DNA from: Caballeronia turbans
GTDB lineage: Bacteria > Pseudomonadota > Gammaproteobacteria > Burkholderiales > Burkholderiaceae
DNA: 64,000 bases
Reading direction: 5' to 3'
NCBI GenBank assembly: GCA_001544655.2
Contig: FCOD02000009.1
Location: 124,001-188,000 of the forward strand
Shown here: piece by piece, positions 1 through 64,000 of the stretch
Layout of the letters: each line of letters starts with the position of its first letter
Numbering within the stretch: the first letter of the stretch is position 1
The notes under the pieces: model-generated
Told to the model about the DNA's origin: nothing
Databases searched by the model: none
Seen by the model: the letters and a program-made list of their open reading frames with translations, nothing else
Position numbers and translations under genes: made by a program

Positions 1-735
1 ACGGTGCATGCGGCCACGCTGATGGTGGCCGTGCTCGACAGTAGCTCGCCGTCGCAACTCGGGCTCTTCACCACGCCCGAGACCGTCGAAATCGCCAAGC
101 AGAACAGCAAGGCGAAGGGCGTGCTGGCCGGCGAGGACATGGGTCGCGTGTTCGCCTGGATGCGGCCCAACGATCTGGTATGGAATTTCTGGATCAACAA
201 CTATCTGCTCGGCGAGGCGCCGCCCGCCTTCGACGTTCTCTACTGGAACAACGACGCGACGCGTCTGCCGGCAAAGCTGCACGGCCAACTGCTCGACATC
301 TTCACGCGCAATATGCTGAGCACGCCGGGGGCGCTGGACGTCCTCGGCACGCCGATCGACTTGTCAGCGGTCACGTGCGACACCTACGTCATGGCGGGCA
401 TGACCGATCACATCACGCCGTGGAAAGGCGTCTACAACACGGCGCGCGCGTTCGGCGGCAACACGCGCTATGTGCTGAGTTCGAGCGGCCATATCCAGAG
501 CCTGATCAATCCGCCGGGCAATGCGAAGGCAAGGTTCTTCCGTAATGCCGAACTGCCGGAGGACGCCGACGCATGGCTTGCCGGTGCCCAGCCCGAGACG
601 GGTTCGTGGTGGAACGACTGGCGCGAGTGGCTCGCAGAGCGCTCGGGCGAATTGCGCGCGGCGCCCAAAACACTCGGCAACAAGCGGCATGAACGCCTTG
701 CCGATGCGCCGGGAACGTATGTCATCGAGGCTTGA
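1..735 (+). CDS. phaC: Class I poly(3-hydroxyalkanoate) synthase, C-terminal part
   Basis: The gene enters from outside the window, so only the last 244 codons are present. The enzyme polymerises (R)-3-hydroxyacyl-CoA into polyhydroxyalkanoate at the granule surface. The fragment carries the C-terminal half of the PhaC alpha/beta-hydrolase domain. The catalytic Asp lies in MAGMTDHITPW and the catalytic His in SSSGHIQS, followed by the INPPGN segment typical of PhaC. The nucleophilic Cys is upstream of the window. The Trp-rich segment near the C-terminus (GSWWNDWREW) is also characteristic. phaZ follows on the same strand, which supports a PHA metabolism locus. The family call is firm, but the class and substrate range cannot be judged from this part. 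Confidence 0.93.
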   Translation, partial: TVHAATLMVAVLDSSSPSQLGLFTTPETVEIAKQNSKAKGVLAGEDMGRVFAWMRPNDLVWNFWINNYLLGEAPPAFDVLYWNNDATRLPAKLHGQLLDIFTRNMLSTPGALDVLGTPIDLSAVTCDTYVMAGMTDHITPWKGVYNTARAFGGNTRYVLSSSGHIQSLINPPGNAKARFFRNAELPEDADAWLAGAQPETGSWWNDWREWLAERSGELRAAPKTLGNKRHERLADAPGTYVIEA

Positions 736-863
736 TACACGGGGCTTCAATCGATGTGAATCACGGTCTCGTCAGACGCAAAGTTGTGATCGCAGAAAGG
801 CGGATCGAAAAAAGTGCCGCGCGTTGGCGCGGCCTTACGCCGACATTCACATGGACAAGAACG

Positions 864-1679
864 ATGAAAAGTGTGCGCACAATGGACATACAGACCGTCG
901 CGCTCGACGGTCAACTGCTTCGCGTCGGCATCTGGCGGGGCAGTAACGCCTCGCCGCCGCTCCTCATCTTCAATGGCATCGGCGCCAATCTGGAACTGGT
1001 CCAGCCATTCGCCGACGCGCTCGGCGACGTGGAAGTCGTGATCTTCGATGTTCCCGGTGTGGGCGGATCGTCCACGCCGCTCGCGCCGTATCGCTTCTCC
1101 ACGCTGGCCGTGCTGGCCGACAAGCTGCTCGCGAAGCTCGGCTATGCCGGACCGGTCGATGTCCTCGGCGTGTCCTGGGGCGGTGCGCTCGCGCAGCAGT
1201 TCGCGTATCTGTATCCGTACCGTTGCCGGCGGCTCGTGCTTGCCGCCACATCGCCGGGCGTCATCATGGTGCCGGGGAGGCTCTCGGTGCTTTCCAAGCT
1301 GATCGGCGCGCGCCGTTACCGGGACCCGGATTATCTGCGCGAGATCGGCGCGGAGATCTACGGCGGCGCGTACCGGCGCGACCCCGAACTCTTGGCCGAA
1401 CACGGGCGTCACATCCAGGCGCCGGGCGGGCGCGGCTACGTGTATCAGTTACTGGCCACATGCGGATGGAGCAGCCTGCTCTGGCTCGGTTCGCTGCGCC
1501 AGCCGACACTCGTCATGCACGGTGACGACGATCCCATCGTTCCTCTCGTCAACGCGAAGATTCTTGCGCGCTGCATCCGTCAGGCGAGGCTGCACGTTAT
1601 CGAGGACGGTCATCTGTTTCTCATCACGCGAACGAGCGAAGTCGGCCCTCTGGTGCGTGACTTTCTCATGCAGCAGTAG
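864..1679 (+). CDS. phaZ: Intracellular PHA depolymerase, alpha/beta hydrolase
   Basis: This 271-residue alpha/beta hydrolase closely resembles the intracellular medium-chain PHA depolymerase of pseudomonads. Shared landmarks are LLIFNGIGANLELV, FDVPGVGGSSTP and the nucleophile elbow GVSWGG (Ser about 104). The acid is in MHGDDDPIVPL and the catalytic His in EDGHLFLITR. It should hydrolyse stored PHA to hydroxyacids at the granule. The reading frame is open back to a TTG at 732 next to the phaC stop, but ATG 864 (or ATG 882) fits the family length, so 864 was chosen. It lies 128 bp after phaC on the same strand. A generic esterase is the alternative, made less likely by the near-identical motifs. 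Confidence 0.85.
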   Translation: MKSVRTMDIQTVALDGQLLRVGIWRGSNASPPLLIFNGIGANLELVQPFADALGDVEVVIFDVPGVGGSSTPLAPYRFSTLAVLADKLLAKLGYAGPVDVLGVSWGGALAQQFAYLYPYRCRRLVLAATSPGVIMVPGRLSVLSKLIGARRYRDPDYLREIGAEIYGGAYRRDPELLAEHGRHIQAPGGRGYVYQLLATCGWSSLLWLGSLRQPTLVMHGDDDPIVPLVNAKILARCIRQARLHVIEDGHLFLITRTSEVGPLVRDFLMQQ

Positions 1680-1724
1680 GGACGATTTGAAGCCTGCGAA
1701 AATCCACAAGCCGAAGGGCTACCC

Positions 1725-2444
1725 ATGAAACGTGTCAGTACGATTCCGGCGTCGATGGAGCGCAACTCCAACGGCGCCGCACCTGCTTTGTCGATCGACG
1801 TCTTTTTCGATTTCGTTTGCCCGTGGTGCCTGATCGGCAGTCGCCAACTGAAGGCCGCGATGAGCCGGTTCGCCGATTTGCGCGCCGACGGCGTGAGATG
1901 GCGTTCATGCGAGCTTTTGCCCGAGACGCCTGCGGGCGGCGTCGATTACCAGGCGTTCTATCTTGCGCGCCTCGGCAGCGCGGAGAATGTCGCCGCCCGG
2001 CGGCGGCAGGTCAGGGAGGCGGGCAAGTCGGCAGGTATCGACTTCCGCTTCGAGCGCATCGGCGTGTTGCCGAATACCGCGGCCGCGCATGCTCTTGTTG
2101 CTCTCGCGGGGGACGCGGGCACCGGGGCGTTGCGGGCGGATCTGATCGAAAGCCTGTTCACCGCCTATTTCATGGAGGGCGAGGATATCGGCGACCTGGC
2201 CGTGCTGGAGGAGCGCGCAGTCGAATGCGGCATGGAGCGTGGTAGCGTGCGCGAGCATCTGGCAGGCTGGTACGGCCGGTTCCATCGGGCGATGGACCGG
2301 CGATCGCAGAAGCCGTCTCACCCAATCCGCGGTGTGCCGTTGTTTGTGTTCGACGAGTCGTTTGCGGTGTCCGGCGCGGCATCGGCCGAAACGCTGCTCG
2401 ACGCAATGCTTCGTTCGGTTCGGGATCGAAGGCAGTGGGCCTGA
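1725..2444 (+). CDS. DsbA-family oxidoreductase (FrnE-like)
   Basis: This is a 239-residue thioredoxin-fold protein of the DsbA/2-hydroxychromene-2-carboxylate isomerase superfamily. The N-terminus reads DVFFDFVCPWCLIG, which gives a CPWC redox pair at the start of the first helix, followed by the helical insertion expected of FrnE-like members. There is no signal peptide, so it should act in the cytoplasm rather than in periplasmic disulfide formation. Start ATG 1725 has an AAGGGC-like ribosome site. ATG 1755 is a possible shorter start. It follows phaZ by 45 bp on the same strand and may be co-transcribed. The substrate is unknown. Confidence 0.8.
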   Translation: MKRVSTIPASMERNSNGAAPALSIDVFFDFVCPWCLIGSRQLKAAMSRFADLRADGVRWRSCELLPETPAGGVDYQAFYLARLGSAENVAARRRQVREAGKSAGIDFRFERIGVLPNTAAAHALVALAGDAGTGALRADLIESLFTAYFMEGEDIGDLAVLEERAVECGMERGSVREHLAGWYGRFHRAMDRRSQKPSHPIRGVPLFVFDESFAVSGAASAETLLDAMLRSVRDRRQWA

Positions 2445-2587
2445 CGCATCGGGATGCCGCGTTCGGTCCGGGCCCGCATGCGATCCGCATGTTCATATAG
2501 CCCGGTTGGCGGTAGCTTCGGGCGTTGACCCGCGCGATGTTCTGCGTCGGGGGACCGCGCCCGGATCGTCACGATGTAGCCGCTCGT

Positions 2588-4378
2588 TCAGAACTGGTCC
2601 TCGTCGAGCGCGAACACGCCTTGATCGCTCTTCGTGCTGACGATCGACGCTTCGAGCGCAACGGCCTGCGGCAGCAGATGGTCGGCGAAGAAATGGGCGG
2701 TCGCGATCTTTGCGCCGTAAAACGCGGGATCGTCGGCGTGTTTCGAATGCGCCACGAGCAGTGCGCGCGCCATCTGCCAGCCCGACAGCACGATACCTGC
2801 GAGCTTCAGATACGACACGCCGCCCGCGAACACCGCTCTAGGGTCGTCTTTCGCGCTACGCAGGATGAACTCGATGGTGCTCGCAAGTGCAGCGCGTCCG
2901 GCCGCGAGGCGCCGTTGCATCGCATCGAATGCCGCGCCGTCATGCCGTCCGAGCGCGGCAAGCGTCTCGTCGATCTGAGCGAGAATCATGCGGGCCGTCG
3001 CGCCGCCGTCGCGAATCGTCTTGCGGCCGATCAGGTCATTCGCCTGGATCGCGGTCGTGCCTTCGTAGATCGTCAGAATGCGCGCATCGCGGTAATGCTG
3101 CGCCGCGCCCGTCTCCTCGATGAAACCCATGCCTCCGTGCACCTGCACGCCGAGGCTCGTGACGTCGATCGACATCTCCGTGCTCCATCCCTTCACGACG
3201 GGCACGAGGTATTCGTAGATGGCGGAATGCCGCGCGCGCGTTTCGGCGTCGATCGCGTGATGTGCGATGTCCGAGTGCGCCGCCGCGACATAGGCAAGCG
3301 CGCGGGCGCCTTCGGTCAGTGCGCGCATCGTCGCGAGCATGCGGCGCACATCCGGATGATGGATGATGGCGACGGCATGTTTCGCGGAACCGTCGACGGG
3401 ACGGCTCTGCACGCGATCCTTCGCATAGGCGGCCGCCTGCTGGCAGGCGCGATCGGAGAGCGCGATACCCTGCACGCCGACCGCGAATCGCGCGGCGTTC
3501 ATCATGATGAACATGTATTCGACGCCGCGATTTTCCTCACCGATCAGATAGCCTGCTGCGCCGCCATGATCGCCGTATTGCAGCACGGCAGTCGGGCTCG
3601 CCTTGATGCCGAGCTTGTGTTCGATCGATACGCAATGCACGTCGTTGCGCTCGCCGAGCGAGCCGTCCGCATTCACCATGAACTTCGGCACGAGGAAGAG
3701 CGAGATGCCCTTGACACCCTCGGGCGCGCCCGGCGTGCGCGCGAGCACGAGATGGACGATGTTGTCCGCCATGTCATGCTCGCCGTATGTGATGAAGATC
3801 TTCGTGCCGAAGACCTTGTATGTGCCGTCGCCCTGCGGTTCGGCGCGTGCGCGCACCAGTGCGAGGTCGGAGCCCGCCTGCGGCTCGGTGAGGTTCATGG
3901 TGCCAGTCCATTCCCCCGAAATGAGCTTGGGCAGATAACGCTGCTTCAGCTCGTCGGAACCTGCGGTGAGCAGCGCTTCGATCGCGCCGTCGGTCAGGAG
4001 AGGGCAGAGCGCAAACGACATGTTCGCGGCGTTCAGCATCTCGATGCACGGCGTGGCGATAAGTTTTGGCAGCCCTTGTCCGCCGAACTCCGTCGGATGC
4101 ATGACGCTTTGCCAGCCGCCTTCGCCGTACTGGCGGAATGCTTCCTTGAAGCCGGGCGTCGTCGTGACCTGGCCGTCATGCCAGGTGCTCGGGTATTTGT
4201 CGCCCTCGGCGTTGAGCGGAGCCAGAACCTCGCCGTTGAACTTCGCGGCTTCGTCGAGCACGGCCTGTGCGGTTTCGAGCGTGGCGTCTTCGAAACCGGG
4301 CAGCGTGGAAATGCGCGTTATGTCGGCGAGTTCATCCATCACGAACAACATGTCTTTCAGCGGCGCGGTGTAGCTCAA
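2588..4378 (-). CDS. Acyl-CoA dehydrogenase, long form with extra C-terminal domain
   Basis: This 596-residue flavoprotein should catalyse alpha,beta-dehydrogenation of an acyl-CoA and pass electrons to ETF. The N-terminal helical domain is followed by the substrate/FAD region (MNLTEPQAGSDLALV), the middle beta domain, then the C-terminal helical domain with GGMGFIEETGAAQHYRDARI and IYEGTTAIQANDLIGRK. It carries the extra C-terminal extension seen in about 600-residue ACADs of beta- and gammaproteobacteria, many of which are annotated as FadE-like or 3-methylmercaptopropionyl-CoA dehydrogenase-like. Translation appears to start at TTG 4378: a CGGAGA ribosome site lies six bases upstream and there is no nearby ATG in frame. 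It stands alone between convergent or distant neighbours. Chain-length specificity is not predictable here. Confidence 0.88.
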   Translation of the reverse strand: MSYTAPLKDMLFVMDELADITRISTLPGFEDATLETAQAVLDEAAKFNGEVLAPLNAEGDKYPSTWHDGQVTTTPGFKEAFRQYGEGGWQSVMHPTEFGGQGLPKLIATPCIEMLNAANMSFALCPLLTDGAIEALLTAGSDELKQRYLPKLISGEWTGTMNLTEPQAGSDLALVRARAEPQGDGTYKVFGTKIFITYGEHDMADNIVHLVLARTPGAPEGVKGISLFLVPKFMVNADGSLGERNDVHCVSIEHKLGIKASPTAVLQYGDHGGAAGYLIGEENRGVEYMFIMMNAARFAVGVQGIALSDRACQQAAAYAKDRVQSRPVDGSAKHAVAIIHHPDVRRMLATMRALTEGARALAYVAAAHSDIAHHAIDAETRARHSAIYEYLVPVVKGWSTEMSIDVTSLGVQVHGGMGFIEETGAAQHYRDARILTIYEGTTAIQANDLIGRKTIRDGGATARMILAQIDETLAALGRHDGAAFDAMQRRLAAGRAALASTIEFILRSAKDDPRAVFAGGVSYLKLAGIVLSGWQMARALLVAHSKHADDPAFYGAKIATAHFFADHLLPQAVALEASIVSTKSDQGVFALDEDQF

Positions 4379-4876
4379 TTTGTCTCTCCGAATGAATATG
4401 TCCGAGCGCTGCGGTAGCGTCGAAGTATTTGTCGAATGCGGGTGCCGTATCGCAAGACGACTGGAGGTCGCGGCCGATGTGAGACCCCTGAGCCGTTATG
4501 GCCGGGATGTACTTCTGGCGGACGTTCCGGGGGACGCGACGTCGGCGTGGCCGACGATGACGAGGCTCGATGTCACGAGGCTTCTCGCATTCGACACGCA
4601 TCGAACCCGATCATAGAGCGACGTGGTTACGACACGCACCTCTCGCGGCGGGAGGGGATGACCTGGAGAGTACGTCGGGAGGAAGATGATGCGGCGCCGG
4701 TCCATGCCCGGCATCCGTACTTGGCTTGCACGCCGATATGTGTATCTGGCCGTGACGGCGAGACGTTCGCTGCGGGCCGTCATGGCGTTGCGCTGGGCGC
4801 GGACCGGCGCTTGCCGCCGTTTCCGACGTTCGGGTCCGAAATTCACCCGATGCTCAGCCCACGCATGTCAGTGAAA
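4379..4876. other. Intergenic region, no gene recognised
   Basis: About 500 bases separate the acyl-CoA dehydrogenase start from the end of the dehydroquinase-like gene. Open frames on both strands here have no recognisable motif or good ribosome site. The stretch next to 4379 must hold the promoter of the acyl-CoA dehydrogenase, read on the minus strand. Confidence 0.5.
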
Positions 4877-4898
4877 GCGGACTCCTCGCAGAGTCCGC
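4877..4898 (-). terminator. Hairpin downstream of the dehydroquinase-like gene
   Basis: A perfect 8-bp inverted repeat (GCGGACTC / GAGTCCGC) with a 6-base loop lies 25 bases after the stop of the minus-strand gene ending at 4924. On the minus strand it is followed by only TTTC, so the terminator would be weak or need help. Confidence 0.4.
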
Positions 4899-4923
4899 GT
4901 GCGCCCTGGACTGAGCGACAGGT

Positions 4924-5370
4924 TCAACCCTGATTGGCCCAGAGATCGTCAACCGCGCGGATCGCCAGCAGGTAGCCGTTCGCGCCCGCTCCGCATATCA
5001 CGGCGGTGGCCGCCACGGATATCGTCGAGTGACGGTACTCTTCGGTGCGCCGGTGGATGTTCGTGATGTGGACTTCCACCACCGGCCGGCCGATCAGCTT
5101 GACCGCGTCGAGCACCGGAATCCGCCCGAACGAAAAACCGGCCGGGTTGATGATCAACGCAGCGTCCTGCGTGAACGCTTCCTGAATCCAGTCGATCAGG
5201 TCGCTTTCGCTGTTGGTCTGGCGAAAGACGCAGTCGAACTTGAGCGCGTCGGCCAACGCAAGGCAGTTCCGTTCGATGTCCTTGAGAGTGGTACTGCCGT
5301 AAAGCTGAGGCTCCCGTACGCCGAGCATGTTCAGGTTGGAGCCGTTGAGGATATAGAGCTTGCGAGTCAT
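4924..5370 (-). CDS. Type II 3-dehydroquinate dehydratase-like protein with altered active site
   Basis: This 148-residue protein has the length and fold signature of AroQ (type II dehydroquinase). LNGSNLNMLGVREPQLYG carries the conserved Asn12, Arg19 and catalytic Tyr24, Asn75 is in INPAGF, and Glu99-Val-His101 is present. The two residues that normally bind the substrate carboxylate and hydroxyls, His81 and Arg112 in the usual numbering, are Phe81 and Tyr112 here, and Ser103 is Thr. The fold is certain, but activity on 3-dehydroquinate is doubtful. It lies 4 bp after the MHS transporter gene in the same direction and near an IclR regulator. That suggests a catabolic cluster for a cyclic polyol acid or similar compound rather than aromatic amino acid synthesis. 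Confidence 0.8.
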   Translation of the reverse strand: MTRKLYILNGSNLNMLGVREPQLYGSTTLKDIERNCLALADALKFDCVFRQTNSESDLIDWIQEAFTQDAALIINPAGFSFGRIPVLDAVKLIGRPVVEVHITNIHRRTEEYRHSTISVAATAVICGAGANGYLLAIRAVDDLWANQG

Positions 5371-5374
5371 GGTT

Positions 5375-6718
5375 TCAGTGTGTAGCGCAGCGTTCGAGGG
5401 CGGTGCCTTTGGTTTCCCGGGACGCCGCGATCATGAGGAAAGAGAGCAGGTTCAACGAGCCGCAGACCGCGACGATCGCCCACGGCGATCCGTGAAAGGC
5501 ATTGAGCAGCGCCACGGCGACGATAGGCATCGGCCCGCCAGTGAGCAGGTTGGCTCCCGAGTACGACAGTGCGGAGCCCGTATAGCGCGCTTCGGTCGGA
5601 AAGGATTCGGCGAACCACACCGGCTGGATGCCGCTCTGGAACTGTGTGAAGCCCAGAAAGGCACCCATCACGGCCGCCGTCATGGCGATCGAATTGTGGT
5701 TGAGGATCGGAAAGTAGATGAGGCAGCACACCAGCGTGCAGAACGAGCCGATCAGGAGCGCACGCTTGCGTCCGATCCGGTCGCTCAGATAGCCGCCCGC
5801 GAGCGCGCCGACGATGGCGCAGACATTGGCGATCATCAACAGCATGAAGCCGGTCTGCTTCGGTACGCCGAGATTTTTCGTCAGGTAACTCAGCGAGAAC
5901 ACGACGATCAGATAAAACAGCGCAGCCGGGCCGCAGAAGAACAGCGTCAGGCGCAGCGCCGTGCGCCAATGGAATTTGAGAACGATGCCGAGCGGATTGG
6001 CAGCGCGCGGGCGTTGTCCACTCTTCCTGAGCGCTTCGAAGGCGGGCGTCTCGCTGACCTTCATGCGGATATAGATGCCCAGCAACACGAGCACGAAGCT
6101 CGCGAGGAACGGGATTCTCCATCCGAACGATTCGAAGTCCTCGAGCGAAAGCAGGCCTGACAGCGTGAACAAGGAGAGATTGGCGAGGATCTGGCTGAGC
6201 GGCGAGCAGATGCCCAGCAGGCCGGAATACAGCCCGCGCCGTTCGGCAGACGCATGTTCGACTGCCATCAGTTGCGCACCCGTCGATTCCCCGCCGAGCG
6301 CGAAACCCTGAACGATGCGCAAGGAGACGAGCAATGTCGGCGCAAGGATGCCGACTTGCTGGTAAGTGGGCAGCAGCCCCATCAGAAACGACGACGCGCC
6401 CATCACCGAGACCGTGAGCAGCATCAGGTTGCGGCGTCCCCAGCGGTCGCCGAGCACGCCGCAGATCACCGCGCCGAGCGGGCGCGCGGCCAGCCCGGCC
6501 CAGAAGCTCGCCAACGACGCGAGCAGCGAAGCCGTCGGGTCGAGCGACGGAAAAAACAGCTTCGGAAAAATCGTGGCTGCGACCACGCCATACAACGCGA
6601 AGTCGAACCATTCCAGCGCCGTACCGACGGTCGCGCCCGCCACCGCGCGACGCGCCATCATTTGAGTCTGTGCGGTTCGTTCGCTCGCCGCGATGTCTGA
6701 GTCAGCAAGAACTGACAT
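5375..6718 (-). CDS. MFS transporter, metabolite:H+ symporter (ShiA/MHS) family
   Basis: This is a roughly 447-residue, 12-TM secondary transporter. The start VGTALEWFDFALYG, the loop 2-3 motif GDRWGRRN and the GGE in ALGGESTGAQL mark the MHS family, which includes the shikimate, alpha-ketoglutarate, citrate and dicarboxylate proton symporters. The matching motif in the second half is GYLSDRIGRKRAL. Start ATG 6718 is preferred because GGGGGGAGA lies just upstream. An in-frame ATG at 6733 precedes this ribosome site. It is co-directional with the dehydroquinase-like gene (4-bp gap) and divergent from the IclR gene. The substrate is probably a carboxylic acid linked to that enzyme. Confidence 0.85.
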   Translation of the reverse strand: MSVLADSDIAASERTAQTQMMARRAVAGATVGTALEWFDFALYGVVAATIFPKLFFPSLDPTASLLASLASFWAGLAARPLGAVICGVLGDRWGRRNLMLLTVSVMGASSFLMGLLPTYQQVGILAPTLLVSLRIVQGFALGGESTGAQLMAVEHASAERRGLYSGLLGICSPLSQILANLSLFTLSGLLSLEDFESFGWRIPFLASFVLVLLGIYIRMKVSETPAFEALRKSGQRPRAANPLGIVLKFHWRTALRLTLFFCGPAALFYLIVVFSLSYLTKNLGVPKQTGFMLLMIANVCAIVGALAGGYLSDRIGRKRALLIGSFCTLVCCLIYFPILNHNSIAMTAAVMGAFLGFTQFQSGIQPVWFAESFPTEARYTGSALSYSGANLLTGGPMPIVAVALLNAFHGSPWAIVAVCGSLNLLSFLMIAASRETKGTALERCATH

Positions 6719-6749
6719 TTCGTCTCCCCCCATTTTCGATATGTGAAGC

Positions 6750-6768
6750 GTTCGTTTCTGTCACGAAC
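6750..6768. promoter_or_regulatory. Inverted repeat, candidate IclR operator
   Basis: GTTCGT-N7-ACGAAC is a perfect 6-bp dyad in the 126-bp divergent region between the MHS transporter and the IclR gene. Its position, 31 bp upstream of the transporter start and 76 bp upstream of iclR, suits control of both promoters. A TATAAA-like element lies nearby at about 6786. Confidence 0.45.
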
Positions 6769-6844
6769 AAGTGTTATTGTTTGCGCTATAAAAGGGGGGC
6801 GTTCCGCACCGGAACTACATTTCATATCATGAGAGCACGCGGAA

Positions 6845-7630
6845 ATGTCGCTTAAGAACGGCTTGCGAATTCTCGATTTCCTTGCGTCGCAAGGCGAAGG
6901 GGCCGGGCTCCTTGCCATTGCGGATGCCCTGGGCCTGCCGCGCAGCACGTGCCACCGCCTGCTTGTCGATCTCGTCGAATGCGGATACGTCAGGCAGCTC
7001 GTCGAGCACGGCCGCTACATCCTGACGATGCGCATGACCTCGAACGGACTGGAATTCCTGAGCCTGACCGGCATCGCCGATATCGCCCAGCCGATCATCG
7101 AGCGCGTCGCTGCGCGGACCGGCGAACTGGCGCGACTGTCGCTCGTCGACGGCGAAGCGATCATCTGGGTGGGGAAGGCGGATGGCCAGCGCACCGGCTT
7201 TCGCTACGATCCGGACATGGGGCAGGCGGCGCGTCTATCGTGCACGTCGACCGGCCACGCATGGCTCATGACGATGACCGACGAACAGGCGGCAGCGCTG
7301 GTGTTGAAGCAGGGCTTTGGACAGCCGAACGAGTTCGGGCCCAGTGCGCCGACGACGCTAAAGGCACTGCTCGGTTTCCTGCACGCTGCGCGCGTGCGCG
7401 GCTACGCGATGATCGACGAGGTGTTTGCCCCGCGCATGTCAGCGGTGGCGGCGCCCGTGGTCAGCGGCACACGCTGCGTCGGCGTCATCAGCCTGGCCGG
7501 TCCGCGTGTGCGGCTCACGGTCGAGAAGATCCACGAATATTCGGTGCTCTTGCGCGAGGCGGCTAACGAACTGGCCCAATTGAGCAACCTGGCCGGGTTC
7601 CCCGGTCGGCCGCCGCTCGGCAAGGGATGA
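6845..7630 (+). CDS. IclR-family transcriptional regulator
   Basis: This 261-residue protein has an N-terminal winged helix (SLKNGLRILDFLA ... LGLPRSTCHRLLVDLVECGYV) and a C-terminal IclR effector domain. The effector-domain signature RCVGVISLAGPRVRLT is near the end. IclR proteins bind small acids such as shikimate, protocatechuate or glyoxylate and repress or activate a neighbouring catabolic operon. Start ATG 6845 is chosen because the HTH begins within the first few residues. It is transcribed divergently from the transporter/dehydroquinase-like pair, which it very likely regulates through the dyad between them. The effector cannot be named. Confidence 0.88.
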   Translation: MSLKNGLRILDFLASQGEGAGLLAIADALGLPRSTCHRLLVDLVECGYVRQLVEHGRYILTMRMTSNGLEFLSLTGIADIAQPIIERVAARTGELARLSLVDGEAIIWVGKADGQRTGFRYDPDMGQAARLSCTSTGHAWLMTMTDEQAAALVLKQGFGQPNEFGPSAPTTLKALLGFLHAARVRGYAMIDEVFAPRMSAVAAPVVSGTRCVGVISLAGPRVRLTVEKIHEYSVLLREAANELAQLSNLAGFPGRPPLGKG

Positions 7631-7862
7631 GCCTGAACCAAAGCATCGACCTTCGGCCCGCTGCGAAAGGCGTGGCCGTCCTTGTTCGAGACGGGAAGTA
7701 GGGCTGGCGCTGCGCCGGACGCGAAGCAGAAGCAAGGAATCGGATGTGCGCGCGCAAGCCTCGATGGCTTGCACACGCGTGGCCGGATCGTTCGGGCTCG
7801 ACAGGAAGACCGCTTGCGCTTCGCCGTATCGACTTGTGGGCGACGGAGTCACCCGAAACGGT

Positions 7863-9221
7863 CTACTTGCGCAGCGGCCTCAATCCCGCCCGGACTTCCT
7901 CGGCGAACAAGTCCGGCTGTTCCCACGCGGCGAAGTGTCCACCCTTGTCGAGCCGGTTGTACCAGATGAGGTTGTGATAGGCGCGTTCCGTCCAGCTCCG
8001 CGGCGCCTGATAGTTCTCGCGCGGAAAGACGCTCACGGCAGCGGGCACCGACACATCCGCCGCGGCAGTGAAGTTGATGTGCGACTCCCAATAGAACCGC
8101 GCAGCGGAGATTCCTGTGTTGGTCAGCCAGTAGAGCGTGATGTCGTCGAGGACGTCATCGCGCGTCATCGCTCCGGACGATTCACCGTTGATCGCGCGCC
8201 CATAGACGGCGGACGTCAGCGCCGCCGCCGGCTGTGTGTACCCGTCGCCGTGATCGAGCAGCCATCCCGCGAGGCCAATGGGCGAATCCGACAATCCATA
8301 AAGCGTTTGCGGACGTGTACCTTGTTCGAGCGCGTAGGCGCGCCGCTTCTTGGCGCCGCTGCTCAACTGTTCGTACGCGTGACGCTCGTCATCCGAGAGG
8401 CCGGCGGGCGCGGGATCGCCTGCGGCGAGCGCCTTGACGATGTCCGCGGGCACCGTCGCCGGAAAATTCACATGGATGCCGAGCAACTCGGGCGGCGCCT
8501 GTTTGCCCATCACGTTCGCGACGACACCGCCCAGATCGCCACCCTGCGCCGCGAACTTGTCGTATCCCAGCCGTTTCATGAGCGTCACCCAGGCGCGCGC
8601 GGTCCGTTCGGGGCCCCAGCCGGTTTGCGTCGGCTTGCCCGAGAATCCATAGCCGGGCAAAGAAGGAATGACGAGATGAAAGGCATCCGATGCACTCGCG
8701 CCGTGAGCCACAGGGTTGGTCAACGGATCGATGATCTTGAACTGCTCGATGACCGAACCGGGCCAGCCGTGCGTGACGATCAGCGGCATGGCGTTCTCAT
8801 GCTTCGAGCGAACGTGGATGAAGTGAATGTCCAGTCCATCGATTTCGGTCACGAAGTTGGGGTACGCGTTGATTCGCGCCTCGCACCTGCGCCAGTCGTA
8901 ATCCGTCGACCAGTGACGCGCGAGTTCCTGCATCAATGCGAGCGGCACGCCTTGCGAGTCGTCGGAGACCGTCTCGCGTTCCGGCCAGCGTGCCGACCGG
9001 ATGCGTCGGCGCAAATCGGTGAGATGCGCTTCGGGCACGTGCACGCGAAGTGGGCGAATCGCTTCCTTGTCGTCGGTCGCTGAACTTCCGAGTGAAGTGA
9101 TTGATGAAGTGGTCGAGGCAAAAGCGAGCTGACTCAGCGATGCGGCAGCAACGCCGGCGGCCGCGGCTTCCACGAAACGACGGCGCGCGGGTGACTGGGG
9201 GAGGCTTGTGTTATCCGACAT
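7863..9221 (-). CDS. Exported epoxide hydrolase, alpha/beta-hydrolase fold
   Basis: This 452-residue protein contains an epoxide hydrolase N-terminal (EHN) domain after a leader. The leader has a twin-arginine-like patch, SPARRRFVEAAAAG, followed by a hydrophobic Ala-rich stretch, so Tat export to the periplasm is likely. The EHN segment begins IRPLRVHVPEAHLTDLRRRI. The oxyanion motif is HGWPGS, the nucleophilic Asp is in AQGGDLGG, and the general-base His is in DKGGHFAAWEQP. Tyr residues of the lid that polarise the epoxide cannot be assigned with certainty. It would open an epoxide to a diol. It stands alone on the minus strand, convergent with iclR, and the physiological substrate is unknown. 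Confidence 0.85.
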   Translation of the reverse strand: MSDNTSLPQSPARRRFVEAAAAGVAAASLSQLAFASTTSSITSLGSSATDDKEAIRPLRVHVPEAHLTDLRRRIRSARWPERETVSDDSQGVPLALMQELARHWSTDYDWRRCEARINAYPNFVTEIDGLDIHFIHVRSKHENAMPLIVTHGWPGSVIEQFKIIDPLTNPVAHGASASDAFHLVIPSLPGYGFSGKPTQTGWGPERTARAWVTLMKRLGYDKFAAQGGDLGGVVANVMGKQAPPELLGIHVNFPATVPADIVKALAAGDPAPAGLSDDERHAYEQLSSGAKKRRAYALEQGTRPQTLYGLSDSPIGLAGWLLDHGDGYTQPAAALTSAVYGRAINGESSGAMTRDDVLDDITLYWLTNTGISAARFYWESHINFTAAADVSVPAAVSVFPRENYQAPRSWTERAYHNLIWYNRLDKGGHFAAWEQPDLFAEEVRAGLRPLRK

Positions 9222-9372
9222 GAGAACTCCTGGAGAAAGATAGGCGCTGCGCCTTCAGCGGCAAAAGTGACTTCGCGTGTGTCGCGAGCGCCCGCACCGT
9301 GTGTCCGTTCGCAAGCAGCAGGGCTGTGAGACTCCAGCCGATGCTGCGCCGCGGCGCCTGCAGCACCCGTTA

Positions 9373-9627
9373 CGGGAGGACGGTCGTGCCCTCTTCCCGG
9401 CGACGCTCAAGGGCGCGCGCGATGAGCGTATTGAAGCCTGCGAACGTATCCCGCACGTGTCGAAAACGAGGCGTTGTGTATGCGTCCTTATCCGTCTGCG
9501 CAGGGGACACGTTGCGATACAAGGCGGGGCGATCGAGCAGGGCCTCCCTGTTCAGCGCGCGAAGCTCGGCACTCCAATTGCTGACTGGGAGGACAGATGA
9601 ATCGGCATCGAGCCGATCATCAACATC
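9373..9627 (-). pseudogene. Open frame without a usable start, possible small-gene remnant
   Basis: On the minus strand an 85-codon frame ending in TAA (9370-9372) reads like a natural protein: it contains LRALNREALLDRPALYRN, a segment DAYTTPRFRHVRDTF and a basic amphipathic end (LIARALERRREEGTTVLP). It has no ATG. The first possible starts are TTG or GTG codons well inside the frame, which leave only about 50 residues. It may be a decayed gene or a short gene with a rare start. It covers most of the otherwise empty 421-bp gap 9222-9643. Confidence 0.3.
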
Positions 9628-9643
9628 TTATTAGGAGCGCGTC

Positions 9644-9835
9644 ATGAGCACGTCTGCACAGAATCCCGAGCAGGAAAAGCCCGAAGGTGGCGATGAAACC
9701 TTTACCACCGATGTCTCCGAGACCGACGATGAAGGCACGACGATACGCGAGGCCGAAGTGCGCGAGGGCGATCTGACGGAAACGAAGCCGGGCGAGGGCC
9801 CGACCACCCGCGAGAGCGGTGACGCCGGCGTTTGA
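9644..9835 (+). CDS. Small acidic hypothetical protein
   Basis: This 63-residue protein is rich in Glu, Asp, Thr and Gly, with no hydrophobic core, signal peptide or membrane segment. It is probably unstructured. The start is well supported by TTAGGAGC nine bases before ATG 9644. Sequence such as VREGDLTETKPGEGPTTRE resembles short, stress-associated, low-complexity proteins common in Burkholderiaceae, but no function is known. It converges with the DUF1264 gene. Confidence 0.6.
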   Translation: MSTSAQNPEQEKPEGGDETFTTDVSETDDEGTTIREAEVREGDLTETKPGEGPTTRESGDAGV

Positions 9836-9848
9836 GCACGCGCTTCGC

Positions 9849-10622
9849 TTATCGCCGTGGATCGAACGGCACTTCCTCCAGCCTCGTCTGGAGCGAGGTG
9901 CCGGATTCCCACGCGTTCGCGCCCGGCGCGATATCCCCCACGGGAATGTCGTAGCGTTTGCGTTTTCTGTTCTCGTGCGACACCTTGAGGCGCTTGTCGC
10001 GCGCGGCGACGGCCGCTTCGTCGACCTGTCCGTCCTGCGTGAAACCCATCATGAGTTGCGGCGCGCCGTAGGGGAAATCGTCCCGGTCGATCTGCCAGTT
10101 GTGGAACGTCTTGCCGTATGTAGTGACGAGGTCCTTGAAATACGCACGTTCGGCCAGTTCAGGAATGCCTGGCGCCACGAGGACGCCCGACTTCACCTCG
10201 TAGTGGTGGCTGTGCCACAGCCGCTTCTCTTCCTCGGGGAGCTGCAGAAAGCGCTCTTCCGGAATGATGTATTCGATGCCGATGAGCCGCGCGCACGGTG
10301 CGTTCGAATCGAAGATCACGCACTGATGCAGATCGTGACGCAGATGAATGCAGAAGTGATGCGCTTCCACCTGCCGGCCCATGTCGTCGGCGTAGAAGTG
10401 AAATCCGTTCAGCCATGTACTCATCGCCCGAAGCGGATACTTCGGCTGCATGATGCCGGCAGCGAAGTCCAGCGCGCGATGTTTGGCCGAATGACCGGCG
10501 CCCACGCTCATGACAGCGGCCGCCCGACGCGCGATCAACGCGGCGGCAGCGGCGGCCAGACCGGTGATCAGGCCGGCGGCGAACGGCGTAAAGCTGTCGG
10601 TTTCCTCGGGTCGATAGCTCAT
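9849..10622 (-). CDS. DUF1264 (oil-body-associated-like) protein
   Basis: This 257-residue protein has an N-terminal hydrophobic Ala/Gly-rich helix (about residues 15-40) that could anchor it to a membrane or lipid body. The DUF1264 core follows, with conserved GRQVEAHHFCIHL, CVIFDSN, LIGIEYIIPEERF, LWHSHHYEVKSG and YGKTFHNWQ. Plant members (OBAP) sit on oil bodies. Bacterial members have no established biochemical role. The several conserved His residues suggest metal or ligand binding (inference). It lies downstream of etfA on the same strand with a 130-bp gap. Confidence 0.78.
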   Translation of the reverse strand: MSYRPEETDSFTPFAAGLITGLAAAAAALIARRAAAVMSVGAGHSAKHRALDFAAGIMQPKYPLRAMSTWLNGFHFYADDMGRQVEAHHFCIHLRHDLHQCVIFDSNAPCARLIGIEYIIPEERFLQLPEEEKRLWHSHHYEVKSGVLVAPGIPELAERAYFKDLVTTYGKTFHNWQIDRDDFPYGAPQLMMGFTQDGQVDEAAVAARDKRLKVSHENRKRKRYDIPVGDIAPGANAWESGTSLQTRLEEVPFDPRR

Positions 10623-10752
10623 GATCGCGCCCCCATGGAATCAGTGTCATTCGGCCAGCAATCGTCGTTCCATGCGCGCTTCGACAAAGTCGTCGAAGCG
10701 CGACCATGCCGAAGCGAAGCTCGCGCAATCGGCCATGACGGTTGGCGGTTTT

Positions 10753-11682
10753 CTACAACGCCTGCGTGAGCTGCGGTATCGCTTCGAACAAGTCGCCGAC
10801 CAGTCCGTAATCCGCGACACTAAAAATGGGCGCTTCAGCATCCTTGTTGACGGCAACGATGACCTTCGAGTCCTTCATGCCAGCCAGATGCTGAATCGCG
10901 CCCGAGATGCCGACCGCGACATACAACTGCGGCGCGACGATCTTTCCGGTCTGTCCGACCTGCCAGTCGTTCGGTGCGAAGCCCGAATCGACGGCCGCCC
11001 GCGAAGCCCCCACCGCCGCCCCGAGCTTTTGCGCAAGCGAATCGAGAAGCGCGAAATTTTCCGCACTGCCCATACCGCGGCCGCCCGACACGACGATGCG
11101 CGCCGACGTGAGCTCGGGCCGCTCGCTCACCGGGACCTCGCGGCGCACGAAACGCGCACGCTGCGTCCCTGCAACAGCCGCCTTCGTGTCGACAGGCGCC
11201 GGCGCACTCGCCGAAGGTGCGGCATCGAAGGCAGTGGTTCGAATCGTCAAGACCTTGATCGCGTCATCGCATCGCACGGTGGCGATCGCATTGCCAGCAT
11301 AGATCGGGCGGTCGAACGTATCGGCATCGTGAATGGCGATCACATCGGAAATCTGCGACGCATCGAGATTCGCGGCCACGCGCGGCGCGACGTTCTTCCC
11401 CGCCGCCGTGGCCGGAAAAAGCACATGCGTGTAGGACGTCGCAAGCATCAGCACCTGTGCTGCGATGTTTTCCGCGAGACCGTCCGCAAGATGCGGCGCA
11501 TCCACGAGAACGACACGGTCCACGCCTTCGATGATGCGCGCGGCATCCGCCGCACCGCGCGCATCGTGACCTGCAACCAGCACGTGCACACCGTTGTTCA
11601 ACTGGCGCGCCGCGCTGATGGTATTGAGCGTGGCCGCCTTGAGCCGCGCGCCTTCGTGGTCGGCAATGACGAGAGTGGTCAT
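10753..11682 (-). CDS. etfA: Electron transfer flavoprotein subunit alpha
   Basis: This 309-residue EtfA binds FAD with EtfB and carries electrons from flavin dehydrogenases to ETF:ubiquinone oxidoreductase. The C-terminal FAD domain shows [14 protein letters not shown], a loop with [25 protein letters not shown], the [22 protein letters not shown] segment (split by conserved contacts) and [20 protein letters not shown]. It directly abuts etfB with no gap. The pair sits at the end of an operon with a sarcosine-oxidase-like flavoprotein, so it probably accepts electrons from amine demethylation as well as from general dehydrogenases. Confidence 0.95.
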
Positions 11683-12432
11683 TCAGATTACCTTCGCTTC
11701 ATTCTTGAGCTTGTCGATCAACGCCGCGACGTCGTTCACGCGGCCCCCCGCCTTGCGCGCCGCCGGCTCGACGACCTTGAGCGTCTTCAGGCGTGCAGAA
11801 GCATCGACGCCCAGATCCGCAGGGCTCCATGTCTCGATCGGCTTCTTCTTCGCCTTCATGATGCTGGGCAGCGTGACGTAGCGCGGCTCGTTCAGGCGCA
11901 AATCCGTCGTGACGATGGCAGGCAACGTAAGCTCGAGGACTTCGAGACCGCCATCCACTTCACGCGTGACCGTGGCGGTATTCGCGCCGATCCGGATGTT
12001 GCTGGCGAATGTCGCCTGCGGCCAGTCGAGCAACGCAGCGAGCAGTTGGCCCGTCTGGCCCGCATCGTCGTCGATGGCCTGCTTGCCGAGAATCACCAGT
12101 TGCGGCTGTTCACGTTCGACAGCCGCCTTCAGCAACTTGGCGACCGCGAGAGGCTGCAATTCGACGTCCGTCAGGATGTGGACGCCGCGATCCGCACCGA
12201 TGGCAAGCGCCGTGCGCAGCGTCTCCGTGCTCTGCGCCGGACCGCATGTCACCGCGATAACCTCGCTGGCGTGACCGCCTTCCTTCAGGCGCGTGGCCGC
12301 TTCGACGGCGATCTCGTCGAACGGATTCATCGACATCTTCACGTTGCTCGTCTCGACACCGCTCTGATCCGCTTTCACGCGGACGTTCACGTTGTAGTCG
12401 ACGACACGCTTCACTGCGGCCATGATCTTCAT
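11683..12432 (-). CDS. etfB: Electron transfer flavoprotein subunit beta
   Basis: This 249-residue EtfB begins [17 protein letters not shown], the usual N-terminus, which fixes the start at ATG 12432 rather than the longer open frame. It carries [18 protein letters not shown], the EtfB signature around [18 protein letters not shown], and the C-terminal KKKPIETW segment that contacts dehydrogenase partners. An AGGGAA ribosome site is present. It forms the heterodimer with EtfA and binds AMP. It follows hutD by 23 bp in the operon. Confidence 0.95.
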
Positions 12433-12455
12433 GGTTGCGTTCCCTGGTTCGAATC

Positions 12456-13052
12456 TCAAGAGCGAGGGTCAATGAACTCGATGACGACGAGCGCAGCCTG
12501 CGAGCCGCGATGCGGCGCGAGATGAAGCGGCGGTCCTCGTTCGCCGCGCAATAAGACATGCGCGGCATCGAGCGTGGCCTCGAAGCCTTCGACGGCGAAC
12601 GTGCATTCCGCCTCGATCGTCAACGCGACTACGAAGCATCCCGATGGCACGGTCATCGTTTCAGTCAGCGGCCGGATACTCGCGCGACAGACGCCACGCG
12701 CAGCCATCGCATTGAGGGCGAGCACCGGTCCATCGTGCAAGGTGGCGTCCCATGCCGCATCGCCGTCGTAATCCGCGACGGCTCCGCTGCTCAGGCGACA
12801 TTGCACATCTCCATGGCGTAGCGTGACGCCCGCGCCTTGCATGACGAGCGACAAACGCGTCATGCCCGCAAAGCGCGAATAAGGCCCGTCACGCACGACC
12901 GTTGCGAGGCTGATGCGCCACGCGCCATCCTGGTCGTAAGCGAGGGGCCGCGTCGTTCCGCCGCCGTTGCGCCAGGGCTGCGTCTCGAACGACGTCAACG
13001 CCCGGACTTCGATGCCGTCCGGCACGCGCGCTTCAGGACACTGCGCCGACAC
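12456..13052 (-). CDS. hutD: HutD/Ves family protein
   Basis: This is a 198-residue cupin-like protein with the HutD/Ves signature [13 protein letters not shown] followed by WRISLATV and the beta-barrel core. HutD is found in histidine utilisation clusters, where it has been proposed to bind formiminoglutamate and limit pathway flux; no enzymatic activity is firmly established. Here it overlaps the preceding flavoprotein gene by 20 bp and precedes etfB. The hutH, hutU and hutI genes are not in the window, so a role in N-methylated amine catabolism is equally possible. Confidence 0.8.
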
Positions 13053-14220
13053 CGTATTTCCCGGTCAGCAATGCGCCGGTCGCAAAACGTTCGACGGAAT
13101 ACGGCGCGAGCGATACATCGGTGTGCAAGCCGAGCGCGGCCTGCGCCAGCACCTTGCCCACGGTGGGCGACAGCTTGAAGCCGTGGCCTGAAAAACCGTA
13201 GCCGACCACGAGCCCTTCGATACCCGGCAACGCGCCGAGCACGGGGTTCCAGTCGGGCGTGACGTCATACACACCCGTCCACGACGATGCGATGCCCGCC
13301 GCCTCATACGCCGGAAAGCGCTCGGCGACCTGCGCGCCGACTTCGACGACATAGTCCATCGGGATATCGCCTTGTTCGGTGTCGGCGGTGTCGAGCTTTT
13401 CGCCGGCAGTGCCTTCGCTCACCAGCATCTGATTGCCGCCGTAGCTGCGGTAATACAGCATGCCCCTCGATGCGAGGTCCTTGAACACCGGCATCGCGTA
13501 TGTGTAGGCCGCGCCTTCGCATTCGAGGGCGAGCACCGCATGACGCTCGGGCGAGACCGGCAGCGACTTGCCCGTCCAGCCTGCGAGTTCGGGCGTCCAG
13601 ATGTTCTGTGTGCTGATGACCGTCGACGCCGCGAAATCGCCCACGCTCGTCGATACGCCGCGCACCTTGCCGTGCTCGATCAGCAGCCGGTTCACCGTAA
13701 CGTTTTCGCGGATCGTCACGCCGCCGCGTCGCGCGGCGCGCGCGAAACTCGTCGCGGTGAGATAGGCGTCCGCGAAGCCGGCCTCGGGTTCGAAGCCGAT
13801 CAGCGCGGCATCGTAAAAGCGTGCAATCGGCATGAGTTCGTGCGCCTGCTGCGCACTCAGCAATTCAAGCGGAATGCCTTGCTGTCTCTGCTGTTCGAGC
13901 GATGCGCGCAACGGCTCGACCTTGTCGCCCTCGGCCGCGACAATCATATAACCGCTTTTCACGAGGCCGCACGATGCTTCGTCGTCGCCGAGATAGGCCG
14001 CGAAGTCATTGAACACCGCCCATGACTTGCGCGCCAGTTCGACGTTTTCCTTCACGGAATAATGCGTGCGCAGAATGCCCGACGATTGCGACGTCGTGCC
14101 CGCGCCGATGGTCGCGCGATCCAGCACGAGCACGCTTTTCGCGCCCAGCTTCTGAAGATGGAACGCGACGGAACTGCCGATCACGCCGGCCCCGATCACC
14201 ACCACGTCATAGGTATTCAC
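13033..14220 (-). CDS. FAD-dependent amine oxidoreductase (DAO, sarcosine oxidase beta-like)
   Basis: This 395-residue flavoprotein has the dinucleotide-binding motif VVIGAGVIGSSVAFHL at the N-terminus, the second FAD contact GTTSQSSGILR and a C-terminal GYGFSGHGFKLSPTVG signature of the DAO/SoxB superfamily. Such enzymes oxidise N-methyl or secondary amines to imines, which release formaldehyde. It is the first gene of the dao-hutD-etfB-etfA block, and ETF could be its electron acceptor. The promoter may be the upstream ABC operon, whose last gene ends 115 bp away. The substrate is not identifiable from sequence. Confidence 0.85.
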   Translation of the reverse strand: MNTYDVVVIGAGVIGSSVAFHLQKLGAKSVLVLDRATIGAGTTSQSSGILRTHYSVKENVELARKSWAVFNDFAAYLGDDEASCGLVKSGYMIVAAEGDKVEPLRASLEQQRQQGIPLELLSAQQAHELMPIARFYDAALIGFEPEAGFADAYLTATSFARAARRGGVTIRENVTVNRLLIEHGKVRGVSTSVGDFAASTVISTQNIWTPELAGWTGKSLPVSPERHAVLALECEGAAYTYAMPVFKDLASRGMLYYRSYGGNQMLVSEGTAGEKLDTADTEQGDIPMDYVVEVGAQVAERFPAYEAAGIASSWTGVYDVTPDWNPVLGALPGIEGLVVGYGFSGHGFKLSPTVGKVLAQAALGLHTDVSLAPYSVERFATGALLTGKYGVGAVS

Positions 14221-14335
14221 TGTTGCGCTTCCTTTCTCATGCGGATCATGGACGCAGTGTGCCGCGCCAGTTGCACTTCGCCCTCGTCATAAGAGAAACC
14301 GATGCTGAGCAGAAGCAGCGATGCATACCGCGGAT

Positions 14336-15121
14336 TCACGCGGCGCCTTCGAGGCCCTTCATGACTTCGGCCTGCACGGTTTCCCAGATCGACTTCTTCA
14401 TCTCCAGATACGCAGGCGAAAGCTGCACTTCGGCCGTGCGCGGCAACGGCAAATCGTTGCGGATATCCTGCACGATGCGTCCCGGCTTCGCGCCCATCAC
14501 GATCATGCGCGTGGAGAGCATCAGTGCCTCGTCGATGGAATGCGTGATGAAGACGATGGTCTTGCCGCTCTTTTCATAGAGCGAAAGCAGTTGTTCCTGA
14601 AGCACTTGCCGCGTCATGGCATCGAGCGCGGCGAAAGGCTCGTCGAGCAGCATCACGTCCGGGTCGTTGGCGAGCACACGCGCGATCGACACGCGCTGCT
14701 TCATGCCGCCCGACAACTTGCCGGGATAGCTGTCCTCGAAGCCCTTCAGACCCACCGCTTCGATATGACGCCGCGCCGCCTCGCGCCTTTGCGCCTTGCC
14801 CATGCCGCGCATCTTCAGGCCGAACGCGACGTTCTCGCTCACCGTTTTCCACGGAAACAGCGCGTACTGCTGGAACACCATGCCGCATGCCGGCTCGACA
14901 TCCTTCACGACCTTGTTGTTGACGAGCACGCGGCCCTGCGTCGGCTGCTCGAAGCCGGAGATCATGTTGAGCATCGTCGATTTGCCGCAGCCCGATGCGC
15001 CGAGCAGCACGAGAAACTCGCCTTTTGCGATGTCGAGATCGACCTCCCTCAGTACCTGCAACGGGCCGTAGCTCTTCGCGACGCCTTCGAGCCGGATCAT
15101 CGGATGGTTCATCGTTGCCAT
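14336..15121 (-). CDS. ABC transporter ATPase, SsuB/TauB/NitT type
   Basis: This is a 261-residue nucleotide-binding subunit of a nitrate/sulfonate/taurine-type importer. Walker A is GASGCGKSTML, the signature is LSGGMKQRVSIARVLA, Walker B is DVMLLDEPFAALD, and the switch His is in IVFITHSIDEA. The start is taken at ATG 15121, which has a CGGAG ribosome site. ATG 15112 overlaps the permease stop as ATGA and is the alternative. It energises uptake with the permease and binding protein upstream. The open reading frame extends much further upstream, but that part is out of frame with the permease and not coding. Confidence 0.9.
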   Translation of the reverse strand: MATMNHPMIRLEGVAKSYGPLQVLREVDLDIAKGEFLVLLGASGCGKSTMLNMISGFEQPTQGRVLVNNKVVKDVEPACGMVFQQYALFPWKTVSENVAFGLKMRGMGKAQRREAARRHIEAVGLKGFEDSYPGKLSGGMKQRVSIARVLANDPDVMLLDEPFAALDAMTRQVLQEQLLSLYEKSGKTIVFITHSIDEALMLSTRMIVMGAKPGRIVQDIRNDLPLPRTAEVQLSPAYLEMKKSIWETVQAEVMKGLEGAA

Positions 15122-15876
15122 GACAGCACTCCGCGTTCGATGAGCCGGAACACGGCATCCGTAACGAGCACCGTGATGCTGATGAGCACCATGCCGAGCA
15201 CGACGGTATCGGTCTGGAAGAACTCGCGTCCGTTCATGATCATGAAGCCGAGACCCTGTTGCGCGGCGACGAGTTCCGCCGAGATCACGCAGGTCCACGA
15301 GAGGCCGAGAATCACCTTCATGCCCGACAGAATCTGCGGGATGCAGCCGGGCAGAATGACTTCGAACATGACCTGCCAGCGATTCGCGCCGAGATTGCGC
15401 GCCGCACGGATGAAGATCGGATCGATGTTGCGCGTGGCGTCGATCACATACAGAAGCGCGGGCGCGAACGAGCCCATGAACACGATGCTGTACTTCTGCG
15501 TCTCGGTGATGCCGAACCACAGCAGCGACAGCGGAATCCAGCTCATCGACGGCAGCGGGCGCAGAAACGACAGCAGCGGATCGAATACCGCCCGCGCCAC
15601 GCGCGAGGTGCCGAGCATGATGCCGAGCGGAATCGAAACGACCGCGGCCGCGAAGAAGCCGACCATCACGCGACGTGTGGACGCGAGCACGTTGTCGAGC
15701 AGCGCATGCTGATTCCACATGCGGATGCCGCGCGCCAGCACCTGCGATGGCGCGGGCAGAAAGACCGCATCGACCAGCCCGGCACGGCATACGAGTTCCC
15801 ACAGCAGCAGGAAGCCGATCAGCGAGCACGCGCTCACGACGAGCAGGCCGCCCCTCCATTTGCGATTCGATGCCAT
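15109..15876 (-). CDS. ABC transporter permease, SsuC/TauC type
   Basis: This 255-residue membrane subunit has about six TM helices and the cytoplasmic EAA loop (IFIRAARNLGANRWQV followed by VILPGCIPQILSGM) that docks to the ATPase. The family transports sulfonates, nitrate or nitrogen-containing metabolites such as pyrimidine precursors. It starts 10 bp after the binding-protein stop, and its stop overlaps the ATPase start region. Confidence 0.9.
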   Translation of the reverse strand: MASNRKWRGGLLVVSACSLIGFLLLWELVCRAGLVDAVFLPAPSQVLARGIRMWNQHALLDNVLASTRRVMVGFFAAAVVSIPLGIMLGTSRVARAVFDPLLSFLRPLPSMSWIPLSLLWFGITETQKYSIVFMGSFAPALLYVIDATRNIDPIFIRAARNLGANRWQVMFEVILPGCIPQILSGMKVILGLSWTCVISAELVAAQQGLGFMIMNGREFFQTDTVVLGMVLISITVLVTDAVFRLIERGVLSWQR

Positions 15877-15886
15877 TCGTCGATGC

Positions 15887-16909
15887 TCACAGATAGCTTG
15901 CGTTGATCCAGTCCGCCACCTTCGGCGACTGATCGATCTGCTTGAGATCGACGAGCATGTCAGAGAGCTTCTGCACGCCGTCGACGAACGGTCCCGGCTT
16001 GCCGCCGCTGCCCACGAAGAGCGATTTTTGCTGCGCGTGCGAATACCACTGGGTCTGTTTGAGGACCGCCATCTGCTCGTCTTCCGAGAGATTCGTGAGC
16101 GTCATCAGGATGGGCGCGGCTTTCTCCGGATGCTGCGTCATCATGTCGTTGGCCTGCGCGATACCTTGCAGGAAAGCCTTCGGCACCTCGGGATGCGCGC
16201 TCGCGAACGCCGTGCGCACCAGCAGCACGTCCGGTCCCGGCGTCAGTTGATACTGCTTGTAGAGCGAGAACGACGAATCGTCGAGCAGGAGCTTCGTGTC
16301 GGGCAGCGCCTTGATGCGATCGAAGGTCGGCGTCCATGCGGCGGCGGCATCGATCTGATTGCCGCGGTATGCGGTGAGCAGTTCGTTCGCGGGCAGATTG
16401 ATGATGCTCACGTCCTTGCCGGGGTCCATGTTGGCCTGACGCAGCACGTCGAGCAGCAGCACGTGCGAACTCGACGCATACGTGACGCCGATCTTCTTGC
16501 CCTTCAGATCCGCGAGCGACTTCACGTTGCTGCGCACCAGCAGCCCTTCGGACTTGCCGAAGTTATTGGGCGTCGAGATCAGCTGGAACTGTTTTGCGCC
16601 GTTGGCCATCAGCGCGAGCGCCGAGACGACGCCCGTGCCCGCGATATCGATGTTGCCCGCCATCACCGCGCCCATGCGTGCCGACGAGGTCGAGAACGAT
16701 TGCCAGCGGCAGTCGATCCCGAGTTTCGTGAAGATATCGGTCTTCATCGCGACATACGCCGCGTAGTGGCCGAGCCATGCCGAACCGCCGTAATTGACGG
16801 CGGTCGCCGCGCGCGCGAGCGGCGCGAATGCCGTCGTGAAGCCCGCCGTGGCCGCTGCCGCGCCGATCCAGGAAGCCTGCTTCAGAAATGTACGGCGATT
16901 GCTTGTCAT
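15887..16909 (-). CDS. ABC substrate-binding protein, SsuA/NMT1 type, Tat-exported
   Basis: This is a 340-residue periplasmic binding protein. ATG 16909 gives MTSNRRTFLKQASWIGAAAA, a twin-arginine-like export signal ending near ARAATAVNYGGSAWLGHYA, so this start is preferred over the longer frame. The mature part has the SsuA/TauA/NMT1 layout, with the VAMKTDIF and LADLKGKKIGVTYASS segments. Such proteins bind sulfonates, nitrate or small N-heterocycles. It is the first gene of the importer, 150 bp downstream of the LysR gene, and a TCTGA-N5-TCAGA dyad lies between them. The ligand is unknown and may be a precursor or product of the amine pathway. Confidence 0.88.
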   Translation of the reverse strand: MTSNRRTFLKQASWIGAAAATAGFTTAFAPLARAATAVNYGGSAWLGHYAAYVAMKTDIFTKLGIDCRWQSFSTSSARMGAVMAGNIDIAGTGVVSALALMANGAKQFQLISTPNNFGKSEGLLVRSNVKSLADLKGKKIGVTYASSSHVLLLDVLRQANMDPGKDVSIINLPANELLTAYRGNQIDAAAAWTPTFDRIKALPDTKLLLDDSSFSLYKQYQLTPGPDVLLVRTAFASAHPEVPKAFLQGIAQANDMMTQHPEKAAPILMTLTNLSEDEQMAVLKQTQWYSHAQQKSLFVGSGGKPGPFVDGVQKLSDMLVDLKQIDQSPKVADWINASYL

Positions 16910-17012
16910 CGTTATGCCTGTCTGAATGAGAGGTGGAAAACGGCGGCGGCCTGCCCGCAAAGCCTGGTCTGCAATGGATGGTAGTGGCGAACGTGACGCG
17001 GCCATTAAGCCA

Positions 17013-17027
17013 TCTGACCAAATCAGA
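17013..17027. promoter_or_regulatory. Dyad with T-N11-A, candidate LysR box
   Basis: TCTGA-N5-TCAGA is a perfect dyad that contains the T-N11-A spacing of LysR-type recognition boxes. It lies 103 bp upstream of the SsuA-like start and just after the co-directional LysR gene, so it may be the activator site for the importer-dao-etf operon. Confidence 0.35.
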
Positions 17028-17059
17028 AACTCTTATGTTTTAAAGCAGTTTCGCTAATG

Positions 17060-18061
17060 TCATGCTGCGCCTTGCGCGTCGAAGTCGTGCGCATAGGCGT
17101 CGAACAGTTCGGCGGGCATGCCGGGCAGGGCGGCGTGCAAGCCCGGCGCGATCACCTCGCGCGCCACCGCAATGGACTCGCGCGACACCGCATCGGCCAT
17201 CGCGGACCATTCGGAGCGGCGCGTGAGAATGTAGAAGTGGCGATGCCCGATGCGCGTTGCGGGCAGCGGAACGACAGTCACGTCCGGCAGATGCGCGCGC
17301 GACTGCCACAAACAAAGCGGCGACGTGATCGCGCAGCCGAAGCCGGACGCGACGAGACTGAGCAGCGGATCGGTGGCATCGAATTCGTAGCGGTTCGGTG
17401 CATGGAAGTTCATGTGCTTGACGAGCCGCTCGACCTGTTGCCCGATCAGCGAGCGGCCCGTGTAGCGCAACAGCGGCAGTTCGCGCGCGACGTCGTGGAA
17501 ATCGCGCAGCTTGCGGCCTGCGCCGAATTTTTTCGGCGCGACGGCGATGAAGGTCTCCGAGAACAGCGGGCGCAATTCCACACGCCGCGGATCGAGCGTG
17601 GCTTCCGTGCAGATGGCGAGATCGAGTTCGCGATTGGCGAGCTGCTCGCTGAGCGTCGGCGTGAGGCCGGACCACATCGAAAGCGTCTTCATGCGATCGG
17701 ACAGGCGCTGCACGAGATGCGGCCCGACGCTGGCGGCGAACGAATCCACGCAGCCGATGCGCAGGCTCGGCACGCCTTCGCTGGTTGCTGTGCGCACGTT
17801 ATGCGAGACCGCCTGCGCATGTTCGAGCAGCCCGCCCGCCTGTTCGAGCAGGATGCGGCCCGCCGCGTTGGGCCGCACCGGCCGGAACTCGCGATCGAAT
17901 AACGCCACGCCCTGTTCGCGCTCCAGTGCGGCGATGAGCTGGCTCACCGCGCTCTGCGTGACGCCAAGCACACGCGCGGCTTCGGTCATCGAACGCGTCT
18001 CGCAGACTGCGACGAACGCCTGCAACGCACGCAGGTCCACCCCGACGAATGTATTTCGCAT
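17060..18061 (-). CDS. LysR-family regulator (paralogue of the one at 30681)
   Basis: This 333-residue LTTR has its N-terminal winged helix at DLRALQAFVAVCETRSMTEA and the recognition part VTQSAVSQLIAALEREQG, followed by a periplasmic-binding-protein-like effector domain. Its effector domain shares long blocks with the second LysR at 30681-31661 (CVDSFAA, SGLTP, FDATDPLLSLV, PLCLWQ), so the two are paralogues and probably sense related ligands. It is upstream of and co-directional with the SsuABC-like importer. Divergent transcription with the GlxA-type gene leaves 188 bp for promoters. Confidence 0.9.
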   Translation of the reverse strand: MRNTFVGVDLRALQAFVAVCETRSMTEAARVLGVTQSAVSQLIAALEREQGVALFDREFRPVRPNAAGRILLEQAGGLLEHAQAVSHNVRTATSEGVPSLRIGCVDSFAASVGPHLVQRLSDRMKTLSMWSGLTPTLSEQLANRELDLAICTEATLDPRRVELRPLFSETFIAVAPKKFGAGRKLRDFHDVARELPLLRYTGRSLIGQQVERLVKHMNFHAPNRYEFDATDPLLSLVASGFGCAITSPLCLWQSRAHLPDVTVVPLPATRIGHRHFYILTRRSEWSAMADAVSRESIAVAREVIAPGLHAALPGMPAELFDAYAHDFDAQGAA

Positions 18062-18249
18062 GGTCTCCTCCCGGGCCTATTCTGCCGCATAAGCCTCGTC
18101 GCGCCCTGTCCATCGGGCGGTTTTCGCGGCCATAATAGCGGCACATGTATCGAACCGGGCGCCTTCGCATGGACATGGGCTGATGCGAGGGCACGCAGGT
18201 CAACCCCACATCGCGCGCTTTGGTCAATCACACTTCCTCGTCCGACGCC

Positions 18250-19200
18250 ATGCCGCGCCGGTTCGTGTTCCTCCTCGCGGACGGCTTGTCGATGATGAGC
18301 CTGTCGTCCGCCATCGAGCCGCTGCGCTCGGCCAACCGCCTCGCGGGCGACACCTTGTACGACTGGACGCTCGCGAGTCTCGACGGAGAGCCGGTGCATT
18401 CGTCGGGCGGCATCGCGCTGGCGGCGCGCAACTTCGACGACGTCTACAAGAATGCCGATTACGTGTTCGTCTGCGGCGGCCTTCGTCTCGCGCCCGCGCT
18501 CGAACCGGCCTTCGTCGCGGCGCTGAAACGCGCGGCCCGCACCGATGCGGTCATCGGTTCGCTCTCGACCGCGACGTATCTGCTTGCGCTCGCGGGATTG
18601 CTCGACGGCTACCATTGCACGATCCACTGGGAGAATCTGCCGGCGTTCACGGAGGCGTTTCCCGACCTGCTATGCAGCAGCAAGCTGTTCGAAATCGACC
18701 GCGACCGCATGACGTGCTCGGGCGGCATCGCTGCAATGGACATGATGCTGCATCTCATCAAGACGCAGCACGGCAGCGATCTGGCGGTGCGCGTCGCCAA
18801 TCAGTTCCACCACGAGCGCATGCGCGATACGGCCGACAATCAGCGCGGCTGGCGCGACCAGAATCACGCGAGCCTGCCGCGCGGCATCCGCCGGGCCATC
18901 GAGATGATGCGCGCGCATGTGGAAACGCCGCTGCAGATCAACGATATCGGCTCGGCCATCGGCATGACGTCGCGCCAGATGGAGCGGCTATTCTTGCGGC
19001 ATCTGAACGCAACGCCCGCGCGCTACTACGTGCAGTTGCGGCTGGAGCGCGCGCACGAGATGCTGACGTATTCGAGCGTGCCCGTGGCCGATGTGGCGGT
19101 GGCGACGGGTTTCGCGTCGCCGTCGCATCTGGCGCGCTGGGTGCGTCGGGCGTATGGCATCAGCCCGACGGAGTTGCGCGCCGCGCAGCCGAGGTCGTGA
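18250..19200 (+). CDS. GlxA-type transcriptional regulator (DJ-1/PfpI + AraC HTH)
   Basis: This roughly 316-residue protein joins an N-terminal DJ-1/PfpI-like ligand domain (RFVFLLADGLSMMSLSSAIE) to a C-terminal double HTH of AraC type (INDIGSAIGMTSRQMERLF and ADVAVATGFASPSHLARW). This architecture is shared by GbdR, CdhR and SouR, which control glycine betaine, carnitine and sarcosine catabolism in Pseudomonas. That fits the surrounding amine genes. The catalytic-type Cys of GlxA is replaced (GSLSTATYLLALAG), as in regulators. ATG 18250 is preferred; an in-frame TTG at 18220 is possible. It converges with the flavoprotein gene, with 5 bp between stops. Confidence 0.87.
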   Translation: MPRRFVFLLADGLSMMSLSSAIEPLRSANRLAGDTLYDWTLASLDGEPVHSSGGIALAARNFDDVYKNADYVFVCGGLRLAPALEPAFVAALKRAARTDAVIGSLSTATYLLALAGLLDGYHCTIHWENLPAFTEAFPDLLCSSKLFEIDRDRMTCSGGIAAMDMMLHLIKTQHGSDLAVRVANQFHHERMRDTADNQRGWRDQNHASLPRGIRRAIEMMRAHVETPLQINDIGSAIGMTSRQMERLFLRHLNATPARYYVQLRLERAHEMLTYSSVPVADVAVATGFASPSHLARWVRRAYGISPTELRAAQPRS

Positions 19201-19205
19201 AGGGC

Positions 19206-20399
19206 TTATGCCGCTTCGAGCTCCGGCGCTGCGGCTCGCAGCGGCAACGGCAGCCAGCCTTGCAGCTCGCGCCAGTTCGGTTCCAGGTGCGCAAAGCGCG
19301 AAAGCGACAGCGACGAGAGATCCGCGAACGCGCATCGCCCGTCCACCACGAGATCGCGGATCGCGTGGCCGCTCGCCGGCGACAGCCCGAAACCCACGCT
19401 CGATAACGTCGCGACCGTCACGTTGCCCTGCGCATCGGGGCGATCGATCACGGGCCGTCCATCCGGCGTGTTCTCGATGTAACCCGCCCAGCTGCGGATG
19501 ACCTTCGCATGCGCGGCCTTCGGCAGCAGCGCCGCGAGCCGCGCCGCGATGCTGCATTGAAGCGGCGTCGAATGCGGACGCACCTTCGGCACGTCGTCGA
19601 GACCGATCCATTCGTGCGGACCGCCGCCGTACGCGAGGTTGCCGCGCAGCGTCTGCCGCCCGTACAGGCCGTTGCCGTCGACGCCGCCGAGCGGCATCTG
19701 CGGAAGCGGTTCGGTGACGATCATCTCCGCGCGCGCCGCCGCGAGCGGCACGTCGATGCCGAGTTGTGCGGCAAGCACGCCCGTATGCGGTCCGGCCGCG
19801 ATTACGAGGTGATCGCAGGCAAAGTCTCCGCTGGACGTCTTCACCGCGCTGACGCGTCCGCCTTGCGTGACGAAACCCGTCACCGGCGTATGCTGCAGGA
19901 TGCGTGCGCCGTGATCCTCCATCGCCCATGCATAAGCCTGCAAGGTGCGATGCGGATTCGCATGCCCGCCGAAGTGATAAAAATAGCCGGCATGCACGTT
20001 GTCGCCCGCGAGCGGCACGAGCTCGCGCACCTGCTTCGCATCGAGCACGTCGGAGCGCAGGCCGTGATGCGCCCCGTTCTCCAGCGCACGCCGATACAGC
20101 CGGAACTGATGTTCGTCGAGCGCAATGCGGATGCGCTCGCGGCAAAATTCGGTCGGATAGCCGAGCAGTTCGTCCATCATCGGCCAGAGGCGCTGTTCTT
20201 CCATGAAGAGCGGGCTGTGATGATGCGAGCAGCCGCCGCCGTTGCGCCCCGACGCGCCCCAGCCGATCATGCCCGCTTCGAGCACCAGCACGTCGATGCC
20301 TTCGCGCGCGAGCCACCATCCCGCGGAGAGGCCCGTCACGCCGCCGCCGACGATGACGACCGATGCGCCCTTGATATTGCCTGCTGCCAACGTGTTCAT
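19206..20399 (-). CDS. FAD-dependent amine/imino acid oxidoreductase (DAO family)
   Basis: This 397-residue DAO-family flavoprotein has VVIVGGGVTGLSAGWWLA for the ADP moiety and IGWGASGRNGGGCS for the second FAD contact, then the C-terminal SVGFGLSPASGHAI. It resembles the HcnC/D-hydroxyproline dehydrogenase beta and glycine/sarcosine oxidase subunits. The gene immediately upstream encodes an HcnB-like flavoprotein, and the HcnB-HcnC type of pairing suggests a membrane- or ETF-linked heteromeric amine dehydrogenase. It is the last gene of the 11-kb minus-strand operon that begins at 30381. Confidence 0.85.
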   Translation of the reverse strand: MNTLAAGNIKGASVVIVGGGVTGLSAGWWLAREGIDVLVLEAGMIGWGASGRNGGGCSHHHSPLFMEEQRLWPMMDELLGYPTEFCRERIRIALDEHQFRLYRRALENGAHHGLRSDVLDAKQVRELVPLAGDNVHAGYFYHFGGHANPHRTLQAYAWAMEDHGARILQHTPVTGFVTQGGRVSAVKTSSGDFACDHLVIAAGPHTGVLAAQLGIDVPLAAARAEMIVTEPLPQMPLGGVDGNGLYGRQTLRGNLAYGGGPHEWIGLDDVPKVRPHSTPLQCSIAARLAALLPKAAHAKVIRSWAGYIENTPDGRPVIDRPDAQGNVTVATLSSVGFGLSPASGHAIRDLVVDGRCAFADLSSLSLSRFAHLEPNWRELQGWLPLPLRAAAPELEAA

Positions 20400-20456
20400 G
20401 CTTGCGAGCCTTGATTGCGAGATTTCGTTTCGATGAAAAGCCGATGCCGATGTCCG

Positions 20457-22085
20457 CTATTCGCTTGCAACCGGTTCTCCGACGCGCCGCGTGCCCGCGC
20501 GATACAGCGGATCGACACGCCAGAACGGCACCCATTGCGAGGCCATGCCGAACCAGCTATCCCAGTGCGCCGCGGTCGATGACGCTTCGGCCACGTCGGC
20601 GAGTTGCCGCAACGCGAGCGGGCGCACCGGCGCGCGAAAGGTCGCGAGCGGAATCTGCGGCAGGGCACAGCCGGCGCCGATCGCGAGCAGTGCCGCCACT
20701 TGCTCGCGGCATCGGCGGCCCTGGCATGGGCCCATGCAGGCGCGCGTGAGACGCTTGACCGCATCGGGATTCGGCGGGCCGCTGCGTGCGAGGCCGGCGA
20801 CGCCGCGCGTGTCGTGCGCCGGATCGGCGGGATGCCAGTCGAGGTAGCGCGGCGGGCGGACATCGAGGATTTCGCGCGCGGTGACTTCCTCGCACTGGCA
20901 CACGAACGGCTCGCCCGCCGCGCCGAGAACGCTCGCGCGCACCCATTCCATGCGCGATCGGGCGATATCGTGCGCGGGTGCTTCGGGCTGCACGACCTGC
21001 GCTAGGTCCGCAACGCTCGACGCATCGAGCGCCGCACGCGCCGCGCGACGGCCTTCTTCGCGCGCGATGGCTTCATCGCGGCTCTTCGCCGCCCAGACGC
21101 CCGCGCAGTCGCCTGCTGCGTAAGCGAACGGCAGCGACGTCCGCTGCATTGCATCGACACTGACGACGTGACCGCCGCGCGCCGCATCGAACGCAGTCGC
21201 GCAACCTGCCGCTTCGAGCAGTTCGATCGCGGGCAGCGCGGCGATGCCGAGCAGCACCGTGTCGCAATCGAACCTAGCCGACGCGCCCGCATCGAGCGAT
21301 GCCGCTTCGACCGACGTCACGCCATACGCATCCCCGTGCGCGTGGCGCACGACATGACGCGTGAGCATGCGCGCGCCGCCCGCTTCGAGTTGCGACGCGA
21401 GTGCGGCATCGCCGAGGATCGCATCGGACTGTTCGATCACCGCGACGATCTGCACGCCGCGCGTCATCAGTTCGACGCCCACGTTCAGCGCGTCCGTGTC
21501 GCTGCCGATCAACACCGCGCGACGCGCATCGAGTGCGCCGTACAGCGCCGCCAGCCGCCACGCGGCGCTTGCGCCCATCACGCCGGGACGCTGCCAGCCG
21601 TCGAACGCGAGGCCCATGTCGCGCCGACCGGATGCGACGATCACCCGCTTGAAACTCATGAGCCACGTATGCGATGAATCGGCGAGACCAGCGACATGCG
21701 TGTCCATCCAGGCGCTCGCCGGGCCGTGCGGAAAGAGGCCCCAGACTGCCGTGCCGAGCTTCACGTCGATGCCTGCTTCGAGCGCATCGCCAAGTTCAGG
21801 GCGCGCTTCGAGCATGGCTTCGAGCATCGCGTTGGCGTTGCCGGCCGCCGCGCCCATGCGAGCGCCGAAATGCAGCGGCACGTCCTCGCCCATCGTTTCG
21901 AGCGGCACGGGATTCTCATCGACGAGCGTCACGCCGATGCCGCGTCCGGCCGCTTCGAGCGCGGCCGCGATGCCCGCCGGACCCGCGCCCACGATGAGCA
22001 GATCGGTCGATTCATCGACGGGCGGCGCCTTGCCCGCCACGGATGCGGGATCGTAGAAGGGCGTTTGCATGGCTTCGTTTTCCAC
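20457..22085 (-). CDS. FAD/NAD(P)-type oxidoreductase with C-terminal Fe-S domain (HcnB/SoxA-like)
   Basis: This 542-residue protein has an N-terminal FAD site (LLIVGAGPAGIAAALEA ... VTLVDEN), a mid-protein pyridine-nucleotide-like domain (VIVASGRRDMGLAFDGWQRP) and a C-terminal BFD-like Fe-S region with CQCEEVTAREI and CMGPCQGRRCREQV. This arrangement is found in HcnB, opine oxidase A and D-hydroxyproline dehydrogenase alpha subunits. With the DAO protein downstream it would form the dehydrogenase. The small 2Fe-2S subunit (HcnA type) usually encoded beside them is absent. ATG 22085 is used; ATG 22070 is also in frame. Confidence 0.83.
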   Translation of the reverse strand: MENEAMQTPFYDPASVAGKAPPVDESTDLLIVGAGPAGIAAALEAAGRGIGVTLVDENPVPLETMGEDVPLHFGARMGAAAGNANAMLEAMLEARPELGDALEAGIDVKLGTAVWGLFPHGPASAWMDTHVAGLADSSHTWLMSFKRVIVASGRRDMGLAFDGWQRPGVMGASAAWRLAALYGALDARRAVLIGSDTDALNVGVELMTRGVQIVAVIEQSDAILGDAALASQLEAGGARMLTRHVVRHAHGDAYGVTSVEAASLDAGASARFDCDTVLLGIAALPAIELLEAAGCATAFDAARGGHVVSVDAMQRTSLPFAYAAGDCAGVWAAKSRDEAIAREEGRRAARAALDASSVADLAQVVQPEAPAHDIARSRMEWVRASVLGAAGEPFVCQCEEVTAREILDVRPPRYLDWHPADPAHDTRGVAGLARSGPPNPDAVKRLTRACMGPCQGRRCREQVAALLAIGAGCALPQIPLATFRAPVRPLALRQLADVAEASSTAAHWDSWFGMASQWVPFWRVDPLYRAGTRRVGEPVASE

Positions 22086-22103
22086 GGGTTCGACTCTTTG
22101 AAG

Positions 22104-23507
22104 TCAGGATGTCATGGCTTGCGCGTCGTCCCGCCGCGCATCCGATTCGCCGATGGCGGTCGGCGCGTTCAGCACGAGCTCGCACAAGGCGGCGGCGCTT
22201 GTGTCCGGTTCGGCGAGCGCATCGACGGCCGCTTCGAGTTCGCTCGCGAAACGTGCGCCGAAGCGCGCGCCTGTCAGCGTGCGGAATTTCTCGCGCTCGG
22301 CGCCCGGCGTCATCGGACGGGCGGGATCGCCGCTTGCCTGCATCGCGCCGGAATCGAGACGGCGTCCATCGCGCAGTTCGATTCGCACGCGCGCCCAGCG
22401 CTCGGCGGGAAACGCCGCGTTGAATTCGGCATGCTCGCGCGTGACGAGGCGCGGCAGCAGCGCGCGCACCGCAGGATCGGCGAGACCCGCATCGCCGATG
22501 GTGCCGGCATCCACGCGACCATGCAGCAACGCGGCGGCGACGGGAAACAGCACGCCGTATTGCGCTTCTTCGGTAGTGCGGGGCGCGCCGGACCACAGGC
22601 GCTTCGCCTCGTGGAAGGTCTCGATCTCCACACGCTTGATGTCGGCCGCATCGAAACCGGCCTGCGCGCGCACCGCCAGCGCCGCTGCAATCGACGGATG
22701 CGCCCAGCGGCAAACCGGATATGGCTTTACATACTGTTCGAGGATCAGCCAGCGCTCGCCGAGATCGGCCCAGACCGCGGGCGCATCGCGCTCCACGGTT
22801 GTCGCCGGTGCGCCGGTGAAGCCGCGCGATGCGAGCAGCGCCGCGCTGATGCCCGCGAGCGCGCCCCAGCACGAGCCGTCCTTCAGCATGGTCGGATGAT
22901 CGATGCAGCGCATCATGTCCGAGCGCGGCCCGTGATACTCCGCGATGCCGAGCGCATGCCGCGTCGTCGTCAGGTCGAAGCTGAGCGCGCGGCTCGCGAT
23001 GGCCGCCGCCGCGAGCGCATTCCACGCGCCGGAGGTGTGATATTCGCGGCTCGTCGCGTGCAGCGCGATGCCCGCGCGCGTGCCGAGTTCGTAGCCGAGG
23101 ACGGTCTGCACGATGAATTCCCGCCCGCTCATGCCGGGCACGCGCTCGGTCATTGCGAGCAGCGCAGGCAGCACGGTGACGCCCGCATGTCCCTTGGTGA
23201 GCGCGTGGCCGTCGTGACCATCGAAACTGTCGATGGTCGCCGCGCCCGCGAACGCCGCGCCCGCCGCGCTCGCGATGCGTCCGTCGAACAGCATGCGCGC
23301 GGGCGTGCGGCCTGCGGCGAAGCAATCGAGCGCATGCTCCCGCGCAATCGACGACATGCGCGTAGACGTGCCCGCCGCCGCGATGCCGAAGAGGTCGAGC
23401 AGACGGCGTTGCGCATCGCGCACCACGGCATCGGGCAGCATCTCGAAGCGCAACGCGTGCGTGAAGCGGCTTGCGTCGTCGAGCAAAGGCAGGGCGGCGG
23501 TCATCAT
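22104..23507 (-). CDS. MmgE/PrpD family protein
   Basis: This is a 467-residue member of the 2-methylcitrate dehydratase/aconitate decarboxylase/iminodisuccinate epimerase family. Hallmarks are an all-helical first half with SFDGHDGHALTKGHAGVTVL, the HTSGAWNALAAAA loop and the KPYPVCRWAHPSI segment that contributes active-site residues, followed by a smaller lid domain. The start overlaps the reductase stop as ATGATGA. Family members dehydrate, isomerise or decarboxylate small carboxylates. In a demethylation operon it could process the carbon skeleton or racemise an amino acid. Substrate unknown. Confidence 0.85.
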   Translation of the reverse strand: MMTAALPLLDDASRFTHALRFEMLPDAVVRDAQRRLLDLFGIAAAGTSTRMSSIAREHALDCFAAGRTPARMLFDGRIASAAGAAFAGAATIDSFDGHDGHALTKGHAGVTVLPALLAMTERVPGMSGREFIVQTVLGYELGTRAGIALHATSREYHTSGAWNALAAAAIASRALSFDLTTTRHALGIAEYHGPRSDMMRCIDHPTMLKDGSCWGALAGISAALLASRGFTGAPATTVERDAPAVWADLGERWLILEQYVKPYPVCRWAHPSIAAALAVRAQAGFDAADIKRVEIETFHEAKRLWSGAPRTTEEAQYGVLFPVAAALLHGRVDAGTIGDAGLADPAVRALLPRLVTREHAEFNAAFPAERWARVRIELRDGRRLDSGAMQASGDPARPMTPGAEREKFRTLTGARFGARFASELEAAVDALAEPDTSAAALCELVLNAPTAIGESDARRDDAQAMTS

Positions 23508-24583
23508 CGGAAGGCGATTTCGACGTCGGTGGAGGGGCGGCTGGAGCACGCGAGAATCCAGCCTTGCGATTCCTCGGCTGCCGACAAACCGCCCGCGTGG
23601 TGCATCGATACTTCGCCGGACACGCGGCGCACCTTGCAGGTGCCGCACATGCCGCTCGCGCAGCCGCACGGAATCACGACCTGCTGACGCGTCGCCGCGA
23701 CGAGCAGCGTTTCGCCCGCGTGCACCTGGAAGCGCTTGTCGCCGAGGGTGGCGTGATGAACCACGCCGTGCATTTCTTCGGGCAAGGAGGTTGCATCGTG
23801 TTCGGGTGCCGCGCAAGGCGAAGGCCCGAAATGCTCGATATGAAACGCCGCGCGTCGCGCGCCTTCGGCTGCATGAATCTGCCGGATGCTCTGCATGAAA
23901 CCCGCAGGCCCGCAGCAATACACCGTGCGCCGCCCGAAGTCCGGCGTCATCGCCCAGAGCGTGCCGCGCGAGATGCGCCCGCGCAAGCCGAACCATCCCG
24001 GCGCGGGCGCGCTCAGCCACACGCTGACCTTGAGGTTCGGCATGCGCGACTGAAGCGTCGCGAGTTCGCTGGCGAAGAGGATGTCGTCGGCGTTGCGCGC
24101 GCAATGCAGCCATGCGACGTCGGCATCCGGCCTGCGGAGCGCGAGCGTGCGCAGCATCGACATGAGCGGCGATGCGCCCGATCCCGCCGACACGAGCGCA
24201 AGCGGCGTCGCGTTCGATGGATCGAGCGTGAAGCGGCCGAGCGGATAGCGCGCGTCGATCCGCATTCCCGGCGCGCAGCGCTCGTGCAGCCAGCGCGTCA
24301 CCACACCATGCGCCTGCGCCTTGATGGTCAGTTCGATCACGTCGCGCTCGACGGGCGACGATGCGATGGAAAACATTCGGTCATGACGCACGCCGTCGAT
24401 GTTCAGCGCGAGCAGCATCGCCTGACCCGGCGCGAAGAGGCGCACGCCGTCGGGATGCGGATCTCGCAGGCGAAAAGTCTTGACGCCCGGCGCTTCGTCG
24501 CGCACGGCGATGCATTCGAGCGTGCGCGCTTGCGCTTCATCGAAAGCGTGGGCGCTTTCCGCGTCGATCAGCACATCAGCCAT
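23504..24583 (-). CDS. Ferredoxin-NAD(P) reductase of a Rieske oxygenase (GbcB-like)
   Basis: This 359-residue reductase has an FAD domain (HDRMFSIASSP), an NAD(P) domain (VSAGSGASPLMSML and YCCGPAGFM) and a C-terminal plant-type [2Fe-2S] ferredoxin with CGCASGMCGTCK plus a distal Cys. It passes electrons from NAD(P)H to the Rieske oxygenase encoded just upstream; the two genes overlap by 8 bp. Domain order and partner match the glycine betaine monooxygenase reductase and stachydrine demethylase reductases. The low-potential electrons are used for O2-dependent N-demethylation. Confidence 0.88.
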   Translation of the reverse strand: MADVLIDAESAHAFDEAQARTLECIAVRDEAPGVKTFRLRDPHPDGVRLFAPGQAMLLALNIDGVRHDRMFSIASSPVERDVIELTIKAQAHGVVTRWLHERCAPGMRIDARYPLGRFTLDPSNATPLALVSAGSGASPLMSMLRTLALRRPDADVAWLHCARNADDILFASELATLQSRMPNLKVSVWLSAPAPGWFGLRGRISRGTLWAMTPDFGRRTVYCCGPAGFMQSIRQIHAAEGARRAAFHIEHFGPSPCAAPEHDATSLPEEMHGVVHHATLGDKRFQVHAGETLLVAATRQQVVIPCGCASGMCGTCKVRRVSGEVSMHHAGGLSAAEESQGWILACSSRPSTDVEIAFR

Positions 24584-25835
24584 TCGACACCTTCAGCTCG
24601 AACGAACGATGCGCAAGCGCGCTATCGAGATGAGTCGACAGCTTGTTCGCATACCAGTTGGTGAAGTTGCGCAGCATGAATTCGGACGGCGCATACGGCC
24701 CCGGCGTATAAGCGATCGATCCGACGCCGAGTTGATTGTTGGCCGCGAGCCGCGCGTCCTGCGTGTTGGTCGCGTTCCACACGGAGGTCAGCTTGTCGAT
24801 GTCGTAATCGACGCCTTCCACCGCGTCTTCGTGCACGAGCCAGGTCGTGCGCAGCACCGTGCGCGACGCCGACAGCGGCAGGATGCGGAAATGGATGATG
24901 TGATCCGCGAGAAAGTGATTCCAGTTGTTCGGCACGCGGAACATGCGCACGGAGCCGAGATCCGGTTCGGTGAGATCGCCGAGCAGCTTGCCGCATGCAG
25001 GCGATCCATCCGGCGTGAACGACACCGCGCCGCGATGAAACGGCAAGCGAATGCAGCGGAACTCGTCGCCGCCATCGGCGGGCAGATGCGGCAGGCCGTG
25101 ACGTTCCCACTTCGCGGCTTGCGCGTCCATCAGCAGGCGGAAGTCGCGCGAGCCGGCGGGATCGTCGGGCAATGCGAATTCGACCAGCGTCGCGAGCAGT
25201 TCCGGATGATTTCCCGCGCAGTGATAGCACTCGCGATTGTTTTCGATGACGAGCTTCCAGTTCGCGTCCTCGATCATCGTCGAGACGGCGGCGACCTTGG
25301 TACGCCACGGCTGATGCGGCGCGATGTACGGCGTCACGGCATCGCGAAAGCGGGCGATGTCGGGCGGCGTATCCGCGAGGCAGATGTAGACCATGCCGCA
25401 CACGATTCCGACATGCACGGGACGCAGCCCATACGCTTCGCGCTCGAAGCCTGCGGGCATCTGCCGCGCATGCAGCAGCGAGCCGTCGAGCTCATAGACC
25501 CATTGGTGATAAGCACACGTCAGCCGATGCGCATGCCCCTTTTCGTCGAGACAGATGCGCGAGCCGCGATGACGGCACGTATTGAAAAATGCGCGAATCT
25601 CGCCGTCCTCGTCGCGTAACACGATGACCGAAGTCGCACCGATTTCGAGCGTCAGATAGTCGCCCGGCTCGCGCAACTCGCAGCTATTGCACGCGAACAG
25701 CCACTCGTTGTTGAAGACGGCGTCGATATCGAGTCGATGAAACGCTTCGTCGGTATAGAACGGCTGCGGCAGCGAGAAGTTGTCGCGGCGTTGCGCGAGG
25801 GCGGCGCGCACGCGCGTCGGGTCGATCATCGTCAT
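24576..25835 (-). CDS. Rieske non-haem iron oxygenase, quaternary amine demethylase type (GbcA/Stc2-like)
   Basis: This 419-residue alpha-type oxygenase has a Rieske cluster motif CRHRGSRICL ... CAYHQW, with two Cys and two His ligands, and the mononuclear Fe site in IENNRECYHCAGNHPE. The spacing and the ECYHC motif are those of the glycine betaine/stachydrine/carnitine oxygenase branch, which hydroxylates an N-methyl group so that formaldehyde leaves. There is no small beta subunit gene. It sits between the reductase and an amidohydrolase in an operon with an OpuC-type betaine importer, so a quaternary ammonium substrate is likely. Which one is not determined. Confidence 0.88.
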   Translation of the reverse strand: MTMIDPTRVRAALAQRRDNFSLPQPFYTDEAFHRLDIDAVFNNEWLFACNSCELREPGDYLTLEIGATSVIVLRDEDGEIRAFFNTCRHRGSRICLDEKGHAHRLTCAYHQWVYELDGSLLHARQMPAGFEREAYGLRPVHVGIVCGMVYICLADTPPDIARFRDAVTPYIAPHQPWRTKVAAVSTMIEDANWKLVIENNRECYHCAGNHPELLATLVEFALPDDPAGSRDFRLLMDAQAAKWERHGLPHLPADGGDEFRCIRLPFHRGAVSFTPDGSPACGKLLGDLTEPDLGSVRMFRVPNNWNHFLADHIIHFRILPLSASRTVLRTTWLVHEDAVEGVDYDIDKLTSVWNATNTQDARLAANNQLGVGSIAYTPGPYAPSEFMLRNFTNWYANKLSTHLDSALAHRSFELKVSNG

Positions 25836-25914
25836 GCTCTCCGTGCAAACGATCAGTTAAACCGATTGTCTGTCGCTGATTTCGCCGATGCGCACAGACA
25901 GACGACCAACCCGA

Positions 25915-26787
25915 TCACGAAACCGACACGATGTCGTTTCCGGACCCGCGCTGCGCCAGAATCGTGTCGATGGCGCGGGCGTCGCGCACCGTCGGCAGGT
26001 CGAAACGCGCGTTGCGCACGGCGCCGTAGTCGAGCGCCGCGATCACGAGCTCCTCGCGTGCCGACTCGCTCTGCGCGAGGATCTCGCCACGCGGGCCGAC
26101 GATGCGCGAGCCGCCCCAGAATTGCAGCGTGCCTTCCCGTCCGACGCGATTGGCGAACACGATCGGCAGGCCATAGACGAGCGCGTGAGCCCGCAACACG
26201 GTGTCCCAGCCGCGCGGGTTGTCGAATTCTGTGCCGACGGCTTCGACGGCCGAACTGACCGGCGCGGCGCACAAGGTCGCGCCGTCGCGCGCCAGGCGAT
26301 GCATCAGCGCGGGGCTCCACAGGTCGGCGCAGATCGGCGTCGCGACGCGCCAGCGCGGATCGTCCGGCATCGGGAACTGGTCGAGGCACTCGCCGTGTCC
26401 GTAGTACTTGCCGTCGTCGAGCTTTCCGTAGGTCGCCAGCGCGATCTTCCGATGCACCTGCGCCACGCGCCCCGCATGCAGCGTCGCGACGCTGTTGTAG
26501 AACGACGCGCCCGGCGCCTCCTCGATGAAACCGACCACGGCGCACAGCGACGTACAGCAGCGCGCGAGTTCGAGCAGCGTCTCGTCGTCGCGCGTGATGG
26601 CGAGCTTCAGCGCGTGCTCACCCGCGCCATGCCCCACGAGCGACAACTCGGGAAACACGAGCAAACGCACGCCGCGCGCCGCGGCTTCTTCGATCACCCG
26701 CCGATGCGCCGCGGCATTCGCCGCGAGATCGCCGACGACCGTCTCGACCTGCGCGGCCGCGACGAGCAAGGGTTGCGTCGCGCGCAT
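25915..26787 (-). CDS. Carbon-nitrogen hydrolase (nitrilase superfamily)
   Basis: This 290-residue hydrolase has the Glu-Lys-Cys triad: Glu in LVFPELSLVGHG, Lys in VHRKIALATYG and Cys in TPICADLWSPALM. The family cleaves amides, carbamoyl amines or nitriles in the cytoplasm. It starts 3 bp after the OpuC-like binding protein gene and precedes the Rieske oxygenase by 79 bp, so it belongs to the amine operon. It may remove an amide or N-carbamoyl/formyl group from a pathway intermediate. It lacks a glutaminase/NAD synthetase fusion, and the substrate cannot be assigned. Confidence 0.85.
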   Translation of the reverse strand: MRATQPLLVAAAQVETVVGDLAANAAAHRRVIEEAAARGVRLLVFPELSLVGHGAGEHALKLAITRDDETLLELARCCTSLCAVVGFIEEAPGASFYNSVATLHAGRVAQVHRKIALATYGKLDDGKYYGHGECLDQFPMPDDPRWRVATPICADLWSPALMHRLARDGATLCAAPVSSAVEAVGTEFDNPRGWDTVLRAHALVYGLPIVFANRVGREGTLQFWGGSRIVGPRGEILAQSESAREELVIAALDYGAVRNARFDLPTVRDARAIDTILAQRGSGNDIVSVS

Positions 26788-26790
26788 GGA

Positions 26791-27714
26791 TCAGAGCAGG
26801 CCGGCCGACTTGAGGAACGCGCTCGATACGTCGCCGAGCGACTTCTTCTGGACGTCGACTTCGGCGTTCAGGCGCGCCATCGTTGCGTCGTCGAGCTTGG
26901 CGGACAGCGCGTTCAGGACGCCCGCGAGATTCGGGTTGGCGTCGAGTGTCGCCTTGCGCGCGACCGGCGTCAGCGCATACGCCGGGAAGAAGTTCTTGTC
27001 GTCGCGCAGCACGATGAAGTCGAACGCGGGCACGCGGCCATCGGTCGTGAAGACGAGCGCGGTATCGACCTGACGATCCTTCAGCGCCTGATACGTGAGG
27101 CCCGAATCCATCCGCTTGATCTGCGCCGGCCCGAAGTGGAAGCCATATTCCTTCTCGAGCGGACGCAGACCGTCGGGCCGCGCGTAGAACTCGGAATTGC
27201 ACGCGAAGGTCAGCTCCTTGCCGCCGTTGAGCACCTTCGCGAGATCGCTGAGCGTGGCGATGCCGAGTTTTTGCGCGACGTCGCGGTTCATCGCGAGGCC
27301 GTACGTATCGTTCGCCTTCGACGGATCGAGCCAGACGAGACCCTTCTGCGCGTCGAGTTCCTTCACGCGCGCATAGGTCTGCTGCGGATCGAGCTTGTCG
27401 GTCACCTTGTTATAGGTGATCAGCGACGTGCCGGTGTATTCCCAGTACACGTCCACTTGTCCGTTCTCCTGCGCCTGACGCAGCACCGTGCTGCCCATGC
27501 CGTCCTTCTTCACGACCGTGAAGCCCTTCGCCTGCAGCAGTTGCGTGGTCATCTCCGCGAGCAGCACCTGCTCGGTGAAGTTTTTCCCGCCGACGGTTAT
27601 GGTCGATGCAGCCCGCGCGGACTGACCGACGCCCAGCGCGCCGACGGCGAGCGTGAACAAAGATGCGCCGAGCAGGCGCGACCACAGCTTGCGTGACAAT
27701 AGCGGCTTGAACAT
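26791..27714 (-). CDS. Quaternary-amine ABC transporter substrate-binding protein (OpuCC/OsmF-like)
   Basis: This 307-residue periplasmic binding protein has an N-terminal signal peptide ending near GQSARAAST. It then shows TITVGGKNFTEQVLLAEM, VYWEYTGTSLITY and the C-terminal lobe of the OpuAC/OpuC family, which binds glycine betaine, carnitine, choline or proline betaine in an aromatic cage. ATG 27714 is preferred over a TTG at 27741. It is encoded last of the four transporter genes, 23 bp downstream of the second permease gene. It is the clearest pointer to a quaternary ammonium substrate for the island. Confidence 0.88.
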   Translation of the reverse strand: MFKPLLSRKLWSRLLGASLFTLAVGALGVGQSARAASTITVGGKNFTEQVLLAEMTTQLLQAKGFTVVKKDGMGSTVLRQAQENGQVDVYWEYTGTSLITYNKVTDKLDPQQTYARVKELDAQKGLVWLDPSKANDTYGLAMNRDVAQKLGIATLSDLAKVLNGGKELTFACNSEFYARPDGLRPLEKEYGFHFGPAQIKRMDSGLTYQALKDRQVDTALVFTTDGRVPAFDFIVLRDDKNFFPAYALTPVARKATLDANPNLAGVLNALSAKLDDATMARLNAEVDVQKKSLGDVSSAFLKSAGLL

Positions 27715-27737
27715 GGGCTTCGGTTCCCCGAGAAGGA

Positions 27738-28454
27738 TCAACGTTGAGGACTGACGCCGCGCGGCACCAGCCAGTGCTGAAGCTGCGCGACGAACAGATC
27801 GGTGGCGACCGCGAGCAGGGCGGTCGGGATGGCGCCGGCAAGCAACATCGAAAAATCATTCAGGTCGATGCCGGTAAAGATAAGTTCGCCGAGTCCGCCG
27901 CCGCCGACGAGAAACGCCAGCGGCGCGGTGCCCACGGTGATCGCGAGCGCGGTGCGTACGCCCGCGAGGATCACGAACATCGCGTTGGGCAGTTCGACCT
28001 TGCGGAGAATCTGCCATTGCGTCATGCCGATGCCGTTGGCCGCTTCGATCAGCGCGGGCGGCACGGCGCGGATGCCTTCGTAGGTGTTCATCGCGATGGG
28101 CAGCAGCGTGGCGAGCCACAGCGCGAGAATCGCGGGCTTCGCGCCGATGCCGAACGCGCTCATCGCGAGCGCGAGAATCGCGAGTTTCGGCACTGCCTGA
28201 CCTGCGTTGAGCGCGAACATCACGAACTGTGCGGCGCGGCCGTTCGCCGGGCGGCTCAGCCAGATGCCGACCGGCACCGCGACGACGATCGCCGCAACGC
28301 CTGCGATCAGCACCATCAGCATTTGCTGGCCGGCCTGATACACGATGTCCGCGCGATACTGGCCGATCGACGCGAACCAGTTGTCCGCATGCGCCGATGC
28401 GCTGAGCACTGCCGTCAGCGAGCCGGTAGCGATGCGGGCGGCGCGTCCGTTCAT
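27738..28454 (-). CDS. ABC permease, OpuC/ProW type (second)
   Basis: This is a 238-residue integral membrane permease with an EAA loop LIEAANGIGMTQWQILRKVE, preceded by VPKLAILALAM and followed by LAFLVGGGGLGELIFTG. These are typical of OpuCB/OpuCD and YehW/YehY-like betaine importers. ATG 28454 overlaps the ATPase stop as ATGA, so the two are translationally coupled. The N-terminus includes a periplasmic or signal-like segment before the first TM helix. It pairs with the permease at 29638-30381. Confidence 0.88.
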   Translation of the reverse strand: MNGRAARIATGSLTAVLSASAHADNWFASIGQYRADIVYQAGQQMLMVLIAGVAAIVVAVPVGIWLSRPANGRAAQFVMFALNAGQAVPKLAILALAMSAFGIGAKPAILALWLATLLPIAMNTYEGIRAVPPALIEAANGIGMTQWQILRKVELPNAMFVILAGVRTALAITVGTAPLAFLVGGGGLGELIFTGIDLNDFSMLLAGAIPTALLAVATDLFVAQLQHWLVPRGVSPQR

Positions 28455-29641
28455 CGCGCACCTCCGAGCACGAGCGCGGGTTCGGGCGCATCGGGCGTGG
28501 CAGCGGGAACATGCGGCGACGCCTCGCCCGACGCGCACGCCGCGCGCGCCATCAGCGCGATGCGTTCGTGCGTCACATAACCGATGAAGCGCCCGTCGGC
28601 ATCGACGCCCGGCAGCCACGTCGCGCCGTGCGCGAGCAGCATCGACATGACGGAGCGCAGGTCGTCGGTCGCACGTGCCAGGGCAGGCAGCGGGCGCAGT
28701 TGCGCGGCTTCGAGCGTGGCACCGCCAGCGGCGAGTTCCATCGAACCGATATGACCCACGGGCTTGTCTTGCGCATCGAGCACGACGAGCGTGTCGGCCA
28801 GGTGATCGCGCAGCAGCGCACGCGCATCCGCGCTCGAAAAGCCCAAACGCGCGACGCGTGCCGGTTCCAGCGCCGCATCGGCTGCGCGCATCAGGCGAAG
28901 GCGCTTCAATGCGCGGTCGGCGCCGACGAAATCCGCGACGAACGCGCTTGCCGGGCGCGCCAGCAGCTCGTCCGGGCTCGCCATCTGCTCTATCTTGCCG
29001 TCGCGAAAGATGGCCACCTTGTCGCCCATCTTCATCGCCTCGTCGATGTCGTGGCTCACGAACATCACGGTCTTTCTCAGGCTCTTCTGGATGTGGCGGA
29101 ATTCGTCCTGAATCGACGTGCGGTTGATCGGATCGATCGCGCCGAACGGCTCGTCCATCAGCATCACCGGCGGATCGGCGGCGAGCGCCCGCGCCACGCC
29201 GACGCGCTGCTGCTGTCCGCCTGACAGATCGCGCGGATAGCACGGCATGAAGGTCGCCGGATCGAGCGATACCATCGCCAGCAGTGTTTCCGTGCGCTCG
29301 CGGATGCGCGCCTTGTCCCAGCCGAGCATCTGCGGCACGAGCGCGATGTTTTCCGCCACCGTCATGTTCGGGAAGAGGCCGACCTGCTGGATCGCATAGC
29401 CGATGCGCCGCCGCAGCTCGACGATGTCGAAGCCGGCCGTATCGACACCGCCGATCAGGATCTGGCCCGACGTCGGCTGCACGAGCCGGTTGATCATCTT
29501 GAGCGTCGTGGTCTTGCCGCAGCCGGACGGCCCGAGCAGCACGCACAGTTCGCCTTCTTCGACCGTCATCGAGATGTCGTCGACGACCGGCTTTGCGCCG
29601 CGCAACGCAAAGCGCTTGGTCAGGTTTCGAAGCTCGATCAT
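28451..29641 (-). CDS. ABC ATPase with CBS domains, OpuCA/ProV type
   Basis: This is a 396-residue nucleotide-binding subunit. Walker A is GPSGCGKTTTLKM, the signature is LSGGQQQRVGVARALA and Walker B is PVMLMDEPFGAID. After about residue 250 two CBS-like segments follow (LVVLDAQDKPVGHIGSMEL and PGVDADGRFIGYVTH). In OpuA-type systems these sense ionic strength or cyclic dinucleotides and gate transport. Start ATG 29641 overlaps the preceding permease stop (ATGA). The protein should drive betaine uptake with both permeases and the binding protein. Confidence 0.9.
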   Translation of the reverse strand: MIELRNLTKRFALRGAKPVVDDISMTVEEGELCVLLGPSGCGKTTTLKMINRLVQPTSGQILIGGVDTAGFDIVELRRRIGYAIQQVGLFPNMTVAENIALVPQMLGWDKARIRERTETLLAMVSLDPATFMPCYPRDLSGGQQQRVGVARALAADPPVMLMDEPFGAIDPINRTSIQDEFRHIQKSLRKTVMFVSHDIDEAMKMGDKVAIFRDGKIEQMASPDELLARPASAFVADFVGADRALKRLRLMRAADAALEPARVARLGFSSADARALLRDHLADTLVVLDAQDKPVGHIGSMELAAGGATLEAAQLRPLPALARATDDLRSVMSMLLAHGATWLPGVDADGRFIGYVTHERIALMARAACASGEASPHVPAATPDAPEPALVLGGAR

Positions 29642-30381
29642 CGTCCCTCCGCCGGGGTGGCTGCCGCATTGACGAGAGGCGCCGCGAGCGGCGGCTGCAG
29701 CCCGCCGCGCCGCCAGAGGAAGCGCACCCGGCGCGGGCGCATGCCTTCCGGCGTAAGACGCCATTGCAGGGCGGCGAGGCCCAGATCGGCGAGGATCGCG
29801 AGCAGCGCGACGATCACCGCGCCCGCTACGAGCTGGCGCGGGTCCGACTGCGAGATGCCGCGGCTGATGAGCCGCCCGAGCCCGCCCGCGCCGATATACG
29901 TCGCGATCGCCGCGATACCGATGTTCATCACCACGGCCATGCGCACGCCCGCCATGATGATCGGCACGGCGATCGGCATTTCGACGCGATACAGCCGCTG
30001 CCACGGCGTCATCCCCATGCCGAGCGCGGCTTCGCGCAGAGCGGGGTCGAGGTTGCGGATCGCGGCGTAGGTGTTGCGCAGGATGGGCAACTGGGAATAG
30101 AGAAATAGCGCGATGGCGGCGGGCAGAAAGCCGATGCCCTGGCCGATCAGCGACAGCACCGGAATCAGCAGGCCGAAAAGCGCGATGGATGGAATCGTCA
30201 TCAGCATCGCGGCGGTGTAGAGCACGACGCGGGCGAGCCGCTCATCGAGCGTGATGACGATGCCGAGCGCGACGCCCGTCACGATCGCGCAGCCGACCCC
30301 GGCCAGCACGAGCAGCATGTGATCGACGAGCATATGCCCGATCGATGCCGCGTTATTCCAGATGAAAACCAGTGTATCCAC
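29638..30381 (-). CDS. ABC permease, OpuC/ProW type (first gene of operon)
   Basis: This is a 247-residue permease with the EAA loop LREAALGMGMTPWQRLYRVEMP, split by conserved Gly, and a typical IPSIALFGLLIP helix. The start is taken at GTG 30381, reading VDTLVFIWNN, because GGGAGGG lies about eight bases upstream. The open frame extends 40 codons further without a comparable ribosome site. It is the first gene of the 11-kb operon and is divergent from the second LysR gene; the shared 299-bp region contains a 25-bp palindrome. Confidence 0.87.
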   Translation of the reverse strand: MDTLVFIWNNAASIGHMLVDHMLLVLAGVGCAIVTGVALGIVITLDERLARVVLYTAAMLMTIPSIALFGLLIPVLSLIGQGIGFLPAAIALFLYSQLPILRNTYAAIRNLDPALREAALGMGMTPWQRLYRVEMPIAVPIIMAGVRMAVVMNIGIAAIATYIGAGGLGRLISRGISQSDPRQLVAGAVIVALLAILADLGLAALQWRLTPEGMRPRRVRFLWRRGGLQPPLAAPLVNAAATPAEGR

Positions 30382-30560
30382 TGCGGCCCTCCCGCGCACC
30401 GATGCCAGCGTTGGTCGAATGTAACGGGCCAAAATCGGCTGGACCGACACAAACTCGACATCTACTGTCACCAATCCGACTCGGCCTGTGCGACCGCACA
30501 CGACGCCCGCGCATCGTGGGTCGTGACGTGCGAATATTTAGCATAAGACAAACTGATGGT

Positions 30561-30585
30561 CGTCATCGGCGGTTTGCTGATGACG
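30561..30585. promoter_or_regulatory. Palindrome CGTCATC-N11-GATGACG, candidate LysR operator
   Basis: Perfect 7-bp arms with an 11-base spacer lie in the divergent region between the OpuC-type permease gene and the LysR gene. The dyad is 95 bp upstream of the LysR start and 180 bp upstream of the permease start. Its half-sites ATC/GAT resemble those of LysR-type boxes. It is the strongest dyad seen in that region. Confidence 0.45.
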
Positions 30586-30680
30586 CCAGGGCCATCCCCC
30601 GAAAGGCGCATGATGAGCGCCGCGCCGCGCCGCGCCGCGGTTTCCAGATCCAATGCACCAGGCAGCATCACGGAGTCTCG

Positions 30681-31661
30681 ATGAGACGCACCCCATCACC
30701 GCTCGACCTGCGCGCGCTGCAGGCTTTCGTCGCCGTTTGCGAGACCGGCTCGATGACCGCGGCTGCACGCCGCCTTGGTTTGAGCCAGAGCGCGGTGAGC
30801 CAGTCGATCGCATCGCTCGAACGCGAGCAGGGCACGGCGCTGTTCGATCGCGACAGCCGTCCGCCGCGTCCGAACCGCGCCGGGCGCGCGCTGCTCGAAC
30901 TCGCGGGTCCGCTGCTCGATCACGCGCAGATGGTGAGCGCGCGCATCGGCGATGCGTCGCTTGCGGGCGCGTTGCCGTTGCGGCTCGGCTGTGTCGATTC
31001 CTTCGCGGCAACGGTCGGCCCTGAACTGATCCGCGCGATGTCCGGCTCGGCGCGGCAGATCTCGTTATGGTCGGGTTTGACGCCCGGCCTGTCGGCGCAG
31101 ATGCACGCGCGCGAAGTCGATGTCGTCGTCTGCACGCAGACCGCGTTGAATGACGCGCGCATCGTCGAAGTGCCGTTGTTTTCGGAGGCGTTCGTGGCCG
31201 TGGTATCGCGCCGCTGGCTCGAAGAGCGCGAGCCGCTTCGACACGATGCGTCGGCGTGGCGCACGCTCGCCGATGAGCTGCCGCTGATCCGCTATACCGC
31301 GCGCTCCGTCATCGGCCAGCAGGTCGATCGCTTCGCGCGGCATCTCGGCATCGAAAGCCCGCGCCGTTTCGAATTCGACGCAACCGATCCGCTGCTGAGC
31401 CTCGTCAGCGCGAAACTCGGTTTCGCCATTTCGACGCCCTTGTGTCTCTGGCAGGCGCGGCATTATCTCGACGCGATCGCCGTATTGCCGCTGCCCGAAG
31501 GACGTCTCGCGCGACGCGAGTTTTTCGTGCTGCATCGGCAAGGGGAATGGGACGATTTCGTCGATGAGACCGTCACGCTCACGCGCCGCGTGCTCGATCA
31601 CCTGATTCGTCCCGCACTCACGCGCGCCGTGCCGACGCTGCCGGACGATGCGCTGTTATGA
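30681..31661 (+). CDS. LysR-family regulator (paralogue of the one at 17060)
   Basis: This 326-residue LTTR is supported at ATG 30681 by CGGAG six bases upstream. The HTH is DLRALQAFVAVCETGSMTAA with LSQSAVSQSIASLEREQG. The effector domain shares FDATDPLLSLV, CVDSFAATVGP, SGLTPGLS and PLCLWQAR with the LysR at 17060-18061. It is divergent from the OpuC-type operon and is followed 39 bp later by hutG on the same strand. It probably controls both arms in response to a pathway metabolite. Confidence 0.9.
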   Translation: MRRTPSPLDLRALQAFVAVCETGSMTAAARRLGLSQSAVSQSIASLEREQGTALFDRDSRPPRPNRAGRALLELAGPLLDHAQMVSARIGDASLAGALPLRLGCVDSFAATVGPELIRAMSGSARQISLWSGLTPGLSAQMHAREVDVVVCTQTALNDARIVEVPLFSEAFVAVVSRRWLEEREPLRHDASAWRTLADELPLIRYTARSVIGQQVDRFARHLGIESPRRFEFDATDPLLSLVSAKLGFAISTPLCLWQARHYLDAIAVLPLPEGRLARREFFVLHRQGEWDDFVDETVTLTRRVLDHLIRPALTRAVPTLPDDALL

Positions 31662-31700
31662 CTTCCTTGTCGCAAACCACTTCACAATCGACATCATTCA

Positions 31701-32498
31701 ATGGACGATCTCTACACGCTCGAACGCGGCGATGGGCCGCTGCTGCTCTCGATCCCGCACCTCGGCACGATCATCCCCGACGATCTGCGCGACCGGTACA
31801 CGGATATCGCGCTGACGGTTGCCGACACCGACTGGCACCTCGACCGGCTCTATGCGTTCGCGCAGCAGCTCGGCGCAACGATCCTCGGCGCACGCATGTC
31901 GCGCTATGTGATCGATCTCAACCGGCCTTCGTCCGATGAAAGCCTTTATCCAGGGCAGACGACGACCGGCCTGTGCCCCGATCTGACGTTCCGTGGCGAG
32001 CCGGTGTACCGCGAAGGCTGCGTACCCGATGCCGCCGAAAAACAGCGTCGCGTCGCGAAGTACTGGAAGCCGTATCACGACAGGATCGTCGTCGAGCTTG
32101 CGCGCCTTCGCGAGCGGCACGCCAATGTGCTGCTGTGGGAAGCGCATTCGATTGCGAGCGTGTTGCCTCGTCTGTTCGACGGCAAGCTGCCGGACCTGAA
32201 CATCGGCACGCAGGATGGCCGCACGGCGGCGGCATCGGTGATGAAAGCCGTGACGGATGCGGCCGCGCGGAGCGATTACTCATGGATCGCGAACGGACGT
32301 TTCAAAGGCGGCTTCATCACGCGGAACTATGCGGCGCCGCAGGACGGGATTCACGCCGTGCAACTGGAGATGTGCCAGTCCGCCTACATGGACGAAGCAC
32401 CCCCGTTCGATTACCTGCCGGCAAAAGCCGAAGCGATCCAGCCGACGCTGCGCGATATGGTCGGCGGCGCGCTCGACGCTGTCGTGGCGTTGTCCTGA
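31701..32498 (+). CDS. hutG: N-formylglutamate deformylase family protein
   Basis: This is a 265-residue member of the N-formylglutamate amidohydrolase (FGase) family. Hallmarks are PLLLSIPHLGTIIPDDL at the N-terminus, DTDWHLDRLY, YVIDLNRPS and the C-terminal GIHAVQLEMCQSAYMDE. The metal-binding His and Glu residues typical of the family are present. HutG releases formate and glutamate in the last step of one histidine pathway. It stands next to the LysR regulator of the amine operon and without other hut enzymes, so it may instead deformylate an N-formyl intermediate of that pathway. The ribosome site at ATG 31701 is weak. Confidence 0.85.
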   Translation: MDDLYTLERGDGPLLLSIPHLGTIIPDDLRDRYTDIALTVADTDWHLDRLYAFAQQLGATILGARMSRYVIDLNRPSSDESLYPGQTTTGLCPDLTFRGEPVYREGCVPDAAEKQRRVAKYWKPYHDRIVVELARLRERHANVLLWEAHSIASVLPRLFDGKLPDLNIGTQDGRTAAASVMKAVTDAAARSDYSWIANGRFKGGFITRNYAAPQDGIHAVQLEMCQSAYMDEAPPFDYLPAKAEAIQPTLRDMVGGALDAVVALS

Positions 32499-32787
32499 GG
32501 CGTCGGCGGGCCGTTCGGGATAGCGCGCCGACTCCGCCAGCGGAGCCGATCACGCCGCGGCGCGAACTAGTCGAGCTCCGCGCCCTCGGCTCGGAATGAG
32601 GGTGATGGTCGCGATGACATCGACGATATGGACGCACTTTCGTCAGATAGCCCGGCATGCTGTCTGCGGCGGTGAACGCATCGATTCATGCGACAATCGA
32701 GCCCGCAAGAAATACAGGCAATGGGCTCTGGAGATACACGTGACCACGCGAGCGACGAGCTTCTGACGACGCTCGAGAGCGAGATCG

Positions 32788-32977
32788 CATTGCGGGCTGG
32801 CGGGGACGCAGCGTGATCGGCGCCTCCGATGCGAGCTGCCGCAGCGCCTCGCGGACCGGCGTGCGCGAGCATGCGAAGCGCTCGGAAAAGCTCGGTTTCC
32901 TCCAGCCGCGAACCGGGCGGCAGCCGCCCCGACACGCCGGGGCGAAGCGTGCCGCCATTTCCGGTTACGCTTGTCAT
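32788..32977 (-). pseudogene. Frameshifted remnant of a GntR-family regulator
   Basis: On the minus strand, one frame gives VSGRLPPGSRLEETEL and, after one extra base near 32887, the next frame continues SERFACSRTPVREALRQLAS followed by LRPRQPA. Joined together, these are the winged helix of a FadR-type GntR regulator. The effector domain does not continue in any frame, so only the DNA-binding half remains and it is frameshifted. It occupies the 545-bp gap between hutG and argG; nothing else was recognised there. Confidence 0.6.
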
Positions 32978-33031
32978 TTGTCCGGCCATCGCGGACTCGA
33001 TAGTCCGACCAGTTTTCCATTAATCGATTAG

Positions 33032-34375
<1,344 letters not shown>

Positions 34376-34414
34376 CGTTCAAGGTTTCTTCGCGGTTTCG
34401 CTGAAGTACACGAG

Positions 34415-34449
34415 CGGCCATCGGTCTTCGCACCGGTGGCCGTTTTTTT
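34415..34449 (+). terminator. Intrinsic terminator of argG
   Basis: An 11-bp stem (CGGCCATCGGT / ACCGGTGGCCG, one G-T pair) with a 6-base loop is followed by seven T residues at 34443-34449. It lies 39 bases after the argG stop. Confidence 0.85.
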
Positions 34450-34539
34450 GTGCCCGCCGAGTTCGTGCCTGCCTCTGCTTCGTATAGACGGGCTCGCACT
34501 GTGTCGCAAGTTGCGAGCTTGCGGGCGTCGCGCAGCGAT

Positions 34540-35754
34540 TCAGCGACGCCGGCGTTGGTGAACTGAAGAAAGTAGCAGGATGGTCGCGACGCAAAACCCC
34601 GCACCGACATAGAACGTCGCTGCTGCACTCACCCGATCCCATATCGCTCCAGCGAGAATGCTGGACAGCAACGTAACGCCCCCGCTAAACAGGTTGAAGA
34701 AGCCGAACGCCGTGCCGCGCGAGTCAGCCGGCGCAGCGTGGGCAACCATGGTCGCGAGGAGACCCTGTGTCATGCCCATATGCATCCCCCATAGGACGAC
34801 GCCCGCAAGCACGAAGCCCCAATGCGCACTCTGCGCGAGCATGATGTCAGCGGCGCAAAGCACGAGAAGTCCACCGATCAGCAGACGCGTATGGCTGACT
34901 CTATCCGCGAGCTTGCCGAACGGATAGGCACAAATCGCGTACACGACATTCATCGCGACCATGACGAGCGGAACGAGCGCCACTTGCACGCCGCTTCCCA
35001 TCGCACGGAGAACCAGAAACGCCTCGCTGAAGCGCGCCAGTGAGAACACCGCACCGATGGTGACGACCCACCAATAGCCGCTGCCTAGTTCGACGAGCTT
35101 CTGCCAGCGGATCGGATTGGTGGCTTTGGCGCCTTCGGTGCCAGGCGCGTGCTCGGGCTCCTTGATGCCGAATGCGAGCAGTGCGACCGCAAGCACTCCC
35201 GGTATGACCGCGATCCAGAATGCGAGGCGATAGTTGTCCGACCAGGCGAGCATGATCCAGACGGCGAGCAGCGGGCCGAGGAATGCACCGACGGTATCGA
35301 GAGACTGACGCAAACCGTACGCAGCGCCGCGCAGATGCGGCGGCGTCACGTCAGCCACGAGCGCGTCCCGTGGCGCCCCTCTGATGCCTTTCCCTACTCG
35401 ATCCATGACGCGCGCGCCCACGACGACGCCGATCGTCGGCGCTACTGCGAACAGAGGCTTGCTCAGTGCCCCGAGCCCATAGCCCGCGACGGCGAGCCAT
35501 TTGCGATTCCGGAGATAGTCGCTCAGCGCGCCGGAGAACACCTTGACGACAGGCGCCGTTGCCTCCGCGATGCCTTCGATGACGCCAATCGTCGTGGCAC
35601 TCGCGCCGAGGCTCGCCATCATGAACATTGGCAGAAGGCTATGGATGATCTCCGACGAGACGTCCATGAGCAGGCTGACGCATCCGAGCACCCAGACGCT
35701 GCGAGGGATCTGGTGAAGAACGCCTGGTCTTTGTCGGCTTTTTATTCTTGGCAT
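34540..35754 (-). CDS. MFS transporter (NreB-like efflux subfamily)
   Basis: This 404-residue protein has 12 predicted TM helices. The motif DRVGKGIRGAPRDALVAD after TM3-4 and the start LGCVSLLMDVSSEIIHSLLP define an MFS subgroup often annotated as NreB-like or uncharacterised drug/metal efflux. ATG 35754 (MPRIKSRQRPG) fits the family start; the open frame upstream is not conserved. The C-terminus is Arg-rich, with no His tail like that of some nickel exporters. A truncated CsoR/FrmR-type repressor is divergently placed 58 bp away, which hints at former metal- or aldehyde-responsive control. Transport substrate unknown. Confidence 0.82.
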   Translation of the reverse strand: MPRIKSRQRPGVLHQIPRSVWVLGCVSLLMDVSSEIIHSLLPMFMMASLGASATTIGVIEGIAEATAPVVKVFSGALSDYLRNRKWLAVAGYGLGALSKPLFAVAPTIGVVVGARVMDRVGKGIRGAPRDALVADVTPPHLRGAAYGLRQSLDTVGAFLGPLLAVWIMLAWSDNYRLAFWIAVIPGVLAVALLAFGIKEPEHAPGTEGAKATNPIRWQKLVELGSGYWWVVTIGAVFSLARFSEAFLVLRAMGSGVQVALVPLVMVAMNVVYAICAYPFGKLADRVSHTRLLIGGLLVLCAADIMLAQSAHWGFVLAGVVLWGMHMGMTQGLLATMVAHAAPADSRGTAFGFFNLFSGGVTLLSSILAGAIWDRVSAAATFYVGAGFCVATILLLSSVHQRRRR

Positions 35755-35812
35755 GCAACACGGGTTCAGCTGGAAGTGACACTCACCCCTTACGTTATAC
35801 GCAATATCGTGC

Positions 35813-35895
35813 ATGCATACATCGAAGGATGAGGCGCGGCTAATGGCCCGCGTTCGCCGGATCAAAGGGCAGGCCGAGGCACTCATACGAAACGA
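35813..35895 (+). pseudogene. Truncated CsoR/RcnR/FrmR-type repressor fragment
   Basis: The first 27 codons read MHTSKDEARLMARVRRIKGQ followed by AEALIR, the N-terminal helix of the CsoR/RcnR/FrmR (DUF156) metal- or formaldehyde-sensing family. The frame stays open to 36037, but after about 35895 no frame shows the Cys/His ligands or the conserved second helix. The repressor is therefore broken. Together with short flanks it fills the 337-bp gap between the MFS gene and the cyclase gene. Upstream of it (about 35785-35800) a C-tract flanked by A/T-rich sequence resembles operators of this family, but only loosely. Confidence 0.45.
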
Positions 35896-36091
35896 GATGA
35901 GAGGAACCCCACGCACGGTGTTTCAAGGTGATATCCGCGATTTCAGCAGAATCGGGTGCGCGGTTTATCCACATACTTCAAGAAGTCCCGCCGCCACACG
36001 GCGATGCGGCATTACCGGGATGGGCAAAGGCGCGTGACAAGTCGCGCTGCCACGGGGATGATGACATTGGAGAAATAGCAGAGATTCTGCG

Positions 36092-39000
36092 ATGACCGAC
36101 GATCTGGCGACATGGTTGACGCGGATTGGCCTCGGCGCTCACGCTGCGAAGTTCATTTCGCAAGGAATTGACTGGGATGTGCTTGGGGACCTTTCCGAGT
36201 GCGACCTGAAGGAGCTCGGCCTCGGGCTCGGTGACCGCAAGCGGTTTGCGATAGGGCTTGCGGGCCTGAGCGAAGCCCACGCGAATGCGCCGAAGCGGGC
36301 GAAGGAACGAGCGGACTCAGCTTCGCCGCGCACACGTGAGTCCACCGAGGCCGAGAGGCGGCAAGTCACGGTCATGTTCGTCGACCTCATCGACTCGACA
36401 TCGCTGGGCGAGCGATTCGATCCAGAGGATATGCGGCGCCTCCTGGGCGTCTATCACCAAGCCTGTGCACGCGCGATCGAAGCTCACGAAGGCCATATCG
36501 CGCTGTATATCGGCGATGGCCTGCTCGTCTATTTCGGCTATCCCCACGCGCACGAAGACGACGCCACGCGCGCGGTACTCGCCGCGCTCGCCGCCGTAGC
36601 GGCGCTTCGCGAGGTGAACGATAACGTCGAGGCCGAGTACGGGCTGCGTCTGCGGGTGCGGATCGGAATCGAAACGGGACTTGTCGTCGCTGGCGCGATC
36701 GGCGCGGGATCTTCGCTGGATCACCAGGCGATCGTCGGCGAGGCGCCCAACATCGCGGCACGGCTGCAGGCGCTCGCTCCGCCCGATGCAATCGTCGTGG
36801 GGCCGAGGGCACAACATCTGATCGAGGGATCGTTCAAGCTCGAAGACCTCGGTTACCGGGACTTGAAAGGGGTCACCGGTCCGGTCCGAGTCCAGCGCGT
36901 TCTGGCGCCGGCCGATGCGATCGACCGTTTTGAACTCAGGGCGGCCCGCGGCATGACGCCGCTCATCGGCCGGGCCGCGGAACTGGAAGTGATCTTGCAG
37001 CGCTGGAAGCAGAGCGTCGAAGGCGAAATGCGCTGCGTGCTTTTGATCGGCGAGCCGGGAATCGGGAAATCCCGCGTGCTGCGCGCGGTCTGCGACAGCA
37101 TCGGTGAAGAGTCGCACGCGACAGTCTCGCTTCACTGCTCTGCGTATGATCGCGATAGCCCTTTTTGGCCGGTCCTTCGCTGGCTACAGCGCACGTTTGG
37201 CGTCGGTCTGAGCGTGGCGGATGCGTCGGATCGTGAGCGGCTGAAGGCCGGAATCCTGAAACTCGGAGCGGATGTCGACGAGACGCTTCTGGTTCTGGCG
37301 AGCCTGATCGGAATTCCGACGGACGCGTCGCATCCGCCAGTCGACACTTCTTCTCCGTCCTTCAAACGCCGGACGCTCGACGTTCTTGTGGGCATTCTCG
37401 AAACATCGACACGCGCGCAGCCAGTGCTCCTCGTTGTCGAGGACGCGCACTGGATCGATCCATCGTCGCTTGAATTTATCCGGCTCGTGCTCGAACGGCT
37501 GATCTCCGCAAGGCTGCTCGTGCTGCTCACGGCGAGGCCCGAATTCGAGGCGGGATGGACTTTTCCGCATCTCGTGCAACTGAATCTCGACCGGCTGTCG
37601 CGCCGCGACTGCGCGGCGATGATCGAGCGGCTGACGGGCGGCAAGCGGCTTCCCGATCTCGTTCTCGATCAGATTGTCTCGAAGACGGACGGCGTGCCGC
37701 TCTTCGTGGAAGAACTGACCAAGGCCGTTCTCCAGGGCGACCTGTTGCGGGATGCCGGCATCAGTTACGAGTTGAAGGGCACGCCGCAGACGATCGCGAT
37801 TCCGGACACGCTGCAGGGCTCGCTGCTCTCGCGGCTTGACCGGCTGGAGGCGAGCGTCAAGGAGACCGCCCAGATTGCCGCCACGGTGGGACGGGAGTTC
37901 GGCAGGAAGCTGCTGGGTCTGATCGCGTCCAGGTCGGAGATTGAACTGCAGCGAACGCTCGATCGCCTGATTGCCGCCGAAATCATCGTTCCCGCTCCGG
38001 GCAAACCCGCTGACGGCGATGCCTACGTGTTCCGGCATGCGTTGATCCAGGAGATTGCGTATCAATCGCTTCTGCTTGCGCGCCGGCGGCATTTCCACGC
38101 TCGAATTGCCGCCGCCCTGGAGGAACATTATCCGGACATCGTCGAGCGGCAACCCGAATTGATTGCGCAGAACTTCGCTGCGGCCGACCTGCCGGAACGC
38201 GCGATCGGCTATTGGCAGCGTGCCGGCGAACACGCGCTCGCAGGCGCCGCCTACGAGGAGGCCATCGCCCATGTGCGGCGCGGACTCGAACTGGTCGAGC
38301 GATGCCACTATAGTGAGCCCGAGCGGGCCGCGCGCCTGCTGCCCATGCTGCTGACGAGAGGCAGGGCGGAACTGCGCCTGGCCCAACGCGAGGCGATCGC
38401 GACTTTCCGCGAGGCCGCGCGAATCGCCCGCGACCAGAAATCCACGTCGTATCTCGTGCAGGCAGCGCTGGAATTCGACACCGCGGAGACGTTCCTCGAA
38501 GGCTCCGGCGATGCTTCGCTTTCATTGCTCGAGGAGGCGCTCGCCCTCACCGGGACCGAGGAATCGGTCATGCGCTGCCGCCTGTTGAGCCGGCTCGTCC
38601 GCACTGTTCATATGACAGGCGCTCGGGAGCAGAGCAGCGAATTTTCCCGGAAGGCCGTTGCCCTCGCGCGACGCCTGAACGATCTGCCGAGTCTCTTCGA
38701 CGCATTGGCCTGCGAGGTGATGCATGTCGGTGCTCTGCCGCTGTCGGCGGACAGGTTTGCGGAACGTGAAAGTGTGTTGCTGGAGTTGAGGCAGATCGCG
38801 GAAGAACTCGGCGATGCGCACACCATCGGTCACGCGTGCGCCCGATGTCTGGCTGGCTACCTGGAGATCGGCGACGCCGACCGATTCGAGAGCGCGCTGG
38901 AACGGTATCGGCAGATTGCCGCAAGCGGGCAGCATTTCGTCGACAAGTGGTGCGTGACGGGGGCACAGGCAATGCGGGCCATACTCGTTGGCGACTTTGC

Positions 39001-39715
39001 CGAGGCGGAGCACAAGACGCGCGACTCCCTGCGGATGGCGCAGAGCGCCGACGCGAATCTCGCAACGGGCGTCTATGGCATGCAGATGTTCTCGGTTCGC
39101 CGCGAGCAGGGCAGACTCGCCGAGGTGGCGCCGATCTTCAAGCGCTTTGTCGACGCGCATTCCGAGGATGCAACATGGCGGCCGGGATTCATGTTGATCT
39201 GCAGCGATCTCGGGTTCGAAGCCCAGGCCCGCGACAATCTCGAGCGGCTTGCGGAATCGGAGCACAGCATTCCCGTGGACAGCAAGCGGCTAGTCACCCT
39301 GGCGTATCTGGCGGAGGTTGCCGCGCGCCTGCGGGACGTCAAGCATGCCGAACAGATCTACTCCCTTCTTCTGCCATTTCGGGATCAGGCCGTCACGGTT
39401 CCTGTCTTTACCCTTTGCTGCGGATCGACGGCAAGGTTTCTCGGGATGCTCGCGCACGCGCTTGGCGACTGGGCAGCGGCCGAACAGCATTTCGAATACG
39501 CCCTTCACCTGGACGAACGCTTGCGTGCGTGGCCCTGGCTCGCGCATAGCCGGTACGAATACGCGCTCATGCTGGTGGCGCGCAATCGCATCGAAGACAG
39601 AGCACGAGCGCAAGATCTGCTTTCGATGGCGGCGGCCGAAGCGAGGAGACTCAAGATGTTCGCGCTCATCGAGCGCATCGGAGGAGGGCAGATTTGCGCA
39701 AGGACCAGGAACTAG
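36092..39715 (+). CDS. SAM domain-class III nucleotidyl cyclase-AAA ATPase-TPR signalling protein
   Basis: This is a 1,207-residue multidomain protein. Residues about 1-65 form a SAM domain (LATWLTRIGLGAHAAKF ... LKELGLGLGDRKRF). Residues about 90-270 form a class III adenylate/guanylate cyclase catalytic domain with metal ligands in VMFVDLIDSTSLGERFD and IGDGLLVYFGYP. An AAA/STAND-type ATPase domain follows, with Walker A LLIGEPGIGKSR and Walker B LLVVEDAHWID. The last 500 residues are TPR-like helical repeats. It lacks membrane segments, so it is cytoplasmic. Such proteins are widespread in rhizobia and Burkholderiaceae, mostly without known input. The DUF4242 gene lies 57 bp downstream and may be co-transcribed. 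Confidence 0.88.
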   Translation: MTDDLATWLTRIGLGAHAAKFISQGIDWDVLGDLSECDLKELGLGLGDRKRFAIGLAGLSEAHANAPKRAKERADSASPRTRESTEAERRQVTVMFVDLIDSTSLGERFDPEDMRRLLGVYHQACARAIEAHEGHIALYIGDGLLVYFGYPHAHEDDATRAVLAALAAVAALREVNDNVEAEYGLRLRVRIGIETGLVVAGAIGAGSSLDHQAIVGEAPNIAARLQALAPPDAIVVGPRAQHLIEGSFKLEDLGYRDLKGVTGPVRVQRVLAPADAIDRFELRAARGMTPLIGRAAELEVILQRWKQSVEGEMRCVLLIGEPGIGKSRVLRAVCDSIGEESHATVSLHCSAYDRDSPFWPVLRWLQRTFGVGLSVADASDRERLKAGILKLGADVDETLLVLASLIGIPTDASHPPVDTSSPSFKRRTLDVLVGILETSTRAQPVLLVVEDAHWIDPSSLEFIRLVLERLISARLLVLLTARPEFEAGWTFPHLVQLNLDRLSRRDCAAMIERLTGGKRLPDLVLDQIVSKTDGVPLFVEELTKAVLQGDLLRDAGISYELKGTPQTIAIPDTLQGSLLSRLDRLEASVKETAQIAATVGREFGRKLLGLIASRSEIELQRTLDRLIAAEIIVPAPGKPADGDAYVFRHALIQEIAYQSLLLARRRHFHARIAAALEEHYPDIVERQPELIAQNFAAADLPERAIGYWQRAGEHALAGAAYEEAIAHVRRGLELVERCHYSEPERAARLLPMLLTRGRAELRLAQREAIATFREAARIARDQKSTSYLVQAALEFDTAETFLEGSGDASLSLLEEALALTGTEESVMRCRLLSRLVRTVHMTGAREQSSEFSRKAVALARRLNDLPSLFDALACEVMHVGALPLSADRFAERESVLLELRQIAEELGDAHTIGHACARCLAGYLEIGDADRFESALERYRQIAASGQHFVDKWCVTGAQAMRAILVGDFAEAEHKTRDSLRMAQSADANLATGVYGMQMFSVRREQGRLAEVAPIFKRFVDAHSEDATWRPGFMLICSDLGFEAQARDNLERLAESEHSIPVDSKRLVTLAYLAEVAARLRDVKHAEQIYSLLLPFRDQAVTVPVFTLCCGSTARFLGMLAHALGDWAAAEQHFEYALHLDERLRAWPWLAHSRYEYALMLVARNRIEDRARAQDLLSMAAAEARRLKMFALIERIGGGQICARTRN

Positions 39716-39772
39716 CACAGGCTCACGCGCAAGATGATGTGCGATGTGCTGTCGATACCCGAGGAGGATGTC

Positions 39773-40030
39773 ATGCCACGTTTCATGATCGAACGTAATT
39801 TTGCGGAGCAACTCGACGTCACGAACGACAGCGCGGCGACCGTAAAGCGAATCAACGACGAGGAAGGTGTCGAGTGGCTTTTTTCGTTTCTGAGCGCGGA
39901 CAAGAAAAAGACCTATTGCTTATATGAAGCACCCAGTGTCGATGCCATCCGCGCCGCGGCACGCCGAGCGAATCTTCCAGCCGACGTGATCGTCGAGGTA
40001 AGCGATTTGCGACCGGAAATGTTCAGTTGA
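39773..40030 (+). CDS. DUF4242 domain protein
   Basis: This 85-residue protein starts at ATG 39773 with GAGGAGG upstream; the longer open frame lacks such a site. The sequence MPRFMIERNFAEQL, VEWLFSFLSADKKKTYCLYE and the closing LPADVIVEVSDLRPE are the DUF4242 pattern, a small ferredoxin-like fold. One actinobacterial member (SCO4226) is a nickel-binding protein. Whether this one binds metal is unknown. It follows the cyclase-TPR gene on the same strand. Confidence 0.75.
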   Translation: MPRFMIERNFAEQLDVTNDSAATVKRINDEEGVEWLFSFLSADKKKTYCLYEAPSVDAIRAAARRANLPADVIVEVSDLRPEMFS

Positions 40031-40214
40031 TTCCTCGGCAAGAGTTTTGTCGGGCGCGGCGCTGACCAGCATTACCGTGGCAGCTTGAAGGTCCGGGTGA
40101 AGAGAACTCGCTTTCGCCTTGCGAAACTCCCATCGCCCTATGCTGTGCTATAACTCAACGTGCCTCTCGCTCCAGATCTATGCGGTTTCCCGAATTCCAC
40201 GACGGAGAACAACC

Positions 40215-40805
40215 ATGCAAAGACGGAACTTCGTGCTCAAGTCGACCGCCGTCCTGGCGCTGGGCGGCCTCGCGCTCGCCGGCTGCACGACGAACAGAAA
40301 CACAGGAGCCGAACAGGCTGCGGGCGCCGCTGATCTGCGCCGCTCCATCGATGCCGACGTCGATGGCACCTTGCAGCGTCTCTATTCCACGGTAGGTGGC
40401 TCGCGTGAACTGGTCGCTAAAGCGAGCGGCGTACTCGTATTCCCGTCCGTGCTCCAGGCCGGCTTCGTCGTCGGCGCGCAGTATGGCAAAGGCTCACTGC
40501 GCGTGGGCGGTCGTACCGTAGGCTATTACAGCACCACTTCGGGCTCGCTCGGCCTGCAGGCGGGCGCGCAATCGAAGGCGCTCATCTTTTTGTTCATGAC
40601 GCAGGACGCGCTCAGCAAATTCCGCAACTCCGACGGCTGGTCGGCCGGTGCGGACGCGTCCGTGGCACTCGTCAGAATGGGCGCGAACGGCATGGTCGAC
40701 ACGACCACCGCAAGCAAGCCGGTCCAGGTCTTCGTGCTGACCAACGCCGGCCTGATGGCCGACGCCTCCCTTCAGGGCACGAAGATATCGCGGCTGACCG
40801 AGTGA
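40215..40805 (+). CDS. SYLF-domain (YSC84-related) lipoprotein
   Basis: This 196-residue protein has a lipoprotein signal (MQRRNFVLKSTAVLALGGLA then LAGC lipobox), so it should be lipidated and anchored in the envelope. The mature part is a SYLF/Ysc84 lipid-binding domain: LVAKASGVLVFPSVLQAGFV, QYGKGSLRVGG and YSTTSGSLGLQAGAQSKA, followed by LIFLFMTQDALSKF. The family binds phosphoinositides in eukaryotes. Its bacterial role is unclear, probably envelope maintenance or stress. ATG 40215 is chosen because the signal peptide begins there. It stands alone. Confidence 0.87.
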   Translation: MQRRNFVLKSTAVLALGGLALAGCTTNRNTGAEQAAGAADLRRSIDADVDGTLQRLYSTVGGSRELVAKASGVLVFPSVLQAGFVVGAQYGKGSLRVGGRTVGYYSTTSGSLGLQAGAQSKALIFLFMTQDALSKFRNSDGWSAGADASVALVRMGANGMVDTTTASKPVQVFVLTNAGLMADASLQGTKISRLTE

Positions 40806-40930
40806 GCGCATTGCGCAGGCTGCGGCGGCATGTGGCGTAACCTGTGGTTGCGCCGCATCCGTTGCGCGAAACTCTTCACCGGTTTCGATTTGCCTCGTGA
40901 ACGGAGCGCTTGCGCTCATCGGTCGTCGAC

Positions 40931-40972
40931 AAAAAAGATAGCAGCGGACATCGCCGCGATGACCCCCGCTGC
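40931..40972 (-). terminator. Intrinsic terminator for the YciI-like gene
   Basis: On the minus strand the arms GCAGCGG/CCGCTGC enclose an inner CATCG/CGATG stem and are followed by TATCTTTTTT. It lies about 60 bases downstream of the YciI-like stop codon. Confidence 0.6.
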
Positions 40973-41032
40973 GGTGAAGGTGTCTGTGGTGAAGAGAACG
41001 CTAACGCCTTCTGGAGAAAGGCGTCCAAATCT

Positions 41033-41404
41033 TCATCGGGCCAGATAGAAATCCAAGGGGATAAGCTCCACAGCCCATCCGCCTTCTTCGCCCAGTGTGG
41101 CAGCCGGGTGCATGGACGCGATGCGCAACGCCTCGTCAGGGCTATCCGCCTCGATGATGAACAGGCCTCCGACGACTTCCTTCGACTCGGTGTAGGGCCC
41201 ATCGGTGACGCGCGTCTGTCCAGCGCGCGGGCGAAGCGTTCTCCACTTGTCCAGATCGCCAAGCGAGGCGGAAATCAGAACCTTGCCGGTAGCGCGCATC
41301 TTCTCGTCCAATGCCGGGCATTGGCTCACCAATTCCTTGATGTCGTCTGGAGCCATCGCGGCGAATTTTTCAGGGGCGAAGTAGGCCAAGCCGAGGTATT
41401 TCAT
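41033..41404 (-). CDS. YciI-like / DGPF domain protein
   Basis: This 123-residue protein of the YCII/DGPF superfamily begins MKYLGLAYFAPEKFAAM and carries TDGPYTESKEVVGGLFIIEA, the DGPF signature, then DEALRIASMHPAA. This family is often encoded near ECF sigma factors or used as small dimeric ferredoxin-like enzymes; no partner is present here. Activity unknown. A terminator follows. Confidence 0.85.
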   Translation of the reverse strand: MKYLGLAYFAPEKFAAMAPDDIKELVSQCPALDEKMRATGKVLISASLGDLDKWRTLRPRAGQTRVTDGPYTESKEVVGGLFIIEADSPDEALRIASMHPAATLGEEGGWAVELIPLDFYLAR

Positions 41405-41589
41405 CGGAGATCCTTTGGATGGAGTTCAGTGACGACGAATGTGATGATCGGAAATCGACAATGCTCCAGCTAGTTTTTAGCCCGTCTCGCCAGCCTGTCC
41501 GCTTTTGGTCCGAAATACGACACCGCACGGAGCACGTGGCGATCATGTACGCGACATCATGGCCACCATTCCCCGCGTGGACTCATTCC

Positions 41590-42024
41590 TCAATCATGAC
41601 GATGACGTTTGTGATGCTTGCCGCGATGACCACGGCTGTAGTCGTCCCCATACGAATTCGATCGAGAAACATTGCCGCCCAGCGCGGCACCAGCGCCGCC
41701 GCCCAGCGCAGCGCCGATCAGGCCGCCGCCGGGACCGCCCATGGCATTGCCTGCGGCCGTGCCCGCACCGCCGCCCAGCGCGCCGCCGACGATAGCGCCC
41801 GTGCGTTCACGACGATTCGACGTGACCGCACCGCCCGCTCCACCACCCACTGCGCCGCCGAGCACCGCGCCCGTGCTGCCTCCTACGGCGCCGCCCAGCG
41901 CGGCCCCGGCTACTCCGCCGAGCGCACCGCCTAGCGCGTTATTCATGTCGCCAGCGACGGCTGGGATCGACGTCGCGGCCGTGACCGCTGCAATAGCAAT
42001 AAGCTGAATGATTCGCTTCGACAT
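41590..42024 (-). CDS. Secreted glycine-zipper protein with His/Lys-rich tail
   Basis: This 144-residue protein starts at ATG 42024 (MSKRIIQLIAIAAVTAATSI), a signal peptide cleaved near AVAGD. The mature protein is almost entirely glycine-zipper repeats (GGALGGVAGAALGGAVGG and further copies separated by SNRRERTGAI), which form membrane-associated helices. It ends in a charged tail with DDYSRGHRGKHHKRHRHD. Such proteins are thought to sit in or on the outer membrane. The tail may bind metal or polyanions (inference). The gene is isolated. Confidence 0.75.
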   Translation of the reverse strand: MSKRIIQLIAIAAVTAATSIPAVAGDMNNALGGALGGVAGAALGGAVGGSTGAVLGGAVGGGAGGAVTSNRRERTGAIVGGALGGGAGTAAGNAMGGPGGGLIGAALGGGAGAALGGNVSRSNSYGDDYSRGHRGKHHKRHRHD

Positions 42025-42259
42025 TGTTCGGACGTTTTGTTTTAGACGGCGCCGAGTATAACCGCAGGTCAGAAAGGTTTTCGTAACATCATTAATAAAC
42101 CTCGGTAAGAGCTGTAACAAAAGTGATTCATGAGGTTCCTATCAACGCGTGGTTCAAGCGCAGCGGACCATGCAGCATCGCGCGCTAAACGTATTCTTCA
42201 TAACATTCACTTAAGGCGTGCGGCGTTACGATCAGAGCCGGACAATGCGAGTGTGCCGA

Positions 42260-42508
42260 ATGAATCGATACTTCACCGACAAGCAAGGAGCCATCCGGCG
42301 CGTCATGGCCATCAAGCGCGATGTGATGGAAGCATGCCGCGCGACGGTCGTCGGCATGCGGAAAGATGGCGGGGAGGTCCACGGGCTCGAGCAGTTTTGC
42401 TGCAGTTGCGGATCGGGCGGATCGCGTATTTCACTTGCACCAGTTCGATCACTTACGACGTCGTCTTCGTCAGCTAGGCGAGGGCGCGCCCGATCTCCGC
42501 AACGTTAA
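42260..42508 (+). pseudogene. Possible frameshifted small gene
   Basis: ATG 42260 opens a frame whose first ~47 codons (MNRYFTDKQGAIRRVMAIKR ... GGEVHGLEQF) have the codon use of real genes here. After about 42405 the codon use deteriorates in this frame, while a different frame reads naturally (ADRADRVFHLHQFDHLRRRL, then RQLGEGAPDL). This suggests one gene of roughly 90 residues broken by a frameshift. No family was recognised. It occupies the 42025-42581 gap, where nothing else is seen. Confidence 0.3.
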
Positions 42509-42581
42509 AGCGGTATCGCGATGTTTTCCGTTCCCGTCTTGCCTGCAATCCGCGTTAAGTTAATTACGCGATAAATGCGTA

Positions 42582-42950
42582 CTAACGCGAGGCAAGCATC
42601 CCGATCACCAACCCGGCCAACGCCGCCATAGTGATGGCCTTCCACGGATTGTCGTGCACGAAATCGTCGGTCGTGTCCGCGGCGACTCTGTACTTCCTGG
42701 TCATGGCGTCCTGCACGTCGGAAAACTTGTTCTTCGCCACTGAACGCAGATCCGCGGACGACGAGGAATTGCTGCTTGCGTCCCATGAGCGCGACGATTC
42801 GCGGAACGTGTGAGTTCCGCCGTTTGCGGATGATTCGTTATCGCCGTTCGATGCAGCGACGCTTTCGCTCGTCGGAAACTCGTAGGCATTGCCGGCTTTT
42901 TCGGTCTTGAGCGCGTCGACGGGTTGCAGAGAGCTATCGTTGTCAGCCAT
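42582..42950 (-). CDS. DUF883 (YqjD/ElaB-like) inner-membrane protein
   Basis: This 122-residue protein has a very strong AAGGAGG ribosome site before ATG 42950. The N-terminal half is low-complexity Ser/Asn/Asp-rich. The C-terminal half has the DUF883 helix (LRSVAKNKFSDVQDAMTRKY followed by TDDFVHDNPWKAITMAALAG) and a single C-terminal TM segment ending GLVIGMLASR. Relatives YqjD and ElaB of E. coli are tail-anchored proteins that bind ribosomes in stationary phase. A similar stress role is likely here. The extended Ser-rich N-terminus is unusual. Confidence 0.85.
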   Translation of the reverse strand: MADNDSSLQPVDALKTEKAGNAYEFPTSESVAASNGDNESSANGGTHTFRESSRSWDASSNSSSSADLRSVAKNKFSDVQDAMTRKYRVAADTTDDFVHDNPWKAITMAALAGLVIGMLASR

Positions 42951-43045
42951 GTTTGCCTCCTTGGGCATTGTGAAGTTCGGTATTCTGCGGGTCGCTTGAA
43001 GAGAGACATGTTCAGCAACGCAATCGCCGTGCCGCTGACGTTCTG

Positions 43046-44173
43046 CTAACGCCCCCTGATCGCATAGAGTCGAGTCGGCAGCGCAATCGGGCTTTGCGGA
43101 TCGAACCAGTTCATGTCCGGGATCCGCGAATCGGTGACGTACAGCGTGCCGTCCGCGCCTTGCGAGAACGTGTCGGGCCATACAAGTTGCTTATCGCGCA
43201 ATAGGGTGTAAAAGCGCTCGCCATCGCGCACGCGAATGGCGTGATGTTCCACCGACGACACGTAAAGCCGGCCGCGTTCGTCGAACCAGAGGCCGTCTGC
43301 GGGGCCATCGATACCGACCGCTTCCACGCGCGCCGAAACCTGCTGCGCGCTCAATTGCGTGTTCTGAAGCGCATCGGTCGCGATGCGATAGAGCGTCTTG
43401 CCCTTTACCGCCTGCCAGTACAGATAACGCCCATCGGGTGTCAGCGCGATGCCGTCCGCCGAGAAGCTCACGCGCCGCCCGTCGGTCTGCTGCAGCGGCT
43501 TGCCGTCGACCTTGACGGTCACGCTCTTGTCGGCCTGCGTGCTCGGATCGCCGTCGAGCACGCGCCGCGCCGCGCCGGACGTCGTATCGACCACGACAAT
43601 CGCGCCGCGCACACCGGAGTCGGTTATGTAGACGAACCGGCCGTCTGGGCTCATGCGGACATCGTTGAGATAGCTGCCTTGCGGCGCGATCGTTTCATCG
43701 AATGAATAGACATGTGCGACGCGGTTCGACGCCAGATCGACCTGCACGAGCTTCGGCGCGCCCGGGACGATGAGCGATTGAGCCGGCGCACCCGGGTCGA
43801 TTACCCAGAGATTGCCGCGCTTGTCCGCGACGACCGACTGCACACAGACCCAATGATCCTGCGGCGTGACTTGATCGCGGCGGGCATTGCGCCAGCTATT
43901 CCATTCGACATCGGGATAAGGCCGCAGATCGCCCGCGCTGCCGAGTTCGGCAACCGATATGGGCGCATCTTCCGTCCAGCGCGGAAAGTTCACGAACGTG
44001 CGGCCGTCCGGGGTCACGGTGACGCCGGTGACTTGATGCTCGAACGTCGCGATGAGCTGGAGCTTTGTGCCATCGCCGTGCCTCTCGGACCGGCTGGCGG
44101 TTTCCTGTGCGATGCCCGCGTGCGCAAAAGCGGCGAGGCTCACGGCGAGGATGGTGCAAACGAGCGGTCTCAT
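43046..44173 (-). CDS. Secreted MRJP/yellow-type beta-propeller protein
   Basis: This 375-residue protein has a signal peptide (MRPLVCTILAVSLAAFAHAG) and a six-bladed propeller of the major royal jelly/yellow family: PDVEWNSWRNARRDQ, WVCVQSVVADKRGNLWVIDP, YLNDVRMSPDGRFVYITDSG and DGIALTPDGRYLYWQAVKG. The relation to L-dopachrome tautomerases and SMP-30-like lactonases suggests a small-molecule binding or lactonase role in the periplasm, but catalytic residues are not certain. ATG 44173 is chosen for the signal peptide. No linked pathway genes are adjacent. Confidence 0.82.
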   Translation of the reverse strand: MRPLVCTILAVSLAAFAHAGIAQETASRSERHGDGTKLQLIATFEHQVTGVTVTPDGRTFVNFPRWTEDAPISVAELGSAGDLRPYPDVEWNSWRNARRDQVTPQDHWVCVQSVVADKRGNLWVIDPGAPAQSLIVPGAPKLVQVDLASNRVAHVYSFDETIAPQGSYLNDVRMSPDGRFVYITDSGVRGAIVVVDTTSGAARRVLDGDPSTQADKSVTVKVDGKPLQQTDGRRVSFSADGIALTPDGRYLYWQAVKGKTLYRIATDALQNTQLSAQQVSARVEAVGIDGPADGLWFDERGRLYVSSVEHHAIRVRDGERFYTLLRDKQLVWPDTFSQGADGTLYVTDSRIPDMNWFDPQSPIALPTRLYAIRGR

Positions 44174-44387
44174 GATGGGCTCCGAAGCGGCGATGCAGGG
44201 TCGCAGCAATCGCGATGCCGTATGCGTCGAAACCCGACACCATTGCTCGCCCCGAAGCGTAATAGCGTTCTTTCAGCTCGTTGCCCACGCCATGACTGCG
44301 TTTTGATTTACACCAGGCGAACGGTCTGCGCGCTGCCTATATTAAGCAGGTGGCAGTCGCCGAGTCAGTTCGGTCAGGAAGCGCATC

Positions 44388-44648
44388 ATGGAATGGCCTG
44401 AAATGCGATACAAGGAACTGGTGCTTGTGCCCGGCCTCGCGGAAGACGACGGCATGTATGCCGTCAAGCTCGTCATTCGCTCGCCCGATCGCATACAGCA
44501 TACGACCGGCGTCCTTGGCGATTTTCCCTGTCCAATCGAAGCGCTGCGCTTCGCCTTTCAGTACGGTATGGCACGAATCGATCACCGGCCACTTCCCTCG
44601 CCGGAGTGGACAGTGCAGGAGTGGCACGATCGGCAGCTTGCCGCGTGA
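44388..44648 (+). CDS. Hypothetical protein, 86 residues
   Basis: The frame starts at ATG 44388 and shows normal codon bias for the genome. The sequence (YKELVLVPGLAEDDGMYAVK, then LGDFPCPIEALRFAFQYGMA and a Trp-rich end SPEWTVQEW) has no signal peptide or TM helix and looks like a small globular protein. No family was recognised. It is isolated on the plus strand. Confidence 0.5.
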   Translation: MEWPEMRYKELVLVPGLAEDDGMYAVKLVIRSPDRIQHTTGVLGDFPCPIEALRFAFQYGMARIDHRPLPSPEWTVQEWHDRQLAA

Positions 44649-44744
44649 ACGCATCGAAGAAGCGTGTCAGCGTACCAGCTTGGTTTATTCGATCGCCGAA
44701 TGAGTTCGAATGATTTCGCGAATTTACGGTGCCATCTGGATAAC

Positions 44745-45296
44745 TCAATATCGGATAGTGAGCGGTTCCGGATAGAACTGCGTGATGGGATAACTGCTCT
44801 CGGGCGTGAACGCCGAAGGTATCGTCCCGGAGTAGGACGTGCACTCGCTCAAATTCGGGTTTTGCCGAACTGAAGCGGCTACCGCCGGGGTGGAATAGGC
44901 ATCGGCGGCGACGTACACGATAACATCGGTCCCCTGTCTGACGGCCATCGACGGGCGCGGTCCATCATAATAAACAATGATAGGGGAACCGCTGCAATTC
45001 GCACCGGTGTAGGGGACGAATCCCGTATCCGACCATTGGAATTGCGAGGCGGAGTACTGCTGATAATCAGCGGTGTGCTGGCGGCGTACGGGTACGAAAG
45101 TCAAGGCGCCGTTAATCGAGAGATACACTCCCGGTTCACTTCGGAACGACTCGATCGGCCCCACGACTTTGCCCTGTGCGTCGAATAATTTGGGGACGCG
45201 TCGATCGTCGGGCCGATGCCCGCTGCGCGCCGCATCGTCGCCAAACGACAGGGTCGAACAGAAGAAAAGCAAGGCTACGAACGATCTCGAGTTCAT
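44745..45296 (-). CDS. Secreted hypothetical protein
   Basis: ATG 45296 has a textbook AAGGAGG site. The product of 183 residues begins with a signal peptide (MNSRSFVALLFFCSTLSFGD). The mature part contains KVVGPIESFRSEPGVYLSIN and a central NCSGSPIIVYYDGPRPSMAV segment with two Cys overall, rich in aromatic residues and Ser/Thr. It resembles small beta-rich periplasmic or exported proteins, but no family was recognised. Its base composition is slightly lower in GC than its neighbours. Confidence 0.6.
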   Translation of the reverse strand: MNSRSFVALLFFCSTLSFGDDAARSGHRPDDRRVPKLFDAQGKVVGPIESFRSEPGVYLSINGALTFVPVRRQHTADYQQYSASQFQWSDTGFVPYTGANCSGSPIIVYYDGPRPSMAVRQGTDVIVYVAADAYSTPAVAASVRQNPNLSECTSYSGTIPSAFTPESSYPITQFYPEPLTIRY

Positions 45297-45776
45297 TAGA
45301 ACCTCCTTGCGCGCTGACTTTGCTTGTGCCCAAAGCCATCGTGACCGCCGCCTCCAGCGAACGCAAGCATATTCATCCACGCGGGTCTCTGCGCCGGGCG
45401 TCGTCGGCAGCCAGGGCAACTGTTAAAGCATCGTAGGTTGCCAGCGCGGCGGATTCAAGACTGCATCGCCGATGCGATTTCGCGGTTCGCTTTGAGGGCA
45501 TGAAATGAATTAGGCATCCTTCGATAAATGACATAGGGGAATTTGGCATTGCCAGCGACAAGTCCGCCGCCCAGGTGGACGATGAGCGCGTGAATGTGCG
45601 GCCCCTGGAACGCAGCATCGGATCGCGCAGAGCAGGCAACGCAGCTTCACGCGATACGTGTGTCGCAGACGCTTGTCATGAACGAAAACTCGTCTTCGGG
45701 CCATGCGATTCGACTTTTTCCTGCGGCGGGCATCGTCAATGCTTCAAGGCCAGCGCACGAATCACCGGAGACATTC
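45297..45776. other. Intergenic region, no gene recognised
   Basis: This 480-base stretch separates the secreted hypothetical protein from the YihY gene. It contains the promoters of both. Overlapping open frames were examined and none has a recognisable motif together with a ribosome site. Confidence 0.5.
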
Positions 45777-46919
45777 ATGAACGGCAAATCGCTTTTGGGC
45801 CGGGTTTTCGCATGGCCCGCACGCACCTTCAAACGTTTCGGCGCCGATCGCGGCGCGCCGATGGCCGCGAGTATCGCGTTCTATTCCGCGTTTTCGCTTG
45901 CGCCGACGCTCGTCATGGTGATCGCCGTCGCCGGCCTCGTGTTCGGTGCGGAGGCCGCCCGCGGGCAGCTTTTTCACCAGATCAGCGGCATGCTCGGGAA
46001 GGACGCGGCAGAAAGCGTGCAGACGATCGTCTCGCATGCGCATCGGAGCGGGGACAGTGGCATCGCGGCTGCGATGTCGTTCGTGCTGCTCGCGGTGGGC
46101 GCGTCCGCGACGTTCTCGTCGCTGAACACGGCGCTCTCCATCATCTGGCCGACGCCTAACGAACGCAAGTCGGGCGTCGCGACGCTCGTCAAGGTCAGGC
46201 TGATTTCGTTCGGCCTCGTCATGGGCGTCGCGTTCCTGCTGATCGTGTCGCTCGTGATGGACACCGCCGTGCAGGCCGCAGGCAAGTGGGTGTTCGGTGA
46301 TTCGCCGCTTGTCGTCATCGGCGATATCGTGCAGTTCGTGCTCGGCCTCGCGATTCTTTCGTGCGCATTCGCCGCTTTATTGAAGTATTTGCCTGATGGG
46401 CACGTACCTTGGCGCGATGCCCTCGTTGGTGGTGTCATTTCCGCGGTGCTGTTCTCCGTCGGCAAGAAGCTCTTCGCGCTATATCTCACACACGCCGGCA
46501 CGGCGAGCGCGTTCGGCGCGGCCGGCTCGCTCGCCGTGCTTTTGATGTGGCTGTATTTCGCCGCCGCCGTCATGCTGCTCGGCGCCGAAGCTGCTGCAAC
46601 GAGACTGGAAGCGCGTGAAGGCGAGGCGGGGGAAAGCGAAGCACAGGCATCGAACGGGGAGCGCACGCCTTGCGCTGCGCCGATGAACCTGCCCGCGAAC
46701 ACCCGTGCGCAAGCGGCGCCCGTTGCCGCACATGCGATCGTATCCGCGTGCGCGGTGCACTCCGAGCATCGCGTCGCGCGGACCGGCTTGCCGGTGATCG
46801 CAAAGGTGCTCGATGCAGTGAAGGCGAACCCGAGTCGATTCGCAATCGCAGCGGCGGGCGCGAGCCTTTTCGTGTTCACGAAGGGCGCACATCGCCATCC
46901 CACGGGGAGACGGTCCTGA
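45777..46919 (+). CDS. YihY/BrkB-family inner-membrane protein
   Basis: This 380-residue protein starts at ATG 45777, which has CGGAG upstream; the frame is open further back. About six TM helices are seen, with the YihY landmarks MAASIAFYSAFSLAPTLVMV, SSLNTALSIIWPTP and LKYLPDGHVPWRDALVGGVI, then GTASAFGAAGSLAVLLMWLY. After the core, residues about 285-380 form a soluble, Ala-rich extension with a final hydrophobic segment, longer than in most homologues. The function of the family is not established; it is often mislabelled as ribonuclease BN. Confidence 0.87.
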   Translation: MNGKSLLGRVFAWPARTFKRFGADRGAPMAASIAFYSAFSLAPTLVMVIAVAGLVFGAEAARGQLFHQISGMLGKDAAESVQTIVSHAHRSGDSGIAAAMSFVLLAVGASATFSSLNTALSIIWPTPNERKSGVATLVKVRLISFGLVMGVAFLLIVSLVMDTAVQAAGKWVFGDSPLVVIGDIVQFVLGLAILSCAFAALLKYLPDGHVPWRDALVGGVISAVLFSVGKKLFALYLTHAGTASAFGAAGSLAVLLMWLYFAAAVMLLGAEAAATRLEAREGEAGESEAQASNGERTPCAAPMNLPANTRAQAAPVAAHAIVSACAVHSEHRVARTGLPVIAKVLDAVKANPSRFAIAAAGASLFVFTKGAHRHPTGRRS

Positions 46920-47020
46920 TGCGGCCTTCCGCGCGGCAATGCATGCAGATATAGAAGCGATAGCGTCTCTATTATCAATTGCAAGGCTGCTCGCGGCATT
47001 CGATCCGAGGCGGAGGATGC

Positions 47021-47275
47021 TTACTCATGGAGCCCAGCGAGAGTCTCGATGTGGCTCTCGATTCGTGCTTTTGCTTCGGCTGCTGCCAACTCGGGCGTTC
47101 TCGCGCACAATGGAAACACGAGACCGTTGCCCTTGAATTCCCGGGCAAAATGCACCCACGACTGGTACCTGAAGATTCCCGATTCATATTGGACGACAGT
47201 GACCGTTACGTCGTACGTGCGCTGTAGACCTTGCTGGCGCGTGTATTTCAGTTTGAATGTCTTCGGACGAAGCAC
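47021..47275 (-). CDS. Hypothetical protein, 84 residues
   Basis: The product starts with GTG 47275, supported by AGGGAGG six bases upstream. The sequence (FKLKYTRQQGLQRTYDVTV, then ESGIFRYQSWVHFAREFKGN and ELAAAEAKARIESHIETLAG) suggests a beta-rich N-terminal part and a C-terminal helix. No signal peptide or membrane segment. The family is not recognised. It lies in a region of small orphan genes. Confidence 0.55.
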   Translation of the reverse strand: MLRPKTFKLKYTRQQGLQRTYDVTVTVVQYESGIFRYQSWVHFAREFKGNGLVFPLCARTPELAAAEAKARIESHIETLAGLHE

Positions 47276-47362
47276 AGGGCCTCCCTTGGCAATTCGGTCC
47301 GCTCTTGAAGTTCCGATGCAGCCTTCGACAATTGCCTGCCGCGCGGGAAGCCATTACTCCGG

Positions 47363-47698
47363 CTATCGTTCTCTCGGATTCTCTTTGTCGACCGGCGACT
47401 TTTCATCCGGCAACGCGTCTGGCTTTGGGCGGCGCCTACGGGCTGCGCGCTCAACAGAAGACGCCGCTGATTGACCCCTATCGACCGTTGGCAAGCATTC
47501 TAGAAGCCGGTGCGTTCTCTCTTGGATGTCGGCCTCCGAATTTGGAGTGCAAAGCGCGAGCACCCTTGATCGCCAATATTCGGAACTATAAATAATAGAA
47601 CCGGCGCCAAATGAACCGCTGCTTCTCAACCATTCGAGATGAGCCACAATGCTTTCGAGGTGTGAAAGCTCTCTCCGCTGTAACTCGTGCACATTCAT
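47363..47698 (-). CDS. Hypothetical protein, 111 residues
   Basis: ATG 47698 opens a frame encoding a mostly helical, charged protein (MNVHELQRRELSHLESIVAH, YSSEYWRSRVLAL). It has a basic, proline-rich C-terminal tail (RRRRPKPDALPDEKSPV). The N-terminal helix followed by a YWR motif looks like a genuine small soluble protein. The ribosome site is weak, and the family is not recognised. It is followed on the same strand by the 84-residue gene. Confidence 0.45.
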   Translation of the reverse strand: MNVHELQRRELSHLESIVAHLEWLRSSGSFGAGSIIYSSEYWRSRVLALCTPNSEADIQERTHRLLECLPTVDRGQSAASSVERAARRRRPKPDALPDEKSPVDKENPRER

Positions 47699-47856
47699 AG
47701 GTTAAATCGCTATTAATGTACGTCGTTTCGTGGTTTCGTCTGGCAGTACAAATAGCTGCAAGTGCCGTCCAACCTTTGTAGCATTAAAACATGCTAACCG
47801 TTCGCATATTAATCAGGGTTTACTACACAGCGATTCGTTAAGCTCGATCGTTCGGG

Positions 47857-47997
47857 TTATTTAGGCAGAGAGGAGTCTAAGAAAACAATGTTTTTGGGTG
47901 ACGGATGTCGAAGGTCGCCTACCGCGTACTGGAATTTGGATTCGCTGATATACGCCTTCAGTGCGTCATGCTTCGCTTTGTAATCGGAATAGCCTTT
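47857..47997 (-). pseudogene. Short remnant in the gap 47699-48109
   Basis: A minus-strand frame of 46 codons ending in TAA reads YSDYKAKHDALKAYISESKF followed by a closing segment QYAVGDLRHPSPKNIVF. It has no start codon and looks like the C-terminal end of a decayed gene. The rest of this 411-base, relatively AT-rich gap holds the GST promoter and nothing else recognisable. Confidence 0.25.
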
Positions 47998-48109
47998 TCA
48001 TAACTTTTCCCGGCATATCGCCCGGCAGTCGATCAGTCTGTGCCAAGGCGTAGAAGAGCAAAGCAAGCCGTCGGTGAACTCAACGAGATCGACGATCACG
48101 GAGGAAAAT

Positions 48110-48859
48110 ATGCGCAAGCTGTTCTTTACGACAGGATCGCCCTTCGCGCGTGCCGTGCGCATCGTGCTTGTTGAAAAAGGACTCGACTTCGAGCGTGCGG
48201 AAACCTATACCACGCCCAGCGCTGAAGACCGTGCGAAGGTGACGCCCACTCTGCAAGTTCCTACCCTGGTCGATGGCGAGCTGACCTTATGGGATTCCGC
48301 CGTGATCATCGACTATCTCATGTCCAGCTATGCAGGCCGTCCTGCGCCACAAGGCATGGCGCCGCTAGCGGCTGATTACGTGCGCGCGACAGTGGGCTGG
48401 CACGATAAGCTCGTCCTGGCCACGTTGCAAACCTTCGGCGTGTCGACGACGACCGTGTCGCAACTGCAATGGTCCGGCGTCCGGCATGAAGAGAATGGAC
48501 ATGCCGCGCGATGTGCCATTCGCAATCAGCATCTTCTCGACTGGTTCGAGGCTCAGCTACTCGGCGCCGACGACGGTTTCGTCCCCGGCGTGGTTTCCGC
48601 CCAGGACATCCTGCTCGCATGTTTTTGTCACTTCATCGAACGCCGGCCACTGCGACTATCGTGGCGGGCTCCAGGCCGACCCAAGCTCGAGTCGTTGGTG
48701 GCGCGAATGGAAAGACGACCGTCTTTCCAGCAGGAGGGCGCGCTTTGGTGGGAGCCAGGCGTGACGTATGGAACCGCCGCTGAAGTCGAGTGGGCGAGCC
48801 GTAAAACTATTTACGACGGGCCCGGTTTCAGCGACTGGGCGGCGCAGTGCGCAGGTTAG
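48110..48859 (+). CDS. Glutathione S-transferase family protein
   Basis: This 249-residue protein starts at ATG 48110 with GGAGGAAA upstream. The N-terminal thioredoxin-like domain has FFTTGSPFARAVRIVLVEKG and the cis-proline loop LQVPTLVDGELTLWDSAVII, which includes the glutathione gamma-glutamyl contact. The C-terminal helical domain follows (LLDWFEAQLLGADDGFVPG, VSAQDILLACF). It should conjugate or reduce electrophiles with glutathione in the cytoplasm. Substrate unknown. The upstream neighbour is a long non-coding stretch. Confidence 0.88.
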   Translation: MRKLFFTTGSPFARAVRIVLVEKGLDFERAETYTTPSAEDRAKVTPTLQVPTLVDGELTLWDSAVIIDYLMSSYAGRPAPQGMAPLAADYVRATVGWHDKLVLATLQTFGVSTTTVSQLQWSGVRHEENGHAARCAIRNQHLLDWFEAQLLGADDGFVPGVVSAQDILLACFCHFIERRPLRLSWRAPGRPKLESLVARMERRPSFQQEGALWWEPGVTYGTAAEVEWASRKTIYDGPGFSDWAAQCAG

Positions 48860-48991
48860 GTGACGCCCTGGCGGCGATCGAATTCCCAGCCCTTCCACGG
48901 ACCCGTCAGGCAGGAGCCGGCCATGAAGCGAGATTCGCATGCAACGTCGGTCAGACGTTCAGGTATCCGTTCCAAACAGTAACCGCCCACG

Positions 48992-50362
48992 CTATTGCGC
49001 CTCGTTCCTTCGGTTGCAGGCGATGGAATGAATGGGTACAGGCCGCCGGTTGCCGTGCCAGACGCGTCCGACGATCGCAGGGCTGAACAGCGACGACGGC
49101 GGCATCATCAAGTTGACAACCTTCAGGAACGCAGTCGCCAACGTGCTGTCCCGTGTCGCAGCAAGATGAAGCTTGCCGATGTACCAGTTGATGAAACGCA
49201 TCGTCGGCGGCCGCGCGCCCTTCACGTCTGGATGGCGCAGGTCGTTGCCAACCGCGATGTCCCACGGAATATCGACGATCTTTGCGGCCGCCCCGAAGAA
49301 TCGACGCGCAAGGTCGATCGAGCCCGCACGCAAGCACTGATGCAGCGTCAGCGCCTCCTCTGCTGCGACCGTCATGCCCTGCCCGTAGACGGGGTTGAAG
49401 CTGCAGATAGCGTCGCCGAAAACCAGGTAATTTTCGGGGAAGCGCGCGAGCCTTTCATACCGCCGGCGCAGACTTGAGACGTGGCGGTAGCGCCTGTAAT
49501 CGGTCAGCGGCTCTGCTCTTGCGACGACGTCATGAATCTCCATCGTCGGCAGCGTCGCCAGATACGTGAGAAAGCCCGCGTCGTTGTCCGGGGCGTCGTC
49601 GCCAAGATAACCCCCGGCGCTGACGATCCAGGTTTCGTTTTCCTGTGCGAGCATGACGCCGTTGCGCCAGTTCGGCGCGCTGCCAGCGACGACGATACCG
49701 TGCTTGCCGTCGAGATCGGTCGGCCGGCGCCGATAGGTACGGGTCGTGTAGCCGATGCCGATCTCGACCTTCTCCTCGGCGGGCGGGGGGGAGCCGAGGT
49801 CATCGAGCCACGCGGCACTGGATGAGCCGCGACCGGTCGCATCGACGACGAGGTCCGCGTCGATGATCTCTTCCGGCTTGCCCTTGGCAAATGTGCGCAC
49901 GCCCGTCACGCTCTTGCGATCGGGACCGGTGGCAATCGCCCGCACAGCGCAATCTTCGATGGCATGCACGTTGGGTAATTCCAGAAGCCGGCGACGCAAA
50001 TGGCCTTCGAGCACCGGACGGCTCGCAAGCAGACCGCTCAGGTCGCTTGTGCCGTTGGCAAGCCTGACGTTGCGGCCGATCCAGATCACATCGTTGGCTA
50101 CATCGCCGATCAGACCGCCGCTTTGCGCGACGACGTCATAGTTATATCCCGGGAAGAATTCCTCGAATATCGCACTGCCGCGGGCCAGGAGCCCGTGGGT
50201 ATGACGACCCTGCGGCACGCCCTTGCGCGAGCTGTCGTCGGTGGGAAACGCATCGCGTTCGAGCACGGTGACGTTGGTATAGAAATCCGACAGGACGCGG
50301 GCGGCCAGGAGCCCACCTATGCCGGCGCCGATCACAATGGCATGCTCGCCGAGTTTCTTCAT
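48992..50362 (-). CDS. FAD-dependent monooxygenase/halogenase-like flavoprotein
   Basis: This 456-residue flavoprotein has the GxGxxG site AIVIGAGIGGLLAARVLSDF and the RHTHGLLARGS segment, with the second FAD contact YLVFGDAICSFNPVYGQGM. The DG-type middle motif is DLVVDATGRGSSS. These place it in the p-hydroxybenzoate hydroxylase fold, near geranylgeranyl-reductase- or tryptophan-halogenase-like uncharacterised monooxygenases. Start ATG 50362 has TGGAGGA upstream. It is divergent from the BTAD-hydrolase fusion gene, with which it shares a 119-bp promoter region carrying a palindrome. The substrate is unknown; an aromatic or lipid hydroxylation is plausible. Confidence 0.8.
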   Translation of the reverse strand: MKKLGEHAIVIGAGIGGLLAARVLSDFYTNVTVLERDAFPTDDSSRKGVPQGRHTHGLLARGSAIFEEFFPGYNYDVVAQSGGLIGDVANDVIWIGRNVRLANGTSDLSGLLASRPVLEGHLRRRLLELPNVHAIEDCAVRAIATGPDRKSVTGVRTFAKGKPEEIIDADLVVDATGRGSSSAAWLDDLGSPPPAEEKVEIGIGYTTRTYRRRPTDLDGKHGIVVAGSAPNWRNGVMLAQENETWIVSAGGYLGDDAPDNDAGFLTYLATLPTMEIHDVVARAEPLTDYRRYRHVSSLRRRYERLARFPENYLVFGDAICSFNPVYGQGMTVAAEEALTLHQCLRAGSIDLARRFFGAAAKIVDIPWDIAVGNDLRHPDVKGARPPTMRFINWYIGKLHLAATRDSTLATAFLKVVNLMMPPSSLFSPAIVGRVWHGNRRPVPIHSIACNRRNEAQ

Positions 50363-50444
50363 GGCAATCCTCCAGTTCAGTCTGTCGCGATGAGCACAGC
50401 GGCCATCGTCTGCAGGCAAATGCTAGGATTGCGTCGTCCCCTGA

Positions 50445-50459
50445 GCGTCCCCGGGACGC
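50445..50459. promoter_or_regulatory. Palindrome GCGTCCC-C-GGGACGC, candidate operator
   Basis: A perfect 7-bp dyad with one central base lies 22 bp upstream of the BTAD-hydrolase start and 82 bp upstream of the divergent monooxygenase start. It is flanked by CGTCGTCC-like half repeats on either side. It is the only strong dyad in this intergenic region and may be the regulator's site. Confidence 0.4.
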
Positions 50460-50481
50460 CGTCGTCGAGGGCTGTCTTGCC

Positions 50482-52032
50482 ATGGCTTTTTTCAGCGTGC
50501 GAACGCTTGGATTTCCGGAGATCCGTCGGGACGGCCGGCTGTGCCAGCTGGCCTTGCGCAAGGGACTGGCTCTGCTCGTCTACCTGGCCGAAGCGAGGAC
50601 GTCGGTCGGGCGCGACACCTTCGCCACGATGTTGTGGCCGGAAGACTGCGAAGAGGTTGTGCGGGCGCGGCTGCGGCGTCTGCTGCATCGCCTCCAGCTC
50701 TCGCTTGGCGACAGTGTTCTGACCATCGACCGCTCGACAGTTCGATGGTCGGAATCGATCGAACTGCAGGTGGATGCCCGGCTATTCGAAGAAGCCTGCG
50801 ACCGCGGGGAGTTCGAGCGGGCGTGCCGCGCGTATTCGGGCGACTTTCTCGAGGGTTTTTCACCCGGCGACTGCCCGGAGTTCGACGAGTGGGCCTTCTT
50901 TCGCCGGGAAGCATTGCGAGGCCGGGCGATCCAGGCGCTAGAGAGAGTGGTGCACGACAGGAATGCGGCCGGTGAGTACGCTGCGGCGGCCGCGCACGCC
51001 GGCCGTCTTGTCGAGTTCGATCCGCTTAGCGAAGTGTACGGTCGTCACCTCATCCGCAATCTCCTGCTTGCCGGAGACCGGGCCACGGCCCAGCGCCACC
51101 TCGAGGCCCTGACACGCCGCCTTCGCGACGAGCTTCATGTGGCGCCCGAATCCGAGACGCGCGCGCTGCTGAGCGACAGCGCAGCCTTGTCCATCGACGA
51201 TCCGCCGTCGACGCGCTACGTCGGCGGCGGCGGAGTCCATCTTGCATTCCAGACCTGCGGCGTCGGCCGGATCGATGTTCTGCTTCTGCCCGGTTTCGTC
51301 TCCCACGTCGAGCGGGTATGGGAGGAGCCACGTTGCCGGGCGTTTTTGTCCTCCCTCGCCAGAATGGGCCGTCTCATCTTGCTCGATCGTCGCGGTGTCG
51401 GACTCTCCGACAGAGTCGGGTTCAATCCCGGCGTCGACGCAACCGCGCAGGACATCGGGACGGTACTCGACGCCGCCGGCAGCCGTCGGGTCGTTCTGTT
51501 CGGCGCGTCGGAGGGCGGACCGGCATGCATCAAGTTTGCCGTCGATCACCCCGACCGTGTCGCCGGCCTCATTCTGTTCGGCTCACTGGCGAAGGGGACC
51601 GCAACGCATGATTATCGCCACGCGCTGCTGGCAGGTCAGTACGACGAGTGGCTGCGGCAACTCATTGCAGTTTGGGGTGGGCCTGCGGGCATTGAGACTT
51701 TCGCGCCGAGCCTGTCCGGCGATCCTCGGGCGAGAGCCTGGTGGGCAGGCATGCTTCGGGCTGCGTCGAGCCCGGGAGCCATCAAGGGCGTGCTCGAGGC
51801 GTTGCGCGATATGGATGTGCGGCATCTTCTGGGCCAGATTTCCGTCCCGACGCTGGTGCTGCACCGTCACGACGACCGCGCCGTTCGCATCGGCGCTGGC
51901 CGCCATCTCGCCAGCCATATCGCGCATGCGCGGTTCGTCGAACTCGACGGGGCAGATCACTGGCCTTTCGCCGGAGATCAACAACCCGTCCTGGACAACG
52001 TCAGGCAGTTTGTCGAAAGTGTTGCGGCGTAA
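50482..52032 (+). CDS. BTAD-type transcriptional regulator fused to an alpha/beta hydrolase
   Basis: This 516-residue protein combines two parts. Residues 1-235 resemble the SARP/BTAD architecture: a winged helix (LALRKGLALLVYLAEARTSV, FATMLWPEDCEEVVRARLRR) and a helical BTAD domain (EYAAAAAHAGRLVEFDPLSE). Residues about 240-516 form an alpha/beta hydrolase with nucleophile GASEGGP, acid in LVLHRHDDRAV and His in DGADHWPFAG. The hydrolase triad is complete, so it may bind or cleave the inducer. It lacks a signal peptide. It is divergent from an FAD monooxygenase gene. This fusion is found in actinobacteria and proteobacteria, usually without a known ligand. Confidence 0.83.
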   Translation: MAFFSVRTLGFPEIRRDGRLCQLALRKGLALLVYLAEARTSVGRDTFATMLWPEDCEEVVRARLRRLLHRLQLSLGDSVLTIDRSTVRWSESIELQVDARLFEEACDRGEFERACRAYSGDFLEGFSPGDCPEFDEWAFFRREALRGRAIQALERVVHDRNAAGEYAAAAAHAGRLVEFDPLSEVYGRHLIRNLLLAGDRATAQRHLEALTRRLRDELHVAPESETRALLSDSAALSIDDPPSTRYVGGGGVHLAFQTCGVGRIDVLLLPGFVSHVERVWEEPRCRAFLSSLARMGRLILLDRRGVGLSDRVGFNPGVDATAQDIGTVLDAAGSRRVVLFGASEGGPACIKFAVDHPDRVAGLILFGSLAKGTATHDYRHALLAGQYDEWLRQLIAVWGGPAGIETFAPSLSGDPRARAWWAGMLRAASSPGAIKGVLEALRDMDVRHLLGQISVPTLVLHRHDDRAVRIGAGRHLASHIAHARFVELDGADHWPFAGDQQPVLDNVRQFVESVAA

Positions 52033-52322
52033 GTGCGAAGCACGGAAGACTGGTGGGCAGTGGCCACCGGCTTGCTTGCGAACATCGTCGCGTATGCGCT
52101 GCTCGCCCCGGGCAGCACTACCCAATGGCTGAACGTCGCGCAGGCGAGCTGGTCGAGCATCGGGCAACTCGCGGGCGCTCTCGGCAAGCATGCGCGCTGC
52201 CAAGCGCGCGCAGAGAACGGTCGTCAGCAAACCGGAAATCGCCGAGAATCGGGAATGCGCGCCGCCGAACTTGCTGACAGACTGTGTAACAAACACCTTT
52301 ATTACGCGAGGCCGAAACTACC

Positions 52323-52736
52323 ATGCGCTACTACTCTTTCGATCAAGGCAAGGACGCACTTCTTCTCCTCGCTCGCGTGCTCCTGATGGCGCTTTTTGTG
52401 CTCTTTGGCTGGCAGAAGCTGACGGGCTTCTCAGGCACCGTTGGCTATATGACTTCGGTCGGCGCACCCGCGCCGATGCTTTCTGCGGTTGTCGCGGTCG
52501 TCATGGAATTCGTGGTAGGCATCGCGATCGTCGTCGGCTTCTACACCCGCCCACTTGCCTTGCTGCTGGCCCTGTATACGCTCGGCACCGCGTTCATAGG
52601 CCACCACTACTGGACCATGACGGGCACGGCGCAGTACGCAAACATGATCAATTTCTACAAGAACGTCAGCATCATGGGTGGCCTGTTGCTGCTCGCAGCA
52701 ACAGGCCCTGGCCGATACTCACTGGATCGGAAGTGA
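52323..52736 (+). CDS. DoxX family membrane protein
   Basis: This 137-residue protein has four TM helices. The DoxX pattern begins [20 protein letters not shown] and continues with [20 protein letters not shown], then [20 protein letters not shown] and a C-terminal helix ending [11 protein letters not shown]. DoxX-type proteins are linked to redox and thiol homeostasis; the catalytic function is unproven. Start ATG 52323. It lies 290 bp after the BTAD-hydrolase gene; that gap shows an open frame of uncertain status but no recognised gene. Confidence 0.87.
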
Positions 52737-52950
52737 GGTCGTGCGAACCACGGCGGACGACACCGGGCAAAGCAGTCGGCCACCTCGAGTCGCGTCCCGC
52801 CGCATTGACGGCTTTCGGGAAAAGACGGCTCGCGGCAAATCGCGTTGAACGCGTCAGCCCCAATAAGACATGCGCCTCAATTTTCTGATTTTTCTGCCGT
52901 AAACGAGTCATGTCAGATCGTCTTCGGCTGGGCGAAGGCTCAACGAGCGC

Positions 52951-54159
52951 ATGCGTGTCGACCTCATCACCTTTTACCTGTTAGCAATCGGAACGCTCCT
53001 CGCCAGCGGCGCCTTGACGCTCTGGGAGCGCCGGTCGTATCCGCGGCGCAGGCGCGAACTTGGCGTGCTGGCGGCGGGTTACGCTACGCTCGCATTAGGC
53101 TGCGCCGCCGCCGCGTTCCGGCATAACCTTCCCGGCGTCGCGGGCTCCGCGCTGGCGAATCTCATCATCGTCGGCGGGTATCTGCTGAACTTGCAAGGTG
53201 TCGCGCTCCTGAACGAACGCCGCTACGGCCGGATCGCCCTCGGCATTATGTCGATGCTCGCGTTCGCCTGGGCCATCGCGGGCGAGCGCGGCGAAGCGGT
53301 TATGTGGGCATACATCAGCGCCATTCCCATCTCCGTGGTGTGCGGCCTGACCGCGCGCGAACTCCTCGGCATGCGCGATTCAAAATGGAAGCAGTCGCGC
53401 AACATCGCCGTGGCCGTCACGGGCGGTCACGCGCTCTTCTACGCGTTCAGGGTCACCATTCTGCCGTGGCTGGCGGCATCGTTCGGACCGCACTTGCTGG
53501 CGCTCTTCGGCCAGGCGACGATGTACGAAGGGGTGCTCTATTCCGTCGTCCTGCCGATGACGCTCCTGCGCCTCGCGCGCGACGAAGCCCACGCCGATCT
53601 GCGACGCGAATCGCAGACCGATTACCTCACTGGTTTGGGCAACCGCCGATGGTTCTTCGAAGAAGGCGCAAGCGCCATCCGCGAAAGCAACGCCTTTCCG
53701 CCAGTGTCCTGTCTCGCGCTCGACCTCGACCACTTCAAGGCGGTCAATGACCGCTTCGGCCACGAAGCCGGCGATGAAGTGCTGAAGTCGTTCGCCAAAA
53801 TTCTCCGCAGCGTGCTCGGCCGCGATGTGATTCTGGCGCGCATCGGTGGCGAAGAGTTTGCCGCGCTGCTGCCGGGGCACGAAAGCGCCCGCGCGAAAGA
53901 CCTGGCCGAAGCCGTCGTTCGCCGATTCTCGCAGACGGTCACGCGCACGACGGGCGGCGTGGAGATCGCGGCCACGGTGAGCATCGGCATGGCGCGCTTT
54001 GGCACCGAGGAAGACACGCTCGCAAAAGTTCTCGCAGCCGCGGATCGCGCGCTCTACAGCGCAAAATCGCGCGGTGGCAACCGGCTCGAGATCGCGCGAG
54101 CCGCAACGACCCGCGCCAATCTCGACGATGCTCCGGACCGCCGCCTGACGGCCCTCTGA
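52951..54159 (+). CDS. Membrane-bound diguanylate cyclase (GGDEF)
   Basis: This 402-residue protein has six TM helices in residues about 1-210 and a C-terminal GGDEF domain. The active-site loop is GGEEF (RIGGEEFAALLPG), the substrate-binding DLDHFKAVNDRFGHEAGD is intact, and DYLTGLGNRRWFFEE starts the domain, so catalysis of cyclic di-GMP synthesis is likely. The RxxD inhibitory I-site upstream of GGEEF is absent (the stretch reads LGRDVILA). The membrane part has no recognisable sensor motif. Start ATG 52951. Confidence 0.88.
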   Translation: MRVDLITFYLLAIGTLLASGALTLWERRSYPRRRRELGVLAAGYATLALGCAAAAFRHNLPGVAGSALANLIIVGGYLLNLQGVALLNERRYGRIALGIMSMLAFAWAIAGERGEAVMWAYISAIPISVVCGLTARELLGMRDSKWKQSRNIAVAVTGGHALFYAFRVTILPWLAASFGPHLLALFGQATMYEGVLYSVVLPMTLLRLARDEAHADLRRESQTDYLTGLGNRRWFFEEGASAIRESNAFPPVSCLALDLDHFKAVNDRFGHEAGDEVLKSFAKILRSVLGRDVILARIGGEEFAALLPGHESARAKDLAEAVVRRFSQTVTRTTGGVEIAATVSIGMARFGTEEDTLAKVLAAADRALYSAKSRGGNRLEIARAATTRANLDDAPDRRLTAL

Positions 54160-54208
54160 GCTTACTTCCTGCCGTCCGACGACCGACTCAGCCGATGAAT
54201 TGGCAGCT

Positions 54209-54664
54209 TCATCGCTTCAATTCGAAGATGCTGTCGATCTCAACCGGGATGCCCATCGGCAACGTATGCACCCCGAGCGCGCTTCGAGCCGGAAGCTTGT
54301 CTTGCCCGAACAATGTCAGCAAGAGGTCACTGGCGCTGTTGGCCACCTGCGGATGTTGGGTGAACGACTGATCGGCACGCACGTAGACCGTCAGCCGGCT
54401 GCATCTCTCGACGTTGTCGAGCCCGCACGCCTGATCGACGCAGGCGAGGATCATGAGCATCGTCAGACGCGCTGCGTGCTGGGCTCTTTCCAGAGACACA
54501 TCGGCGCCGACTATTCCGACGATCGGCTTGCCATCCTCGAAGGGCCCGAGACCGGAGACATAGAGTTGACTTCCGGAGACGGAGACCGTTCGATAGGAGC
54601 CGAGCGGGTCGATTGGAGGCGGCAATTCGAGGCCCGCTTGTGCAAGGCGTTCGGATACGTTCAT
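54209..54664 (-). CDS. RidA family protein (YjgF/UK114-like)
   Basis: This 151-residue protein is close to the RidA subfamily with the longer YjgF-like form: ELPPPIDPLGSYRTVSVSGS, YVSGLGPFEDGKPIVG, MLMILACVDQACGLDNVERC and SRLTVYVRADQSFTQHP. The conserved Arg for substrate binding is replaced or shifted in the C-terminal segment (PARSALGVHTLPMGIPVEID keeps the expected Arg-Ser). ATG 54664 (MNVSERLAQAG) is chosen. RidA proteins hydrolyse reactive 2-aminoacrylate-type enamines and imines. No pathway partner is adjacent; the gene is orphaned. Confidence 0.88.
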   Translation of the reverse strand: MNVSERLAQAGLELPPPIDPLGSYRTVSVSGSQLYVSGLGPFEDGKPIVGIVGADVSLERAQHAARLTMLMILACVDQACGLDNVERCSRLTVYVRADQSFTQHPQVANSASDLLLTLFGQDKLPARSALGVHTLPMGIPVEIDSIFELKR

Positions 54665-54827
54665 GTTCGGGTCAGCGTGATGTGATGAAAACAATAGAGT
54701 AACTTGGTCAATTCTGTTCGATGCAGTGGGCTCGAAAGTCCGATTCGAAGCACGTCAACCGGCGGTTCAGGGTTGCGAACCGCCGAATAGCTTTCGAACT
54801 CGATGAATGACGCGCCGCTGGTCGCGA

Positions 54828-55034
54828 CTAGCGCCGTCCGGAACGGCCCCAGACGTAACGCACCCACCGTCGCCATCGGTTCGTTTGCGAGGTTGACTTG
54901 TGCGCAGCCTGTGCCTCCTGGTCTCGCTGTACTGACTGCTGCACCTTTTCATAGACCTGGCGCATCGTCATGCCACCAGGACGCGTCAGTTTGTCGGGAT
55001 CGGGGCAAGAATCGTGTTTGGAGTCGTCTGTCAT
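54828..55034 (-). CDS. Small hypothetical protein
   Basis: This 68-residue frame starts at ATG 55034. The sequence has a charged N-terminus (MTDDSKHDSCPDPDKLTRPG), a predicted helix (GMTMRQVYEKVQQSVQRDQ) and a strongly basic, Trp-containing end (NRWRRWVRYVWGRSGRR). No family was recognised. It is encoded downstream of the Vgb-like gene on the same strand, 71 bp away. Confidence 0.45.
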   Translation of the reverse strand: MTDDSKHDSCPDPDKLTRPGGMTMRQVYEKVQQSVQRDQEAQAAHKSTSQTNRWRRWVRYVWGRSGRR

Positions 55035-55105
55035 TGGAACGCCTGGTGAAGATAACGGAAAGGCGCCTTGCAGGAAGCGCCGGGCATCACGCAGATCAAG
55101 TGCCG

Positions 55106-56113
55106 TCAGTTACCGCCGGCATTCGATGAGCCGGACCGGTAGCGCAGCAGATGATCGGTGCCGGATTCGGACAACCAGACTTCTCCTGGGCGACCCATCA
55201 TCTGACGCACGTTCGCGTGCGCCCGCGGCAGCGCGAACGTCTCGAAACGCTCCGTGCGCGGGTCGAAGCGGACTAACGCGTTGGCGCTCCACTCGCTAAG
55301 CCAGACGATGTCACGGTCATCGACGAATATCGCGTAAGCATGCGGACTTGCGCCCGGCAGACCCCACTCGCGCCATTGATTCGTTGCTGGGTCGAACATA
55401 CCGACCTTTCCTGCATTCCACTCGCTGATCCAGACGCGTCCCCGCGAATCGGACCACGCTCTGCGCGCGCCCTGGTCCGGTGTCGGCGGTTCGATGACCT
55501 TCGCCGCGCCGCTCACCGGATCGATGCGGCCAAGGTAGCTGCCGGCAAGGGATGCGAAATATAAGCTCCCGTCGGGCGTGACGCAGATTCCGTAGGCCCC
55601 AGGTCCGCGCGGGGCGTCGAACACACGCATCCTCTTGCTTGCCGGATCAAGCTCACCGTAGATACCACGTTGCCCGGTAAACCAGAGATGGCCTCGCTTG
55701 TCGAAAACCGCCGTGTTGAGGTTCGCGTTCTGTCGGTCCTTGGGCAATGGAAAGTGCGTGACGGCGAGTGTCCCGGCGTCGACGCGCACGATTGCATTGA
55801 GGCCGCCGTCCGTGATCCATGCCGCCCGATCCGGACCGATGATCACGCCGTGCGGTGCCGACCCGTTGTCGAGCAGGACCCGATCGGTCTTGCCGTTACG
55901 CGGGTCCAGCCGTCCGACTGCGCCTTGCGCCTGCGCGGTGTACCAGACGGTGCCGTCGGGAGACGGAGCGACGTCGTGCGGTGCGCTGCCGGCGGGAACG
56001 GCGAACGAATCGAACGATGGGGACTGGGCGTGTGCCGAACCCAATGCGAATATCGCGACAACGAGAGCCGGCGTGAAATACCGGATGACCCGGGATGTGA
56101 TGCTTCCGTCCAT
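55106..56113 (-). CDS. Secreted Vgb-like/NHL beta-propeller protein
   Basis: This 335-residue protein has a signal peptide (near VVAIFALGSAHAQS) and six propeller repeats of the virginiamycin B lyase/streptogramin lyase family, for example APHDVAPSPDGTVWYTAQAQ, APHGVIIGPDRAAWITDGG, RGHLWFTGQRGIYG and ANALVRFDPRTERFETFALP. Vgb itself linearises the streptogramin B lactone. Most relatives are uncharacterised periplasmic sensors or lyases. ATG 56113 was chosen because it begins the signal peptide. It is convergent with nothing and ends near the small protein gene. The His/Glu pair of Vgb is not certain. Confidence 0.82.
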   Translation of the reverse strand: MDGSITSRVIRYFTPALVVAIFALGSAHAQSPSFDSFAVPAGSAPHDVAPSPDGTVWYTAQAQGAVGRLDPRNGKTDRVLLDNGSAPHGVIIGPDRAAWITDGGLNAIVRVDAGTLAVTHFPLPKDRQNANLNTAVFDKRGHLWFTGQRGIYGELDPASKRMRVFDAPRGPGAYGICVTPDGSLYFASLAGSYLGRIDPVSGAAKVIEPPTPDQGARRAWSDSRGRVWISEWNAGKVGMFDPATNQWREWGLPGASPHAYAIFVDDRDIVWLSEWSANALVRFDPRTERFETFALPRAHANVRQMMGRPGEVWLSESGTDHLLRYRSGSSNAGGN

Positions 56114-56252
56114 AGTTGCCGTTGCCTCCACGTTGGGAGTTGACTCGAGGTCACGCCTGCGGCCTATTGTGTCACTTACTCGAGTATGTAGTTCAGCGCC
56201 GCGCCTAGCGGTTCCTTTTACACTGCGGCGAAACGATGGACTACACGGACTT

Positions 56253-56513
56253 TCAGGTGGGGATCTTCCTGGCGAACGCCGTCGCCGGAATCGCTTCCTC
56301 GGCGGCAGCATGATCTTCCGCAATGCGTTCGGGCTTGCTTGCGCCCGGAATCACTGCCGCGACGACCGGATTGGCAAGCACGAATTGCAGCGCCGCGGCC
56401 TTGACACTCACGCTGTGGCGATCGGCGATTGCCTTGATACGCGCGACCTTCTCGAGGATCTCGGGCGATGCCTTCGGGTATTCGAAGTGTAGAAGCGGAT
56501 TGAGGGATAAACG
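56253..56513 (-). pseudogene. C-terminal remnant of an aldo/keto reductase
   Basis: A minus-strand frame without a start reads HFEYPKASPEILEKVARIKA, ALQFVLANPVVAAVIPGASK and ends ARKIPT-stop. This is the last ~80 residues of an AKR (pyridoxal/aldose dehydrogenase type), including the cofactor-loop region. The upstream end runs into a stop codon at 56514, and the N-terminal three quarters, with the catalytic Tyr and Lys, are missing. It sits just before mdcR. Confidence 0.6.
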
Positions 56514-56574
56514 CTATTCGTCCGCCGCACTCGCGGGGCGATAATCGACAACCTCGACCGTTCCATGACCGACG

Positions 56575-57489
56575 ATGCGCGACCGAATCGACGACGAAAT
56601 AACCTTCCGCAAGCTCGAAGTCCTGCTCGCATTCATGGAGACGGGCAATCTGGCGAAGGCGGCCGAAGCGCTGAACGTGAGCACCGTCAGCGTGCACCGC
56701 GCGCTGCACTCGCTCGAGCAAGGCGTGCGATGCGCGCTGTTCCGCCACGAGGGCCGCAATCTCAAGTCGACCGAAGCGGCGCAGATGCTCGCCGACGTGG
56801 CGCAGGAGGTGCTGACGCTGATGTCCGAAGGCATTCGTGCGACACGCGAGGCCGCGGGTTATTCGTCAGACCGGCTCAAGATCGGCTCGCTGTATTCGCT
56901 GACCATCAAAACCGTGCCCGGCATCGTCGTCGATATCAAGGTGCGCCGGCCGACACTCCACGTCGAACTGGTGCTCGGTCCGAATGTGGAACTGCTCGAC
57001 AAACTGAAGCGGGGCGAAATCGATGCGGCGCTGATGGCGGTGCCGGATGCCGAACCCGAGGTCGAATCCATCCCCCTTTTCGAAGACGACATCTTTTTCG
57101 CCGCACCGGCGGGTTCCGCCTACGCAAACCAGGAGGCGGTCGACCTGCGGGACTGCCGCGACGAGGCATTCGTTTCGCTCGGCGAGGGCTTTGCGACCTA
57201 TCACGGCTTCGTGGAGGCATTTCGCGTCGCTGACTTCACGCCGAACGTGACGATGCGAACCGGCGATATCTTCTCGCTGATGAACCTGGTGAGCGGCGGT
57301 GTCGGCTACACGCTTCTGCCCGGGCGCGTGCGCGGGGTCTTCGGCGACAAGGTGCAATTCATTCCGCTCAAGCCGCAATACCTGATGCGCCAGACTATCG
57401 GCGTGAGCTTCCTGCGCGCGCGTGAGCGCGACCCGAACCTGCTCGCGCTGATGGCCGTCTGCCGCTTGCGCACAAGAAGCGCTGGCTGA
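56575..57489 (+). CDS. mdcR: LysR-family regulator of malonate utilisation
   Basis: This 304-residue LTTR starts at ATG 56575. The HTH region (RKLEVLLAFMETGNLAKAAE, VSTVSVHRALHSLEQGV) and effector core (KIGSLYSLTIKTVPGI, GEIDAALMAVPDAEPEVESI) match the MdcR subgroup. It converges with the mdc operon, which ends 4 bp away from its stop. In Klebsiella and Pseudomonas, MdcR activates the mdc operon and represses itself. The operon promoter lies outside the window. Confidence 0.85.
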   Translation: MRDRIDDEITFRKLEVLLAFMETGNLAKAAEALNVSTVSVHRALHSLEQGVRCALFRHEGRNLKSTEAAQMLADVAQEVLTLMSEGIRATREAAGYSSDRLKIGSLYSLTIKTVPGIVVDIKVRRPTLHVELVLGPNVELLDKLKRGEIDAALMAVPDAEPEVESIPLFEDDIFFAAPAGSAYANQEAVDLRDCRDEAFVSLGEGFATYHGFVEAFRVADFTPNVTMRTGDIFSLMNLVSGGVGYTLLPGRVRGVFGDKVQFIPLKPQYLMRQTIGVSFLRARERDPNLLALMAVCRLRTRSAG

Positions 57490-57493
57490 CGCT

Positions 57494-58432
57494 TCACCGT
57501 TCGTCGCGTCTGCGTTCGCGTTCGACGAGCGCGCCGAGGTCCGGCAGCGAGGTCTCGCTGCAACTCACCGCGACGCCCTCCGTGAAAATCGGGCTGGCCA
57601 TGCGCGTCAGGACATTTGCGGGCGGCATCTCGATCGCGAGGCGCGCGCCGCGCTCCCACGCAAGTCTCATCGTGTCATGCCAGCGCACCGGCCGCGCCAT
57701 ATTGCCGGCAAGATCGGCGGCGATGCGCGCACCGTCGAACAGCGGCCGGGCGGCGCTGCTGCTCAGATACGCGATACCCGGCGCACGTACGTGGACGTCT
57801 GCGAATGCATCGGCGAGGGAGGCCGCGGGTGCGTCGAGCAGGGCGCAATGCGATGGCACCGCGACATCGAGACGCTCGCAACGTTGCGCGCCGTGTTCGA
57901 TTGCAAGCGTGGACAAACGTTGCATCCCGGCATCGCTGCCCGAGACCACCATCTGCGTTTCCGTGTTGATGTTCGCAAGAAAGACGGGCTCGATGTCGCT
58001 ATTCACTTGCGCGATAAGCCGTTCGAGCGCCCGTTGCGTCATGCCGATGATCGCAGTCATGCCGTAGCCGCCCGGATAGGCGCGCTCCATCAACTGGCCG
58101 CGCAAGGCGACGAGCCTGGTGGCATCGGCGTAGGCGAGGGCGCCGGCGATCACGGCGGCGGGATACGCGCCGACCGAAAGTCCCGACACCATGTCGGGCT
58201 CGTGGCCGCGGGCCCGAATGACGCGCGCCTGAGCGACACCCGCGATCAGCAGACAAAGCTGCACGGCGACGGTGGAGCGAAGCGCTGCCGCGTCGTCGAT
58301 GCACTTCACGTCGTAGCCGAGCACGTCGCTGGCTTCTTCGAGCGTGCGGGCGACTTCGGTGTGCGCCGGCAACGCATGCAGCATGCCGGCGCGCTGCGAG
58401 CCCTGACCGGGAAACGTGAATAGCACGCTCAT
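57494..58432 (-). CDS. mdcH: Malonate decarboxylase epsilon subunit (malonyl-CoA:ACP transacylase-like)
   Basis: This is a 312-residue acyltransferase fold. TFPGQGSQRAGMLHAL is the N-terminal motif and GLSVGAYPAAVIAG carries the nucleophilic Ser. The active His is expected around AVPSHCALLD. It primes the acyl carrier protein with malonyl. The start ATG 58432 overlaps mdcG's stop (ATGA). It is the last gene of the operon. It corresponds to MdcH of Klebsiella. Confidence 0.9.
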   Translation of the reverse strand: MSVLFTFPGQGSQRAGMLHALPAHTEVARTLEEASDVLGYDVKCIDDAAALRSTVAVQLCLLIAGVAQARVIRARGHEPDMVSGLSVGAYPAAVIAGALAYADATRLVALRGQLMERAYPGGYGMTAIIGMTQRALERLIAQVNSDIEPVFLANINTETQMVVSGSDAGMQRLSTLAIEHGAQRCERLDVAVPSHCALLDAPAASLADAFADVHVRAPGIAYLSSSAARPLFDGARIAADLAGNMARPVRWHDTMRLAWERGARLAIEMPPANVLTRMASPIFTEGVAVSCSETSLPDLGALVERERRRDER

Positions 58433-59079
58433 GATGCGTCGGGCGCCCAGGGATCGGCTACGAGCACGGGACCGCGCCCTGTCTTCAGCAGCACGCGGTC
58501 GGCCCGGCCGGCCCACTCCGCCAGAGCGAAACCGCCGTGGCCGTTATCCACTTGCATGTCGATGCGCGCGGGCGCGGCTCGCAGCAGCGACAGCAGCGCC
58601 CGCGCTTCCTCTCGCGGCAACGGCCGCTCCGCACGCACCAGAAGGTCGAGGTCGCTGTCCTCCCGGAGCGTGCTCACGCCGCTTGCCAGCGCAAAGCCGA
58701 CGCTGCCGGCAACGCCCCAGGTCAACGCGAGCCGGTCGAGTTCGGGCGCGATGCGATCGAGTGCGCGAATGCAGGGCAGGTTCGCGAGCGCGACGTGTGC
58801 CCGCCAGCCGCGCCCCCGGGCGAGCGCCTCGGGTGTCACGCGCCGCACGATGCGCTCGCGGGCCACGAACGCCGCGAAGCGCTCGCCGCGCGTGCGCCCT
58901 CGAATCCCCACCGGCACGAGGCCATGTTCCGCGACCGCCTCGCGCCGCACGACGACCGGCGCGACCGACAGCCACTCGGGCGAAGCCCATGCAGGCACGT
59001 CCGAAATCGGCCGGATGTCTTGCGGCGTTGCAATCCACAGGAGGTCGTGCGGGCGGATGACTTCTTCGTTGATGGACAC
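58429..59079 (-). CDS. mdcG: Phosphoribosyl-dephospho-CoA transferase
   Basis: This 216-residue protein attaches the 2'-(5''-triphosphoribosyl)-3'-dephospho-CoA prosthetic group to the acyl carrier protein MdcC. The nucleotidyltransferase-like motif is GSVGFALASGVSTLREDSDL followed by DLLVRAERP. The N-terminal RPHDLLWI is typical. It is encoded 19 bp after madM and overlaps mdcH by four bases. Confidence 0.9.
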   Translation of the reverse strand: MSINEEVIRPHDLLWIATPQDIRPISDVPAWASPEWLSVAPVVVRREAVAEHGLVPVGIRGRTRGERFAAFVARERIVRRVTPEALARGRGWRAHVALANLPCIRALDRIAPELDRLALTWGVAGSVGFALASGVSTLREDSDLDLLVRAERPLPREEARALLSLLRAAPARIDMQVDNGHGGFALAEWAGRADRVLLKTGRGPVLVADPWAPDAS

Positions 59080-59098
59080 GATGGTTCTCTCGGACGCA

Positions 59099-59866
59099 TC
59101 ACGCGCCCATCAGCGCCTTGGTCGCAAAGAAAAGCAGCGAGGGCCCGAGCAGGCAGCCTACGCCCGTATGGAAGGTCGCGATCAGCGCGCCGTAGGGAAC
59201 GAGCCGCCGGTCGGTTGCGGCCAGCCCCGCGCTGACGCCGCTCACCGTGCCGGCCAGCCCGCCGAAGATCATCGCGGAACGTGGCGTCTTCAACCCCATG
59301 AAGCCTGCCGCGATCGGCGTGCCGATCATCACGATGATCGCCTTGATGAGACCCGTCGCGATGCTGAGCGCGATCACATCCGAGCTCGCGCCGATCGCCG
59401 CGCCCGTCACGGGACCCACGATATACGTGACCGCGCCTGCACCGATGGTCGTCATGCTGACCGCGTCCGTGTAGCCGAACGCATGCGCGATGCTCGCGCC
59501 GACGATGAACGGCAGCACCGTCCCGAGCAGCAGCGAGACCACGCCGATCAGTCCCGCCTTGCGGGCTTCGGTCGCCTGCACTTCGAACGCGGTCGCGACG
59601 ATGGCGAAGTCGCGCAGCATCGCACCGCCCATCAGACCGACGCCGGTAAAAAGCGGCAGGTCCGCGAGACCTTTTTGTCCGCCGGTGAACGCGCCGCCGA
59701 GGTAGGCAAGCACGAGGCCGATGACGATCGCGATCGCCGAGCCGTGCACGCGCCCGAAGGTCAGCTTGCGCGAAATCACCGACGACACCCACATGATGAG
59801 GCCCACGAGGAAGAACGCGGTGACGAGGCCGTTCTGGATCAGAATCTTGTCGAGCATATGCAGCAT
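59099..59866 (-). CDS. madM: Malonate transporter subunit MadM
   Basis: This is a 255-residue membrane protein with about seven to nine TM helices and the family start MLHMLDKILIQNGLVTAFFL. It forms a malonate:cation symporter with MadL, first described in Malonomonas. Segments such as GGAMLRDFAIVATAFEVQAT and GLAGTVSGVSAGLAATDRRL are conserved. It follows madL by 14 bp. The pair provides malonate for the decarboxylase. Confidence 0.93.
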   Translation of the reverse strand: MLHMLDKILIQNGLVTAFFLVGLIMWVSSVISRKLTFGRVHGSAIAIVIGLVLAYLGGAFTGGQKGLADLPLFTGVGLMGGAMLRDFAIVATAFEVQATEARKAGLIGVVSLLLGTVLPFIVGASIAHAFGYTDAVSMTTIGAGAVTYIVGPVTGAAIGASSDVIALSIATGLIKAIIVMIGTPIAAGFMGLKTPRSAMIFGGLAGTVSGVSAGLAATDRRLVPYGALIATFHTGVGCLLGPSLLFFATKALMGA

Positions 59867-59880
59867 GGCGGTCTCCTGCT

Positions 59881-60276
59881 TCAGATTTCTTCGAGGTGCG
59901 GGGCGTTCACGAACGACGTGCTGTCGTGACCGGTGCGGGAAAGGACGGCGATGCAGCCCGCGCAGACAGCGGCAGCGCCCAACGCCGACAGCAGCGCGAC
60001 GGGACCGCCCTTGAGCGCGGCGACAACGTTCTGGTTGGCCGCCATCGCGACGACGACGGGGATGTACATCGCGCCCCAGAAGCCCACGCCCGCTTCGGTC
60101 TCCTTCGGCAGCCAGCCCTTCTTGTGCAGATAGAGGCGCAGGAAAATCAGCAGCAACATTGCGATGCCGACGCCGCCGACGTTGGTCTTCACGCCGATGG
60201 CAACGCCGAGCAAATCGCCGAGAAATAGTCCTGCGAGGTGGCAGAACGCCAGAAGGGCGGTTCCGTAGATGATCAT
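59881..60276 (-). CDS. madL: Malonate transporter subunit MadL
   Basis: This 131-residue membrane protein has four TM helices, with MIIYGTALLAFCHLAGLFLG at the start and the conserved GVKTNVGGVGIAMLLLIF. It pairs with MadM. ATG 60276 has CGGAGA upstream. Its gene starts 58 bp after mdcE, so it may have its own ribosome entry within the operon. The position between mdcE and mdcG is as in several Pseudomonas and Burkholderia mdc operons. Confidence 0.93.
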   Translation of the reverse strand: MIIYGTALLAFCHLAGLFLGDLLGVAIGVKTNVGGVGIAMLLLIFLRLYLHKKGWLPKETEAGVGFWGAMYIPVVVAMAANQNVVAALKGGPVALLSALGAAAVCAGCIAVLSRTGHDSTSFVNAPHLEEI

Positions 60277-60334
60277 TTCGTGTCTCCGTTAATAAATTTA
60301 TTGGCTTCTAGCGAGCCGCTGCGAAGGGCCGGTT

Positions 60335-61150
60335 CTAGCGCCACTGCTCCCGCAACTTGCGCCGCACCGTCGCGGAGGCCGCGCGGTGTTCGCTGCCGAG
60401 CCGGCTTTCCAGCCCGCGCGAAGGGTCGCGGCGAATGTCGTCGAAGGCGGCTTGCAGGGACGTCTCGACGGCCGTCTGATCGGCGCGGGTCGGCGCATCG
60501 GCATCGCTCACGCTGAGGAGCTTCCACAGCAGCCCGAGCGACGCATAGTTGTCGATGTCGTAGGCCATCGGCGGCACGCGCGCCGTGAAGGCTTCGAGAT
60601 CCGCGACCGAGCGCAGCGTGACCCGCGCGGCCGATTCCTTGCCCATCGCATGAACCATGACCTGCGAATCGGCGAGCGCGATCAGCCGGTTCGCCTGATA
60701 GCCGTGCGCGAGAAACGCCCCGGACATCGCGCGCCCGACGATCAGCCCGATCACCGGATGACCCGCGAGCCGTGCGCTGGCGTAAGCATCCGCGGCACCG
60801 GCGAGCGCCTGGTGGATGCCATACGCTTCTTCGCGCCGTCCGTACGCCTGACTCGCGACATCGATGACCGCGACGATTGCGCGCTTCTCGTCGCGCTCCT
60901 TGTCGGCCGCAATGACTTCGCGCACCGCCCGCGCAAGTTCCCACGCCTCGACAAGCCCGACCTCGCCGCCGCGCGCGCGCGGGAACGGGTTGTCCGGATC
61001 GGGCACCACGGCGATAAAGCGTGCGCGATGCTCGCCCAGCCGCGCATCGGCGACACGCACGGACGGCGGATAGCCGGGCTGCAACGGCGCGCTGTACGTG
61101 AGCGCGTCGAGCCAGACCGCGCCGCGCTTCGAAAGCTCTTGTGTGCTCAT
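60335..61150 (-). CDS. mdcE: Malonate decarboxylase gamma subunit
   Basis: This is a 271-residue carboxyltransferase-like subunit. With MdcD it forms the malonyl-S-ACP decarboxylase. It shows VDVASQAYGRREEAYGIHQA, GLIVGRAMSGAFLAHGYQAN and a QVMVHAMGKESAARVT segment. The ATG 61150 start overlaps the mdcD stop as ATGA, so translation is coupled. The open frame upstream is out of the operon's reading and not coding. Confidence 0.9.
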   Translation of the reverse strand: MSTQELSKRGAVWLDALTYSAPLQPGYPPSVRVADARLGEHRARFIAVVPDPDNPFPRARGGEVGLVEAWELARAVREVIAADKERDEKRAIVAVIDVASQAYGRREEAYGIHQALAGAADAYASARLAGHPVIGLIVGRAMSGAFLAHGYQANRLIALADSQVMVHAMGKESAARVTLRSVADLEAFTARVPPMAYDIDNYASLGLLWKLLSVSDADAPTRADQTAVETSLQAAFDDIRRDPSRGLESRLGSEHRAASATVRRKLREQWR

Positions 61151-62007
61151 GACTGAAACCCCTTGCCGTAGATGGCGGCTACCTGTTCGGGCGTGGCCTG
61201 CACGCCCGGATCGACCTCGGAAAGCCGCGCCAGGAAACCCGCGACGCGTTCGCTGCGGCATGCCTCGGGCCGGCCCGCGCGAAACAGGTCGATGACGGCC
61301 GCGCGCATCGCATCGGCGTCGTCGGCGACGTAGTCATCGACGAGTCCCGTGCGATGCCGTTGCTCGCAACCGGTGAAGCTCCAGATCATCGGACGGTCGC
61401 GCGAATCGAATTCGGCGATGCCCGCTTCCTGCTCGATAACAGCAGGCCCGTTGAGGCCGAGGCGCGCTTCGCGCGTGCCGATGAGATAGCTGCACAGGCC
61501 TGCCGCGATAGACATGCCGCCGTAGCAGCCGATCGGTCCGGCCGTGATGCCGATCACCGGCTGGTAGCGCCGCAAGTCGACGATGCCCGCGTGAATCTCC
61601 GCGATCGCCGCGAGCCCGAGATTGGCTTCCTGCAGGCGCACACCGCCCGTTTCGAAGAGGATGACCGCGCGCGTCGGAATGCCGTTGCGGTTGTCCTCGG
61701 CCGCGAGTTCGAGGCTGCCCGCGATCTTCGCCGCCGACACCTCGCCCATGCTGCCGCCCTGGAATCCGCCGTCGATGCCGAGCACGACGGCGGGCTCTCC
61801 GTCGATAGTGCCCCGGGCGACCACCATGCCGTCGTCGGCCTGCGTGACGATGCCCTGGCGCATGAGCCACGGCGACGTGACGCGCTGGAACGGGTCGAGC
61901 AGTTCGCTGAACGTGCCTTTGTCGAGGAGTCTTTTTGCGCGGCTGCGCGCATCGAGCTCGATGAAGCTCTGGCGTTCGAGCAGTTGCCGTGTATCCATGA
62001 TGTTCAC
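61147..62007 (-). CDS. mdcD: Malonate decarboxylase beta subunit
   Basis: This 286-residue protein has the crotonase/carboxyltransferase fold: VVLGIDGGFQGGSMGEVSAA, ILFETGGVRLQEANLGLAAI and GITAGPIGCYGGMSIAAGLC are the conserved subunit signatures. It decarboxylates malonyl-S-ACP to acetyl-S-ACP together with MdcE. ATG 62007 overlaps the mdcC stop (ATGA). A second ATG at 61998 is in frame. Confidence 0.92.
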   Translation of the reverse strand: MNIMDTRQLLERQSFIELDARSRAKRLLDKGTFSELLDPFQRVTSPWLMRQGIVTQADDGMVVARGTIDGEPAVVLGIDGGFQGGSMGEVSAAKIAGSLELAAEDNRNGIPTRAVILFETGGVRLQEANLGLAAIAEIHAGIVDLRRYQPVIGITAGPIGCYGGMSIAAGLCSYLIGTREARLGLNGPAVIEQEAGIAEFDSRDRPMIWSFTGCEQRHRTGLVDDYVADDADAMRAAVIDLFRAGRPEACRSERVAGFLARLSEVDPGVQATPEQVAAIYGKGFQS

Positions 62008-62312
62008 GCTCCGCCGGTTGATTTCAGTTGTTCGAAGACTTGCCCGATGCGCATCTGCACGACGCCCGGCGTCGCGCCCGAGTCGTTGATCTCGAGTTTC
62101 GCGGCGGGCAGCGATCCGTCGCCGAAGATGCGTTCGAGCACGGCTTGCCAGAGGCGGCCTTTTCCGTCGACGGAGGTCGTGATGTTCACGACGGTGCGAT
62201 TCGCCGCGTTCGCTTCGAGCAGCACTTCGAGGTCTCCCGAAGCGACGACCCCTACGAGCGCGCGGCCTTGCGCGGGCTGCCCCGCCGGGAATTCGAGGAC
62301 GATGGTTTCCAT
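62004..62312 (-). CDS. mdcC: Malonate decarboxylase acyl carrier protein (delta subunit)
   Basis: This 102-residue protein carries the triphosphoribosyl-dephospho-CoA cofactor. The attachment Ser is expected in VASGDLEVLLE (Ser 25). Start ATG 62312 (METIVLEFPAGQPAQGRAL) fits the family; the open frame upstream is not coding. It lies 8 bp after mdcB and overlaps mdcD. Confidence 0.92.
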   Translation of the reverse strand: METIVLEFPAGQPAQGRALVGVVASGDLEVLLEANAANRTVVNITTSVDGKGRLWQAVLERIFGDGSLPAAKLEINDSGATPGVVQMRIGQVFEQLKSTGGA

Positions 62313-62320
62313 GTGTGTTC

Positions 62321-63211
62321 CTATGCGTTCGACGGATGATTGGCTTCGCCTCGAAGCCGGTCGAGAAAGAGGGCTGCGGCGAGCAGATCGGCGGCGCCGC
62401 CGGGCGATACGTGCAGTTCGACGAGACGCCGGTCGAGGGTCTTCAGTTCGCGGCGCCCCGCGAGCGCGGCGGCGCCGCCTCGTTCGAGCACGCACCGCGC
62501 GCCGTGCTGCATTTCGGCGAGCGCGTCAGGGCCGCCGCGCGCGAGCACGCAGGTGTCATCGAGCGTTGCCATCACGGCGAGCAATGCGTTGAGGCGCGCA
62601 GCCGTTTCGCTGTCGCCACGCGCGCGCGAACGCATGAGCTCCGGCAGCGCGATATCCACGACATGCGGGAAGCCGGCCTGCGCCTGTGCGCGCGCGCCGC
62701 CGACGTGGTAGTCGAGGCACGCCTGCTCGCCCTTGTTGCCGGTGATCGCCGGGGCGTGGCGGTCCTGCACGCGAGCGATGGACCCGGCACGCGACGCGAC
62801 GGCTCGCGGTGCAAGTTCCAAAGGTGCGCGTGCCGCTGCGGTCACGAGCAGCCCGAGCGCCCAGATCGCGCCGCGATGCGTGTTCACCCCGCCAGTCGCG
62901 CCGAGCATGCGCGCTTCGCCGTCGCGTCCGATTGCGCCGATGCGCTCGCGCAGCGCGAGCATCGGCTCGATTTCGAAGCCGGCTCGCGCCAGCTCGACGA
63001 ACGTCGGCTGCAATGCGAGCGCCGATACGCACATCAGCCTCCAGTCGAGATCGCGATGCGCGCCGCGGCTGCGGATATCGACGAGGCCGGGTTTCGGCGC
63101 GAGCGTGACTTCATCGATCAGCGCTTCCACCACATGCGCGCCGAAACGCTCGGCCAGATCCGGTGCGTGGCGCAGCGGCCGCGCCGCATTCATAGCGAGG
63201 TTCTCGCGCAT
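62321..63211 (-). CDS. mdcB: Triphosphoribosyl-dephospho-CoA synthase
   Basis: This 296-residue enzyme makes the prosthetic-group precursor from dephospho-CoA and ATP. The CitG/MdcB signatures are EALIDEVTLAPKPGLVDIRS, GATGGVNTHRGAIWALGLLV and QLKTLDRRLVELHVSPGG-like text near the C-terminus (RELKTLDRRLVELHVSPGGA). It starts within the mdcA stop (TAATG overlap). The product is then transferred to MdcC by MdcG. Confidence 0.9.
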   Translation of the reverse strand: MRENLAMNAARPLRHAPDLAERFGAHVVEALIDEVTLAPKPGLVDIRSRGAHRDLDWRLMCVSALALQPTFVELARAGFEIEPMLALRERIGAIGRDGEARMLGATGGVNTHRGAIWALGLLVTAAARAPLELAPRAVASRAGSIARVQDRHAPAITGNKGEQACLDYHVGGARAQAQAGFPHVVDIALPELMRSRARGDSETAARLNALLAVMATLDDTCVLARGGPDALAEMQHGARCVLERGGAAALAGRRELKTLDRRLVELHVSPGGAADLLAAALFLDRLRGEANHPSNA

Positions 63212-64000
63212 TACCAGCTCCGAAAGCGTGCGGGCGGTTCGTACAGCCCGTCCGACCAGTCGACGATATCGGCCATGCTTTTCGCGGCGAGCAGCGACCG
63301 GCTCGCCTCGCTGCGATGGACGCCGAGGTCCTCGGGCAGCGCGACGAAGCCGTCGCGGCGCAGCGCCGCAAGCTTGCCTGCGTCGCTCTTGAGACCGATC
63401 GGCGTGACCCCCGCGACGGCGGCGATCATCTCCTTGCGATGTTCGAGCGAGCGCGCCTTGTAGAGATATGCGATGCCTTCCTCGGTCAGCACGTGCGTGA
63501 CGTCGTCGCCATAGATCATGACGGGTGCGAGCGGCATGCCGGACTCGCGGCCGACCTCGACGGCATCGATCGATTCGACGATGGTCGGCTGGCCGCCCGC
63601 CTGGAACGTCTCGACCATTTGCACGACGAGCTTGCGGCCGCGTTCGAGGGGGCTATCCGTTTGCAGGAGATCGAGCCATGCGGGCGTCGCGTGGCGCCGG
63701 CCGTGCGGATCGTGGCCCATGTTCGGCGCGCCGCCGAAGCCGGTGAGCCGCCCATGCGTGACCGTCGACGAATTGCCAGCGCCGTCCATCTGCAGCGTCG
63801 AGCCGATGAACATGTCCACCGCGTATTGCCCGGCGAGCTGGCACATCGTGCGATTGGAGCGCATCGAGCCGTCGCGGCCGGTGAAGAAGATGTCGGGCCG
63901 TTGCGCGACATACGCTTCCATGCCGAGTTCGCCGCCGAAGCAGTGCACGCTCTCGACCCAGCCGGTTTCGATCGCCGGGATCAGCGTCGGATGAGGATTC
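63211..64000 (-). CDS. mdcA: Malonate decarboxylase alpha subunit, partial
   Basis: The N-terminal part lies beyond the window; about 262 C-terminal codons are present. MdcA is the acetyl-S-ACP:malonate ACP transferase. Segments such as PAIETGWVESVHCFGGELGM, GRDGSMRSNRTMCQLAGQYA, TVTHGRLTGFGGAPNMGHDP and VMIYGDDVTHVLTEEGIAYL identify it, and the C-terminus is complete (ARFRSW). It is the first structural gene of the operon; the promoter and MdcR site lie to the right of the window. Confidence 0.93.
   Translation of the reverse strand, partial: NPHPTLIPAIETGWVESVHCFGGELGMEAYVAQRPDIFFTGRDGSMRSNRTMCQLAGQYAVDMFIGSTLQMDGAGNSSTVTHGRLTGFGGAPNMGHDPHGRRHATPAWLDLLQTDSPLERGRKLVVQMVETFQAGGQPTIVESIDAVEVGRESGMPLAPVMIYGDDVTHVLTEEGIAYLYKARSLEHRKEMIAAVAGVTPIGLKSDAGKLAALRRDGFVALPEDLGVHRSEASRSLLAAKSMADIVDWSDGLYEPPARFRSW

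What the first reader, a model, noticed from the sequence alone, without database searches (positions are those of the whole stretch)
10753..32498. Large island for an unidentified quaternary or N-methylated amine
The sequence shows two blocks reading leftward. 30381-19206 holds an OpuC-type importer, a C-N hydrolase, a Rieske oxygenase with reductase, an MmgE/PrpD protein, an HcnB-like flavoprotein and a DAO flavoprotein, mostly with overlapping or near-abutting genes. 16909-10753 holds an SsuABC-like importer, a second DAO flavoprotein, HutD and EtfAB. Three regulators sit around them. GbcAB/Stc2-type Rieske oxygenases, DAO demethylases and OpuC importers are each known from betaine catabolism. 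The combination with PrpD, a nitrilase-fold enzyme, HutD and HutG matches no betaine pathway I can name, so the substrate may be new.
Basis: partly seen in the sequence, partly recalled or inferred. Interest (0 to 1): 0.75.

Follow-up and report, generated by a model that had tools for sequence, protein, structure and literature searches.

The report
Betaine catabolic island with exchangeable back-end
This stretch of a Caballeronia genome holds a conserved set of import and breakdown genes for a still unidentified betaine-like nutrient, and relatives keep a similar importer while swapping the breakdown chemistry, which narrows down what the nutrient could be.

Summary
The genes are real and at the stated places: OpuC-type importer, nitrilase-fold hydrolase, Rieske oxygenase plus GbcB-like reductase, MmgE/PrpD, HcnB-like and DAO flavoproteins; then SsuABC-like importer, second DAO, HutD, EtfBA; three regulators.

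Comparison shows what belongs together. The core (importer, hydrolase, Rieske/reductase, HcnB/DAO1, GbdR-like regulator) recurs in six Caballeronia-type genomes and four Paracoccus species; Ancylobacter has it without a close hydrolase. HutD and HutG are not core. In 11 of 17 Burkholderiaceae genomes with the hydrolase, importer, hydrolase and usually PrpD carry an acyl-CoA ligase/dehydrogenase/hydratase set instead of Rieske/DAO. Judged by one marker gene each, the sets exclude each other there; P. denitrificans and P. versutus hold parts of both.

The binding protein keeps the eight ProX ligand residues I recall (one Tyr is Phe), so a carboxylated quaternary amine is the likely ligand. The Rieske enzyme forms its own clade beside Stc2-type and glycine-betaine-type rows, and the genome has another, glycine-betaine-like operon. 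Best reading: import, amide-type hydrolysis and stepwise oxidative N-demethylation of an unidentified betaine. The substrate stays unknown.

The parts
29638..30381 (-). OpuC-type permease 1 (open frame runs to 30501; start uncertain)
   Evidence: PF00528 3.5e-23; 61-91% identical in the loci compared
28451..29641 (-). OpuC-type ATPase (ProV subfamily; start uncertain)
   Evidence: TIGR01186 320.9 bits, cut-off 326.6, in frame 28451-30004
27738..28460 (-). OpuC-type permease 2 (start uncertain)
   Evidence: PF00528 2e-24 in frame 27738-29669
26791..27741 (-). OpuAC-family betaine-binding protein with ProX-type aromatic cage and carboxylate-site residues (start at 27741 or 27714)
   Evidence: PF04069 230.7 bits; cage mapping
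25915..26787 (-). nitrilase-fold C-N hydrolase with Glu47/Lys114/Cys153 invariant
   Evidence: PF00795 127.9 bits; alignments of 12 and 14 rows
24576..25835 (-). GbcA/Stc2-family Rieske oxygenase of a separate clade
   Evidence: PF00848, PF00355; NF058607 521.3 bits, cut-off 670; tree
23504..24583 (-). GbcB-like reductase (FAD, NAD, 2Fe-2S)
   Evidence: PF00970, PF00175, PF00111; NF058606 225.8 bits, cut-off 500
22104..23480 (-). MmgE/PrpD family protein (start uncertain)
   Evidence: PF03972, PF19305; cis-aconitate decarboxylase and IDS-epimerase about 60 bits
20457..22085 (-). HcnB/SoxA-like FAD/NAD subunit with BFD-type 2Fe-2S region
   Evidence: PF07992 80.9 bits, PF04324 just under cut-off; SoxA 110.8 bits, cut-off 1164
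19206..20399 (-). DAO1, SoxB/HcnC-like FAD subunit specific to this cluster
   Evidence: PF01266 213.5 bits; 64-73% identity in clusters outside Burkholderiaceae, 36% in the next listed plasmid row
18220..19200 (+). GbdR-like GATase1/AraC regulator
   Evidence: NF052371 308.9 bits, cut-off 480
17060..18061 (-). LysR regulator 1
   Evidence: PF00126, PF03466
15887..17005 (-). accessory SsuA-like binding protein
   Evidence: TIGR01728 158.3 bits, cut-off 163.5
15109..15876 (-). accessory SsuC-like permease
   Evidence: PF00528
14336..15112 (-). accessory SsuB-like ATPase
   Evidence: PF00005
13033..14220 (-). DAO2, monomeric-sarcosine-oxidase/MTOX-like flavoprotein
   Evidence: PF01266 215.5 bits; NF008425 150.9 bits, cut-off 257
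12456..13052 (-). HutD-family protein, not core (2 of 6 type I loci)
   Evidence: PF05962 101.8 bits
11683..12459 (-). EtfB
   Evidence: PF01012
10753..11682 (-). EtfA
   Evidence: PF01012, PF00766
30702..31661 (+). LysR regulator 2 (start uncertain)
   Evidence: PF00126, PF03466 in frame 30372-31661; found in 6 of 6 type I loci
31701..32498 (+). HutG-like N-formylglutamate deformylase paralogue, not core (4 of 6 type I loci)
   Evidence: TIGR02017 344.3 bits, over cut-off 278.75

Best explanation
A dedicated import and catabolic island for a carboxylated quaternary ammonium compound (a betaine) that carries, or is bound through, a hydrolysable amide-type C-N bond. Proposed order: the OpuC importer brings it in (inferred from residues that are shown); the nitrilase-fold enzyme cleaves the C-N bond (inferred); the Rieske oxygenase with its reductase removes the first methyl group from the quaternary nitrogen as formaldehyde (inferred from family); HcnB/DAO1 removes the next and DAO2, passing electrons to EtfBA, the last (inferred); PrpD acts on the carbon backbone (step unknown). 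A GbdR-like activator and two LysR proteins regulate it (inferred). In 11 of 17 Burkholderiaceae genomes with the hydrolase a CoA-ligase/acyl-CoA-dehydrogenase/hydratase set stands in for the demethylation set behind a similar front end (gene exchange shown, equivalence of function inferred).
For: The binding protein keeps Lys13, Tyr63, Thr66, Tyr111, Glu145 and Arg149 of ProX (roles recalled) in 14 of 14 rows; Tyr190 is Phe in 13 of 14 (Gln in the S. meliloti row); the place of Tyr214 is Tyr in 14 of 14, mapped by eye. The hydrolase lies next to the importer in 17 of 17 Burkholderiaceae genomes with it and in 3 of 3 f20 genomes with it. The core recurs in P. denitrificans, P. versutus, P. alcaliphilus and P. 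yeei with Rieske 65-68%, DAO1 70-73%, binding protein 62-65% identical. In the plasmid collection DAO1 is 64-72% identical in the 12 top-ranked records (13 in the 60-80% band in all) and 36% in the next row. Rieske group of 10 rows 99/95 in a tree of 43. Back-ends: DAO1 in 6 of 6 type I and 0 of 11 type II genomes at E <= 1e-60; type II dehydrogenase in 0 of 6 type I genomes at E <= 1e-80.
Against: No substrate was identified. The hydrolase diverges faster (41-47% to Paracoccus) than Rieske or DAO1, and no close copy was found in the stretches read around the Ancylobacter and Novosphingobium sets, so it may serve another step. PrpD was not found in the stretches read of P. yeei, P. alcaliphilus, Shinella, 2 of 11 type II loci and the three f20 loci. 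The type II regulators are only 39-42% identical to the window's. The Rieske-clade member of G112 sits beside other transporters and a DAO; in the 30 kb taken there was no match to HcnB, the OpuC binding protein or permeases, only 28-29% ATPase matches. In two genomes of more distant classes (L059, L060) no importer match was found in the 20 kb read around the hydrolase. The hydrolase is sparse: 7 of 398 genomes of the phylum and 1 of 300 of the order, own included. Similar binding proteins need not bind the same ligand.
Confidence: 0.55

Rival explanations
1. It is a second pathway for a betaine already known (stachydrine, hydroxyproline betaine, carnitine, gamma-butyrobetaine) with accessory genes added.
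For: The best matches of the Rieske protein among solved structures are 4qup and 3vca (406 bits; that these are Stc2 is recalled), and its clade shares a 100/100 group with the Stc2-type rows in the tree (midpoint root). Type II carries a CoA ligase, acyl-CoA dehydrogenase and hydratase like the Cai set. The cage fits proline betaine and glycine betaine alike.
Against: The ten cluster rows group apart from the Stc2-type rows (99/95). The hydrolase next to the importer has no role in those pathways that I know of. The crotonobetainyl-CoA dehydrogenase model scores only 121 bits (cut-off 540) on the type II enzyme.
Confidence: 0.22
2. It is the glycine betaine/dimethylglycine pathway of this organism.
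For: The window Rieske is the closest match to the GbcA model in its genome (521 bits); the regulator is GbdR-like; EtfBA matches also stand beside the G051 Rieske gene, the best GbcA-model match of 120 family genomes.
Against: It misses the GbcA cut-off of 670 bits, but that test does not discriminate here, since none of 120 family genomes reaches it. The genome has another set on C36: a TMADH-type flavoprotein, an EtfA-like match, a Rieske protein of a clade found across the family, and a GbcB-like reductase. It resembles the Pseudomonas glycine betaine operon (recalled).
Confidence: 0.1
3. Hercynine (histidine betaine) or a related compound is demethylated to histidine and passed to the Hut pathway.
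For: HutG and HutD paralogues lie in the window, and a HutH-like gene lies near the importer in one f20 genome (L062); EgtUC shows that proteins of this family can bind ergothioneine (listed).
Against: HutD in 2 of 6 and HutG in 4 of 6 type I loci, no match to either in the plasmid loci compared; the CoA-ligase/dehydrogenase alternative and the hydrolase have no place in it.
Confidence: 0.05
4. The substrate is a man-made amidobetaine or betaine ester surfactant, cut by the hydrolase and then demethylated.
For: CocE/NonD hydrolases accompany the set in Ancylobacter (activated sludge) and Novosphingobium.
Against: The divergence between the copies in different classes looks far older than such compounds (inference).
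Confidence: 0.05

Closest known systems
Stc2/Stc4 stachydrine demethylase of Sinorhizobium meliloti
   Same: same Rieske family, ENNRECYHC..NH motif, paired reductase
   Different: 45% identity, separate group. The row is called Stc2 because the next gene is annotated Stc4; no nitrilase-type hydrolase, PrpD or DAO is annotated in the 17 kb read, from an incomplete gene table with an NAD(P)/FAD-dependent oxidoreductase cut at the edge
GbcAB glycine betaine monooxygenase operon
   Same: Rieske plus GbcB-like reductase, GbdR-like regulator, EtfBA
   Different: below the NCBIfam cut-offs, though no GbcA-model match in 120 family genomes reaches its cut-off; the genome has another such set on C36
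OpuC/ProX betaine importers
   Same: four-gene importer and cage residues
   Different: linked to a catabolic hydrolase; ligand unknown; Tyr190 is Phe
HcnB/HcnC-type, PH1363/PH1364-type and SoxA/SoxB-type dehydrogenases
   Same: HcnB/SoxA-like plus SoxB-like pair; DAO1 matches 1y56_B at 113.5 bits
   Different: a narrow branch; linkage to a Rieske gene was read in 7 of the 12 top-ranked plasmid records and in 6 Caballeronia-type genomes
CaiA/CaiC/CaiD-type betaine thioester pathway (type II loci)
   Same: CoA ligase, acyl-CoA dehydrogenase, enoyl-CoA hydratase behind an OpuC importer
   Different: dehydrogenase far below the crotonobetainyl-CoA dehydrogenase cut-off; plus hydrolase and usually PrpD

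Membership tests
OpuC/ProX-type betaine importer | OpuAC binding protein, two BPD permeases, ProV-type ATPase | tested here: met
   the ATPase scores 320.9 bits against TIGR01186, just under its cut-off of 326.6
OpuC/ProX-type betaine importer | aromatic cage and Lys/Arg/Thr carboxylate site of ProX (residue roles recalled) | tested here: met
   Tyr190 is Phe; Tyr214 mapped by eye
GbcA glycine betaine monooxygenase | NF058607 score of at least 670 bits | tested here: not met
   521.3 bits; but none of 120 family genomes passes, so the test is weak here
Stc2 stachydrine demethylase | falls inside the group of the Stc2-type rows | tested here: not met
   10 cluster rows group apart, 99/95; some rows have long branches
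Stc2/GbcA Rieske superfamily | CxH-CxxH Rieske motif and ENNRECYHC..NH iron site | tested here: met
   motif scan
Nitrilase superfamily | Glu-Lys-Cys triad (roles recalled) | tested here: met
   E47, K114, C153 invariant in 12 and in 14 rows
Nitrilase superfamily | amide or nitrile hydrolysis | not testable with these tools
   needs an enzyme assay
HutG N-formylglutamate deformylase | TIGR02017 cut-off | tested here: met
   344.3 against 278.75 bits, but not core
GbdR | NF052371 cut-off of 480 bits | tested here: not met
   308.9 bits

The most novel reading that the evidence does not exclude
The OpuC importer plus nitrilase-fold hydrolase is the front end of a sparsely scattered, unrecognised pathway for a betaine amide or similar onium acid, possibly with a three-carbon backbone like beta-alanine betaine, behind which bacteria use interchangeable chemistries: Rieske/DAO demethylation, CoA-thioester dehydrogenation and hydration, or (f20 genomes and a related Sinorhizobium importer cluster) a DddP-like M24 enzyme.
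Probability: 0.25. Interest if true: 0.7.

Novelty: new variant of a known kind. Interest (0 to 1): 0.5.

Why it matters
Betaines are important nitrogen and carbon sources in soil, rhizosphere and sea (general knowledge), and the importers in the records read here are annotated only as glycine betaine or betaine/proline/choline type. A conserved importer-hydrolase pair whose downstream genes are swapped between demethylation and thioester chemistry gives a handle on an unassigned betaine, with a related cluster in the laboratory organism Paracoccus denitrificans PD1222 (PDEN_RS24310 to RS24370) for direct testing.

Tried and rejected
Homarine was considered first because cleavage of its ring would give an N-formyl-N-methylglutamate suited to a HutG-type enzyme (own reasoning). 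It was set aside, not excluded: HutG and HutD are not core, a pyridine betaine does not obviously fit the CoA-ligase alternative, and the homarine paper is not held, so its genes could not be compared. Glycine betaine was ranked low because another glycine-betaine-like set exists on C36. The genome-contig scan with the hydrolase gave three close Caballeronia loci and two distant ones that were not used. The order-level search found no genome but the window's own in 300. Literature searches for PrpD/Rieske/betaine/nitrilase and Rieske/nitrilase/betaine/sarcosine/demethyl found no paper; one for Pden_484x-489x, a guess at the old locus tags of the Paracoccus cluster, found one unrelated mention.
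Full report
What is there. The window lies in a 7.35 Mb genome. Its nearest named relatives at this locus are Caballeronia grimmiae, C. temeraria and C. catudaia (87-88% identity of the hydrolase); by equal contig lengths these are G108, G232 and G139. Three regulators are present: two LysR proteins and one GbdR-like GATase1/AraC protein (308.9 bits, cut-off 480).

Which genes belong together. The hydrolase was found at E <= 1e-40 in 17 of 299 sampled Burkholderiaceae genomes, own included. Stretches around the other 16 were compared with window proteins by tblastn. Six of the 17 are type I: LysR2, OpuC (4 genes), hydrolase, Rieske, reductase, PrpD, HcnB, DAO1 and the GbdR-like gene in 6 of 6; DAO2 in 6 of 6; EtfBA in 5 of 6 (the G262 stretch ends before it); SsuABC in 5 of 6; HutG in 4 of 6; HutD in 2 of 6. 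Eleven are type II: a similar OpuC importer (binding protein 72-77%) and hydrolase (57-62%) in 11 of 11, a GbdR-like gene (39-42%) in 11 of 11, PrpD in 9 of 11, and an acyl-CoA dehydrogenase, AMP-forming ligase and enoyl-CoA hydratase in 11 of 11. The families of the type II genes were read in two loci, L041 and L047; the others were matched to L041 by tblastn. DAO1 was found in 6 of 6 type I and 0 of 11 type II genomes at E <= 1e-60, and the type II dehydrogenase in 0 of 6 type I genomes at E <= 1e-80. So within this family, judged by one marker each, the two back-ends replace each other behind one front end.

Outside the family. At phylum level the hydrolase profile matched 7 of 398 genomes, own included; at order level 1 of 300, the window's own. 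Of the other six, three belong to one family of the same class (f20) and three to more distant classes; of these three, two were read and showed no importer match in 20 kb, and the third (G534, two pieces at contig ends) was not read. Plasmid records gave annotated neighbours. P. alcaliphilus and P. yeei hold OpuC, hydrolase, Rieske, reductase, HcnB, DAO1 and GbdR-like genes without PrpD or the CoA genes in the stretches read; P. denitrificans PD1222 and P. versutus add the dehydrogenase, ligase and PrpD beside the same set. SsuABC-like genes there match the window's at only 24-40%. Ancylobacter has OpuC, PrpD, HcnB, DAO1, GbdR, Rieske and reductase, with only a 28% hydrolase by a second importer and a CocE hydrolase. 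Shinella has OpuC and hydrolase without the Rieske set in the 19 kb seen. Novosphingobium has Rieske (42%), HcnB (42%) and DAO1 (64%) with a cystathionine-gamma-synthase-like and a CocE gene.

A third context. In the three f20 genomes the importer and hydrolase are paired in 3 of 3. An M24 enzyme (DddP model 315 and 321 bits, cut-off 600, in the two scanned) and a HalD/PhyH-like oxygenase lie within about 6 kb of the hydrolase in two, and about 15 kb away in the third, where the M24 frame has one TGA. A malonate/methylmalonate-semialdehyde dehydrogenase stands between them in only 1 of 3. An M24 protein 63-66% identical sits with a related importer (binding protein 53-55%) in two Sinorhizobium plasmids, together with an MttB-type methyltransferase, an isochorismatase-family hydrolase, an enolase-superfamily protein and an Ldh-family dehydrogenase. 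These hints led to the three-carbon onium-acid idea in the novel case; they are thin.

What the importer binds. Mapping on A. fulgidus ProX (positions checked on the printed alignment; residue roles recalled) gives Lys53, Tyr102, Thr105, Tyr147, Glu184, Arg188, Phe231 and Tyr255 for Lys13, Tyr63, Thr66, Tyr111, Glu145, Arg149, Tyr190 and Tyr214. Seven of the eight are invariant in 14 of 14 rows and Phe231 in 13 of 14, the S. meliloti row having Gln (the last position was mapped by eye). That supports a quaternary ammonium group plus a carboxylate.

What the Rieske enzyme is. Its best solved relatives are 4qup and 3vca (406 bits; Stc2 by recall). In a tree of 43 rows the ten cluster rows from Caballeronia, G112, Paracoccus and Ancylobacter form one group (99/95); an Stc2 row (so named from its annotated Stc4 neighbour), three rows like it and the G051 row lie outside it, within a common 100/100 group. 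The program flagged long branches for several rows, among them G051, Cereibacter, Ancylobacter and Novosphingobium, and the last fell outside the ten-row group, so deep joins are unsure. The G051 row is taken as a glycine betaine type because EtfBA matches and frames of 1024 and 830 residues, sized like SoxA and DMGDH, surround it; that is inference. The genome has a second Rieske gene on C36, in a clade found across the family, beside a TMADH-type flavoprotein, an EtfA-like match and a GbcB-like reductase. That resembles the Pseudomonas-type glycine betaine operon (recalled), so the window island is probably not the glycine betaine pathway.

Mechanism. Shown: gene content, conserved linkage, cage residues, hydrolase triad, exchange of back-ends. 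Inferred: import, C-N bond hydrolysis, three oxidative demethylations (Rieske, HcnB/DAO1, DAO2 with EtfBA), and PrpD acting on the backbone. PrpD relatives in the PDB are cis-aconitate decarboxylase and IDS-epimerase at about 60 bits, which does not tell its reaction.

Literature. Ten searches ran. I saw their listings, and none showed a description of this cluster; the library holds only CC0, CC BY and CC BY-SA papers, so this is weak evidence of novelty. I saw passages of PMC12817926, PMC13390433, PMC3596328 and PMC9409073 only. The homarine paper (PMC13236597) is not held.

Noticed in passing
L133 (G000 C36, 1-16000): A second betaine-type set: TMADH-family flavoprotein, EtfA-like match, Rieske and GbcB-like reductase; probably the glycine betaine pathway of this genome.
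   Followed up: partly
L077 7281-8585; L061 5512-6795; L063 6901-8217: DddP-like M24 proteins well below the DddP cut-off, linked to OpuC-type importers in Sinorhizobium and in an unnamed family (f20) of the same class as the window's genome; possibly onium-compound enzymes other than DMSP lyase.
   Followed up: partly
L130 5543-17492: A Rieske gene 72% identical to the window's stands between an NCS1 permease and porin on one side and an amino acid permease, DAO, MFS and amidohydrolase on the other, with no match to the OpuC binding protein or HcnB in the 30 kb taken.
   Followed up: partly
window 33038-34375: An argininosuccinate synthase homologue beyond the HutG paralogue; not examined for being a second copy.
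   Followed up: no
L129 7862-15183: Novosphingobium plasmid with Rieske, HcnB, DAO1, a cystathionine-gamma-synthase-like and a CocE/NonD gene, with TonB receptors on both sides: another variant of the pathway.
   Followed up: partly
window 36092-39715: A 1207-residue open reading frame on the + strand, not identified.
   Followed up: no
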